Assembly: GCA_029260055.1 (NCBI GenBank)
Contig: JAJDDX010000387.1
Coordinates: forward strand, 1 to 45,062
Source of the DNA: Phycisphaerae bacterium
GTDB lineage: Bacteria; Planctomycetota; Phycisphaerae; UBA1845
Direction: 5' to 3'
Length of the DNA stretch: 45,062 nucleotides
Shown: one piece after another, positions 1 through 45,062 of the stretch
Layout of the letters: every line of letters begins with the position of its first letter
How positions within the stretch are numbered: the first letter of the stretch is position 1
The notes under the pieces: generated by a model
The model's input: the letters and a program-made list of their open reading frames with translations, nothing else
The model's database searches: none
Told to the model about the DNA's origin: nothing
Translations under genes and position numbers: made by a program

Positions 1-1
1 T

Positions 2-805
2 CATGAGGTCGGCGCGCCTGGACAGTGCGAGATCGAAGTCGGGCTTCAGCCGCTCGTAAAGGCGGCCGACCAGGCCATGTTGATCAAGTATGTGGTGAAG
101 AACGTCGCCCGTCGTTACGGTAAGATCGCCACGTTTATGCCGAAGCCGGTTCACGGCGAGGCGGGCAACGGCATGCACGTCCACCAGAAACTCGACAAGG
201 GTGACACACCGCTCTTTTACGATGCGGACGATAACCGGTACGCCAACTTGAGCGACGTGGCCTTGCAGTACGTTGCCGGGCTTCTCAAACACGGATGTGC
301 GCTGACCGGGCTAACGAATCCCTCGACCAACTCCTTCAAACGGTTGGTCCCCGGATATGAGGCGCCGGTCAAGCTCTTTTTCTCGCTGGCGAATCGGTCG
401 GCGGCGATTCGCGTGCCGAAATACGCGATCACGCCGGACGAGAAGCGCATCGAGTACCGTCCTCCGGACTTTACTTCAAACGTCTACCTCGCGCTGGCGG
501 GCATGCTCATGGCGGGGCTCGACGGCATCGAATCCAAACTCGACCCAACCGCTAACAACTTCGGACCGTTTGACGTGAACATCGCCAAGCAGGACGAGGC
601 GTTCACCGCCAAGATCACGGAACTGCCGCGATCACTCTTTGACGCCGTCGACGCCCTTATGGCGGACCACGAGTTCCTGACGAAGGGCGAAGTGTTCACT
701 GACGCCTTCATCCGGAACTGGGTCGAGGCCAAGCGGCGCGACGAGACCGACGAAATCGCGGTCAGACCTCATCCGTTCGAATATGTCATGTACTTGGATA
801 CCTAG
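2..805 (+). CDS. glnA: Glutamine synthetase, C-terminal part (5' end outside window)
   Basis: ATP-dependent ligation of ammonia to glutamate, a cytosolic enzyme at the centre of nitrogen assimilation. The reading frame is already open at base 2, so the N-terminal part of the gene lies upstream. The visible 267 residues hold type I hallmarks: the H-E-V-G-A-P-G-Q-C-E-I segment, K-P-V-H-G-E-A-G-N-G-M-H-V-H (ATP/glutamate-site loop), N-P-S-T-N-S-F-K-R-L-V-P-G-Y-E-A-P and the R-S-A-A-I-R-V-P segment. The region where adenylylated enzymes carry N-L-Y-D/E-L-P reads T-E-L-P-R-S-L-F-D-A, so the modifiable Tyr seems absent, suggesting no GlnE-type control. It ends with Y-V-M-Y-L-D-T, as type I enzymes often end near an aromatic/acidic tail. 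It lies 62 bp upstream of gatE, on the same strand; the pairing with a glutamine-using amidotransferase suggests a functional link. Confidence 0.93.
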   Translation, partial: HEVGAPGQCEIEVGLQPLVKAADQAMLIKYVVKNVARRYGKIATFMPKPVHGEAGNGMHVHQKLDKGDTPLFYDADDNRYANLSDVALQYVAGLLKHGCALTGLTNPSTNSFKRLVPGYEAPVKLFFSLANRSAAIRVPKYAITPDEKRIEYRPPDFTSNVYLALAGMLMAGLDGIESKLDPTANNFGPFDVNIAKQDEAFTAKITELPRSLFDAVDALMADHEFLTKGEVFTDAFIRNWVEAKRRDETDEIAVRPHPFEYVMYLDT

Positions 806-867
806 GGCCGCCGGCGCTGGCCGGGGCGAACTGCCGCGACCGCGGCGGAGCGAGAGATGAACACAGT

Positions 868-2850
868 ATGACGTGGCCGTTCAAACCCTTCGACGAGATG
901 ACCGCCGAGGATTACGCGGACATCGGGCTCATGTGCGGGCTCGAGGTGCATCAGCAGCTCCTGACGGAGCGGAAGCTGTTTTGTCGTTGTCCGGCGGGCT
1001 GCTACAGCAGCGAATACGAAGCTGAAGTCTTGCGTCACATGAGGCCGACGCTGTCGGAACTGGGCGAGTATGACGGCACGGCCCTGATGGAGAAAAAGAC
1101 CCGCAAGAACATCTACTATCGCATCCATCCGGATACCGTGTGTACGTACGAGATCGACGACACACCGCCGTTCTTTCCCGATCCGAAGGCGATCGACATC
1201 GCACTCGAGATATCACTGCTCTGCAACCTCAACACTGTGGGCGAGATGCACATCGCGCGAAAGCAATACCTCGATGGCTCGATTCCGACCGGGTTTCAGA
1301 GAACCGCCATCCTCGGCGTGGGTGGATCGATCCCGTACGGAGATCGAGAGATCGGCATCCGCCAGCTCTCGCTCGAAGAGGACTCCTGCCGGGAGGTGTC
1401 GGATATCGGGCACGATCGGATTTGCCTGACGGATCGCCTCGGCATGCCGCTTATCGAGGTCGTGACCGAGCCGGACATGCGCACGCCGCAGGAGACCGCC
1501 GAGGTTTGTCAGGTCGTTCGCCTGCTGTGCCGCGGGACGGGGAAGGTTCGCACCGGCTACGGCGCTACACGGGAAGACGTGAACGTCAGCGTTCGCGGTG
1601 GTACCCGGATCGAGATCAAAGGCGTGCCGCAGATCACGCGCATTCCGTTGCTCGTGTACAACGAGGCGATGAGACAGTGCGGCCTGCTCAGGATCCGCGA
1701 CGAACTCAAACGCCGCGGCGTTACGCCCGACACGTTTGTCGCATCGAGCTTCGACGTGACTAGAACCGTCGCGAAGACACACTACCAGCCCATCCGCCTT
1801 GGGCTGGACGAGGGGCATCGCGTCAGGTGCGTCGTGCTCAGCGGGTTCGCGGGATTACTCAATTGGACGACCCAGGAGCACACGACCTTCGCCAAGGAGT
1901 TTTCCGACCGCGTGCGGGTGATCGCATGCCTGACCACGACGCCGAACATCGTTCACTCGGACACGGCCTCCGAGATGCTCATCGTCCGTGATTGGAAGGA
2001 ACTGCGGCGACGCACGAAGGCCGGCGAACAGGACGCCCTGATCCTCGTCTGGGGCGATGAGGAAGACGCACGAACGGCGTGCGAAGAAATCACGATCCGC
2101 GCGAAAGAGGCGACCGAGGGGATTCCCTCGGACACCAGGCAGGCGCTCAAGGACGGCACGAACGGGTTCGAGCGTGTGCTTCCCGGCGCTGAGCGAATGT
2201 ATCCGGATACTGATCTGCCGCCGATGGCGATCACCGAGGATCGGCTCGATCGGATCGAGGCGCAATTACCGCCCCGCGTATGGGATCGTATCGCCCGGTA
2301 CCGCGCGCTTGGCATCCCCGCGGATACCATCGAGCTTCTTTGCGTCTCACCGCACGCCGGTCTGTTCGAGCGGCTTGTGGACGGACTTGGCATAAACCCC
2401 ACGTTTGCGGCGGTAGTGCTGGTTCAGCGGTTCAAAGCGTTGCGCAGGGAAGGGCTCGGCGTTGACGCGCTTTTGGACGCGGACATCTACGACGTGTTTC
2501 GAGTGTACGGCGAGGGTCGCCTGGGGCGCGAAGCCGTTGTCGTCCTGCTGGCCAGGGCGTGCTTGAATCGAGCTGACCCGGACTTCGAGGGATCACCCGT
2601 GGCGGGCGAGCTGTCTGCCATGGCATGTGATCCTGTCAGCGACGGCGAAGTCCAGGCCATGGTCGCGGATGAACTTGCCGCGCTCGATGATTCGCTCTTT
2701 GCCACCGACGGGAAGAAGTATCGCTACGTGACGGGGAAGTTGATGGCGAGGGCATTCGGGCGTATCGACGGACGACGACTGGCGGATGCGGTAGCTCTGG
2801 CTCTGGGCGTTAAGTGCGATGAGCGACGACGGCAAGAGGTGCGTGTATGA
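868..2850 (+). CDS. gatE: Glu-tRNA(Gln) amidotransferase subunit E (archaeal type)
   Basis: Kinase/transamidase subunit that phosphorylates the glutamate on mischarged Glu-tRNA(Gln) and transfers ammonia to form Gln-tRNA(Gln). The 660-residue length fits GatE (about 620-640) and not GatB (about 480). Near the N-terminus stands G-L-M-C-G-L-E-V-H-Q-Q-L-L, followed by K-L-F-C-R-C-P; GatE has G-L-E-I-H-Q-Q-L here while GatB has G-L-E-I-H-V-Q-L. A middle insert of about residues 290-400 looks like the AspRS-type GAD domain typical of GatE. The C-terminus (D-G-K-K-Y-R-Y-V-T-G-K-L-M onward) is the YqeY-like helical tail that holds the tRNA. The stop overlaps the gatD start (ATGA, 2847-2850), so the subunits are translationally coupled. 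GatDE is known from family knowledge as an archaeal system; its presence beside bacterial genes is unusual. Confidence 0.9.
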   Translation: MTWPFKPFDEMTAEDYADIGLMCGLEVHQQLLTERKLFCRCPAGCYSSEYEAEVLRHMRPTLSELGEYDGTALMEKKTRKNIYYRIHPDTVCTYEIDDTPPFFPDPKAIDIALEISLLCNLNTVGEMHIARKQYLDGSIPTGFQRTAILGVGGSIPYGDREIGIRQLSLEEDSCREVSDIGHDRICLTDRLGMPLIEVVTEPDMRTPQETAEVCQVVRLLCRGTGKVRTGYGATREDVNVSVRGGTRIEIKGVPQITRIPLLVYNEAMRQCGLLRIRDELKRRGVTPDTFVASSFDVTRTVAKTHYQPIRLGLDEGHRVRCVVLSGFAGLLNWTTQEHTTFAKEFSDRVRVIACLTTTPNIVHSDTASEMLIVRDWKELRRRTKAGEQDALILVWGDEEDARTACEEITIRAKEATEGIPSDTRQALKDGTNGFERVLPGAERMYPDTDLPPMAITEDRLDRIEAQLPPRVWDRIARYRALGIPADTIELLCVSPHAGLFERLVDGLGINPTFAAVVLVQRFKALRREGLGVDALLDADIYDVFRVYGEGRLGREAVVVLLARACLNRADPDFEGSPVAGELSAMACDPVSDGEVQAMVADELAALDDSLFATDGKKYRYVTGKLMARAFGRIDGRRLADAVALALGVKCDERRRQEVRV

Positions 2851-4232
2851 GTGATGATGCCCTCAAGGGATACCGCGGCGCGGCGCGGAAGGTGCTTCGG
2901 AGCCACGGCGTCGGCGTCTGGAGCGACGTGGATGTCGTGTCGACGAAGGGGAAGTTCACCGGGTTGATCCTGCCAAGGTCGGAGACGGCCGACGACGAGC
3001 ACATCGTGCTCAAGCTCGCGAGCGGATACAACATCGGCGTAGCGGCCGCCGCCGTCGAGACGATCACCGAACACGGCCGGCGCGAAGCCCACTACAAGAT
3101 TCCCGAGAAGGACTTCCCCGTCGATCCCAACAAACCGAATGTGGTCTTGCTCGGTACCGGCGGGACGATCGCCAGCAGGCTCGACTATCGAACCGGCGCC
3201 GTGATTCCGGCCTTCTCACCCGGTGAGTTGTACGGATCGGTTCCCGAATTGGCCGACATCTGCAACCTCAGAACCGAGAAGCTTTACGGCGTCTTTAGCG
3301 AGAACATGGGGCCGGAGCAGTATATTCGCCTGGCTGAGCGTATCGGCGAGGCGATCGGCGAGGGCGTCGACGGCATCGTCGTCGGGCACGGCACGGACAC
3401 GATGCATCACACGGCCGCCGTTCTCACCTACATGGTGCAGGACTCCCCGGTACCGATTGTCATGGTCGGCTCACAGCGCTCGTCCGACCGGCCTTCGTCC
3501 GACGCCGCCATCAATCTGATGCACGCGGTGAAGACCGCGGCTGAGGGGGACATCGCCGAGGTGCTCGTCTGCATGTTCGGTCCGACCTCGGATCAATACG
3601 ATCTGCTTCATCGCGGCACCCGCGTGCGGAAGATGCACTCGAGCTATCGGTCGACCTTCCGGACCATCGGCGATGTGCCGATGGGCATCGTGGATCAGGA
3701 GGGGATTCGCTATCTCCGCGGGGACTTCAAACATCGCCGTCAAGACCGCGACGTGCGCATCAACACGGCGTTCGAGGAGAAAGTGACGATCGTCTATTAC
3801 TACCCCAACATGAAACCCGACATCATCGACGCGATCGTCGAGAAGGGGTACCGCGGCATCGTGATCGCCGGCACCGGGCTGGGCCACATCAACAAGCCGC
3901 TCTACGGCGCGATCAAGCGCGCGACGGACGCCGGCGTACATATATACATGACCGTTCAGACGCTCTGGGGCTACGTCCAGATGTACGTGTACGAGACCGG
4001 GCGCGAGATTATGGAGCTCGGCGTGGTGCCCGCGGCGAACATGCTGCCGGAGGCGGCGTATATGAAGCTTTGCTGGGCGCTTGGGCAAGCCGACGACCGT
4101 GACGAGGTACGACGGATCATGCTCACGCCCGTCAGCGACGAAATAACCGAACGCGAACCCTACAACGGCTACTTGGTCTATCAAGGGGCCGTACCGGAAG
4201 TCCAGGAGTTTCTGCGTTCGATCAAACGCTAG
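2847..4232 (+). CDS. gatD: Glu-tRNA(Gln) amidotransferase subunit D (asparaginase-like)
   Basis: Glutaminase subunit that releases ammonia from glutamine (or asparagine) and channels it to GatE. The 461 residues comprise an N-terminal small beta domain (about 1-90, with S-D-V-D-V-V-S-T-K-G-K-F-T-G) typical of GatD and absent from plain asparaginases, then an L-asparaginase fold. Active-site elements are visible: G-T-G-G-T-I-A-S (Thr107), H-G-T-D-T-M-H-H-T (Thr183, Asp184) and R-V-R-K-M-H-S-S-Y-R (Lys262), matching the Thr-Thr-Asp-Lys set of the family. The length matches archaeal GatD (about 420-440) rather than AnsA/AnsB (about 330). The start ATG lies inside the gatE stop. No gatA, gatB or gatC is in the window. 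Very likely functional, since every catalytic residue is kept. Confidence 0.92.
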   Translation: MSDDALKGYRGAARKVLRSHGVGVWSDVDVVSTKGKFTGLILPRSETADDEHIVLKLASGYNIGVAAAAVETITEHGRREAHYKIPEKDFPVDPNKPNVVLLGTGGTIASRLDYRTGAVIPAFSPGELYGSVPELADICNLRTEKLYGVFSENMGPEQYIRLAERIGEAIGEGVDGIVVGHGTDTMHHTAAVLTYMVQDSPVPIVMVGSQRSSDRPSSDAAINLMHAVKTAAEGDIAEVLVCMFGPTSDQYDLLHRGTRVRKMHSSYRSTFRTIGDVPMGIVDQEGIRYLRGDFKHRRQDRDVRINTAFEEKVTIVYYYPNMKPDIIDAIVEKGYRGIVIAGTGLGHINKPLYGAIKRATDAGVHIYMTVQTLWGYVQMYVYETGREIMELGVVPAANMLPEAAYMKLCWALGQADDRDEVRRIMLTPVSDEITEREPYNGYLVYQGAVPEVQEFLRSIKR

Positions 4233-4764
4233 TTTCTCCACGTCCGGGTCGCTGGAAAACCCTCTGCTTGATTGCCGATGGCACGGCTTTGGCACGGCCT
4301 CTTCGAACCTCCGCACGGCCGGCTGCCACGCTTTGGCATCCCTCGGCTTCCGTCAGGAATGCCAAGCCCTTAGCACTCGCAGTTTGTTAACTCACAGGCG
4401 AATCGAGAATGGTATGGATTACCCAAGTCCACCAGCCGTTGCGTGCCGGCGCGCTCAGCGATCCTACATGTCGTGCGCACGCGGCGCTCCGCAACCGAGT
4501 CGCCTTCCTGTGAGGGATATTCCCCATGGGCCGGGCCCTTCACATGAGGTAGGCTTAACTCCGATAACGCGGCAGGGGTCACGGAGTTCCCACCACTCTC
4601 GCTCGTGATCAAGAACGCTGACGTGAGCGACACCCGCGGCAAGGATTCGCCGGCCGCGCAGAACGCATAGCTACTAAGAGTGCTCCATAAGAACAAGGTG
4701 TAGGCCCGGGGCGGGCGGCGCGAGAAGGCGCCGGCCGAGCATCCGGAGCGATTAGGGTTGTAGG

Positions 4765-4792
4765 AGCGATCGACCGCTCACCGTCGATCGCT
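4765..4792. other. Perfect 10-bp hairpin in the sigma gene upstream region
   Basis: AGCGATCGAC and its exact reverse complement GTCGATCGCT are separated by 8 bases. No T-run follows, so it is not a classic intrinsic terminator. It lies about 330 bp upstream of the sigma factor start and could be an operator-like palindrome or part of a structured leader RNA. Confidence 0.45.
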
Positions 4793-5110
4793 GTTGGCTG
4801 ACGCGCGCCCAAACGAGCACGGAGTTCGGGGCGCTGTGTCCAATCTGGTACCCGGGAGTCGCCGGACGGGGCAGCGGGAGCATTCGCCGACGCAAGGAGG
4901 CTCAGGCAGTGCGCGCGGGACGAGGCGGGACGTGGTCTCGCAGGTTGGCTAGACGGGAAGTTGGTGGGCAACCCGGATGATCCCAGGCTGCTATCGCCGT
5001 ATCGCGTCGAATGCCTCGTCCGTCTTCGCGCTCCGCCGGTGACTCCTAGTCGATAAGGACGCCAAGATGTGTGGCCCGCCGAAATGCGACCGCCCAACAT
5101 CGACGTACGG

Positions 5111-5117
5111 AAAGGAG
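5111..5117 (+). promoter_or_regulatory. Ribosome binding site that decides the sigma factor start
   Basis: AAAGGAG stands 8 bases before the GTG at 5126. The in-frame GTG at 5069 has no comparable site, and the 19 residues it would add show no similarity to sigma factor N-termini, so 5126 is preferred. Confidence 0.75.
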
Positions 5118-5125
5118 TCCGTGAC

Positions 5126-5908
5126 GTGACCATTGCCAAGCTGTCGACCGACGCGCTTTGGAGCCGGTACGCCGCCGGCCGAGAAGTCGTCGTCCGCAAT
5201 GAACTGATCAATCGCCACAGCCATCTGATACGCTTTCACGCCAAGAAGCTGGCACCGCGGCTATCGCTGCAGGTAAGCCTCGATGAGATCGTCAGCGCCG
5301 CTTTCGACGGCCTGCTCGCCGCCGTGGAGACGTACAACCTCGAACGGAACGTCAAGTTCGCGACCTACGCCGCCAAACGCATTGCCGGTGCCGTGCTCGA
5401 CTGGCTTCGTTCAATCGACCTGCAGCCGCGGAATCTGCGCGAGTTCGAGCGCCGGCGGGACCGCGTGGCCGTGGAGGCCAGTTCGGATGTCGGCCATCGA
5501 GCGAGCGAGAGGGAAGTCGCCAGGCGGATGGGCTTGTCGACGCGCCGCTACGAGCGCTACGTACGGCAATCCCGTCTCGGTGTCTGCGTATCGTTCACCG
5601 CACTGTTCTGTGAGAACGATCGCACGCACCCGGGTACGGTCAGTGTCCGGGAGATTCCGTGCGCTTCCTGCCCCGAGCCGTCGGACGCTCTCGACCGCAC
5701 CATGCTGTACGAACACCTCTGCCGCGGCCTGTGCCCGCGTGAGCGAGACGTGCTCCGACTCTACTATTTCAACGATATGACGATGGCGCAAACCGGCACG
5801 TCACTCGGGTTGTCCGAATCCCGCATTAGCCAGATTCATCGCCATCTCATTGCGAAGTTGCGCGGAGGGCGGTCGAAACGCGACACGCTCGGTGCCGCCG
5901 TCGCATGA
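5126..5908 (+). CDS. Sigma-28 (FliA/WhiG/SigD-like) RNA polymerase sigma factor
   Basis: Alternative sigma factor of 260 residues with a GTG start. It begins L-W-S-R-Y like FliA/SigD (L-W-x-R-x). Region 2 is clear: N-E-L-I-N-R-H-S-H-L-I, D-E-I-V-S-A-A-F-D-G-L-L-A-A-V-E-T-Y-N, then K-F-A-T-Y-A-A-K-R-I-A-G-A-V-L-D-W-L-R, the counterpart of the SigD F-D-T-Y-A-S-F-R-I-R-G-A-I-I-D segment, and P-R-N-L-R-E. Region 3 includes A-R-R-M-G-L-S. Region 4 ends with G-L-S-E-S-R-I-S-Q-I-H-R-H-L, a signature of the FliA group. The middle (about residues 150-185, with several Cys) is divergent. No anti-sigma FlgM-like gene or flagellar gene is seen nearby; a small unknown gene follows 28 bp downstream. Known FliA-type factors read TAAA-N15-GCCGATAA promoters, and CCGATAAA sites head the polysaccharide genes of this window, so I infer it may drive them. 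Confidence 0.87.
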   Translation: MTIAKLSTDALWSRYAAGREVVVRNELINRHSHLIRFHAKKLAPRLSLQVSLDEIVSAAFDGLLAAVETYNLERNVKFATYAAKRIAGAVLDWLRSIDLQPRNLREFERRRDRVAVEASSDVGHRASEREVARRMGLSTRRYERYVRQSRLGVCVSFTALFCENDRTHPGTVSVREIPCASCPEPSDALDRTMLYEHLCRGLCPRERDVLRLYYFNDMTMAQTGTSLGLSESRISQIHRHLIAKLRGGRSKRDTLGAAVA

Positions 5909-5936
5909 GGCGCGGGCGTTTTCTCCGGAGGCGACT

Positions 5937-6254
5937 GTGATCGTCGAACCTGCCGACCGCGAGATCATCAAGTGGGCCGTCGACCGGCTCGTGCCGTGGT
6001 ACTACACCCGCGAGAAGGGGCTCGAGAGACCGTGCCTTTGCGTCCACTTCGGGCGGGTCACCGCTTACTTCTGTCGCGGACGGCTCATGCGCATTCGGAC
6101 GTACAGTGATTCCGACGGGTTCGACGACATGTTCTCCGAGTTCCTCGTGTTGTTCGAGCTGTGCGGTCAATCACGCAAGATCTGTGTCGAGGACATAGTT
6201 GCCGGTGAGGCCGGCCCGACCTTCGACTGGAACGAATTCCCGCGAATTGCGTAG
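5937..6254 (+). CDS. Small unknown protein downstream of the sigma factor
   Basis: 105 residues, not recognised. The frame is open from 5850, inside the sigma gene, but GTG at 5937 is chosen because CGGAGG at 5925-5930 stands just before it. The protein is soluble-looking, mixed alpha/beta in composition, with W-Y-Y-T-R-E-K-G and paired aromatic and acidic residues (D-G-F-D-D-M-F-S-E-F) and four Cys. It follows the sigma factor by 28 bp and is probably co-transcribed. Position next to a sigma gene would fit a regulator such as an anti-sigma partner, but no family feature supports this. Confidence 0.6.
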   Translation: MIVEPADREIIKWAVDRLVPWYYTREKGLERPCLCVHFGRVTAYFCRGRLMRIRTYSDSDGFDDMFSEFLVLFELCGQSRKICVEDIVAGEAGPTFDWNEFPRIA

Positions 6255-7002
6255 ATGATATGGCGCTGCTTGAAGAAGTACGCCTTGACACGTCGCGTTG
6301 GTGCGAGAGTTACCCTGGCACGCCACTCGCTGCGGCACCTCGAAACCGCGCCGAACCCGAACGAGGTGCCGCACGCTCTTGCCGAGATCGGGAGGCCTCT
6401 CTTCTCATTTTGGAGAAGGCGCTGCGCCGGCAATGGTGTCGCACGCGCAGCGAAAGTTGCGCGATGTGGGTCGCCGAGGCGAAATGGCTTAGGGCATTGT
6501 GGGACGGCGCCCATATTGGTAGTATAGAAGTGACGGAGGTCTGCTGGGAAAGAGCATGGAGCGGTCCTGACCGCTTCCTGATCTGCCGGGACGTGCGCGT
6601 GAGTGCCTCGATGCCGGCACTGTTGGCCACAGCCATGATCCGGTGAGGCGTTCGTCGTGATCGGCCGGGAGAACTCGGGAGGCGGTGTGGCCGGCCCGCT
6701 GTGTGACAGCCGCAAGGCAGTCACGACGTTGTCGATTCCGCACGGCAGCGCAGCACGGACCGGCGCGAACATGTCGCGATCGACGGGTCGAGGACGATGA
6801 CCTCTATCGACCGAGCGCAGAACACGGCGTGTGGGCTGGCACGCGACGGATTCGCACGGACGGGCCGACTGCATCCCGGAATCTGGTTTGACGACCGTGG
6901 GCCGAGCCATGCGCGCGCAAAACAGCCTGCGGGGCCTTTCCTATCCCGCAGCAGGCCCGGCTGCGGGCGCGAGCAGGGCATCGCCATAGACGGAGCCGCA
7001 CC
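6255..7002. other. Gene-poor stretch before the response regulator
   Basis: About 750 bp. Open frames such as 6260-6646 (+) exist but give arginine- and alanine-rich translations without domains or a ribosome site, as expected by chance in GC-rich DNA. The only structure seen is a hairpin near the right end (6927-6951). Confidence 0.45.
6927..6951. other. Hairpin 50 bp upstream of the response regulator
   Basis: CTGCGGG and CCCGCAG flank an 11-base spacer. No T-run follows. It lies in the leader of the response regulator gene and could be an operator or leader structure. Confidence 0.35.
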
Positions 7003-7656
7003 ATGACTGACACGATCAGAATCCTCGTTGTCGATGATCATGCGTTGGTTCGCGGTGCACTGTGCGCGAGGCTAGCCAGAGAGCCTCGGTTTGTCGTCGC
7101 CGGGACCGCCGGTTCCGCGGACGAGGCGATAGACGCGGCCCTTGCGTGCGCTCCCGATGTCGTCTTGATGGATATCGACATGCCCGGGCTCGTTTGTTTT
7201 GACGGGGCTCGCCGGATCATGTCGCTGCTGCCCGATACGCGCGTGATCTTCCTCAGCGGGTTCGTGCACGACCACTACATCGAACAGGTACTCAGCATCG
7301 ACGCAGGCGGGTACATTACGAAATGCGAAGCGCCCGCCGCCGTCATCGATGCCATTTCCGCCGTGGCCGCCGGAGGTACTTGGTACTCTGACGATGTGCG
7401 TGCCCGTATCGTCGACGGCGGACTGCGCCTGCGGGGGGAAGGCACCAGGTCCCTGACCTCCACGTTGACGCCGCGCGAGGTCGAGATTCTCCGCTACATC
7501 GCACTTGGACACGCCAAGAAGGAGATCGCGCCGATCATGGGGATCAGCGTTCGAACCGTGGATCGGCACGCCTGCAACCTCATGGCCAAACTCGGCATCC
7601 ACGACCGAGTCGAACTCGCGCGATACGCCATTCGCGAGGGGATTGCGGTGGCCTGA
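7003..7656 (+). CDS. NarL/FixJ-family response regulator (orphan)
   Basis: Two-component transcription regulator of 217 residues. The receiver domain (about 5-125) keeps the acidic pair Asp11-Asp12, the phosphoacceptor Asp57 in V-L-M-D-I-D-M-P-G, Ser85 in F-L-S-G-F and Lys107 in Y-I-T-K-C-E. The C-terminal LuxR-type helix-turn-helix starts at L-T-P-R-E-V-E-I-L-R-Y-I-A-L-G and includes K-E-I-A-P-I-M-G-I-S-V-R-T-V-D-R-H. GGAG stands about 7 bases before the ATG. No histidine kinase is adjacent, so its partner is elsewhere. The Lys loop reads T-K instead of the more common L-K-D. It is flanked by long gene-free stretches and appears monocistronic. Confidence 0.92.
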   Translation: MTDTIRILVVDDHALVRGALCARLAREPRFVVAGTAGSADEAIDAALACAPDVVLMDIDMPGLVCFDGARRIMSLLPDTRVIFLSGFVHDHYIEQVLSIDAGGYITKCEAPAAVIDAISAVAAGGTWYSDDVRARIVDGGLRLRGEGTRSLTSTLTPREVEILRYIALGHAKKEIAPIMGISVRTVDRHACNLMAKLGIHDRVELARYAIREGIAVA

Positions 7657-8257
7657 GGCCGCCGCGAGAGAGGTGGCGGCGACGTAGCGAGCGACCTCTT
7701 CCCCGAGAACATCTGCTGGCATACCGCCGTTCCCGCGGTGCCTCGACTCAGATCTCTGGTGCTCGAAGGACGGAATGGCGGCTGTTTCGTCCGCGCCCCC
7801 AAACGGGTGACTCGTTCAGTTCAACCCGTCCGTGAATTCTCAGCTTATTTCCTGTTTTCGATGCCTCGCGCCCGGCACTTCGCGGTAGTTTTGGGTGTGA
7901 GCTATTCGGGAACTTTGCCGTTAAGAATATTGACCATATGGGGCGAAATCAGTACGATGGAGGTTACGGCGAAGGAGGCGGCAATCTAGGCCGGCGTCTC
8001 TTTGGGCGCCTGAGGGGGCGTGCGCGCCGTCACTCGGGTGCTTGTTGCGTCAATCGAGCCGAGCTTGGGACTCCCTAGCACTCGTCACGAGAAGACTCCA
8101 TCCTTTGCCTGGGGTTCGTTTCGCGGCTACGCCGAGTGGGGCGCAGAAAAAACGGACGCGAGCGGGTTTGCGAAGACAAGCCTACCGCCCGTGCCGATGT
8201 GTAACCGGCCCGGGTATCACGCCACAAAAGCTCGCCAGCACTCGAAAGGAGAACGAG
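7657..8257. other. Leader and promoter region of the C25 protease gene
   Basis: About 600 bp with no supported gene. It includes a relatively AT-rich patch near 7915-7945 that could hold a promoter, but I could not assign -35/-10 elements with confidence. The protease reading frame is open back to 8042, but those residues show no signal peptide, and the ribosome site lies just before 8258. Confidence 0.4.
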
Positions 8258-11200
8258 ATGTCGAGGTCAGGGTTAAGGGCCCGATTGGCCCTAGGAGCGC
8301 TAACCCTTGTCGCGCTGTTCGCGGTTTCCGCCAGTGCGGCTGATTCCTGGATTACGATCGCACCTGACGGCTCTGCGGTGATCAAGGAAGCAGCCGCTGC
8401 CGGAGCCCCCGCGACGACGGTCCTTCGCGCTGACGCCGAAGGCCTGGCGGCACAACTCGCCACGAGCGGGTTCACCATCGAGACCGTCGGGACCAAGGGC
8501 GGCGATTTCGTTCGGATCGAGTGGCCCGAGGCTCCGATTGCCGGTGAAGTCGGGACGCCGGGGTTGCCGGTGGTCCGCGAACTCTTCATCGCGCCGCCGG
8601 GCGTCGATGTCGTGATCACCTACGAGGCGGGCGAGCCGGCTACCGTCAATCTCGAGGGCCTGAAGTTGCCGCTTGCCGTTCTCCCGGTCCAGCCGCCTAT
8701 CGAGAAGATCCCCGGAGCGCGCGAGAACGCTCCGTTCATCCATGACGGTTTCGCGTACGGCTTTGACAGTGAGGTCTTCACGCAGCGAGCCGGAGTCACT
8801 GAACTGGGCGTCGTGCGCGAGCAGCGTCTGTTCCTGCTCGAGATCAGGCCGGTCGATTACAATCCGGTCGCGGGCACGCTGTCTCTCTACTCGGACATCA
8901 CCGTGCAGGTTGAGTTCGTCGGCGACCCCGCACCGCGCAGCGCGATTGCGCCGTTCGCGGGCGTGAACAGCCTGACGCTGAACCCCGATCCGATGGGAAG
9001 GGCGTCCCGCCTGTCCGGCAATTATCTCATCGTGGTGCCGACCACGTTCGAGACGAACATCGCCGGGTTCGCGGCCACCAAGACCAGCCAAGGCTACGAT
9101 GTGAACATGCACGTCGTCGCTCCGGGCACTTCCAACACGGTGATCAAGAGCTATATCCAGTCGCTTTGGGGTAATCCCGCGACCGCGCCGCTCTACGTAC
9201 TGATCGTCGGCGACACGAATCTGATCCCGCACTGGATCGGGACCGGCACGGGCTCACCGGCTACGGACATCCAGTATGGCTGCATGGATGGCGCTTCGGA
9301 CTACTATCCGGACATCGCCTACGGTCGACTGCCCGCGCGTACGCCGGAACAACTCGCCGCGATGCTCGACAAGATCCTCTATTACGAAGTCGGCCCGCTC
9401 GCCGACCCGGACTACCTGAAGCGTGCGTCCTTCATGGCATCGGTGGACAACTACACGATCAGCGAGGGCACGCACAACTACGTCATCGACAACTACATGG
9501 GCCCGGACAGCGGCTTCATTGCGCAGAAGCTCTACCAAGTGACGCACGGTGCCGACACGCAGGACGTGACTGACGCGTTCAACGACGGGCGTTTCTGGGG
9601 TATCTACAGTGGTCACGGCGGAACCTACTCCTGGGCCGATGGCCCGCCGTTCAGCCAGGACAATGTGAGGGCTCTGGTCAACCAGAACCTCTATGCCTGC
9701 GTCTGGAGCTTCGCGTGCATCACGGGTACCTACACCGTCGACGAGTGCTTCGTCGAGACCTGGCTGCGCGAGCCGAACAAGGGCGCCCTGGCCATGTGGG
9801 GCTCGTCGGTCAACAGCTACTGGACCGAGGATGACATCCTCGAGAAGCGCCTGTTCGACTGCATCTTCGATGAGGAGGATGACGTGCTGTCGGAACTGGG
9901 TCCGGTCTGGAACGACACGATGATCCGGTACCTGGCGCACTTCGGCGACAACGGCACCACGCGCCGTTACTTCGAGATGTACAACCTGATGGGCGATCCG
10001 AGCATGCGCTTCCCCGGTTCCTGCGGCGATGCCGGGACGGTCGCCATCGACAGTACGGCCTACGCGTGCAGCGACGTAGCCAGCATCAGCGTCGTGGACT
10101 GCGGGCTGAACACGAGCGACAGCATGATCGAGATGGTCACGGTTGCGATCGACTCTACGTCGGAAACGGGCGTCGAACTGGTGGTCCTGACCGAGACGGA
10201 TGCGGCCTCGGCCGAGTTCGCCGGGACCATCCCGCTGAGCACCACGGACGCGGCGGGCACGCTGCTAGTGGCTGAAGGCGACACCGTTACGGTGACCTAC
10301 GTCGACGCCGACGACGGCGGCGGCAACGTCGACGTGATCGTGACCGCCAGCGCGGTGGTCGACTGCACGTCGCCCAACATCGGTAATGTGCAGACCATCG
10401 ACATTCAGCCGCGAAGCGCCACCGTCACGTTCGACGCCGACGAGCCCGCTCGCGGGATCATTCACTACGGTGAGAGTTGCGGCGCGCTGACCGGCATGGC
10501 ATCGGGAAGCGCCTACGCTACGTCGGTTGCCGTGTCGCTCTCCGGTTTGCAGGACGCCACGACCTATTTCTACTCGGTCGAGGCCGAGGACGTGGCGGGC
10601 AACTCCGTGGCCGACGACAACGGCGGCGCGTGCTACACGTTCACGACGCCGGACATCCCGAACTACTTTACCGAGCTGTTCGACGCGGATAACGACCTGG
10701 CCAACTGGTCTTTGACGTTCATCCCGAACGGTACGGTGGACTACTATGTCGGCTGTGCCGAGTCGATTACCGAACTACCTACCGATCCGACCGGTGGCAC
10801 CAACCTGAATCTCAGCGATGACAGCTTCGGGACGTGTAACCTGTCCGGTCTGGCGAATGTGCGGCTTTACAGCGGCGTCTATTCGACGTTCTACCCGTGC
10901 AGTAACGGGTACATTACGTTCGACCATGGAGAGACGGGGTACACCGAAACGCTCGACGCTCACTTCGCTCTTGCGAGGGTCTCGGCGTTGTTCGACGACC
11001 TCAACCCGGCCTCCGGGGGCAATGTGATCTGGCAGCAGTTCGAGGACCGGGCCGTCGTCACGTGGGATGGCGTGGTCGAGTACGGCACGTCCAGCCCGCA
11101 GACCTTCCAGGTGGAACTGTTCTTCAACGGCGACATCCGAATCAGCTACCTGACGATCTCCGTCAGCGACGGGCTCGCGGGTCTGTCGGCCGGCGGCGGC

Positions 11201-12283
11201 ATGGACCCGGAATACTGGGAGACCGACCTGTCGGCGATGGGGCCGTGCGAACCGCCGGACTGCAACGACAACGGCATCCCGGACCCGGACGAGATCGCGG
11301 CCTGCCCGGGCGACCCGGCCTGCAGCGACTGCAACGGCAACGGCGTACCGGATGAGTGCGATCTGAGCGGCGGCGCGAGCGCCGATTGCAACGGCAACAG
11401 CATCCCGGACGAGTGCGACATCGCGGCCGGCACGAGCCAGGACTGCAACGGCAACGCTGTGCCGGATGCCTGCGATCTTGTCGCGAGCACGAGCTTGGAC
11501 TGCAACGCCAACACCGTGCCGGACGAATGCGATATCAGCAGCGGTACGAGCGAGGACTGCAACTCCAACACCCAGCCGGACGAGTGCGATCTCGTGCAGG
11601 GCCTGAGCGAGGACTGCAACGGGAACACGACGCCCGACGAGTGCGAAATCACAGCCGGGACGGTCGAGGACTGCAACCACAACGACATCCCGGACGAATG
11701 TGATCTGGGCACCGGTGCGTCTCCGGACGACAACACAAATGGCATCCCGGACGAGTGCGAATTGGTGCCGCCGGCCATCGCGGCCGAAGGCAGCCGCTAC
11801 TTCGCGGTCACGCCGCAGCCGTGGGAGCTGCCCGTGGCCATGCACGTCTCGGGTGATCCGGCCTACGCCGAGGTCGCCTGCGTGTCGTTCTACGTGCAGG
11901 CCGATGGCTCACTGGGTGACACCCCGGTCTACCTGACACCCGCGGAGTGGGGCACCGTCCACGTGTGCGGCGAGGCGATCGTGCCCGAGCTGGGCTACGC
12001 CGTGAAGACGCAGCACCCCGACGGCTACGTGTCGAGTATCCAGACCGCCACACTGTGGGCGTGGGGCGATGCCGACAACAACGGCCTCGTGAACTTCGTG
12101 GACATCAACCTCGTGGTTCAAGGCTTCCAGGGCGAGTTCGGCAACGTGTCACTGGAAGCGGTCGATCTGGAACCCTGTACGCCGAACGGCGTGATCGACT
12201 TCAACGACATCAACAAGGATGTCCGGGCGTTCCAGGGCCTGCCGTACTCGGCCGAGGGCTGCCCCGATCCGTGCGGTCCGTAG
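8258..12283 (+). CDS. Secreted C25 (gingipain-family) cysteine protease with Ca-loop repeats and dockerin-like tail
   Basis: 1341 residues. The start at 8258 is fixed by AAAGGAG just upstream and by a signal peptide (R-x-R-L-A-L-G-A-L-T-L-V-A-L-F-A-V then A-S-A). A C25 propeptide-like region (about 60-235) precedes the catalytic domain (about 250-590). The catalytic dyad is visible: His453 in Y-S-G-H-G-G and Cys487 in S-F-A-C-I-T-G. Next come beta-rich domains, including an Fn3-like one (about 703-795, S-A-T-V-T-F-D-A-D-E-P-A) and a lectin-like/Ig-like part. Residues about 1002-1168 hold nine D-C-N-x-N-x-x-P-D-E-C-D repeats, calcium loops like thrombospondin type 3. The tail (about 1267-1335) has D-A-D-N-N-G-L-V-N-F-V-D-I-N, then N-G-V-I-D-F-N-D-I-N, two dockerin-like loops. 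Probably exported and cell-surface held. An intrinsic terminator follows. Confidence 0.9.
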   Translation: MSRSGLRARLALGALTLVALFAVSASAADSWITIAPDGSAVIKEAAAAGAPATTVLRADAEGLAAQLATSGFTIETVGTKGGDFVRIEWPEAPIAGEVGTPGLPVVRELFIAPPGVDVVITYEAGEPATVNLEGLKLPLAVLPVQPPIEKIPGARENAPFIHDGFAYGFDSEVFTQRAGVTELGVVREQRLFLLEIRPVDYNPVAGTLSLYSDITVQVEFVGDPAPRSAIAPFAGVNSLTLNPDPMGRASRLSGNYLIVVPTTFETNIAGFAATKTSQGYDVNMHVVAPGTSNTVIKSYIQSLWGNPATAPLYVLIVGDTNLIPHWIGTGTGSPATDIQYGCMDGASDYYPDIAYGRLPARTPEQLAAMLDKILYYEVGPLADPDYLKRASFMASVDNYTISEGTHNYVIDNYMGPDSGFIAQKLYQVTHGADTQDVTDAFNDGRFWGIYSGHGGTYSWADGPPFSQDNVRALVNQNLYACVWSFACITGTYTVDECFVETWLREPNKGALAMWGSSVNSYWTEDDILEKRLFDCIFDEEDDVLSELGPVWNDTMIRYLAHFGDNGTTRRYFEMYNLMGDPSMRFPGSCGDAGTVAIDSTAYACSDVASISVVDCGLNTSDSMIEMVTVAIDSTSETGVELVVLTETDAASAEFAGTIPLSTTDAAGTLLVAEGDTVTVTYVDADDGGGNVDVIVTASAVVDCTSPNIGNVQTIDIQPRSATVTFDADEPARGIIHYGESCGALTGMASGSAYATSVAVSLSGLQDATTYFYSVEAEDVAGNSVADDNGGACYTFTTPDIPNYFTELFDADNDLANWSLTFIPNGTVDYYVGCAESITELPTDPTGGTNLNLSDDSFGTCNLSGLANVRLYSGVYSTFYPCSNGYITFDHGETGYTETLDAHFALARVSALFDDLNPASGGNVIWQQFEDRAVVTWDGVVEYGTSSPQTFQVELFFNGDIRISYLTISVSDGLAGLSAGGGMDPEYWETDLSAMGPCEPPDCNDNGIPDPDEIAACPGDPACSDCNGNGVPDECDLSGGASADCNGNSIPDECDIAAGTSQDCNGNAVPDACDLVASTSLDCNANTVPDECDISSGTSEDCNSNTQPDECDLVQGLSEDCNGNTTPDECEITAGTVEDCNHNDIPDECDLGTGASPDDNTNGIPDECELVPPAIAAEGSRYFAVTPQPWELPVAMHVSGDPAYAEVACVSFYVQADGSLGDTPVYLTPAEWGTVHVCGEAIVPELGYAVKTQHPDGYVSSIQTATLWAWGDADNNGLVNFVDINLVVQGFQGEFGNVSLEAVDLEPCTPNGVIDFNDINKDVRAFQGLPYSAEGCPDPCGP
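11263..11763 (+). repeat. Nine in-gene calcium-loop repeats
   Basis: The DNA encodes nine consecutive copies of about 16-18 codons around D-C-N-G-N-x-x-P-D-E-C-D. Copies differ at many third positions, so the array is old rather than freshly amplified. Such arrays are common in planctomycete secreted proteins and act as rigid, Ca-binding spacers. Confidence 0.85.
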
Positions 12284-12327
12284 GGTGATACGCCGGGCGC
12301 AAGACGCAATCCGGCCTGGATAACAAG

Positions 12328-12368
12328 AAGCCCCGTCCCTCGCATCCCGCGAGGGGCGGGGCTTTTCT
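12328..12368. terminator. Intrinsic terminator after the C25 protease gene
   Basis: A long GC hairpin (AGCCCCGTCCCTCGC against GCGAGGGGCGGGGCT, one bulge) is followed by TTTTCTT on the plus strand. On the minus strand it is followed by a weaker T-rich run, so it may also stop the convergent lipoprotein gene. Confidence 0.9.
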
Positions 12369-12415
12369 TGTATGCGGTTCAACCGGACGGCGGGATCGCG
12401 CCGGCCGTGCCGTCT

Positions 12416-12991
12416 CTATTCGTAGGCGGCGTTGACGACTGCCGGAACGCAAGCGAAGCACGCCGCGTCGCAAAACTCCACCGGCACGGCGCAGTGGGCC
12501 GTGCAACTCGGCTGCACGAACGGAACAGCCTGCGCCGTCGTCATTCCGTCGTCGCGGGCTGCTTCGGCGAAGCTGAAGGTCGCGCTAATCACGTCATCGG
12601 AGAGCCCTGCGCCGCCACAGGTTGTCCAGGCGGTCTCGGTCAACGTGGGGACGGGCTCCGGCTCTGGTTCCGGCTCCGGTAGCGGATCGGGATCAGGATC
12701 GACGTTGGTGTCATCGCCGCCATCGGGATCGGCACCGTCGCCAGGATCATCGCCGTCGTCCGGGGCAGGGTCGGTGTCACCTTGGGGGTCGCCGCCAGCC
12801 GGATCGTCGGGTGTCGGCGCGGGGTCCGGGTCGGCATCCGGCGCGACCCCGTCGTCGTTCCCGTCCGGCGTTGTCCCGCCCTCGGGCGCTGTGTTCGATC
12901 CTTGGAGCAAAGCTCCGAGGTCGGCATCGCATCCCAGTACGCAGCCCAGGACCGCCGTGGTTAGCACAAGAACCAAACAGATTCGCCTCAT
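12416..12991 (-). CDS. Lipoprotein with acidic Pro/Asp-rich linker and Cys-rich C-terminus
   Basis: 191 residues, unknown function. The N-terminus M-R-R-I-C-L-V-L-V-L-T-T-A-V-L-G-C-V-L-G-C has a short basic head, a hydrophobic core and a lipobox (V-L-G-C), so it is predicted to be a lipid-anchored envelope protein. Residues about 35-115 are a low-complexity linker of Asp, Pro, Gly and Glu. The C-terminal 75 residues hold seven Cys and may fold as a small disulfide-bonded domain. AAAGGAG stands 7-8 bases before the ATG. It converges on the C25 protease gene across the terminator. On the opposite strand the linker gives a long Gly/Ser frame that is an artefact of the repeats. Confidence 0.8.
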   Translation of the reverse strand: MRRICLVLVLTTAVLGCVLGCDADLGALLQGSNTAPEGGTTPDGNDDGVAPDADPDPAPTPDDPAGGDPQGDTDPAPDDGDDPGDGADPDGGDDTNVDPDPDPLPEPEPEPEPVPTLTETAWTTCGGAGLSDDVISATFSFAEAARDDGMTTAQAVPFVQPSCTAHCAVPVEFCDAACFACVPAVVNAAYE

Positions 12992-13019
12992 CGTGTCTCT
13001 CCTTTGCGGTCGATTCCGC

Positions 13020-13061
13020 AGCTATCAGCTATCAGCTATCAGCTATCAGCTATCAGCTATC
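13020..13061. repeat. Heptanucleotide tandem repeat, six copies of AGCTATC
   Basis: Six exact copies of the 7-mer AGCTATC run without interruption, then decay into related CAGTCGTCAGCCGTCAGCC. The array starts 28 bases upstream of the minus-strand lipoprotein start, so it lies in that gene's leader or promoter. A copy-number change would alter spacing without touching coding sequence. Confidence 0.92.
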
Positions 13062-13199
13062 AGTCGTCAGCCGTCAGCCATTAACTCAGTTTAGCGTGCC
13101 CTGACTGTCCGGCCACGCCACGGATCGAGATGGCCGGCAATTCGGCGCCCTCCCGTCGAAAAAAGTGTCAAAAACCGTATCAGGTTCTGGGGAGTGAGG

Positions 13200-13222
13200 T
13201 GTAACCCCTGTGCAGACGGTTA
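13200..13222 (+). promoter_or_regulatory. Conserved promoter-like block, lipoprotein copy 1
   Basis: The 23-base block running from TGTAACCCC to CGGTTA is kept at 22 of 23 positions in both units, while the 18 bases before it have diverged. TGTAACC and CGGTTA, about 10 bases apart, could be the two halves of a promoter, or the block could be an operator. It lies about 35 bp upstream of the start codon. Confidence 0.5.
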
Positions 13223-13257
13223 AACGATACGAAACCTCAGATACAAGGGACAAGACA

Positions 13258-13470
13258 ATGAAGACTACAACGATCAAGAACGTGGCTCGCAAGGCGGTTG
13301 TCGGGTTGGTTGTGGCGGCTGGACTGGTCACGACGACGGGATGCGATCCTGTGAGTGCGGCGAGCAGCTTGGCCGGCATGGGTGGGTACGGCGGCGGTTC
13401 GTACAGCACGCCGACGCTTCAGCTTCCGCCGCTCCCTCAGCTTCCTCGGATCCCGTTCTTCCCGTTCTAA
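13258..13470 (+). CDS. Small lipoprotein, copy 1
   Basis: 70 residues, unknown function. ATG at 13258 is preceded by AAGGGA; the upstream extension of the frame is not conserved in the twin gene. The N-terminus (M-K-T-T-T-I-K-N-V-A-R-K, then A-V-V-G-L-V-V-A-A-G-L-V-T-T-T-G-C) is a lipoprotein signal with Cys29 as the likely lipidation site; the lipobox is imperfect (T-T-G-C). The mature part is only about 42 residues: a Gly/Tyr/Ser patch (G-M-G-G-Y-G-G-G-S-Y-S) and a Pro/Leu/Phe tail (L-P-P-L-P-Q-L-P-R-I-P-F-F-P-F). It differs from copy 2 at two residues (Thr4/Ser4 and Ser33/Ala33). Perhaps a surface or envelope adaptor peptide. Confidence 0.82.
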   Translation: MKTTTIKNVARKAVVGLVVAAGLVTTTGCDPVSAASSLAGMGGYGGGSYSTPTLQLPPLPQLPRIPFFPF

Positions 13471-13502
13471 CGGACGCACACGAGACGCTCCTCCTCGTGC
13501 CA

Positions 13503-13540
13503 CCGCCGGCTGGGTTTGACCCGGTCGGCGGTTTTTTTTT
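13503..13540 (+). terminator. Intrinsic terminator of lipoprotein copy 1
   Basis: CCGCCG pairs with CGGCGG and an inner GGGT with ACCC, giving a 13-position stem with a 3-base loop, followed by nine T. Duplicated with the gene. Confidence 0.93.
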
Positions 13541-13613
13541 GGCCGTTTCGGCCACCTCGAGCCTGCCGCCCCAAAAAAGTCTCAGAAGCCGCATCAGACT
13601 TTCGCGTGTCCCG

Positions 13614-13636
13614 TGTAACCCCTGTGCAGTCGGTTA
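13614..13636 (+). promoter_or_regulatory. Conserved promoter-like block, lipoprotein copy 2
   Basis: Same 23-base block as at 13200-13222 with one base changed (A to T). It lies between diverged upstream DNA and a well-kept leader. Confidence 0.5.
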
Positions 13637-13671
13637 CATGAAACGAAACTTCAGATAGAAGGGACAAGACG

Positions 13672-13884
13672 ATGAAGACTTCAACGATCAAGAACGTGGC
13701 TCGCAAAGCGGTTGTCGGGTTGGTTGTGGCGGCTGGCTTGGTCACGACGACGGGATGCGATCCTGTGGCTGCGGCGAGCAGCCTGGCCGGCATGGGCGGG
13801 TACGGCGGCGGTTCGTACAGCACGCCGACGCTTCAGCTTCCGCCGCTCCCTCAGCTTCCTCGGATCCCGTTCTTCCCGTTCTAA
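13672..13884 (+). CDS. Small lipoprotein, copy 2
   Basis: 70 residues, nearly identical to the gene 414 bp upstream. It has the same lipoprotein signal ending T-T-T-G-C, Gly/Tyr patch and Pro-rich F-F-P-F ending. AAGGGA stands 8 bases before the ATG. Retention of both copies with their own leaders and terminators suggests a dosage effect or a very recent duplication. Confidence 0.82.
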   Translation: MKTSTIKNVARKAVVGLVVAAGLVTTTGCDPVAAASSLAGMGGYGGGSYSTPTLQLPPLPQLPRIPFFPF

Positions 13885-13916
13885 CGGACGCACACGAGAC
13901 GCTCCTCCTCGTGCCA

Positions 13917-13951
13917 CCGCCGGCTGGGTCTAACCCGGTCGGCGGTTTTTT
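13917..13951 (+). terminator. Intrinsic terminator of lipoprotein copy 2
   Basis: Same stem as the copy 1 terminator with one loop-side change and a shorter run of six T. Confidence 0.92.
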
Positions 13952-14020
13952 CATGTCCGAATCGGGGCGCACGCGGCTCAACGCGGGCTCTCGGCGGCCT
14001 GCCGAGCCGTCGGGCTAAGG

Positions 14021-14049
14021 AAAGTGGCCCCTCCTACTGTCCGATAAAC
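14021..14049 (+). promoter_or_regulatory. Sigma-28-like promoter P1, upstream of the first polysaccharide gene
   Basis: CCGATAAAC at 14041-14049 matches the sigma-28 -10 element (GCCGATAA, first base T here). AAAG at 14021-14024 lies 16 bases before CCG, the distance of the known -35 element (TAAA). It would give a leader of about 110 bases before the glycosyltransferase start at 14164. Confidence 0.6.
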
Positions 14050-14163
14050 GTGGTGCGCTACCACCGCGCCGAGACCCGGCTGTCGTGCAGCCTGGGTGGG
14101 GTGCGTCTGCCCCGCGGTGTGGCTGAGACGCGAATGCCGCGCGCGGCAGTAGGGAGGCCGAGT

Positions 14164-15288
14164 ATGGGTCCGAACAGGGACGAGGGCATCATGACGACGA
14201 CCGAACTCGACGTGGACCATCCCGCGTTGGTGTCCGGCGCGGCCCCACATGCGCATTCCGGCGTCCGGCGGTCACCGAGCGGTCTGCGCCTTCTCGTGGC
14301 ACTACCGGCCCTGAACGAAGTCGCCACGATCGCTGAGGTGATTCGTGCGATTCCGCGAGACATTCCAGGAGTCGGTCGTGTCGACGTGGTCGTCATCAAC
14401 GACGGCAGCACGGATCAGACGATGGAGCGTGCGATGGCGGCCGGGGCGGCGGTCATCAATCATCCCGTGTCTCGCGGTGTCGGGGCGGCTTTTCAAACGG
14501 CGTTGACGTACGGCATCGATCACGGCGCCGACCTCATCGTGAGCATCGACTCGGACGGCCAGTTCGACCCTGCCGACATCCCGAAGCTCGTCGAGCCGGT
14601 TCTCGCCGGTGACGCAGACTTTGCCACCGCGTCGAGGTTCAAGGACCCGGCGCTGATGCCCCAGATGCCGTGGATCAAACGGTGGGGCAATGGCGCCATG
14701 AGCAAACTGATCTCGCGGCTGACCGGCCACACGTGGCACGATGTGTCCTGCGGCTTCCGCTGCTACAACCGTCGAGCCGCGCTGAACCTGCACCTTCTCG
14801 GGCGGTTCACCTATACGCAAGAAGTGTTCATGAACCTGGCGTTCAAGGACCTTACGATCGTCGAGGTGCCAATACGCGTGCGGGGCGTCCGCGAGCACGG
14901 CAAGAGCCGCGTGGCGAACAACGTGCTCACGTACGCCTTGAAGACATCGCGCATCATCTTTCGCTGCTACCGCGACTACCACCCCCTCCGTCTGTTCGGA
15001 GCCGCGTCGGCGGTGCTACTGCTGCTGTCCGGGGCGGCTGGGACCTTCTTGATGTGGCACTACGTCACGACCGGTGGGTTCTCCCCGCACAAGTGGGCGG
15101 GCTTTGCGGCTGCCGCGCTGTTGGCGGTGGGCTTGATGACGGCGCACATGGGTATGGTCGGCGACATGCTGAACCGCCACCGGGTCTACCTCGAAGAACT
15201 TCTCTTCTATCGCAGATTGGACGGCAACGGAACGGGGCGCATCGTGTCGCAGCAGTCACAGCCGGTGGCAGGCGACTTTAAGGACTAG
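14164..15288 (+). CDS. Family 2 glycosyltransferase with C-terminal membrane anchor
   Basis: Inverting GT-A glycosyltransferase of 374 residues, close to the polyprenyl-phosphate hexose/mannose synthases. Seen: L-L-V-A-L-P-A-L-N-E near the start, V-V-I-N-D-G-S-T-D-Q-T, the metal-binding S-I-D-S-D-G-Q-F-D-P and S-C-G-F-R-C-Y-N. Two hydrophobic segments near residues 282-302 and 315-340 are predicted to span the membrane, as in GtrB-like enzymes. ATG at 14164 follows AGGGAGG by 6 bases; ATG at 14191 also has a ribosome site, so the first nine residues are uncertain. First gene after promoter-like site P1 and likely head of the polysaccharide cluster. Confidence 0.88.
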   Translation: MGPNRDEGIMTTTELDVDHPALVSGAAPHAHSGVRRSPSGLRLLVALPALNEVATIAEVIRAIPRDIPGVGRVDVVVINDGSTDQTMERAMAAGAAVINHPVSRGVGAAFQTALTYGIDHGADLIVSIDSDGQFDPADIPKLVEPVLAGDADFATASRFKDPALMPQMPWIKRWGNGAMSKLISRLTGHTWHDVSCGFRCYNRRAALNLHLLGRFTYTQEVFMNLAFKDLTIVEVPIRVRGVREHGKSRVANNVLTYALKTSRIIFRCYRDYHPLRLFGAASAVLLLLSGAAGTFLMWHYVTTGGFSPHKWAGFAAAALLAVGLMTAHMGMVGDMLNRHRVYLEELLFYRRLDGNGTGRIVSQQSQPVAGDFKD

Positions 15289-15312
15289 GGCTCGACAACA
15301 CACGATCCACGG

Positions 15313-16404
15313 ATGGAAAACGTGAACGTTCTGATCGACCTGGGACATCCCGCTCATCTCCACTTCTTCCGCCACGCGGCTCAGCGGCTGACGGCGGAAG
15401 GGCACACCGTGCGCTTTACGGGGCGAGACAAGGACATTCTGGTCGAGCTGGCTCGTGGGTTCGGAATCGAGGTCGAGGTCTTCGGCGTCTGCAAACGAGG
15501 CACGGTTCACATGGCCGGGGAGCTGGCGTATCGCCAGTGGCGGCTTGCGGGGATCGTCCGTCGTTTCAAGCCCGATGTGATGCTCGGGATCGCGGGCACC
15601 TATATCAGCGCGGTGGGTCGGCTTTTCGGCGTGCCGACGTACATCTTCTACGATACGGAGCACGCCACGCTCTCGAACATGCTCGCCTATCCGTTTGCGA
15701 CCTGTACGTTCGTGCCGCAGTGCTACCATAAGCCGATCAGGTGGCGCAACCGGCGCTACAACGGCTACCACGAGCTTGCTTACCTGCACCCGAAGTACTT
15801 TCAGGCGGACCCTGCGGTGCTCGACGAAGTCGGACTCGGTCCGAGCGAGCGCTTCAGCATCGTCCGATTCGTCGGGTGGGGGGCTGTTCATGATGTGGGT
15901 CTGTCCGGTCTTACGGACGAGAACAAGACTCGAGCCATCGACGAACTGTGCCGGTTCGGACGTGTGTTCATTTCGAGCGAGGGCCCGCTGCCGGCAAGCC
16001 TGGAAGAACACCGCCTTCGGCTTGATGTCACGCGAATCCATCACCTGATGGCACACGCCGACTTGGTCTTCGGCGAAAGCGCTACGATGGCGTCGGAAGC
16101 GGCGGTGCTCGGCGTACCGTCCGTCTACATCGATCCGGTCGGTCGAGGTTACACGGACGAGCAGGAGCGCGAGTACGGGCTCGTGGCCAACTTCACCGCA
16201 AAGCGCCAGGCAGAGGCGATTGATCGAGCGGTTGCGGTGCTGGCCGCGAATGACCGTGCCGTCTGGAAGGAAGCAGGCAGGAAGCTGATCGATGACAAGA
16301 TCGACGTGACGGGTTTGGTTTGCCGCGTCGCGACGGAGCGACCGTACGTCAAACCGGTGACTGAGCCGGACACCGTACCGTACTTCGGACGGGCAGGAGC
16401 ATAG
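15313..16404 (+). CDS. DUF354-family GT-B-fold protein
   Basis: 363 residues. The start N-V-L-I-D-L-G-H-P-A-H-L-H-F-F-R-H and the segments R-R-F-K-P-D-V-M-L-G-I-A-G-T-Y and D-T-E-H-A-T-L-S-N are typical of DUF354 proteins, which resemble UDP-GlcNAc 2-epimerase and glycosyltransferases of the GT-B fold and occur in archaeal and bacterial polysaccharide clusters. The C-terminal half keeps a sugar-nucleotide-type loop (F-G-E-S-A-T-M-A-S-E-A-A-V-L-G-V-P). No strong ribosome site is seen; the gene begins 24 bp after the glycosyltransferase stop. The exact reaction is not known. Confidence 0.83.
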   Translation: MENVNVLIDLGHPAHLHFFRHAAQRLTAEGHTVRFTGRDKDILVELARGFGIEVEVFGVCKRGTVHMAGELAYRQWRLAGIVRRFKPDVMLGIAGTYISAVGRLFGVPTYIFYDTEHATLSNMLAYPFATCTFVPQCYHKPIRWRNRRYNGYHELAYLHPKYFQADPAVLDEVGLGPSERFSIVRFVGWGAVHDVGLSGLTDENKTRAIDELCRFGRVFISSEGPLPASLEEHRLRLDVTRIHHLMAHADLVFGESATMASEAAVLGVPSVYIDPVGRGYTDEQEREYGLVANFTAKRQAEAIDRAVAVLAANDRAVWKEAGRKLIDDKIDVTGLVCRVATERPYVKPVTEPDTVPYFGRAGA

Positions 16405-16419
16405 GGAGGCTTTTCGACT

Positions 16420-18369
16420 TTGTGCGGGATCTGCGGGACATTGGGATTCGGGTCGGCTGAGTTGGTTCGCCGCATGGCGAACCGGATCGCTCACCGTGGC
16501 CCGGACGGCGAAGGCTATCTCACCGATGAGCCCCACGGTGTCTACATGGCCAACCGGCGTTTGGCCGTGCTGGACCCGGATGCGCCCGATCAACCGTTCT
16601 GGAACGATTCGCGTCAGATCGGCGTGGTCTACAACGGGGAGATCTACAACGAACCCGACTTGCGTGCCGAGTTGCAGCAGCACGGACGGCGCTATCACAC
16701 CGACACCGACACCGAGACGATCCCTCACCTCTTCGAGCGAGATGGCATAGGCGCGTTCGGCAAGCTCAACGGCATGTTTGCGTTCGCGATCTGGGACGCG
16801 CGCAAGGGCGAAGCGTGGCTCGTGCGTGATCCGATCGGAATCAAGCCGCTCTTCGTCTGGGATGGTCCGCGGGGGTTGGCTTTCGCGTCGGAGATTAAGT
16901 GTTTTCTGGAGATTCCGGACTTCCGCGCGACGCTTGACCGACGCGCGATGCACCAGTTGTTGAATGTCCGTTTCGTACCGGGAGAGCAGACGCTCTTCTC
17001 GGGCGTCCGCAAGCTTTCGCCGGGGCATTGGCTCAAATGGAGCGCGTCCGGCGGCTGCACGACGAAGCGATACTGGGAATTGCCCGAACCCGAAGGCGAC
17101 ATGACCGACACCGAAGCGGCCGACGGCTTCTACGATCGGTTCGAGCAAGCCGTCGAGAGGCAGTTACGGTCCGACGTGCCGCTCGGCGTCTACCTGTCGG
17201 GCGGAATCGATTCCAGTTTGCTCGTGGCGGCGTTGGCGCGTCGCGGCGTCCGTCCGACCACGTTCTGTCTCGGGTTCGGCGAACCGACCGACGAGCTACA
17301 CGACGCCAGGCGCGTGGCACAGTATTTCGAGACGGACCATCACGAAGAGACGATCGCACCGAACTGTCTTGATGAGTACGCTCGCGCCGTCTACCACCTC
17401 GAAGAGCCGAAGGTCAACGGCCTGCAAGGCTTCCAACTCGCGCGCGCTGCCCGGCGGCGGTTTACCGTGGCATTATCCGGGCTGGGCGGGGATGAGCTGC
17501 TGTGTGGATACAACGTCCATACCTACCTGCGCAAGATCGCGTGGCTGAATCGCGTGATGGAAGGCAGCGGTCTTTCTAGCGTTACGGCGAACGCGGCCGG
17601 TAAGCTGCTCGACTTCACCGGCGGGCTCGGCGGCTTCCGTGCGGACAACCTGAAGCGGATCGTCGAGTGGGGGGCATCCGCCGGCGATCCGACGCGGCTT
17701 TATGCCGTGCTACGTAACGGCTGGGATTTCAACGAGCGCATCGGACGCTGGCTATACCGTGCGGACGTGTGGCGCGACCTGAAGAACACCACCCGCGCGA
17801 GTTTCGACCCGCATATGACCGGTTCGTCGGATTTGACGGAGCGGACTCTCCGTTGCGAATTGCAGGTCAAAATGGTCGACGACTTCCTGGCCAACAGCGA
17901 CAGGATGTCCATGGCCGTGGGGTTGGAGGAACGCGTGCCGTTCCTCGATCTCGACGTGGTGGAGTTCATGGCCCGGGTCCCCGCGCGTGTCAAGTTTGGC
18001 GGCGGCATCTTGAAGCGACTCGTGAAGGAGCCTCGCGACGGGTGGCTGCCGGCCTCCGTGCTCGATAAGCGCAAGTGGGGTTTCACGTTTGATTCGGTTC
18101 AGCAGGCCAAGAAGGACCTCTTGACGGTCGCGCGGCGCGAGCTGACACGCGAAGCCGTCGGTCGGCTCGGCGTGTTTAGATACGAGGCGGTCGCGGCGCT
18201 GCTCAATGCGAAGCCGCACCGATCGCTTCGATGGCACTTCTTCCTGTTGTGGATGATCCTCGGTCTTCATTACTGGCATCGAGCGTTCGTGGAAGGTTCC
18301 ATGCCCGAAGAAACGGAATGCAGGCAGCAACGCGTGAACAATCGAAGTTCCGTCCCGGCCATATGCTGA
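16420..18369 (+). CDS. asnB: Asparagine synthetase-like glutamine amidotransferase
   Basis: Glutamine-hydrolysing amide-forming enzyme of 649 residues, about the usual length. The start is TTG, placed so that Cys2 (M-C-G-I-C-G) becomes the N-terminal nucleophile after Met removal; GGGAGG lies about 10 bases before. The glutaminase domain (1-210) has R-H/A-H-R-G-P-D-G and Y-N-G-E-I-Y-N. The synthetase domain carries the PP-loop S-G-G-I-D-S-S at 260-266, then G-L-G-G-D-E-L-L. In polysaccharide clusters such enzymes often amidate a sugar acid rather than make asparagine; I infer that role from context. The 3' end overlaps the next gene by 7 bases. Confidence 0.9.
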   Translation: MCGICGTLGFGSAELVRRMANRIAHRGPDGEGYLTDEPHGVYMANRRLAVLDPDAPDQPFWNDSRQIGVVYNGEIYNEPDLRAELQQHGRRYHTDTDTETIPHLFERDGIGAFGKLNGMFAFAIWDARKGEAWLVRDPIGIKPLFVWDGPRGLAFASEIKCFLEIPDFRATLDRRAMHQLLNVRFVPGEQTLFSGVRKLSPGHWLKWSASGGCTTKRYWELPEPEGDMTDTEAADGFYDRFEQAVERQLRSDVPLGVYLSGGIDSSLLVAALARRGVRPTTFCLGFGEPTDELHDARRVAQYFETDHHEETIAPNCLDEYARAVYHLEEPKVNGLQGFQLARAARRRFTVALSGLGGDELLCGYNVHTYLRKIAWLNRVMEGSGLSSVTANAAGKLLDFTGGLGGFRADNLKRIVEWGASAGDPTRLYAVLRNGWDFNERIGRWLYRADVWRDLKNTTRASFDPHMTGSSDLTERTLRCELQVKMVDDFLANSDRMSMAVGLEERVPFLDLDVVEFMARVPARVKFGGGILKRLVKEPRDGWLPASVLDKRKWGFTFDSVQQAKKDLLTVARRELTREAVGRLGVFRYEAVAALLNAKPHRSLRWHFFLLWMILGLHYWHRAFVEGSMPEETECRQQRVNNRSSVPAIC

Positions 18370-19616
18370 CGACGGCGTGCTCGACCACCGAGATCGACCG
18401 ATACCTGGTCGGCGCGCTGGAGCATGCGCGGAAGTCGGACTACGCCGGCTGGAGCAAGCACGATGCGCTAAACAGCCCGCTGCTATCGGCCCTATCGCTC
18501 GGGCTGCGCGTGCCGAGGCTATGCCTGATTCAAGGCATCATGCGGTCTCCCGTCGATCTGCGCGGCATGCTCGGCGTGCGTCGTACCCGCAACAGCAAGG
18601 GGATCGCCCTGTTCGCGCGGGCGTTGATGGATCGTGGTCAGGCCCTTGGATCGAAGGAGAATCTCGCCGAGGCGGGGCGGCTCCTGGATTGGCTTGTAGA
18701 ACATCCAGCCGACTTTCCCGTCGGCATGGGCTGGGGCTATCCCTATCCATGGCAGGACGTGGGCTTCTACGCTCCACGGGGCCTTCCGAACCGGGTCGTG
18801 ACCAGCTTCGTCGCGCAGGCTCTGATGCAGGGCTACGAAGTGCTGGGAGACTCGCGTTACCTGGACGCAGCCGGCGAGGCGGTTCGGTTCCTCCTCGACG
18901 CGCCGGGTCGTATTCTGGAGACGCCGCACCAGTTGTGCCTGGCCTATGTACCGAGCGACAAGGTCACGTGGGTGGTGATGGATGTGAGCATCCTGGCGGC
19001 CGCCGTGGTGGCTCGACATGCCGCGCTTTCTGGCGATGGCAGTCGGCTGACCGAGGCGAGGCGACTTGTCGCCTACGTTGTTGACAAGCAGACAGACTAC
19101 CACGCGTGGTACTATGCTCATCCGCCGCGCGACGCGCGCATCACACACGATAACTACCACACGGGCTTCATCCTCGATGCGCTTCACGACTACGTGCGTT
19201 ACACGGGCGAGTTTCGATGGGCGGATGCTTATCGAAACGGGCTGAAGTTCTACCGCGATCGACTATTCGACGCGGACGGTGCCCCGCGGTGGATGCACGA
19301 CAAGCCTATCCCACGGGACATACACGGCAGCGCGCAGGGCGTTCTGACGTTTCTGCGGGCGGCTGGTGATACTGAGTTGGGTGATGAGAGCTATCGAGTA
19401 GACGCCCACCGTGCGGCACGCTGGGCGATTGAAAACCTGTGGCTCGACGATCTCGGGCGATTCGCGTGGCAACGCACGCCCCGTGGATTACGCAAGCACG
19501 ATCTGTTGCGCTGGTGTCAGGGCTGGATGGCAAGGGCGCTCGCGGGGCTGTTGAAGTCCGAAACGGATCGAGTGCGTAGCGAGAAACGCGTCGCGCGGGA
19601 GCCGGCGCCGGTTTGA
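18363..19616 (+). CDS. Predicted (alpha/alpha)6-barrel carbohydrate-active protein
   Basis: 417 residues from ATG 18363, overlapping the asnB stop; an in-frame ATG at 18318 is an alternative. Helix-hairpin pattern with repeated aromatic motifs: G-M-G-W-G-Y-P-Y-P-W-Q-D, H-A-W-Y-Y-A-H-P, H-D-N-Y-H-T-G-F-I-L-D-A-L and R-D-I-H-G-S-A-Q-G. These resemble six-hairpin glycosidase/epimerase-type barrels. No secretion signal, so it probably acts in the cytosol on a lipid-linked or nucleotide sugar, or as an unsaturated-uronyl-type hydrolase. The substrate cannot be named from sequence. Neighbours place it in the polysaccharide pathway. Confidence 0.72.
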   Translation: MLTTACSTTEIDRYLVGALEHARKSDYAGWSKHDALNSPLLSALSLGLRVPRLCLIQGIMRSPVDLRGMLGVRRTRNSKGIALFARALMDRGQALGSKENLAEAGRLLDWLVEHPADFPVGMGWGYPYPWQDVGFYAPRGLPNRVVTSFVAQALMQGYEVLGDSRYLDAAGEAVRFLLDAPGRILETPHQLCLAYVPSDKVTWVVMDVSILAAAVVARHAALSGDGSRLTEARRLVAYVVDKQTDYHAWYYAHPPRDARITHDNYHTGFILDALHDYVRYTGEFRWADAYRNGLKFYRDRLFDADGAPRWMHDKPIPRDIHGSAQGVLTFLRAAGDTELGDESYRVDAHRAARWAIENLWLDDLGRFAWQRTPRGLRKHDLLRWCQGWMARALAGLLKSETDRVRSEKRVAREPAPV

Positions 19617-19628
19617 GAGGGGCTGACG

Positions 19629-20450
19629 ATGTTCATCGGTAAGGAACTGGTATACGACGGTTCGCTGGGCATGGCGGAGCGTTTCTACATTGCGCTTTTC
19701 GGCGTGCCGATCAACGGGCTCCGCAATCGCGCGAGGCGCATCCTGCCTTACATCACCGATCGCTACAAGAGCGTGCTCGACGCCGGGTGCGGGCAGGGCA
19801 TCATGACCTTCGAGATCGCTCGCCATCTGAAGGGTGGCAGCATCACCGGCTTCGACATCGATGAAACGTTGCTCGAAAGGAACGAACGCATAGCGGGCCG
19901 CATCGGCGCGGACCGATGCCGCTTCGAGTTCCAGGATATCACGCGGATGGACATCGAGGATCGCTTCGATCTGATCCTGAGCGTCGACAACCTGGAGCAC
20001 ATCGAGAACGACAAGGATCTGCTTCGCCGTTTTCATCGCGCGCTGACGGACGATGGAGAAGTGCTGATCCACGTGCCGGGCTACTTCCGTCGCTGGAAAC
20101 TCTTCGGATGGGCCGTCAACTTCGATGTCGACGGGCACGTGCGGCCCGGATACACGCGCGACCAGATCACCGAGAAAGTATGCGACGCGGGGTTCGAGAT
20201 CATCGAGGCCTACTACACGTACGGATGGCTCGAAACCGTCACGAACAACATCTCCTACTGGATCACCGGTGCGAGAATGAAACGCAAGGCGCTGTACGCG
20301 GCCGCGTTTCCCATCCTGCTGTTTGCATCCTACTTCGGGCGCAAGAGCAGGCCATCGAAGGGAGCCGGTGTGTTGGTGAGAGCACGGAAGACGCGAGGTG
20401 GGATTGCGGAAGGCGGCCGCGGCGAGGCCAAGCAGGGAGGCGACCAATGA
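19629..20450 (+). CDS. Class I SAM-dependent methyltransferase
   Basis: 273 residues. Motif I V-L-D-A-G-C-G-Q-G (about 49-57), the acidic end of strand 2 in G-F-D-I-D, then F-Q-D-I-T and F-D-L-I-L-S-V-D-N-L-E-H-I form a standard SAM-binding fold. GAGAGGGG lies before the ATG. The C-terminus (about 225-245) has a hydrophobic segment. The stop overlaps the next start (ATGA). Likely methylates a sugar or lipid carrier intermediate; the acceptor is unknown. Confidence 0.87.
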   Translation: MFIGKELVYDGSLGMAERFYIALFGVPINGLRNRARRILPYITDRYKSVLDAGCGQGIMTFEIARHLKGGSITGFDIDETLLERNERIAGRIGADRCRFEFQDITRMDIEDRFDLILSVDNLEHIENDKDLLRRFHRALTDDGEVLIHVPGYFRRWKLFGWAVNFDVDGHVRPGYTRDQITEKVCDAGFEIIEAYYTYGWLETVTNNISYWITGARMKRKALYAAAFPILLFASYFGRKSRPSKGAGVLVRARKTRGGIAEGGRGEAKQGGDQ

Positions 20451-22687
20451 AACAGGTTTTAAGACGTGTGATCGACCGGAAGGGTGTCGTTCGGGTGGTC
20501 GATCTTCCCACACCGCACATGGGCCCGGATCAGGTGCTCATCAGCACCCACTACACATCCATCAGCTCCGGGACCGAGCTTGCCACCGTTGGCAAGACGC
20601 CGACCGAGATGGTCAAGCAGACGCTTCAGGATCCGTGGATGCGCAACGCGGTCAAGAATCTCGTGCTCGGTGGCCCGCTGCGGCAGACGGCTGACACGAT
20701 CTACAACGAGTTGACTCTCGATCGGTTGATCGGGTACGCCGGGTCGGGCGTCGTGCTCGATGCGGGCGCGAACATTCGTCACGTGGCGGTGGGGGACCGA
20801 GTGGCTTTCGCCGCCCAAGGCCACGCCGAGCAGGTGTCGGCCTGCGCGAACCACGTCGTTGCCGTACCGGACAACGTCGACATGAAACACGCCGCGTTTG
20901 CCACCGTCGGCGGCATCGCGATGCAGGGCGTTCGGCGGGCTGAAGCCGGAATCGGCGACTGGGTCGTCGTCTACGGTCTCGGTTTGGTCGGCCAATTGAC
21001 ATGCCAGATCCTCCAGGCATCCGGGGCGAAGGTGATCGGCATCGATCTGAGCCGCGAGCGCTGCGACTTGGCACGCTCGGCAGGCGTGAGCCACACGATC
21101 GACGCGGCTAGCGAGGATGTCGTAGAGGCAGTCACGCGTCTGACCGGCGGAAAGGGCGCCGACGTCACGATGATCTGCGCCTTCTCCAAGAAGCCCGAAA
21201 TAGCCAACAACGCCATGAAGATGACGCGCATGCAGGGCCGGGTGGTGTTCGTGGGTCTGGTCAAGATGGATCTGGAGCGCAAGCCATTCTTCCTGAAGGA
21301 ACTCGATCTGGTCTTCTCGCGCGCGTACGGGCCCGGCAGCTACGACAACGGCTATGAAAAGGGGCGGTACGACTATCCCTACCATTACGTGCGCTGGACG
21401 GAGCAGCGGAACCTTCAAGAAGTACTGCGACTGGTCAGCGAAAACCGGATCGACATCGAGCCGCTCATCGACGGCGTCTTCCCGATGGAGAAGGCGCAGG
21501 GGGCATTCGATAAGCTCTGTGATGGCGAGACGAAATCCGTCGCCATGGTGCTCGCATACCCGCAGCGCACCGTGGTCGACACGAAGGTCGAGGTTCGCAC
21601 CAAGCCAAGACGCGTCGGCAAGGACGCGATCCGCATCGGTGTGATCGGCACCGGGAACTTCACACGGAACTACCACGTGCCACTGCTCGCAAGGAACAAG
21701 CGGTTTTCGATCCGGGCATTGAGTTCCGCTACCGGGATCAACGCAGCCGGCGTGGCGGAGCGCTTCGGCGCGGACTACATGACCTCCGACTACCGTGAAG
21801 TGCTCAACGATCCGAAGATCGACTGCGTACTGATCGCCACGCGCCATGATCTGCACGCGCCGATCGCCATCGAAGCGGCACACGCGGGCAAACACGTCTT
21901 CCTCGAGAAGCCGGTGGCTCTGGCCATGGCGGACTGGCAGTCGGTCAAGTCGGTCGTCAGCGAGTCGGGCGTAAGGCTGATGGTCGGTTACAACCGTCGG
22001 TATTCCAAGCTCGCGACGATCGCGCGGCGGCACGTCACGACGGGGCCCGTGATGGTCCGTTACATGGTCAACATTCAGCCGCTTCCCGATTCGCACTGGA
22101 CCCTCGACCCGATCGAGGGTGGCGGGCGACTGCTGGGTGAGGCGGACCACTTCGTAGACATGATGAACCTGTTCGCGAACTCCACGCCGACCGGCGTCAC
22201 GGCGGTGTCGTTGCCGTCGACTCAGGAGGACAACCAGGGGCTGTTCAATTTCAGCCTTCAGGTGCAGTACCGAAACGGCGCCATCGGGCAGCTCATGTAC
22301 ACCAGCCTCGGCGGACCGAAGTGCCCAAGGGAGCGTATCGAGGTCTTCGGCGGTGGACGCCACATCGAGTTGGTCGACTACAAGAGCCTACTCATCGACG
22401 GGCGCGTGGCTGCGAAGAAACGCGACCTCGGCCACGCTGCTGAGCTTGACGTGTTTGCGGATCGGCTGATGGCGGCGGGCGACGATGACCACGACTTGCA
22501 GCTTACCGACACGCTGGCCGCGTCGTGGGTGTGTCTGACCGCCAACGAGCAGCTATCGGCTCACACGATGCCCAGGTCCGCGGTGATGCCGGCGTCGGTT
22601 CGAGCTTCCGCCGAACCGTGCGGAATCGACGCCGACGAACCGGTGACCGTTCTCGGCAGGGAAACTCCGGGAGAGGTCGGCGTCTAG
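20447..22687 (+). CDS. Bi-domain oxidoreductase (Zn-type dehydrogenase plus Gfo/Idh/MocA)
   Basis: 746-residue fusion. Residues about 1-365 are a medium-chain dehydrogenase-like domain (G-Y-A-G-S-G-V-V, V-G-D-R-V-A-F, nucleotide loop V-V-Y-G-L-G-L-V-G-Q). Residues about 370-715 are a Gfo/Idh/MocA domain with I-G-V-I-G-T-G-N-F and the catalytic V-F-L-E-K-P-V-A-L. ATG 20447 sits in the methyltransferase stop (ATGA), with GGGAGG 8 bases ahead. Such fusions recur in polysaccharide clusters next to amidotransferases and are thought to oxidise or reduce a nucleotide sugar at two positions. The C-terminal 30 residues look disordered. Confidence 0.9.
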   Translation: MKQVLRRVIDRKGVVRVVDLPTPHMGPDQVLISTHYTSISSGTELATVGKTPTEMVKQTLQDPWMRNAVKNLVLGGPLRQTADTIYNELTLDRLIGYAGSGVVLDAGANIRHVAVGDRVAFAAQGHAEQVSACANHVVAVPDNVDMKHAAFATVGGIAMQGVRRAEAGIGDWVVVYGLGLVGQLTCQILQASGAKVIGIDLSRERCDLARSAGVSHTIDAASEDVVEAVTRLTGGKGADVTMICAFSKKPEIANNAMKMTRMQGRVVFVGLVKMDLERKPFFLKELDLVFSRAYGPGSYDNGYEKGRYDYPYHYVRWTEQRNLQEVLRLVSENRIDIEPLIDGVFPMEKAQGAFDKLCDGETKSVAMVLAYPQRTVVDTKVEVRTKPRRVGKDAIRIGVIGTGNFTRNYHVPLLARNKRFSIRALSSATGINAAGVAERFGADYMTSDYREVLNDPKIDCVLIATRHDLHAPIAIEAAHAGKHVFLEKPVALAMADWQSVKSVVSESGVRLMVGYNRRYSKLATIARRHVTTGPVMVRYMVNIQPLPDSHWTLDPIEGGGRLLGEADHFVDMMNLFANSTPTGVTAVSLPSTQEDNQGLFNFSLQVQYRNGAIGQLMYTSLGGPKCPRERIEVFGGGRHIELVDYKSLLIDGRVAAKKRDLGHAAELDVFADRLMAAGDDDHDLQLTDTLAASWVCLTANEQLSAHTMPRSAVMPASVRASAEPCGIDADEPVTVLGRETPGEVGV

Positions 22688-22986
22688 GCGCGACGGCATC
22701 CGACTACGCTCGTACCCGTGAAGACCGCCGCTGCACTCTGTTTGTGCTCGTCGACTTACTTGTCCCCGAGTCGTTCGGCCCCACGCGCCCACACTCCACC
22801 TCGTGCCAAGCTCGTCTGCTCGTCCGTGAGCCCTCGCAAGTCGTGTGAGAACGCATCGGATCGGGCCGGCTCGAGTCCACTCTCGGCGATGACCTGACGG
22901 CCACCGGCGCAGCGTCACCGTCGTAGCTCGGCGGTTCAAGTTGCCGGCGCCGAGGCGGTGCCATCACGTTGCACCTACTTCAAAGA

Positions 22987-23029
22987 CGTGGTGTGCCGGC
23001 ACCCTGTCGAATGCGAGGGTAAACCCGTA
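22987..23029 (+). repeat. Structured direct repeat, copy 1
   Basis: 43-base element shared with 23063-23105, period 76. It opens with a 14-base mini-hairpin (GGTGT, 4-base loop, GCACC with a U-G closing pair) and contains the palindrome GGGTAAACCC, then CGTAGCTCAAAA. Confidence 0.6.
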
Positions 23030-23062
23030 GCTCAAAAGCGAGAGGTGCAGGTAAGTGTGAGG

Positions 23063-23105
23063 CGCGGTGTGCCAACACCATGCCGGATGCGAGGGTATAC
23101 CCGTG
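23063..23105 (+). repeat. Structured direct repeat, copy 2
   Basis: Second copy, about 80 percent identical. The mini-hairpin reads GGTGT, loop GCCA, ACACC with a full U-A pair, and the palindrome is GGGTATACCC, then CGTGACCCAAAA. Pairing is kept despite base changes. A remnant of its tail, ACCCGTGACTCAAAAC, recurs at 30475-30490. Confidence 0.6.
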
Positions 23106-23143
23106 ACCCAAAACCGAAAACTTTAGTTACTTTAGGAATGTTA

Positions 23144-23172
23144 TAAGCCGCGTCGCGGGTTGTCCGATAAAA
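23144..23172 (+). promoter_or_regulatory. Sigma-28-like promoter P2, upstream of the radical SAM operon
   Basis: CCGATAAAA at 23164-23172 with TAAG at 23144-23147, 16 bases apart, the closest match in the window to TAAA-N15-GCCGATAA. It predicts a leader of about 120 bases to the ATG at 23299. Confidence 0.65.
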
Positions 23173-23298
23173 CGCGCGAAGTGCTTGCCACCATCGGTAG
23201 GGCGACGCCGTTGCCGTGCTTATCGGCCGATGGATGCGGAAGACCATACCGCATGGCCGATCGCGGCACGAGGCCGAATCGCATGCGAGGAGATTCTG

Positions 23299-24831
23299 AT
23301 GGCCGACTCGATGATCATGGATGTGCCCGCACCAGCCTCGGTAGCACCCTCTCGATCGCTGAAGACGACCCTAGCGCGGATGGTGATCCCGCCACCGCTG
23401 CTGCACGTCTACCGGCGCGTCGGACTCTGGCGGATGGTCACGATGTTGTTCGCGATCGGGTGGAGCTCCATCTCGGTGGCGTTCTATTTGTGGCGAAAGC
23501 GCGGTTTCGACGCTGCCTGGAAGTTCGTTTCCGTCAAGCTCTTCACGCCAGTGGGGCCGGGCGGGGCGGGTGTGGCCTGGTTCTTCTTCGGCTGGTTCAT
23601 CCGCCGCTATCCGCTGCTTTATCGTTTTCCACGTCAACTCGAGATGGAGATTACGACGCGTTGCTCGAAGCGGTGCATCCACTGTGAACACACCTACTGG
23701 CCGAAGGAGTCGCAGGTCAGAAAGAACCTCGGCTATGACGAGATCGTTCGCGTGCTCGAGCAGTTTCCCACGCTGCGATGGGCGAGCCTGGTCGGAGAAG
23801 GGGACACGTTTCGGCATCCCGACATGATGGAGCTAGTGAAGTACCTCCGCAGCCGCAACATCATGAACTACATGCCCGAGCACATGTCCGACTGGACGGA
23901 CGAGACGTTCAAGACGGTCGTCGAGGAGGACATGGACGGCATCATCGTCTCGTTCGACGCGGCGACGGCTGAGACGTACGAGAAGCTCAAGCGCGGATGT
24001 GGCTTCGAGAAGGTCGTCGCGAACATCAAGAAGCTGGTGGAGGAGAAGAAGAAGCGGAACTCTCCGCTGCCGGAAATCACGTTCATCTACATCGCGATGA
24101 AGGATAACATCCACGAAATCCCCGAATTCGTCGACCTGGTTGCGGACATTGCGTCGCGCGCCGAGTACGGGGCGAGTTCGCGGATTGGGGTCGTCAGGCT
24201 GTTGACGTTCAAGCAGATCCTCGACCTTCAGGTGGACGAGATTCCGAAGGAGATCGTGGAGCTGGCGCAGGAGCGGGCACGGGCCAGGGACGTCTTCATC
24301 AACTTCACCGGTACCAACGAGCGGGAGTTGCTTCCTCCACCGGAGTGCTGTCTGGCGTGGATGGAACCCTACATTTTCATGCCGGGCCACATCTCGCAAT
24401 GTTGCTCGGTCTTCATCTCGAACAACCGGGACTTCATCCGGGAGCACGCTCACGGCAACGTCTACGAGGAGGACTTCAAGGCGATCTGGAACAACAAGTC
24501 GTACAAGACACTCCGTTATCTGATCGGTAAGAAGGACGCCCCCATCCCGATGCAGTGCGCCAACTGCCGGGTGTTCGACACACTGCCGCGTGAGAAGAAG
24601 CACGGGATTATCGATACGCACACCGGCGAAGTGATGTCGCTGAGGGAGTTCCACGACGAGCACCTCGGCGAGAACATGAAATGGCGCTATGAAGACGTGG
24701 ATGTGAACGCGTTCGACTACTGCGAGCCACACCGCTACGCCGATCAAGTAGCTCGCTTCGGCGAACGGGCTTGCGCGCGGGGCGAGGTTGCGCCCGAACG
24801 TTGCGAGGAGGAGTGCGAGGTGTCGGTGTGA
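23299..24831 (+). CDS. Radical SAM protein with SPASM-like C-terminal cysteines
   Basis: 510 residues from ATG 23299, chosen for GAGGAGA 7 bases upstream. An N-terminal amphipathic/hydrophobic region (about 40-105) suggests membrane association. The radical SAM cluster motif is C122-S-K-R-C126-I-H-C129 in I-T-T-R-C. The C-terminal third adds P-E-C-C-L-A-W, S-Q-C-C-S and C-A-N-C, likely ligands for further iron-sulfur clusters as in SPASM enzymes. Its GTGA overlap couples it to the next gene. The substrate is unknown: a sugar, a lipid carrier or a peptide are all open. Heads an operon of five or more genes after promoter P2. Confidence 0.87.
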   Translation: MADSMIMDVPAPASVAPSRSLKTTLARMVIPPPLLHVYRRVGLWRMVTMLFAIGWSSISVAFYLWRKRGFDAAWKFVSVKLFTPVGPGGAGVAWFFFGWFIRRYPLLYRFPRQLEMEITTRCSKRCIHCEHTYWPKESQVRKNLGYDEIVRVLEQFPTLRWASLVGEGDTFRHPDMMELVKYLRSRNIMNYMPEHMSDWTDETFKTVVEEDMDGIIVSFDAATAETYEKLKRGCGFEKVVANIKKLVEEKKKRNSPLPEITFIYIAMKDNIHEIPEFVDLVADIASRAEYGASSRIGVVRLLTFKQILDLQVDEIPKEIVELAQERARARDVFINFTGTNERELLPPPECCLAWMEPYIFMPGHISQCCSVFISNNRDFIREHAHGNVYEEDFKAIWNNKSYKTLRYLIGKKDAPIPMQCANCRVFDTLPREKKHGIIDTHTGEVMSLREFHDEHLGENMKWRYEDVDVNAFDYCEPHRYADQVARFGERACARGEVAPERCEEECEVSV

Positions 24832-25421
24832 GGCTCGAGCAGCATGCGGCGATCGGGAGTGCTGTGGCGCTGCCGCTCGCCTTCTACTCTCCGGCCATGG
24901 CTGCGGCGCTATTGGCGTCGACGGTTCTGATCGATGTGGATCACCTGCTGTTCTATGTCGCGTTGACGCGGCGCGTGCCGACATCGCCGCGGGCGGCCGT
25001 CGCGGATTACCAGCGGTGGAAGTACTACGGACCGCGGGTCATGATCTTCCACAATTACGAAACGATGATCGCTGTCGGCCTGTGCGCGTGGGCGACGAAC
25101 GGCATCTTGGTCGCCGTGCTGGGCGGTGTGCTACTGCACATGTTGCTCGACCAGGTGCCCGGCTTCTTGCGGCACCGTTTCCTGCGCGTTCGGACACTGG
25201 TCGGCGACGTGGCTCGCTACCGCGAGTACACGAGGGCGGTCCGCGCTGGGCGTGAGGAGGACTTCATGGTCTCGTACCGGGATTCCTGGTGGGGACATCT
25301 GCGGCAGAGCATGACCGAGAACGAGGCACGTGGCGTCTCTTCGGCATGCGGAATCCTCGGCACCCACCCGGAGCGCCCGCTGCGAGCCGGGGACGGCGGA
25401 AGATGGGGGGCGTGGTGGTAA
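24828..25421 (+). CDS. Small membrane protein with D-x-D-H motif
   Basis: 197 residues from the GTG at 24828 that overlaps the radical SAM stop. Two to three hydrophobic segments (about 15-45, 85-110) bracket I-D-V-D-H-L-L-F-Y, H-N-Y-E-T and L-L-H-M-L-L-D-Q-V. The spaced Asp/His set recalls the YdjM/DUF457 group of membrane-bound metal-dependent hydrolases, but that link is tentative. The C-terminal 30 residues overlap the next gene and look unstructured. Coupling to the radical SAM gene suggests the two act on the same membrane substrate. Confidence 0.65.
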   Translation: MRLEQHAAIGSAVALPLAFYSPAMAAALLASTVLIDVDHLLFYVALTRRVPTSPRAAVADYQRWKYYGPRVMIFHNYETMIAVGLCAWATNGILVAVLGGVLLHMLLDQVPGFLRHRFLRVRTLVGDVARYREYTRAVRAGREEDFMVSYRDSWWGHLRQSMTENEARGVSSACGILGTHPERPLRAGDGGRWGAWW

Positions 25422-26233
25422 CGAGAGCCCATGATGATGCCAGCCGTGTTCCGGGCGTCAGGGTGCTGCGGAACGAAGATGGGTACGGGCGTAGTCCCTG
25501 CAATCTGAAGGCTGTCGTTCTTGCCGGGGGGCGAGGCACGCGGCTGGCCGGTACCTCGAACGGATCCAACAAGTGCATGTTCCGCGTGGCGGGCACGCCG
25601 CTGATCGACTACGCGCTCGACCAGGCCGTCCGCGCCGGGACGCGACGGATCGTGATCGGACACAGAGGGCAAGACCTCGTCGATTACGTGGGAGCGTCGC
25701 ATCGGGGTGTCCGCATCGAGTACGCAACGCAAGCCGAACAGAAGGGGTTGGTTCATGCGATCGCATGCGCGCGCGACGCGATCGGCGAGTCTGACTTCCT
25801 CGTGCTGCTCGGCGATGAGGTGCTCCGGCGCTGCCGGCACTACGAGATGATCCGGACCTTCTACGCGGAGGCTCTCTTCGCGATGTGCGGCGTCGTTGTC
25901 GTTGACGATGTCTCGCAAATTAGAAAGACATATTCCGTGGCTGTGGACCACGACCTCAACATTCTCTCTCTGGCGGAGAAGCCTCGGGTGGTCATCAACC
26001 GGCTCATGGGCACCGGTGTGTGTCTGTTTAGAAACGCCATGCTCGACTATCTGGAGTCCACGCCGGTCAATCCGGTTCGCGGAGAACGGGAGCTTGTCGA
26101 CTTCGTCGGTTGCGCAATCGCTGATGGAAGGCGCGTGCGGGCCTTCGAGATTGCGGAGTCGTACGCCAACATCAATACGAAACAGGACGTCGGAATCGCC
26201 GAGGCGATCTGCGCAAGTGGGAGTTTATCATGA
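25403..26233 (+). CDS. Sugar-phosphate nucleotidyltransferase
   Basis: 276 residues. It makes an NDP-sugar from a sugar phosphate and NTP. A 30-residue lead precedes the signature A-V-V-L-A-G-G-R-G-T-R-L, the Lys loop S-N-K-C-M-F-R-V-A-G-T-P-L-I-D-Y and L-V-L-L-G-D-E-V. It also has E-K-P-R-V-V-I-N-R-L-M-G-T-G-V-C-L-F, all typical of RmlA/GlmU-type enzymes. The start is uncertain: ATG 25403 lacks a clean ribosome site, and GTG 25412 or 25415 are possible. It overlaps the preceding gene by 19 bases and the following one by 4. The sugar is not identifiable. Confidence 0.85.
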   Translation: MGGVVVTRAHDDASRVPGVRVLRNEDGYGRSPCNLKAVVLAGGRGTRLAGTSNGSNKCMFRVAGTPLIDYALDQAVRAGTRRIVIGHRGQDLVDYVGASHRGVRIEYATQAEQKGLVHAIACARDAIGESDFLVLLGDEVLRRCRHYEMIRTFYAEALFAMCGVVVVDDVSQIRKTYSVAVDHDLNILSLAEKPRVVINRLMGTGVCLFRNAMLDYLESTPVNPVRGERELVDFVGCAIADGRRVRAFEIAESYANINTKQDVGIAEAICASGSLS

Positions 26234-27282
26234 AGGTTCTCGTGACGGGCGGCTGCGGTTTTCTCGGCTCGCATGTTTGCGAATTCTACCGGAACCTCGG
26301 ATGGGAGGTCGTCTCCTACGATAACATGACCAAGTATGAGCTCAAGAAGACGGGCTACGACGAGGAGCTTGCGCGGGCGCACAACTGGGATTTTCTCGAG
26401 ACCATAGGCGTCGAGCTTATCAAGGAGGATGTGCGAGATTTCACCACCCTGCGTGAAGCGGTGGCGGGATGCGACTACATCGTCCACACCGCCGCGCAGC
26501 CGGCCATGACGCTCTCGATGCAGGATCCGGTGCTCGATTTCACGACCAACGTCGCGGGCACGTTCAACGTGCTGATGACGGCACGCGAGTTGGGTGTCCC
26601 GGTCGTCACGTGCGCGACGATCCACGTGTACGGAACGGATATAAACGAAGGCCTGGTCGAGGCCGAGACCAGATATGTGCGAACTCCGGCCGAGATAGCC
26701 GAAGACCAGCCCACCATGACCGGTACGATCTCACCGCTGCACGCTTCCAAGATGTCGGGTGAGCACTACGTGCGCGCCTTCATCGACACCTATGGCTTGA
26801 CGGCGGCGAGCTTTCGGCTGACCGGGCTATACGGCCCCAGGCAGTTCGGCGGCGAAGATCACGGCTGGGTCGCCAACTTCACGATCCGCGCGTTGCAGCA
26901 GACCCCAATCACGCTCTTCGGCACGGGCCGGCAGGTTCGCGACATCCTCTACGCCGCCGACGCGTGCAAAGCGATCCACGCGTTCTACGAGAAGCGCGTG
27001 GCGGGCATCTACAACATCGGGGGCGGGAGCGAATCGGCGCTCTCCCTGCTCGAGTGCCTCGGCATTCTGGAGGAGATGACGGGCCGCGAGGTAGAGCGCA
27101 CGTTCGGTGGCGATCGGTTCGGCGACTTGTACTACTTCGTCTGCGACACCCGCAAGGCACAGAGGCTGCTGGGATGGAAGGCGGAGGTAAGGCCCGCGAC
27201 CGGAATCCGGCATCTGGCGGATTGGGTCCAGCAGAACATGCACGTGTTCGATGGCACGCGCGCGGCGGTGACGGCTTCGTAA
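26230..27282 (+). CDS. NAD-dependent sugar epimerase/dehydratase-like (extended SDR)
   Basis: 350 residues. N-terminal NAD-binding V-T-G-G-C-G-F-L-G-S-H, D-V-R-D-F and H-T-A-A-Q-P, then A-T-I-H-V-Y-G and R-L-T-G-L-Y-G-P-R-Q, show an extended short-chain dehydrogenase. The usual catalytic Y-x-x-x-K (S-P-Y-G-A-S-K) reads S-P-L-H-A-S-K: Lys is kept, Tyr is Leu, and a His follows. The enzyme may use another base or have a changed reaction. Start overlaps the nucleotidyltransferase stop (ATGA). Together the two genes probably make one activated sugar. Confidence 0.87.
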   Translation: MKVLVTGGCGFLGSHVCEFYRNLGWEVVSYDNMTKYELKKTGYDEELARAHNWDFLETIGVELIKEDVRDFTTLREAVAGCDYIVHTAAQPAMTLSMQDPVLDFTTNVAGTFNVLMTARELGVPVVTCATIHVYGTDINEGLVEAETRYVRTPAEIAEDQPTMTGTISPLHASKMSGEHYVRAFIDTYGLTAASFRLTGLYGPRQFGGEDHGWVANFTIRALQQTPITLFGTGRQVRDILYAADACKAIHAFYEKRVAGIYNIGGGSESALSLLECLGILEEMTGREVERTFGGDRFGDLYYFVCDTRKAQRLLGWKAEVRPATGIRHLADWVQQNMHVFDGTRAAVTAS

Positions 27283-27343
27283 GAGAGGCGTCTTCGGTCC
27301 ACAGCGGCGGGGCCGCGGGGCTTGGACGGAGGCGACCGAATGT

Positions 27344-28627
27344 GTGGAAAGGCCTGGCGTGCTGCATATCGCCCACCTCTATCCGCGGCTCAAGGAGATC
27401 CACGGCGGCGGGGAGCTCGTGCTCATCCAGTTGCTCAACGAACTGACGGCGCTGGGACATCGAAACACGCTGTGTACCGTCAGTCTGCCCGACGAGATGC
27501 GCGAGGCGCTCGATGACGACGTGACAATTCGCACGCTGCCGTCGGCATGTAGATCGCCGGTGTCCCATTTCCTGCTGCAAGGGCTGTGCGATCTCGCTCT
27601 CTCGCCGGCGCTGTTCGCACGGGCCCCGCGGCGTGTGGATGCCGTCTGCTTTCACACAGAGGGTGTCGTGCCGGCGCTGCTGTTTCGACAGCCACTTCGC
27701 ACAGGCCGGCCTTGCATGTACTTCTGCTATCAGCCTCCGAGGTTTGTCTACGATACACAAAAGAGCATTGCCACTTCGGGCGGCCTCGTCGCGCGCTTGC
27801 TCCCCGCGTTCGCGGCCGCCTATCGCGGGATCGATCGCGTGGCCGTACGGCGGGCGGATTCCGTGCTGACGTTCTCGACCGACTACAAGCGTTGGATCGA
27901 GTCACTCTACGGCATTTCAGATGTCCAGGTACTGGCGCCGGGTGTAAGGCGACCACGGGAGGTTCCGCCTCTCCCTGCATCCGTCCGAGACCGTTTGCTC
28001 GGCGGCAAGGCGCGGACGATCGTTTTCTCGGGGAAGCTGATTCCGCAGAAGTGTCTCGGCCGCCTGATTAATGCCGTGGCGATCGCCAGTAAGCGAATCG
28101 ATCGGCTTCGATGTCTGATCGTAGGCGACGGACCGTCCTTGAAGGCCCTCGAGGAGCAGGTCGATTCGATGGGGCTCCGTGATACCGTGCTCTTCTGTGG
28201 GTTCGTGGGTACGGAGGAAGTCTACTCGTACTATGACGCCTCCGAACTGCTCGTGATTCTGGACCGCAATGTATCATTCGGCCTTTGCATCACGGAGGCC
28301 CAGGCGTGCGGTGTGCCCACGATGGCATTTGCCAGCGGTGGCCCTGCGGACATCATCGAAGACGGAGAGACGGGCATCCTCCTTTCGCTTGCTGCAACCG
28401 ATGAGCAGATCGCAACCCGCCTCACGAACTGTCTGCTGGATAGGGTGGAACTCGAGCGGATGGGCGCAAACGCGCGCCGCAGCGCTCAGCGTTTCAGTTG
28501 GCGCGCCTTTGCACGTGGGTTTGCGGCGATCGCCGAGCGGATCGCGCAGCGCGGCCCGTCCTTTGCCGCTCGGCCGCGCGTCGCCGGTTCCGCGCCCATG
28601 TATCAGGCTGGGAGAGAAGGGGGTTGA
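27344..28627 (+). CDS. Family 4-type glycosyltransferase
   Basis: 427 residues from GTG 27344; GGAGG lies 11 bases before. GT-B fold: N-terminal P-R-L-K-E-I-H-G-G-G-E-L acceptor loop, C-terminal F-S-G-K-L-I-P-Q-K, V-G-D-G-P and C-G-F-V-G. In the retaining E-x7-E motif the first Glu is replaced (V-S-F-G-L-C-I-T-E, usual E-P-F-G-x-x-x-x-E), then A-Q-A-C-G-V-P. Adds a sugar to the growing chain. The changed Glu could alter donor binding. Confidence 0.87.
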   Translation: MERPGVLHIAHLYPRLKEIHGGGELVLIQLLNELTALGHRNTLCTVSLPDEMREALDDDVTIRTLPSACRSPVSHFLLQGLCDLALSPALFARAPRRVDAVCFHTEGVVPALLFRQPLRTGRPCMYFCYQPPRFVYDTQKSIATSGGLVARLLPAFAAAYRGIDRVAVRRADSVLTFSTDYKRWIESLYGISDVQVLAPGVRRPREVPPLPASVRDRLLGGKARTIVFSGKLIPQKCLGRLINAVAIASKRIDRLRCLIVGDGPSLKALEEQVDSMGLRDTVLFCGFVGTEEVYSYYDASELLVILDRNVSFGLCITEAQACGVPTMAFASGGPADIIEDGETGILLSLAATDEQIATRLTNCLLDRVELERMGANARRSAQRFSWRAFARGFAAIAERIAQRGPSFAARPRVAGSAPMYQAGREGG

Positions 28628-28690
28628 GCTACTTCTTGGCGGAAGGCTGCGACTTGACGTGTCCAATGACTCGACGATGACGACAAGTAC

Positions 28691-30205
28691 ATGGAAGACG
28701 TTTCACGGACAAGATTGACGAGCGATTCCGCGTGGTCGGTGACCGCGGCTGTGATCAACGCCGCCGTGGCGTTCGTCTGCCTGATCATCGTAGGGAACGT
28801 GTGGGGCGATGCGGGGCTGGGCCGGTTTGCGCTGAGCATGTCTCTCTACTGCGTCGCGAGCACGGTCTTCGGGCTTGGCGTGCCCATGGCTGCCTTGTAT
28901 GAGGTATCTTCGTCCTTGGACAATGCCGCGCGTGCGGCACGTTATGTGATGACGGCCGTCGTCATGAGCGCATGCCTGGGCATTGTCGGGGGAGGCGCGG
29001 TGCTGGCACTATCAGGCACGGCGGCGGCTCTATTCGACGAGCCGGGCGTCGGAAGGATGCTGGGACCGCTTGGTTGTGCAATTCCCCTGTTCCTCGTGAA
29101 CAAGACGTGCATGGCTGTGCTCAACGCACACCGACGCATGCGGTTGATCGCTTGTGCCCATGCCGCACGGTCCGCGATCCTCGTGGCTGCACTCGTAATG
29201 GCGGCTACCGGAGGCGGCGACCTCGTGGGCGTCGCGTATGGCGTCGTCGTCGGCGAATTGGCAATCGGCGTGCTGCTGGCGGGAGTGTGCTTCGCGGCGC
29301 ACCGGCCCGTCCGTCCGTCACTCGCATCGGCCAAGACGATGCTGGGTTTCGGCTGGAAGATGTCCCTTTCGGGGAGCTTGGCCGATCTGAACTACCGGTT
29401 GGACATCCTGGTGGTCGGGCTGTTCTGCGGCGCCGGTGTGGCTGGAGTCTACTCGGTCGCCGCTGCGGTCGCGAAGGGCTTCTGGATCATCCCGGATGCC
29501 GTCATGCGCGTCTCGAATCCGCTCATTACTCAGTTGTATCGCGATGGGGACATCGGTCGCCTACACCGCGTGGTGGACGTGCTATTCCGCTGGGGCATCT
29601 CGGGTTTCATGGCCGTCGGCCTGGTGTGCGGAGTGCTGGCGGTGCCGCTCGTCGCCTTGGCGTTTCCGCTCCGCCCCGAGATGCGTGATGTGGCGCCGCT
29701 TCTATACTGGCTTCTTCCCGGCGCGGTGATGTACGCCGGTGTGGCTGCCATCGCGAGCGCGCCGGCCGCGAGTATTGGTCGACCCCACAACGAACTGAAA
29801 CGCATCTCTTGCATGCTGATGCTCAATGCCGGGCTCACGCTCCTTCTGGTCCCCCGGTTTGGCGCTGTCGGAGCGGCCGCCGCCACCACAGTGGCTACGC
29901 TCACGGCAGGCGTGGCCTACTTCGTCTTCCTCCTCAGGCGGGAACTGGACCAGCGCGTGCCTGTTGCCGGGGCGTGCGGCGCACTGCTGATGTTCGCGCT
30001 CTTGATGGTACTCGTGTCGCTCAGCTCGGGAGCCCTCTCGCCGCCTATCACGATAGCGGTAGGGCTGGTCGTCCTGGGAGGGACGCTGTGGCATTGCGGC
30101 CTATTCCGCGGGGACGACTGGGCGTTGATGTTCGCGATGATCTTCCGTACGCGGCCCGGCATGGGGGTCGCCGGGAGCGCCAGGGGCGCGCGGCAGGGAG
30201 CGTAG
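28691..30205 (+). CDS. Wzx-like polysaccharide flippase (MOP superfamily)
   Basis: 504 residues with about 12-14 hydrophobic segments. The N-terminal part, with S-V-T-A-A-V-I-N-A-A-V-A-F and G-L-G-R-F-A-L-S-M-S, is typical of O-antigen/polysaccharide flippases, which move lipid-linked repeat units across the inner membrane. No strong ribosome site is seen at ATG 28691. Position after nucleotide-sugar and glycosyltransferase genes fits. A second candidate membrane protein family (UPF0104-like) lies in the minus-strand set. Confidence 0.85.
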   Translation: MEDVSRTRLTSDSAWSVTAAVINAAVAFVCLIIVGNVWGDAGLGRFALSMSLYCVASTVFGLGVPMAALYEVSSSLDNAARAARYVMTAVVMSACLGIVGGGAVLALSGTAAALFDEPGVGRMLGPLGCAIPLFLVNKTCMAVLNAHRRMRLIACAHAARSAILVAALVMAATGGGDLVGVAYGVVVGELAIGVLLAGVCFAAHRPVRPSLASAKTMLGFGWKMSLSGSLADLNYRLDILVVGLFCGAGVAGVYSVAAAVAKGFWIIPDAVMRVSNPLITQLYRDGDIGRLHRVVDVLFRWGISGFMAVGLVCGVLAVPLVALAFPLRPEMRDVAPLLYWLLPGAVMYAGVAAIASAPAASIGRPHNELKRISCMLMLNAGLTLLLVPRFGAVGAAAATTVATLTAGVAYFVFLLRRELDQRVPVAGACGALLMFALLMVLVSLSSGALSPPITIAVGLVVLGGTLWHCGLFRGDDWALMFAMIFRTRPGMGVAGSARGARQGA

Positions 30206-30570
30206 CGCGCGTGGATCGCCGGGCGCCCGCCGTTGCGCGTCCTCGCCGGGTTCACGCGTGACTGAAAGCGAGCTTGAACGTGTACTGTCAATACTGATAA
30301 GGCGGTTGCCAGCGTGGTCTTCCCGCACTATCCCGCCGTCGGGGTGATCCCGCGCAAATCCTCTCCGAGAAAGTCTCCGCCCGCCCCAAGTGATCCGATA
30401 AACTGACGGGCGATTCGACTACCAGCACATAGGCGTTTGCCGCGAATCGCAGAGCGACCCGTGACTCAAAACGGTCCGGCCCTGTTGCGCTGAGGGCCTG
30501 CAAACGTGTGCCGAGGCGCTTAGGTCCACGACATGGCACGCTTCGAAGGCGACGGTGAATCGGCAGACAG
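30206..30570. other. Intergenic region with promoter P3
   Basis: About 365 bp. It holds the CCGATAAAC site and, further on, ACCCGTGACTCAAAAC, which repeats the tail of the structured element at 23063-23105. No gene is supported. Confidence 0.5.
30370..30403 (+). promoter_or_regulatory. Sigma-28-like promoter P3
   Basis: CCGATAAAC at 30395-30403 with AAAG at 30370-30373, 21 bases apart, longer than the usual 16. It would give a leader of about 160 bases to the gene at 30571. The -35 call is weak. Confidence 0.5.
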
Positions 30571-31530
30571 ATGAGAACCGAGAACGAACCCTACATCTCG
30601 TTTGTGCTCGTTGGCCGAAACGACGGCTACGGGGATAACTTCCTCGAGCGGCTCAACATGTTCATCTTGAACGTCGACGAGTTGTCGGCGCGATATCGCC
30701 TGCCGTGTGAGATCGTCCTTGTGGAATGGAACCCGCCGGAAGACAGGCCGACGTTTGACAGCGTCGTTCGCGAGCCGCGGCACCGGGAGTTCCTGCGTCT
30801 GACCATTCATCGCGTGTCAGGAGCGATCCACGAGCAAATCGCCGGGGACTACCGTTTCCCGCTGCTCGAGTTCTACGGGAAGAACGCCGGAGCGTACCGG
30901 GCGGCCGGCGAGTTTGTGCTCATCACGAATCCCGATATCATCATTTCGGACCGTCTGTTCAGCCTCTGGGCCAAGCGGTCGCTCTATCCAAACTGCTTCT
31001 ATAGAGCCGTTCGCAAGGACGTCGTCGCTTTGGCGGCGGATGCCGAGCCGGGTGTCGACGAGCTTCAAACGCACTGTGCCGCCAACGTGATTCGAATCCA
31101 GAGCATCTACGGCGCGGTCGATCTCGGCGCAGCTACATGGGGCGAGCGGCTTCGGAGGTTCGGAGCGGTCCGCCTCCGTCGTTTGTTCAAGGCCGTGCTT
31201 CCCAATTATCGCCTGTTCACCAATGCGGCCGGCGACTTCCTCCTGACGCATCGCGATAACTTTCGCGCGATGGCCGGGTATCCCGAGCAACTGCGCAACG
31301 CCTACCTCGACGGCGTCGCGTGCTATCTACTCAACAATCACGGTCTGCCTGAGCGCGTCTTCGCGGATGGTGCATGCGTTTACCATCAGGATCACGCGCG
31401 CCATCCAAAGTCCGGGCTGATAGAATACCGACTCAAACTGCTGAAACTGATCCGGCGGAAAGTGCGCCGGGTAAACGACCCGGCGACGTGGGGCCTGCAG
31501 GGTGAGGGGCTGGATTGCGTCCAGCTCTAG
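30571..31530 (+). CDS. Glycosyltransferase-like protein (GT-A fold, atypical)
   Basis: 319 residues. The start I-S-F-V-L-V-G-R-N-D-G-Y-G-D-N-F and L-N-M-F-I, then E-I-V-L-V-E-W-N-P-P and L-I-T-N-P-D-I-I-I-S-D (an N-P-D in place of D-x-D) match a divergent glycosyltransferase group known mainly as hypothetical proteins. The middle part has no membrane segment. A C-terminal Arg-rich stretch could bind the membrane. Alone in its transcription unit after P3, or co-transcribed with the radical SAM gene 116 bp downstream. Confidence 0.75.
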   Translation: MRTENEPYISFVLVGRNDGYGDNFLERLNMFILNVDELSARYRLPCEIVLVEWNPPEDRPTFDSVVREPRHREFLRLTIHRVSGAIHEQIAGDYRFPLLEFYGKNAGAYRAAGEFVLITNPDIIISDRLFSLWAKRSLYPNCFYRAVRKDVVALAADAEPGVDELQTHCAANVIRIQSIYGAVDLGAATWGERLRRFGAVRLRRLFKAVLPNYRLFTNAAGDFLLTHRDNFRAMAGYPEQLRNAYLDGVACYLLNNHGLPERVFADGACVYHQDHARHPKSGLIEYRLKLLKLIRRKVRRVNDPATWGLQGEGLDCVQL

Positions 31531-31646
31531 CAGTCAGGGTTACCTCAAGCGGCCCAACGCGGCGTCCGATATATCCGTGAGCGGTGGAGCCGGATCGCCG
31601 CTTTCGGCCACGAGCTGCCGCCGACTTGCGGCGCGTGAGGTATTCC

Positions 31647-33110
31647 ATGAAGACGCTTCTCATTCAACCCGCTCCGACCTACATCGGTGAGATTCCGCCT
31701 CCGGGCTACTTCCCACTTGGCCTGGCCTATGTGGCAAGTGCCGCGCGCGACGCGGGCCACGAAGTCGAAGTGCTCGACTTGTGGGCTGACCGTGTTCCAT
31801 CGGGCGAGATAGAGGCCCGAATCGCCGAGCACAAATTCGACGTGGTTGGGATCACCGCGATGTCCGCGCAGTACAGGCAGGTTCGCGACATGGCGAAGAT
31901 AATTCGGGCGATCCGCCCGGACGCGCGGATCGTTGTCGGCGGGGCGTTGGCACGGCATAACTACACCGAAGTCCTGCAAACCACCGTGGTTGACGTCTGC
32001 GTTTTCGAATGGGGTGAGGTGGTCTTTCCACAACTCCTCGAGAGCCTGGATGATCTGAGCGACGTGCCGGGAGTGGCGTACATCCGGGACGGTAAGGTCG
32101 CCGTGAATCCGACGGTCGGCGTCTTCCAGGATGTCGACAACTTGCCCCTACCGGCCTGGGACCTGTTCCCGATGGACATCTACACCAAGCCGGCCAAGAT
32201 CGGCGACGGCCACGCGGTCAGTAGCATGAGCGTCGTGACCTCGCGCGGATGCCCCTACAATTGCAGGTTCTGTTCGAAGAACTTCCAGAAGGTCAACATG
32301 CGGTCGATCGACAGCGTGATTGCCGAGATCAAAACGCTCAAGGAGCGCTTCGGCATCGGCTGCATCGAGTTCGAAGACGAACTCGTCATGATCTCGAAGA
32401 AGCGCATGCTCGAGCTGTGCGAGAAGATCCGACCGCTCAAACTCAAGTGGGCTTGCAGTGGCAGGGCGAACATAGCAAGCGTCGAACTGCTGCGCGAGAT
32501 GAAGCGGGCCGGGTGCTTCTCGGTCTACTACGGCCTCGAGTCGGGAAGCCCTACGATTCTCGATCTGATGGACAAACGCGTCACGGTCGAGATGAACGAA
32601 CGCGCCATCATGGCGACGCGCAAGGCGGGCATCGTCTGCCGTTGCCTCATGATGATCGGGTTCCCCGGTGAGACGCGCGAAACCTTCCGCGAAACGGTGG
32701 ACTTCTGCAAACGGAATCACGTGCATCCGCGCGTGGAGTTCAATGTCTGCACGCCGCTACCGGGCAGTGTGCTCTATCAGCGTGCCATCTCGGAAGGCAA
32801 GATCAAGGACAAAGTGGCGTTCCTGGAGCAGCTCGAGGGCCTCAGCGATGTCGTCGTCAACATGACCGAGATGTCCGATGACGAACTCATGGAGCTGAAG
32901 GAGGCGGGAGGCATCGAGGCGCGAGAGCACTACTATCGGTGGCGTCGCCGGAACCCGTCCATCATGATGAAGGACGGCCTCAAGAAGATCCAGCGGATCG
33001 CGGCCTATGCCAAGGTCTGGGGCTTCTCGGCTCTGCTCCGCGAGGGCGTTAAGCGCCTTCGCAACGACCGCGAGGCCCTTCTCCGTACACTCCTGCGCGC
33101 GGAGTATTGA
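31647..33110 (+). CDS. B12-binding-type radical SAM protein
   Basis: 487 residues from ATG 31647, with GAGG 6 bases ahead; upstream codons of the frame are not conserved-looking. N-terminal cobalamin-binding-like Rossmann domain (about 1-140, G-Y-F-P-L-G-L-A-Y-V-A and I-V-V-G-G), then the radical SAM core with S-R-G-C202-P-Y-N-C206-R-F-C209 and a fully shaped barrel (Y-Y-G-L-E-S-G-S, M-M-I-G-F-P-G-E-T). Such enzymes often methylate unactivated carbons or modify lipids and sugars. No clear D-x-H-x-x-G is present, so B12 may be bound base-off differently or not at all. Last gene of the plus-strand cluster. Confidence 0.87.
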   Translation: MKTLLIQPAPTYIGEIPPPGYFPLGLAYVASAARDAGHEVEVLDLWADRVPSGEIEARIAEHKFDVVGITAMSAQYRQVRDMAKIIRAIRPDARIVVGGALARHNYTEVLQTTVVDVCVFEWGEVVFPQLLESLDDLSDVPGVAYIRDGKVAVNPTVGVFQDVDNLPLPAWDLFPMDIYTKPAKIGDGHAVSSMSVVTSRGCPYNCRFCSKNFQKVNMRSIDSVIAEIKTLKERFGIGCIEFEDELVMISKKRMLELCEKIRPLKLKWACSGRANIASVELLREMKRAGCFSVYYGLESGSPTILDLMDKRVTVEMNERAIMATRKAGIVCRCLMMIGFPGETRETFRETVDFCKRNHVHPRVEFNVCTPLPGSVLYQRAISEGKIKDKVAFLEQLEGLSDVVVNMTEMSDDELMELKEAGGIEAREHYYRWRRRNPSIMMKDGLKKIQRIAAYAKVWGFSALLREGVKRLRNDREALLRTLLRAEY

Positions 33111-33435
33111 GCCGCACCGCGCTGATCAGCACTGCGCCGACCCCTGCCGTGCCAATCTGAACCGCGACCGTGAGGGAGCGGGCCGGTGCGTGCGAGGACG
33201 AGGCACCGCCATGCTTTGAGAAGTCGTGAATCCACGAGACATCGAGGACACGGGCCGAAGGCTTGCGCATCGGTGCCACTGGTGGCTTGTCCACCAGTGC
33301 CGGCGTTGCGGCAACTACTTGACCGGGCCCCTCCAACGCTTCCGAGCGCAGAAGACCGGGGCGGCGGTTGCCGGGATCAGCATAGCCGTGACGCCGCCAC
33401 GCAGCGCTCCGTTCGACCGGCGCGGCTCGGGCACG
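33111..33435. other. Convergent intergenic region with a palindromic repeat
   Basis: About 325 bp between the ends of the plus and minus polysaccharide sets. It contains the hairpin at 33277-33299 and CCGCGACCGTGAGGGAGCGG at about 33162-33181, which resembles repeats I recall from planctomycete genomes. No terminator with a T-run is seen. Confidence 0.5.
33277..33299. repeat. Palindromic REP-like hairpin
   Basis: CACTGGTGG, 5-base loop CTTGT, CCACCAGTG: a perfect 9-bp stem. It resembles the abundant intergenic palindromes of Planctomycetota (from general knowledge, not searched). Only one copy is in the window. Its site between convergent operons would suit mRNA 3'-end protection. Confidence 0.6.
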
Positions 33436-34218
33436 CTAGCTCCGCCCGGCGACCTGCAGCCGCCCGGCTTCAGTCGCTTCGGTGGGAGACAGTGGACCCG
33501 CCGGCACGGCGACGTCACCTGCGGGCAAGTTGGCGTCTCGAACGACCCGCGGCTGCGAGTCTCGCCATAGACCGCGGTAGATCCGCAGGGCCTCGATTAG
33601 CATGCCGCTGTTGAAGGAGGAATTGGTCAACAGGTACTCGATAGGCATTTCCGTGATCCTCCCGCCGGCTTGCCACGCGCGGTGCAGCAGTTCGAGCTGG
33701 AAGGCAAACCCTCTGGCCCGCACGCTCACGAAGTCCATGCCTGCCAGCGTGTCCGTGCGCCAGCAGCGGAAGCCGCTCGATGCATCTCGTACGTTGATCC
33801 CCAGTCGCCGCATGAGAAACGCCGCTCCCAGGCTGATGAACGTGCGCGGCCCCTTCACGCTCTTCGTGAGGAAGCGCGATCCGATCACGAGGTCACTGTT
33901 CGTCTCCTGGGCCTGTACCACCAAGCGGCCTACGTCCGCGGGCTTGTGGGTCAAGCCTGCATCCATCTGGACAATGTAGGTCGATCGGCGCGCAAAGGCG
34001 GTCCTGAAGCCGTCCAGGTACGCCGTGGCGATACCGAGCTTGCCGGCCCGGGTGACGACCTCGACGTTGTAATAGTCGCGGGCGATCTCACCCGTACCGT
34101 CCGGTGACGAGTCGTCGACCAGGACGATGCGATAGTCCTTCATCTGATCGAGGAGCTGCTCGATGGTCTCCGCCTCGTTGTATGTGGCGAGCACTACCGT
34201 AACGTCGTCGCTGTTCAT
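33436..34218 (-). CDS. Family 2 glycosyltransferase (DPM1-like polyprenyl-phosphate sugar synthase)
   Basis: 260 residues. It transfers a sugar from a nucleotide donor to a lipid phosphate. Seen: V-V-L-A-T-Y-N-E-A-E-T-I, V-L-V-D-D-S-S-P-D-G-T-G, and M-D-A-G-L-T-H-K-P-A-D where DPM1 has D-A-D-L-x-H-x-P. S-S-G-F-R-C-W and M-P-I-E-Y complete the family pattern. There is no C-terminal membrane domain. GGAGG lies 7 bases before ATG. Likely supplies lipid-linked sugars to the two GT-C type enzymes upstream in the same set. Confidence 0.88.
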   Translation of the reverse strand: MNSDDVTVVLATYNEAETIEQLLDQMKDYRIVLVDDSSPDGTGEIARDYYNVEVVTRAGKLGIATAYLDGFRTAFARRSTYIVQMDAGLTHKPADVGRLVVQAQETNSDLVIGSRFLTKSVKGPRTFISLGAAFLMRRLGINVRDASSGFRCWRTDTLAGMDFVSVRARGFAFQLELLHRAWQAGGRITEMPIEYLLTNSSFNSGMLIEALRIYRGLWRDSQPRVVRDANLPAGDVAVPAGPLSPTEATEAGRLQVAGRS

Positions 34219-34284
34219 CGGGAATCCTCCGCGTGGTTTTCAGGCCGCGAGTGCTTCCTGGTCTTGTGTATGAAAACGTTGTGC

Positions 34285-35286
34285 CTATGCATCCTGGACC
34301 CTCCATCCCACCATCTGGGCGACGGTGAGGTTGGTCGGCCGCTGCATGACATGGACGAAGATCGGCGTCAGGCCGAACGTGATCAGTATGTGAATGACTC
34401 GAACGAGCCCCGCGCCGATCACGCCGGCGGAAAAGTCGAAACCGGTGACGAAGAAGAGGTACGCGATCAGTGCCTCCTGCAAGCCGAGGTTGTTCGGCGT
34501 GATCGTGAAGAAGTTCATCATCGACGTGAAGACGCCGATCACCAGGGCCGAACGAAACGCGAGTGAGAACCCCAGCACCGAGAAGGCCACCCGATAGCAC
34601 ACGGCCGCCACCAGAAACTGAGCGAGCAGCAGCAAGCACACTTGGAGGAGTCCGAAGCGCCGCGAGCGAATGATGGCGAAGCCCTCGAGGGCCGTTCGGA
34701 TGAGACGGGCGATCCGCCCGGTCCGACGTGCCAACGAGGGTGCCCGAACCACGAACGGCACGATCGCTGCCAGCACGAACGCGACGCAGGTGGCGGTAAG
34801 GATCGGTGGGGTGGTGACCCCGTACGCGGCCTGTCCGGCAAGTGCCGCGAGCCCCACGAGGCCGGTCATCAGTGAGAGCAAACACGCATTCGCCGCCAAC
34901 ACTGACGCAAAGTGTACATACGCCAGCCCTTTGGTTCGCTTGAGATACACGGCTTTGAGCGCCGCACCGGGACGGGCGGGGCCCAGGTAATTGCCGAAGT
35001 TGGTCAGCAGCGAGAGGCCGAACGCCTCCACCGCCGAAATGCGTACGTCCACGAGCGACACGAGGACCGCGAAGGTCGAGGCGGAGAGCACGAACGACAG
35101 CAGAATACACGCGCAGAGGGCGATCAGATCGGTGGCACCAACCTCGGTCAGCAGCGTCAGCTCCGCCCGATGGCTGTAGACGTACGCCGTCGAGATCGCG
35201 ATGACGATGAGCGTCACGCACACGCGGAGGTACTGCTTGGCCTTTGCCGAGCGTGCGGTGTTTCTGCCTTGGGCCCCGCTATCCAT
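34285..35286 (-). CDS. UPF0104 / lysylphosphatidylglycerol synthase-TM-like membrane protein
   Basis: 333 residues with about 8-9 hydrophobic segments. The signature G-N-Y-L-G-P-A-R-P-G-A-A-L-K-A-V-Y-L-K and T-P-N-N-L-G-L-Q-E-A-L-I-A are typical of this integral membrane family (AglD/MprF flippase-like). GAGG lies about 8 bases before the ATG. Family members are linked to lipid-linked sugar or lipid transfer. It is 66 bp from the DPM1-like gene and probably works with it. Confidence 0.87.
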   Translation of the reverse strand: MDSGAQGRNTARSAKAKQYLRVCVTLIVIAISTAYVYSHRAELTLLTEVGATDLIALCACILLSFVLSASTFAVLVSLVDVRISAVEAFGLSLLTNFGNYLGPARPGAALKAVYLKRTKGLAYVHFASVLAANACLLSLMTGLVGLAALAGQAAYGVTTPPILTATCVAFVLAAIVPFVVRAPSLARRTGRIARLIRTALEGFAIIRSRRFGLLQVCLLLLAQFLVAAVCYRVAFSVLGFSLAFRSALVIGVFTSMMNFFTITPNNLGLQEALIAYLFFVTGFDFSAGVIGAGLVRVIHILITFGLTPIFVHVMQRPTNLTVAQMVGWRVQDA

Positions 35287-35335
35287 TCACCGTGCCTCTT
35301 ATGGTCAAAGCCGTTCTCCCTCTGTCCCGGTAAAC

Positions 35336-37459
35336 TCAGTCTCGCTGAGCCGCGTCCGTGGCGGCGACCTGGAGGCCGCTCGGGTCAACGCGGACCCATG
35401 TTTCAACCTGCCGGCGAGCCTTGCGAAGTTCGAATCCCGACGAGACGAGCGCGCGCCGAACCTCGTCGAAGTGCGTCGCGTCGGTGCTCACGCAGACCGC
35501 GTCCACTTGGTAGTCATCGAGTCCTTCGCGGAAGCGGTTCGCGATCGGGCCGATTCGATCTTGGCGATAGACGGCATGCAGATCATGCGAACTTGTCACT
35601 ACGTCGTGCATGAATCGCCGGGAGTCCAGGTCCTCGCTGCCGCGCGTCGCCAACAGTGGCTGGAAGTAGTGGTCGCAGCGGGCGAGTAATGGGTAGACCT
35701 GATCGTGGATCGTCGGCAGCCACAGCGACACGAGCCACGGTGCTACGACGTACGAATTCGGCGGGGCGCTGTCGTGGAGGTCAGTGGCCCATTTGTAGTA
35801 GGCACCCCAACGGACTTTCGCATGCGGTGTGGCGAGCAGGTTGCCGTTCTCGCGACTGAGCGTGCTTTGGCGTGGCACGAGCAACGCGAACAATACGACG
35901 GCGATCGACGTGATGACGCGCGCGGGCACCCGTGCCCTTTGGGCTGGTTGCAGTTGAAGCGGGGCGATCAGCGCAAGCCCCAGGAGGATCGGAATCGGCA
36001 GAGCCCACATGATCCGCCAGAAGGTCGATCCGACGATGTGCCGCGCCACGTCCGTTTCGAGGAAGGGATTCATCAAGGCGACCAGCGCGATGAGCGGCAC
36101 GACGATCGCGAAACGGCGGGCGGGACCCGTGCGATAGAGCGTCCACGTCAGGAGCACGGCGGCGAGCGCGCATATGGCGAGCGGCCCGTCACCGAGCACC
36201 TTCGTCAGCGCCACCGACAGACCCATACCCGGCTCGCTCAGAGCGGCAGTAGGCGGAACGAACGCTGCCATCTCGCCCTTGAATGCCAGACCCAAGATCA
36301 CGACATATGCGGACGACAGCGCGGCAATTCCGACGCGCTGCACGGTTTGCCGATCGAGTCGGATGGCGCTCGCCACGCCCAGTATTGCCGCGACGGGCGC
36401 CGCCCATATCGCCGACGAAGTGCAACCGACCGAAGCGATCTGGACCGCTGCCAACATGAGCCAGCATTTCGCCGTCGGTGCGCGACCGAACGACATGCCG
36501 TAGGCGTAAGCGAGTGGCATGAAGACGCTCAGGAAGATCGACTTGCCACACCACATCCGCACGAACGCGTAGTTGCCGTACCACCGATACACATCGCCGG
36601 CTGCCACGAGCACGATCAGGACGGCCGCGACTGCCCAAAGCCAATGCCGCGGCGTAAGGAGACGGAAGAGCCTGGCGAGGCCCAGAGGCACGAGCAACGC
36701 CGCTGCGCCGGCACTGATCCAATGGAAGCAGTAGATCGCGGGTATCCCGGTCAGATAGCTGACGGCTCCGTTGAATACTTCGTAGGAGTGGACCCGGTAG
36801 AGCGGAAGATAGATCGCGAGGCCGGCCACGCCGTGCAACGTGTCGTGGGCGAGGATCGGGCGGTCGGGATGGTCGGCGGCTGCGACCGCCACGTTCACGT
36901 AGAACGAATCATCCCAGTCCTGCCGGTGACAGATGAGCGTGAGTACCACGCAGCCAAAGGCAAGAGCCCAAAGGGCTAGCTCGCGCCGCCTTCCGCGGAC
37001 CGGTGGCTCCATCGGCGCCGCCTGTCGCGACTGCGTCAGTAAGGCGATTGCGCCGAGGGCCAGTGCCGCCACAGCGCCGACCCAAAGAGCGATGGCGTCG
37101 CGGCTGATGGCGTAAACAACTAGCGTGCAAACGCCCACGACGATGCCCGCCAGCCGCAGGCGGCTCGACGCCGCTAGTGAAATCGGGGCGGAGGCATGTT
37201 CGGGGGCCGCGGACAGGCCCTGCTTGTCCGTGGCCTCTCGGTGCGAGCGTCGAGCGCGCCAGACGATCGCCATCGCGCCCAGCGCCACGACTCCGGTGAT
37301 CCCGAGCAGGTGGTGCAAGGAGCCACCCAGCGCCACCACGAGATGACAACAGAGCGTCCAGAGCGCAGCCGCCACGCAGACGACATCGCAGATGCGATCG
37401 CTCAGGGGTCGCCTGTTTGCCGTCCGGGGCAGTGTCATGGCCGATCGGGTTCCATCCAC
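35336..37459 (-). CDS. Large polytopic membrane protein, GT-C-like
   Basis: 707 residues with about 12-14 predicted membrane segments and a hydrophilic C-terminal part (about 560-707). After segment four comes H-R-Q-D-W-D-D-S-F-Y-V-N, an Asp-Asp motif in the first outer loop as in GT-C enzymes that use lipid-linked sugars. GTG at 37459 is tentative; ATG eight codons later is possible, and neither has a strong ribosome site. It starts 5 bp after the preceding GT-C gene, so the two are surely co-transcribed. No exact family is recognised. Confidence 0.75.
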   Translation of the reverse strand: MDGTRSAMTLPRTANRRPLSDRICDVVCVAAALWTLCCHLVVALGGSLHHLLGITGVVALGAMAIVWRARRSHREATDKQGLSAAPEHASAPISLAASSRLRLAGIVVGVCTLVVYAISRDAIALWVGAVAALALGAIALLTQSRQAAPMEPPVRGRRRELALWALAFGCVVLTLICHRQDWDDSFYVNVAVAAADHPDRPILAHDTLHGVAGLAIYLPLYRVHSYEVFNGAVSYLTGIPAIYCFHWISAGAAALLVPLGLARLFRLLTPRHWLWAVAAVLIVLVAAGDVYRWYGNYAFVRMWCGKSIFLSVFMPLAYAYGMSFGRAPTAKCWLMLAAVQIASVGCTSSAIWAAPVAAILGVASAIRLDRQTVQRVGIAALSSAYVVILGLAFKGEMAAFVPPTAALSEPGMGLSVALTKVLGDGPLAICALAAVLLTWTLYRTGPARRFAIVVPLIALVALMNPFLETDVARHIVGSTFWRIMWALPIPILLGLALIAPLQLQPAQRARVPARVITSIAVVLFALLVPRQSTLSRENGNLLATPHAKVRWGAYYKWATDLHDSAPPNSYVVAPWLVSLWLPTIHDQVYPLLARCDHYFQPLLATRGSEDLDSRRFMHDVVTSSHDLHAVYRQDRIGPIANRFREGLDDYQVDAVCVSTDATHFDEVRRALVSSGFELRKARRQVETWVRVDPSGLQVAATDAAQRD

Positions 37460-37464
37460 GCCGG

Positions 37465-39054
37465 TTATGGTTTCGTAAGCGCTACGGCGAGCTTGTTGGT
37501 GCTTCGCCTCACCTGCATTTCGATCACCGTGCCGTCATCAAGTCGAACGGTTTTGTACTCGTACTGCGCCGCGAATCGCGGGTCGTTCACCAAGTCGTAT
37601 AGAGCGTTGCCCCAGCGCCGCTGGATGCTCTCCGGCTTCTCATAGACCGGCTCCTTGTATCGCCCCGAAGAGTGGTAGAGGACGATGTCCGGCGCGGTCT
37701 CGAGAATGTAGTCCGTGTGGTATCGAGCATGCCCCGGAGCCGCCTTCGGATACACTTCGCCCTCACAAGCGACGGTGCGGTCCGTCAGCCCGAGCATGTC
37801 CACCGTGCGTCGATCACTGAAGTAACCGACCGCTCCGGGAACGATCGTGGCGACGACGGTGTCGGGCGGGGTGTGATCCCCGATCCATCTGCCCACCTTG
37901 CCCCAGGCTTTGGTCAACGGCATGCCGCCAAGGTGGCCCGGCGCGCCGACGCGATAAGTCATCACGTTCGACGCCGTGAATGCAACGGCGACCATGGCAA
38001 GCGCCAGGCGGGCATTGGGCCGCGATATGCCGGCTCGGACCGTCACCCATGCCAGACCGAACAGCAGGAACAGCGCGGGGAGCACGGGCATGAGGAATCG
38101 AAAGAGCGTCAGGTGGTCTCCGCCGACGTGAAGCACGTACGCAATCCACAGCATGACCCAACCGCCGAGGAACAACACCGGCAAACCGGTGAGCAGCCGC
38201 TTCTTCCAGCCGACGGCAAGCAGCACGAGCAACGAAACGACGAGCGGCCAATTGGCACCGAGAGCCGGAAGGATGTACGCCACGCCGTTGGAAAGCCGCG
38301 TCGCCACCCCGAAGGTCATCTTTGCGTGATAGGTATTGGGTAGCCACGCGCCGAAGTAAGCGTAGCGAATCAGGAACATGCAACCGACCGCGCCGACATA
38401 GCCTACCATGACGCGGACCGAGCGCTTCTCGTACACGAAGTACCCGGCGACATACAGAGCCACGAGTACGCCTTCCGGACGTGTCAGCGTGGCGAGAAGC
38501 AGAAGCATGGCTGTGCGAACGGAGAGGGCAGTGCGATGACGGTCGGACATCGCCGATACGAGGCACGCGCCGGTAAGCAACGTAAACAGCATTACGTCCA
38601 TGCCGGACGCGGACCACAGCGCGAGTGCCGGACCGCCTGCCAAGCCCAAGCCGAGTACGACGGCGTCGCCGCGGCTGAGCGACCCGGTTTGCCGGCGAAG
38701 CGCCGTGAGTAGAAGCACGACCACACCGCCGCCGCAGGCCAGGCTCAGGACCTCGACCAGAGTCTCGAGATCAGAACACAGCGGAGCGAGCCCTGCCAAC
38801 AGGAACGTCCACAGCGGTGACGTGAATCCCTCAACGCGTTCACCGAGGTTGAACACGGCTCCGTTACCCTCGGCGATGTTTCGCGCGTAACGCAGAAAGA
38901 TGTACGTGTCGTCCGTCAGGTAGCCACCGAGCGCGCGCGCCATGACCAGCAGCAGCAGTACTGACGCAGCCGCGATCAGGACGAAGCCGCGTCGTCCGAG
39001 CCGCACATGGCTGATTTCGGGCGTACCGAGAGCGTCGGGAGTCGACGAGTTCAA
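37465..39054 (-). CDS. GT-C family membrane glycosyltransferase
   Basis: 529 residues from a TTG at 39054, chosen because GGAAGGAG stands 7 bases ahead; GTG 39078 is possible but would leave almost no leader behind promoter P4. First loop G-G-Y-L-T-D-D-T-Y-I-F-L-R-Y-A-R-N-I-A-E, then G-x-V-F-N-L-G-E-R-V-E-G-F-T-S-P-L-W, typical of lipid-linked-sugar GT-C enzymes such as AftB-like proteins. About 11 membrane segments and a soluble C-terminal domain (about 385-529). Transfers sugar on the outer face of the membrane. Head of the minus-strand operon 39054 to 33436. Confidence 0.85.
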   Translation of the reverse strand: MNSSTPDALGTPEISHVRLGRRGFVLIAAASVLLLLVMARALGGYLTDDTYIFLRYARNIAEGNGAVFNLGERVEGFTSPLWTFLLAGLAPLCSDLETLVEVLSLACGGGVVVLLLTALRRQTGSLSRGDAVVLGLGLAGGPALALWSASGMDVMLFTLLTGACLVSAMSDRHRTALSVRTAMLLLLATLTRPEGVLVALYVAGYFVYEKRSVRVMVGYVGAVGCMFLIRYAYFGAWLPNTYHAKMTFGVATRLSNGVAYILPALGANWPLVVSLLVLLAVGWKKRLLTGLPVLFLGGWVMLWIAYVLHVGGDHLTLFRFLMPVLPALFLLFGLAWVTVRAGISRPNARLALAMVAVAFTASNVMTYRVGAPGHLGGMPLTKAWGKVGRWIGDHTPPDTVVATIVPGAVGYFSDRRTVDMLGLTDRTVACEGEVYPKAAPGHARYHTDYILETAPDIVLYHSSGRYKEPVYEKPESIQRRWGNALYDLVNDPRFAAQYEYKTVRLDDGTVIEMQVRRSTNKLAVALTKP

Positions 39055-39061
39055 GTCCGTA

Positions 39062-39069
39062 CTCCTTCC
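39062..39069 (-). promoter_or_regulatory. Ribosome binding site that decides the GT-C start
   Basis: GGAAGGAG on the minus strand, 7 bases before TTG at 39054. It is the strongest site in the neighbourhood and supports an unusual TTG start. Confidence 0.7.
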
Positions 39070-39093
39070 GGTAAACACACAGTCTCCGCGACG

Positions 39094-39126
39094 GTTTATC
39101 GGAACCTGAGGCGCGCGGGTTGATTA
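39094..39126 (-). promoter_or_regulatory. Sigma-28-like promoter P4, head of the minus-strand operon
   Basis: CCGATAAAC on the minus strand (39102-39094) with TAAT at 39126-39123, 20 bases apart. The -10 match is exact, the -35 is weak. It predicts a leader of about 35 bases before TTG 39054. Confidence 0.55.
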
Positions 39127-39186
39127 ACGCTACCTCGTTTTCGGGGATATTGGGCCAAAAACGGGGATTCGAGCCGACGGTTTGGC

Positions 39187-40419
39187 TCAGTTCGTGTTGG
39201 GCGAGTCCTGGTGGCCGTCGGCGGGGCCGTGCCGGGTTACCACTTCGTCATGGACGGGGCCGGTGCCGTTCGACTCGAGATGGTTGATCAAAGCCGCGGA
39301 AACGACCTCTGCGATACGCGTCGTGCCGTTCGGCGTGGGGTGGATGTGGTCGTAGAAGCTGTCCGGCTCGCCGGACAGGGGGGTCACGTCGATGATTCGG
39401 TCGGACGGCACTTCCTCGTCGATCACACCGTAGATGGACGCGAATGCGTCGAGGTGTGCATCATGGTCGAAGCCATGGAAATGGTAGGCACATCGCTCGC
39501 GCTGCTCGTCCGGAAGATCGGGGACGATCAACGTAGCCTGCTTGCAGACGAACATCTCCACACCGAGCGCGTCTGCGGTGGTCCGCAGCAGCCGAAGGTT
39601 CTGGCGGAACGTCTCCAAGCCGCGCCGTTCGAACGAGTCAGCCAGCGGAGTGGCCTTGCCGGTTCCTACTTCACCGGTCGAGGCGGACAGGCGGATGCGC
39701 AGATCGCTCAGCACTTGTGACGGCCGCACCAGGTGGTCGACCCAACTGGGTTCATAGACCTGAGCCGGCTGTGCGGTTCTGTCGAGCGTCCATGATCCGT
39801 CGGGCAGCGTCCGCCATGTTGTCGTGGGACGTCCGAAGTAGTACATCTCGTTCCAGCCGTGGTAGACGACGACGACGTCCGGATCGTAGAACCGCAGGCG
39901 GCTCCAGAAGCGTCCGTACGACTCGAATGTGCTGTAGCCGCCGACAGCGGCGTTGATGAACTCGATCTTGTCGGTGTCGAAGTGGATGCGGAGCGTTTCC
40001 GCCACTCTCCAGGGCCACGTGTGCTTATCGCGGAGGTTCCATCCGGTGCCGGCTGTCGATGAGCCTCCCAGGAAGACAACTCGCGTGGTACCGGGCGGCT
40101 TGGCGACGGCAATCTCGGGCGTCGATATGAAGCCCTCACTGTTGACGGTCTTCTTCTCTTGGTTGTCGTACTGCCCCGGCCGAGGCCGGTATGCGCAGAA
40201 CGCGTCCACATCGGCCCAACTCCTCATCGGGTTGGGGCTCGACGCTACGCTGCGACCCGTTAGTGCCCACAGGTCGATCGGCTCGCGGGCGACCCGGTAA
40301 TACAACTCGGTCGCGGTGAACGCTGTCACGAGAACGAGCGTGATGGCCAGGAGCGCGAACAGGCGTCGCTTACGATGCGAGACGCGGCGCTTCGCCGTGT
40401 CGGTAGTGGACGTGTTCAT
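39187..40419 (-). CDS. Membrane-anchored SGNH/GDSL-type hydrolase
   Basis: 410 residues. One N-terminal membrane segment (about 20-38) puts the catalytic domain outside. Block I F-L-G-G-S-S-T (Ser120), block II N-A-A-V-G-G-Y-S-T, block III Y-H-G-W-N-E-M-Y and block V Y-D-H-I-H-P-T give Ser, Gly, Asn and Asp/His of the SGNH fold. Likely removes or adds acyl groups on the surface polysaccharide. No ribosome site is clear before ATG 40419. Preceded by its own CCGATAAA site, so it is transcribed independently of the kinase genes. Confidence 0.87.
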   Translation of the reverse strand: MNTSTTDTAKRRVSHRKRRLFALLAITLVLVTAFTATELYYRVAREPIDLWALTGRSVASSPNPMRSWADVDAFCAYRPRPGQYDNQEKKTVNSEGFISTPEIAVAKPPGTTRVVFLGGSSTAGTGWNLRDKHTWPWRVAETLRIHFDTDKIEFINAAVGGYSTFESYGRFWSRLRFYDPDVVVVYHGWNEMYYFGRPTTTWRTLPDGSWTLDRTAQPAQVYEPSWVDHLVRPSQVLSDLRIRLSASTGEVGTGKATPLADSFERRGLETFRQNLRLLRTTADALGVEMFVCKQATLIVPDLPDEQRERCAYHFHGFDHDAHLDAFASIYGVIDEEVPSDRIIDVTPLSGEPDSFYDHIHPTPNGTTRIAEVVSAALINHLESNGTGPVHDEVVTRHGPADGHQDSPNTN

Positions 40420-40501
40420 ATCGGCGTACTCGACCGGGCGTTCGGCGTCGGCGCGACGATCCGACCGTCGCAGTTTCGCGCGGATTGTGCCGGGTCCACC
40501 G

Positions 40502-40531
40502 ATTTATCGGTCGGTGATCACGGCGGTCTTA
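40502..40531 (-). promoter_or_regulatory. Sigma-28-like promoter P5, upstream of the SGNH hydrolase
   Basis: CCGATAAAT on the minus strand (40510-40502) with TAAG at 40531-40528, 17 bases apart. Good match to the sigma-28 form; leader of about 75 bases to ATG 40419. Confidence 0.6.
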
Positions 40532-40571
40532 GCGGAAAGGGAGGGTGGTGCGTGCGGATCGACCGGCCGGC

Positions 40572-43196
40572 TTAGTCGGGTTCCGGTGCGTCCTGACGCC
40601 AGCGAGCGGCTTCTTTCGGCTTGCTCCAAGCCTCGTATAGGCGAACCAGCCTTTGCCGGGCTCGTACAGTGTGTGCTCCATCGACCCCCCACTTGCGCTC
40701 GAGAGCGGGGTAGCTGTCGAGGAGCAGCGGCTCAGCCTCTTGGAACTTACCAAGCCCGGACAGGGCCTCGCCGAGGGCGTTGGCGGCGTTGCCTGTACGC
40801 CAATCACCGTCGGCGAGAGCCGCCTTACGGATGGCCAGGCTGCGCCGAAGTATCGGCGCCGCCTGTGCCGGCTCGCCGGCTTCCACCAGGCACATGCCCA
40901 GCCGGATCATGTGGCTTGCGAGTTGCAGATCGCCCTCCGGCAGAATGGCGCTCCAACCCTCGAACACCTCGCGGTGCAACGCTTCGGCCTCCGCGAACTT
41001 GCCCTGTGCCTGAAGTACGACCGCGAGGTCCGTGATGGTTCGTAGCGTGCGGCGATCGTCATCGCCGGAAGCCCGGCGAAGGCCCGCGAGCACCTCGCGA
41101 TAGAGGGACTCAGCCTCCGCGTAGGCGCCCCTGTACTGGTGGAGTGTCGCCAGGTTCTGGAGCGTAGACAGCGTGTGAGGATGGTCCGGGCCGAGGACCA
41201 GACGCAAGCCGTCCAGCGCCTCGCGATAAAGCGCCTCGGCTTCGTCTAATCCACCTTTTCGCTGGAGCAGTGACGCCAAGTTGTTCAGCGTGGACAGCGT
41301 GTAGGGGTGATTCGGCTTCAGGGCGAGACGTTCGGTGGCCAATACTTCCCGATAGAGCTGTTCCGCTTCCTCGGCGCGCCCGTCCGCCCGGACGGCGCTT
41401 GCGAGACTGCTCTTCGCGAGGAGCGTCTTTTCATGCTCGTGTCCTCGTCGGGCAATCTGGCTTACCAGCACTTGACGGAGGAGCGTCTCGGCTTCGTTCC
41501 GCTCCCCTCGTTTCTCTGCCAAGAGTGCGAGATTGTGCATGGTGTCGAGCGTGTCGTCGTGCTCTGAACCAAGAACGCGCGACTGAAGATCGAGCGTTTC
41601 GCGAAACAAGCTCTCGGCTTCCTTGAAGTGCCCCATGCTCTTCCGGATCAGCGCGAACTCACTCCGCGCGGCGAGAGTCTCCTTTGCGTCATTCCCGAGC
41701 CGGCGCCGGTACACCTCGTACGCGGCTTTGATGTGCGGCTCGGCATCGCTGAACAGGCCGAGATTCCGATAGGTGGTTCCGATCGCGAGGCGGACTGCAG
41801 CCTTGAGTTCCGGCTGCCCGTCGAGCGAGCCGTTGTCAATCGTGGAGACAGCTTGATCGAGTGCCTGCCGAACGGTGAAATCCTTGTCTACGCGCGCGCC
41901 ATGAAGTGTGAGAAGGTCCAGGATCAGAAAGTCGTTGATGGCCCGGGTCTTCTGCTCGGCGCGTCTGGCTTGTGTAAGGCTCTTGCGCGTCACCATGAAG
42001 GCGCCGGCAAGCACCACGACGACCGCGCTGATCGCAAAGACTGCGATCCGATATCGGCGCACAGTCTTTTTGAGCACGTACCAGCGACTGTCGCGTTTGG
42101 CCTCAATAGCTTCGCCGGCTATGTAATGGCCAATATCACGCCCCAACTCGCCTGCGCTCTGGTAGCGGCGGTGGTGATCCTTGGCCAGCGCGCGGAGCAC
42201 AATCGTCTCCACCTCGTCATCGATCGGGCACTCTCCGCGCCGTAGCCTCTTACTGGAGCGGGGTGCCACTCCCGCGTCGCGAGTCCATTCCCGTGTCGGT
42301 GGTGTGGGGGGGGTCTCGGCGATTTGTCTCAGTACGTCCGCGATGTTACCCGCGACAGGGTACGGGAAACGTCCGGTGAGTAGCTCGTAGAGTACAACAC
42401 CGAGGGCGTAGACGTCCGTGCGCGCGTCGATCTCATCCGGGTTACCTCGTGCCTGCTCCGGAGACATATACGGGAGCGTGCCGATGACCTCCTGGCTGAC
42501 CGAGACGATGGTGCCGACCGGGCTCGAGAGGCTTTTGGCCAAGCCGAAATCCAGGATCTTCGGGCTTCCCTCGGAGTCGACGAGGATATTCGACGGCTTC
42601 AGATCTCGGTGAATCACGCCTTTCAGGTGCGCGTATTGCACCCCATCGCACACCTCTCGAAAAAGCGAGAGTGCGTCTTCCAGAGGGAGCGTCTTGTCGT
42701 GGGAATACGCTTGGAGTGGCACGCCGCGAACATAATCCATGACATAGTACTGGAGCCCTTCCTCGGTGATGCCCGAATCGAAGATCGAGATGATGTTGGG
42801 ATGCTTGAGTTGAGCGACTAGCTCGATCTCTCGCTGGAACCGGACGCGCGCCGACCTGGAGGCGTGCGCTCCGTGCAACAGTACCTTGATGGCAACCTTG
42901 CGTTTTGTTGACTCTTGCACGGCCTGATAAACGACTCCCTGCCCTCCCTTGTCGAGCGAACGGACGATTCGATAGCCGGCGATCGCGGGCTGCGGCGCTT
43001 CATGAACTGTGGGTGATGGAGACGGCAATTCGCCTCTGGATCGAGTCTCATCGGCCGCGAGCAGCTTTTGGATCTCGGCCTTTATCTCGGCATCGTGTTC
43101 GCAAGCCTCGTCGACAAATGATGCTCGATCGTTCGGAGGACGCTTCTTCGCGGCGAGGAAGATATCGTAAATGTGCTGCCAACGATCCGGGGACAT
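40572..43196 (-). CDS. Membrane Ser/Thr protein kinase with TPR array (copy 1)
   Basis: 874 residues. An N-terminal helical lead (about 1-70, ending in L-L-A-A-D-E) is typical of planctomycete and acidobacterial kinases. Kinase domain about 74-365: L-D-K-G-G-Q-G-V-V-Y, Lys104 in V-A-I-K-V-L-L, H196-R-D198-L-K-P-S-N, D217-F-G. One membrane segment near 385-410. The outer part (about 430-870) has about nine to ten TPR repeats of the N-H-P-Y-T-L-S-T-L-N-N-L-A-S-L-L type, kinesin light-chain style, likely a protein-sensing ectodomain. GGAG lies 7 bases before the ATG. Its 3' part is almost identical in places to copy 2, so the genes are tandem paralogues. Confidence 0.93.
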   Translation of the reverse strand: MSPDRWQHIYDIFLAAKKRPPNDRASFVDEACEHDAEIKAEIQKLLAADETRSRGELPSPSPTVHEAPQPAIAGYRIVRSLDKGGQGVVYQAVQESTKRKVAIKVLLHGAHASRSARVRFQREIELVAQLKHPNIISIFDSGITEEGLQYYVMDYVRGVPLQAYSHDKTLPLEDALSLFREVCDGVQYAHLKGVIHRDLKPSNILVDSEGSPKILDFGLAKSLSSPVGTIVSVSQEVIGTLPYMSPEQARGNPDEIDARTDVYALGVVLYELLTGRFPYPVAGNIADVLRQIAETPPTPPTREWTRDAGVAPRSSKRLRRGECPIDDEVETIVLRALAKDHHRRYQSAGELGRDIGHYIAGEAIEAKRDSRWYVLKKTVRRYRIAVFAISAVVVVLAGAFMVTRKSLTQARRAEQKTRAINDFLILDLLTLHGARVDKDFTVRQALDQAVSTIDNGSLDGQPELKAAVRLAIGTTYRNLGLFSDAEPHIKAAYEVYRRRLGNDAKETLAARSEFALIRKSMGHFKEAESLFRETLDLQSRVLGSEHDDTLDTMHNLALLAEKRGERNEAETLLRQVLVSQIARRGHEHEKTLLAKSSLASAVRADGRAEEAEQLYREVLATERLALKPNHPYTLSTLNNLASLLQRKGGLDEAEALYREALDGLRLVLGPDHPHTLSTLQNLATLHQYRGAYAEAESLYREVLAGLRRASGDDDRRTLRTITDLAVVLQAQGKFAEAEALHREVFEGWSAILPEGDLQLASHMIRLGMCLVEAGEPAQAAPILRRSLAIRKAALADGDWRTGNAANALGEALSGLGKFQEAEPLLLDSYPALERKWGVDGAHTVRARQRLVRLYEAWSKPKEAARWRQDAPEPD

Positions 43197-43392
43197 GGGC
43201 TGGCTCCAAGACTACCGCCATGATCGCAGTTCACAACCACGCTTGCAAGGGATCGGACCGGGGGAGAAGGAGACCCTTCAAGTAGCATGATACGTTGCTG
43301 GAGCATAGGCCGGGTACGCGGAGCGGCAACGGAAACCGCACGGACTGGTGTGCTCTGCCTTGCGAAGTCGCGGGTTGAGTTGGATGGTAAGG

Positions 43393-45062
43393 CTAGTCCT
43401 CGGGCGTGGGGCGACGGGCACTCGGTGCGTCCCGGCGCCAGCGAGCGGCTTCTTTCGGCTTGTTCCAAGCCTCGTATAGGCGAACCAGCCTTTGCCGGGC
43501 TCGGAGTGCATGCATCGTGTGGGCACCCTTTTCACGCACGAGTATGGGATGGCTGGCAAGAAGGAGCGCTTCCGCTTCGTGGAACGCGCCGAGTTCGGCG
43601 AGGCAAGCACCCAGGGCGTTGGCTGCGTTGGCCGTCAGCCAGTCGCTCTCGCCGAACGCCGCCCTCCTCATGGCATGGCTTCGCCGAAGTAGCGGCTCCG
43701 CCTGACTCGGATCGCCGGCTTCCACCAGGCACATGCCCAGCCGGATCATGTGGCTTGCCAGCTTCGGATCGCCTTCCGGCAGAATGGCGCGCCAACTCTC
43801 GAACACCTCGCGGTGCAGTGCCTCGGCCTCGGCGAACTCCCCCTGCTTCTGCAAGACGACGGCGAGGCTCGTGATGGTCTGGAGCGTTCGGGGATGGTTG
43901 GCTACCAGGGTATGTCGCAGTCCGGTGAGTGCCTCGCGATAGAGAAGCTCAGCCTTCGGCCACGATTGCTGGTTTTGGTGGAGCGTCGCAAGGTTGTTGA
44001 GCGTGGACAGCGTGTGGGGATGGGTCGGGCCCTCGACCAGACGCAATCCGTCGAGCGCCTCACGATAGAGCGGCTCGGCTTCGTCCAATTCACCTCTTAG
44101 CTGAAGCAGTGACGCCAAGTTGTTCAGCGTGGACAGCGTGTAGGGATGATTCGGCTTCAGCGTGAGGCGTTCGGTGGCCAACACTTCCCGATAGAGCTGT
44201 TCGGCTTCCTCGACCCGTTCATCCGCCCTGATCACGCCGGCGAGGTCGCTCATAGCCAACAGCGCCTTCTTGTCCTCCGCGCCGAGGCGATTGCGATGGA
44301 CGGCCAGAACGCGTTCGAGTAACTCCTCAGCCTCCGACTGCTTGCCCTGACGCTTGAGGAGATTCGCGAAGTTGTGCATGGTGTCGAGCGTGTCGTCGTC
44401 CGCCTCGCCCAGAACCCGCAACTGGATCTCGAGCGTGTCACGGTAGAGGCTCTCCGCCTCCACGTCCTTGTCCTGGTATCGGCGGATCAGGGCGAGTTCG
44501 CTTCTGGCCTCGAGCGTCTCTCTGGCGCGGCTACCGAGCAGCTGGAGATACGTGTCCACCGCCGTCGAGACGTGAGGCTCCGCTACCTTGATCAGCCCGA
44601 GACTCCGATAGGATTTACCGATAGCCAGATGGACGGCCGCCCCGACTTCCGGTTGGTCCTCGAGTCCATCTTCTTCAAGCTTCTCAGCAGCTTTGTCCAA
44701 CGCCTCCCGGACCGTGACCTCCTTGCCCAGACGCTCGGGGTTCGTTGACGTGAGAAGGTCCTCGACGAGAAAGTCATTGATAGCCTCAGCCTTTGCCTCG
44801 GCACGTTGGCTTCTTGTGAGACTGATGCGAGATGCGACGAGGGCGCTTGCGGCTGCCACGATCATGACAAGCACGCCGGCTACGAGCGGCTTGTTGCGTA
44901 TGGCGAACTTGGAGAAGAGGTAGGCCGTCCCCGCAGGGCGCGCATGCACGGGATAGCCGTTCAGGTGTCGTCGGAGGTCGGCTGCGACTTCCGCCGCCGA
45001 TTGGTATCGCTCGGTCTTGTCCCGGCGCAGGGCCCTGGCGACGATCGCGTCGATATCGCCGC
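43393..45062 (-). CDS. Ser/Thr protein kinase with TPR array (copy 2, N-terminus outside window)
   Basis: The frame stays open to the window's right end. The first visible residues, D-I-D-A-I-V-A-R-A-L-R-R-D-K-T-E-R-Y, are the end of a kinase C-lobe, followed by a membrane segment (V-A-G-V-L-V-M-I-V-A-A-A-S-A-L-V-A) and about ten TPR repeats. The catalytic part lies beyond base 45062. It is upstream of copy 1 in transcription order, 196 bp apart. Nearly identical blocks at the two 3' ends show recent duplication or gene conversion. Confidence 0.92.
   Translation of the reverse strand, partial: GDIDAIVARALRRDKTERYQSAAEVAADLRRHLNGYPVHARPAGTAYLFSKFAIRNKPLVAGVLVMIVAAASALVASRISLTRSQRAEAKAEAINDFLVEDLLTSTNPERLGKEVTVREALDKAAEKLEEDGLEDQPEVGAAVHLAIGKSYRSLGLIKVAEPHVSTAVDTYLQLLGSRARETLEARSELALIRRYQDKDVEAESLYRDTLEIQLRVLGEADDDTLDTMHNFANLLKRQGKQSEAEELLERVLAVHRNRLGAEDKKALLAMSDLAGVIRADERVEEAEQLYREVLATERLTLKPNHPYTLSTLNNLASLLQLRGELDEAEPLYREALDGLRLVEGPTHPHTLSTLNNLATLHQNQQSWPKAELLYREALTGLRHTLVANHPRTLQTITSLAVVLQKQGEFAEAEALHREVFESWRAILPEGDPKLASHMIRLGMCLVEAGDPSQAEPLLRRSHAMRRAAFGESDWLTANAANALGACLAELGAFHEAEALLLASHPILVREKGAHTMHALRARQRLVRLYEAWNKPKEAARWRRDAPSARRPTPED

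Follow-up and report, generated by a model that had tools for sequence, protein, structure and literature searches.

Introduction

The stretch of DNA analysed here as a whole, which is 45,062 nt long and is called the window below, raises the question of what the 8-mer CCGATAAA is doing in front of surface-polysaccharide genes. In the original prediction, the word was read as the −10 core of sigma-28 promoters, and it was supposed that a flagellar-type sigma factor had been recruited for surface polysaccharide. According to the present analysis, the sites probably serve as −10 elements in promoters of the sigma-28 class with the layout (T)CAAGCC-N14/15-CCGATAA, which would be read by a sigma factor of the FliA/WhiG family and head surface-glycan genes.

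Sites and Genes of the Window

Exactly five copies of CCGATAAA are found in the window (14041+, 23164+, 30395+, 39102− and 40510−), in agreement with the predicted positions, and when genes are called by our own codon-usage method, each of the five is intergenic, lies on the same strand as the next gene and is 24–176 bp from its start (Table 1). When the window was shuffled 100 times with its dinucleotides preserved, the word appeared 0.53 times on average and twice at most. The genome to which the window belongs (G000, 500 contigs) contains 135 copies in 7.63 Mb, against 62 of the reversed control word; at this density 0.8 copies are expected per window-sized stretch, and the probability of at least five is 0.0014. 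Five copies in one window are unusual, though not unique.

Table 1. Features of the window, with positions counted from its first letter
Feature	Position	Strand	Elements	Relation or evidence
FliA/WhiG-family sigma factor, divergent paralogue	5069..5908	+		NCBIfam, solved-structure matches
Sigma-28-type promoter candidate	14021..14048	+	AAAGTG (14021-14026), spacer, CCGATAAA (14041-14048)	123 bp before gene 14164-15288
AglJ-like glycosyltransferase gene	14164-15288	+		Pfam GT2, NCBIfam AglJ-like
Surface-polysaccharide gene cluster	14164..30205	+		Domain matches
Promoter candidate	23144..23171	+	TAAGCC (23144-23149), CCGATAAA (23164-23171)	135 bp before radical SAM/SPASM gene 23299-24831
CCGATAAA site	30395..30402	+	CCGATAAA, no −35 box in register	176 bp before unknown gene 30571-31530
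GT2, LPG-synthase-type membrane protein, DUF6077 membrane protein, GT-C-like protein, SGNH esterase	33436..40419	−		Two promoter candidates
Promoter candidate	39095..39122	−	(T)CAACCC (39122-39117), N14, CCGATAAA (39102-39095)	24 bp before gene 37465-39078
Promoter candidate	40503..40531	−	TAAGACC (40531-40525), CCGATAAA (40510-40503)	91 bp before SGNH/GDSL esterase gene 39187-40419

CCGATAA(A) is common to all five sites, while the preceding G is not conserved, and a −35-type box stands in register at four of them, 30395 being the one without. The best match is 23164, where TAAGCC at −20 gives an exact AAGCC-N14-CCGATAA; the other boxes begin at −21, with GAAAGTG at 14041, TCAACCC at 39102 and TAAGACC at 40510, where AAGACC is one base further out. 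The A-rich boxes that had been predicted at three sites are indeed present at 23164, 40510 and 14041, and the TCAACCC at 39102 had been overlooked. The two further CCGATAA matches that had been stated, 4561+ and 23226−, are present too; the remark that 4561 heads no gene needs correcting in one detail, as CCGATAAC at this position does lie upstream of the sigma factor gene. It is not convincing as the promoter of that gene, because it is about 500 bp away and has no −35 box.

The forward cluster comprises GT2, DUF354 glycosyltransferase-like, AsnB-like and methyltransferase genes and an ADH/GFO-IDH fusion, together with radical SAM, nucleotidyltransferase, epimerase, GT4 and Wzx-type flippase genes. 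On the reverse strand, the product of gene 37465-39078 has weak similarity to an arabinofuranosyltransferase.

Elsewhere in the window, a GatE-type gene (GatB_N with a marginal GAD match) adjoins a GatD-type gene (asparaginase with GatD_N) at 868-4232, that is to say, an archaeal-type amidotransferase pair is present here in a bacterial genome. A large C25 (gingipain-type) peptidase with propeptide is located at 8042-12283, and the heptad AGCTATC is repeated in tandem at 13019-13061. Runs of AGCTATCA/CAGCCGTCAG, which are related to this heptad, are found on several further contigs (L036, L086), where they lie in gaps, and it is therefore a dispersed simple repeat.

Placement of CCGATAA in the Genome

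For the placement of the word in G000, 100 of the 135 CCGATAAA sites were taken with their surroundings from part of the genome. CCGATAA was counted 30 times in tandem-sense gaps, 46 times in divergent gaps and never in convergent ones, where permuted words of the same composition gave 5.2, 5.1 and 1.4, respectively, and the sigma-70 yardstick TTGAC-N16..19-TA...T gave 21, 20 and 0. Because the tandem-sense and divergent counts exceed those of the permuted words and the convergent count is zero, CCGATAA marks promoter-bearing gaps. The tandem antisense count is likewise above expectation (18 against 4.8), the sigma-70 control having 21 sense and 0 antisense; therefore, not every copy of CCGATAA is a −10 element, and many copies may be noise or may have another role. 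Among the 100 listed CCGATAAA sites 46 are coding, and about half of the sites are either coding or without a −35 box. The original prediction was to fall if the motif proved equally frequent in coding DNA or random in orientation: the enrichment in promoter gaps and the empty convergent class speak for it, and the coding share and the antisense excess speak against it.

The same enrichment is seen in the relative G044, which has 65% G+C and lacks the sigma factor of the window, and in which gene-heading sites number 28 out of 53. In two sampled relatives of about 55% G+C, G004 and G014, CCGATAA is not promoter-enriched; G014 has the most copies of CCGATAAA among the relatives (228), and it was dropped as an informative comparison genome, its sites being mainly coding. 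Other roles for the word were also considered. A 3′-end or terminator signal was ruled out by the lack of sites in convergent gaps, no Rfam family of structured leader RNA was found at the sites, and no fixed position relative to sigma-70 promoters was detected.

Several upstream gaps of G000 (L041, L101, L024, L036, L026 and L140) contain two to three copies of CCGATAA in one direction, three pairs of which are exactly 54 bp apart, an arrangement that a single −10 element does not explain. A dispersed palindromic element, GTGGCATGGGCAAAC...GTTTGCCC, is present in at least six copies in the sampled part of the same genome (L047:6533, L096:2177, L102:5391 and 14852, L127:14273 and L137:16495), and in the sampled gaps of G044 (L227-L246) an element containing AGTGTATCTGAGCGAC and GCAAGCCACAGC is repeated about 20 times.

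The Partner Element and Its Spacing

If the word is a −10 element, a −35 element should accompany it, and TAAA/TAAG had been proposed for this role. At −20, these tetramers show no enrichment genome-wide outside the window, and TAAG-N16-CCGATAA occurs twice in the genome, so TAAA/TAAG was rejected as a general −35 box; the actual partner is (T)CAAGCC in the same register. An unsupervised search upstream of the gene-heading sites returned aggCCG at −19 with a log-likelihood of 55.8, whereas none of 12 controls exceeded 41.8. With at least four of six bases required, this box is present at 40 of 103 gene-heading sites, 1 of 32 antisense sites (p = 3e-5) and 19 of 110 coding sites (p = 4e-4), figures to be read with the fact that the box was derived from gene-heading sites and that some −35 scores were computed on those defining sites. 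By class, its share is 50% for tandem-sense, 32% for divergent, 3% for antisense and 17% for coding sites, and most gene-heading CCGATAA sites have no recognisable −35 box.

A nearly independent test is provided by AAGCC-N10..18-CCGATAA in 51 family genomes, almost wholly outside the two genomes that defined the box. Among the 150 listed matches, N14 was found 41 times and N15 26 times, with 8–19 for other spacings, so that N14/15 accounts for 67 of 150 (p = 9e-10). Among the available loci, 12 of the 14 with N14/15 are gene-heading, whereas 2 of the 12 spaced otherwise are (p = 0.0006), and in the N14/15 loci the box tends to be extended to TCAAGCC. Moreover, the two A's of the CAAGCC box occupy the same positions as in the classical TAAA-N15-GCCGATAA, namely −19 and −18 if counted from the C that opens CCGATAA.

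As regards the features of the sigma-28 class, a −10 element corresponding to GCCGATAA or its core is present at all five window sites, and a position upstream of genes with fixed −35/−10 spacing was also found; in place of TAAA at N15 from GCCGATAA, CAAGCC stands in the same register. The reading of CCGATAAA as a sigma-28 −10 core is upheld by its placement in gaps and by the −35 element at the sigma-28 distance, and the sites are supported as candidate sigma-28-class promoter elements with a variant −35 box.

It could be argued that CCGATAA is instead the operator of a transcription factor situated in promoter regions, since the word is over-represented in tandem gaps in the antisense (18) as well as the sense (30) orientation, two or three like-oriented copies share a single gap in several cases, and many sites have no −35 box. 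We regard this as improbable: a separate box at a fixed N14/15 across 51 genomes, and a distance of 11–19 bp from orthologous gene starts, fit a −10/−35 pair. No partner half-site of the CCGATAA type was found at any offset, by which a dimeric transcription-factor site was ruled out. Still further down the scale is the view that an 8-mer spotted by eye was fitted with boxes post hoc. The lack of TAAG/TAAA enrichment at −20 outside the window is what such a view would expect, but the genome-wide and family-wide statistics stand against it and the conserved promoters of orthologous genes contradict it, so it is very improbable.

Genes behind the Candidate Promoters

The Pfam matches of the next genes include three cytidylyltransferases, two GT4 glycosyltransferases, two polysaccharide deacetylases, an FkbM methyltransferase, a GT9 protein and a PglD-type transferase, and the gene for an ABC-2 exporter, with a Wzt-type ATPase as its neighbour, is also behind such a promoter. 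In a strict count that excludes the ABC-2 exporter, 10 of the 25 genes behind the promoters are glycan genes; in the gene-function control, a small one of 20 randomly drawn genes preceded by a gap, there was one (p = 0.007). The enrichment in surface-glycan genes supports this part of the original prediction. A local search, whose seeds came solely from the window and other genomes, gave glycan genes in 3 of 20 cases against 3 of 408 (p = 0.0016), and in 0 of 32 for CCGATAA sites without a −35 box. Non-glycan genes (Fic, AMP-binding, SpoIIE, PPIase) are likewise located downstream of promoters.

The cytidylyltransferase is similar to CMP-N-acylneuraminate synthetase, and this CMP-nonulosonate synthetase gene opens a run of CTP_transf_3, NeuB and UDP-GlcNAc 2-epimerase. 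Its orthologue was found in 38 of the 51 family genomes. In 6 of 15 relatives tested, belonging to five genera, CAAG-N16/17-CCGATAA is located 11–19 bp upstream of the aligned synthetase start, on the right strand in all six, where 0.0009 coincidences would be expected by chance; the synthetase gene of G000 has the same arrangement (CAAGCAGGGCCCGAATAGTCGCCGATAA). The boxes are conserved between these orthologous sites while the spacers differ, and the predicted promoters of the synthetase gene are the strongest evidence of this report. Orthologous deacetylase genes in G000, G044 and G065 are likewise preceded by such sites. The two-part motif is conserved across the family in its spacing, orientation and position, and it is biased towards glycan genes.

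Sigma Factors as Candidate Readers

For the sigma factor of the window, the best NCBIfam models are WhiG and FliA_WhiG, with residues 46-265 aligned to model positions 1-220 of 224. Its score against TIGR02479 is 154 bits, below the cut-off of 189.6, and it is also below the WhiG cut-off. The solved-structure matches include FliA and WhiG, the best being 6pfv/6pfj, which the search names merely as RNA polymerase sigma factor and which we take to be WhiG. The original prediction was right about the family; because the protein is a divergent paralogue below cut-off, 'FliA' or 'WhiG' is unfit as its name. The true FliA of the genome is encoded on contig C92, where its gene adjoins that of a ParA/MinD-type ATPase, and a second FliA-type sigma factor (176 bits) is encoded on contig C163. 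Almost every one of the 40 relatives searched has sigma factors of these two score classes, and the C163 paralogue is conserved through the order; a few genomes, e.g., G004 and G018, have second or third copies in its score class, and among the matches listed for the 40 relatives only G023 has a comparable third, lower-scoring match. Sequence identity to the window protein is 40% for the C163 protein and 32% for FliA, and in the tree the window protein groups with the C163 paralogue, apart from FliA (100/99; both branches long).

Which of these factors reads the promoters is the point on which the explanations diverge. The main rival takes FliA as the reader, with part of the glycan genes serving flagellin glycosylation. 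In its full form, the sites would belong to an ordinary flagellar FliA regulon in which glycan genes make nonulosonic acids for flagellin and nothing has been recruited. The statement that flagellar genes are lacking is true of the window, but the genome has six flagellin-type genes besides its canonical FliA, and flagellin-type genes were found in 23 of 24 family genomes searched. In other bacteria, CMP-nonulosonate synthetase and NeuB genes typically take part in flagellin glycosylation (e.g., PMC4065374). Conserved residues in the regions that recognise the −10 and −35 elements are common to all three sigma factors, which also suits this rival. On the other hand, when 21 flagellin upstream regions were searched for CAAG/CCGATAA at 9 or more of 10 letters, 2 had the motif against 0.8 expected; there is no clear enrichment, which argues weakly against FliA as the main reader. 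The promoters of G000 precede a Wzm/Wzt-type exporter and adjoin a Wzx-type cluster, both being surface-polysaccharide systems, and G004, which is flagellated, lacks a close orthologue of the synthetase. An ordinary FliA regulon is rated as rather unlikely.

A second rival is a local autonomous regulon, in which the sigma factor encoded in the window would be dedicated to reading the five sites. The gene does lie in the same window and its family assignment is correct, and promoters are denser in the window than in the genome on average (P = 0.0014). However, the gene is 9 kb from the first site, beside unrelated GatDE and response regulator genes, and no convincing motif site heads it. Because relatives without this paralogue, such as G044, have the same promoters, the window factor need not be the cognate one, and a local regulon of this kind is unlikely. 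To judge from the sequences, the promoters are family-wide and not a window-local system. The notion of a flagellar-type sigma factor for surface polysaccharide thus survives in the promoter class and in the glycan bias across genera, and not as a peculiarity of the window.

To return to the preferred reading, we infer that transcription starts at these promoters and that the bacterium reads them with a sigma factor of the FliA/WhiG family, most likely a member of the non-flagellar FliA-type clade, that is, the C163 paralogue and/or its divergent relative in the window. A FliA-type holoenzyme, probably with the C163-type factor and perhaps with the window factor for the local cluster, would initiate at (T)CAAGCC-N14/15-CCGATAA, with a −35 box that may be reduced to NAAG/NAAC, and would switch on surface-glycan operons. 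The genes so headed would be those for nonulosonic acid synthesis, glycosyltransferases, polysaccharide deacetylase and ABC polysaccharide export, and the flippase-type cluster of the window. With a non-flagellar clade as reader, a flagellar-type sigma factor would have been reused for the cell coat. A more specific form of this proposal, in which the order's dedicated non-flagellar FliA-type factor (C163, with the window copy divergent) runs the glycan coat and its own CAAGCC −35 specificity separates it from the FliA regulon, is put forward tentatively, as possible but short of an even chance.

Comparison with Known Systems and Significance

Compared with FliA promoters, the candidate promoters have an identical −10 core and the same spacing, with the −35 AA at the positions given above, and FliA itself is encoded in the genome. 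They differ in the −35 consensus, which is (T)CAAGCC here and not TAAA(G), and in that the genes examined are glycan rather than flagellar genes, the family flagellins having no clear motif. WhiG is a sigma factor of the flagellar clade with flagellar promoter specificity, which Streptomyces uses for sporulation and Rubrobacter for type IV pili (PMC8325347). The likeness to WhiG lies in a flagellar-type sigma factor and promoter specificity turned to non-flagellar surface functions, and in 6pfv/6pfj as best solved matches of the window factor; the differences are the surface-polysaccharide target, the lineage, and the score of the window factor below both the WhiG and the FliA cut-offs. In Synechocystis, SigF reportedly controls surface structures. 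SigF belongs to the SigB/F/G family and not to FliA. The likeness to cyanobacterial sigma cascades consists in the use of alternative sigma factors for surface structures, as these bacteria employ them for motility and surface structures and, in Nostoc, in the hormogonium cascade (PMC6495340).

What is known is the redirection of flagellar-clade sigma factors, as with WhiG to sporulation and type IV pili; for a FliA-class regulon centred on surface polysaccharide as the main target, no report was found in the open-licence literature. The two-part promoter, which is conserved in front of orthologous glycan genes in different genera, predicts a regulon for bacteria that are largely uncharacterised. 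A swim-or-coat switch in this lineage thereby becomes testable, the objects being a few promoters and the three sigma genes named above. Since sigma-28-type switches stand before surface-sugar genes in the relatives as well, the sequences suggest that a motility-type control protein has been reused to run the cell coat.
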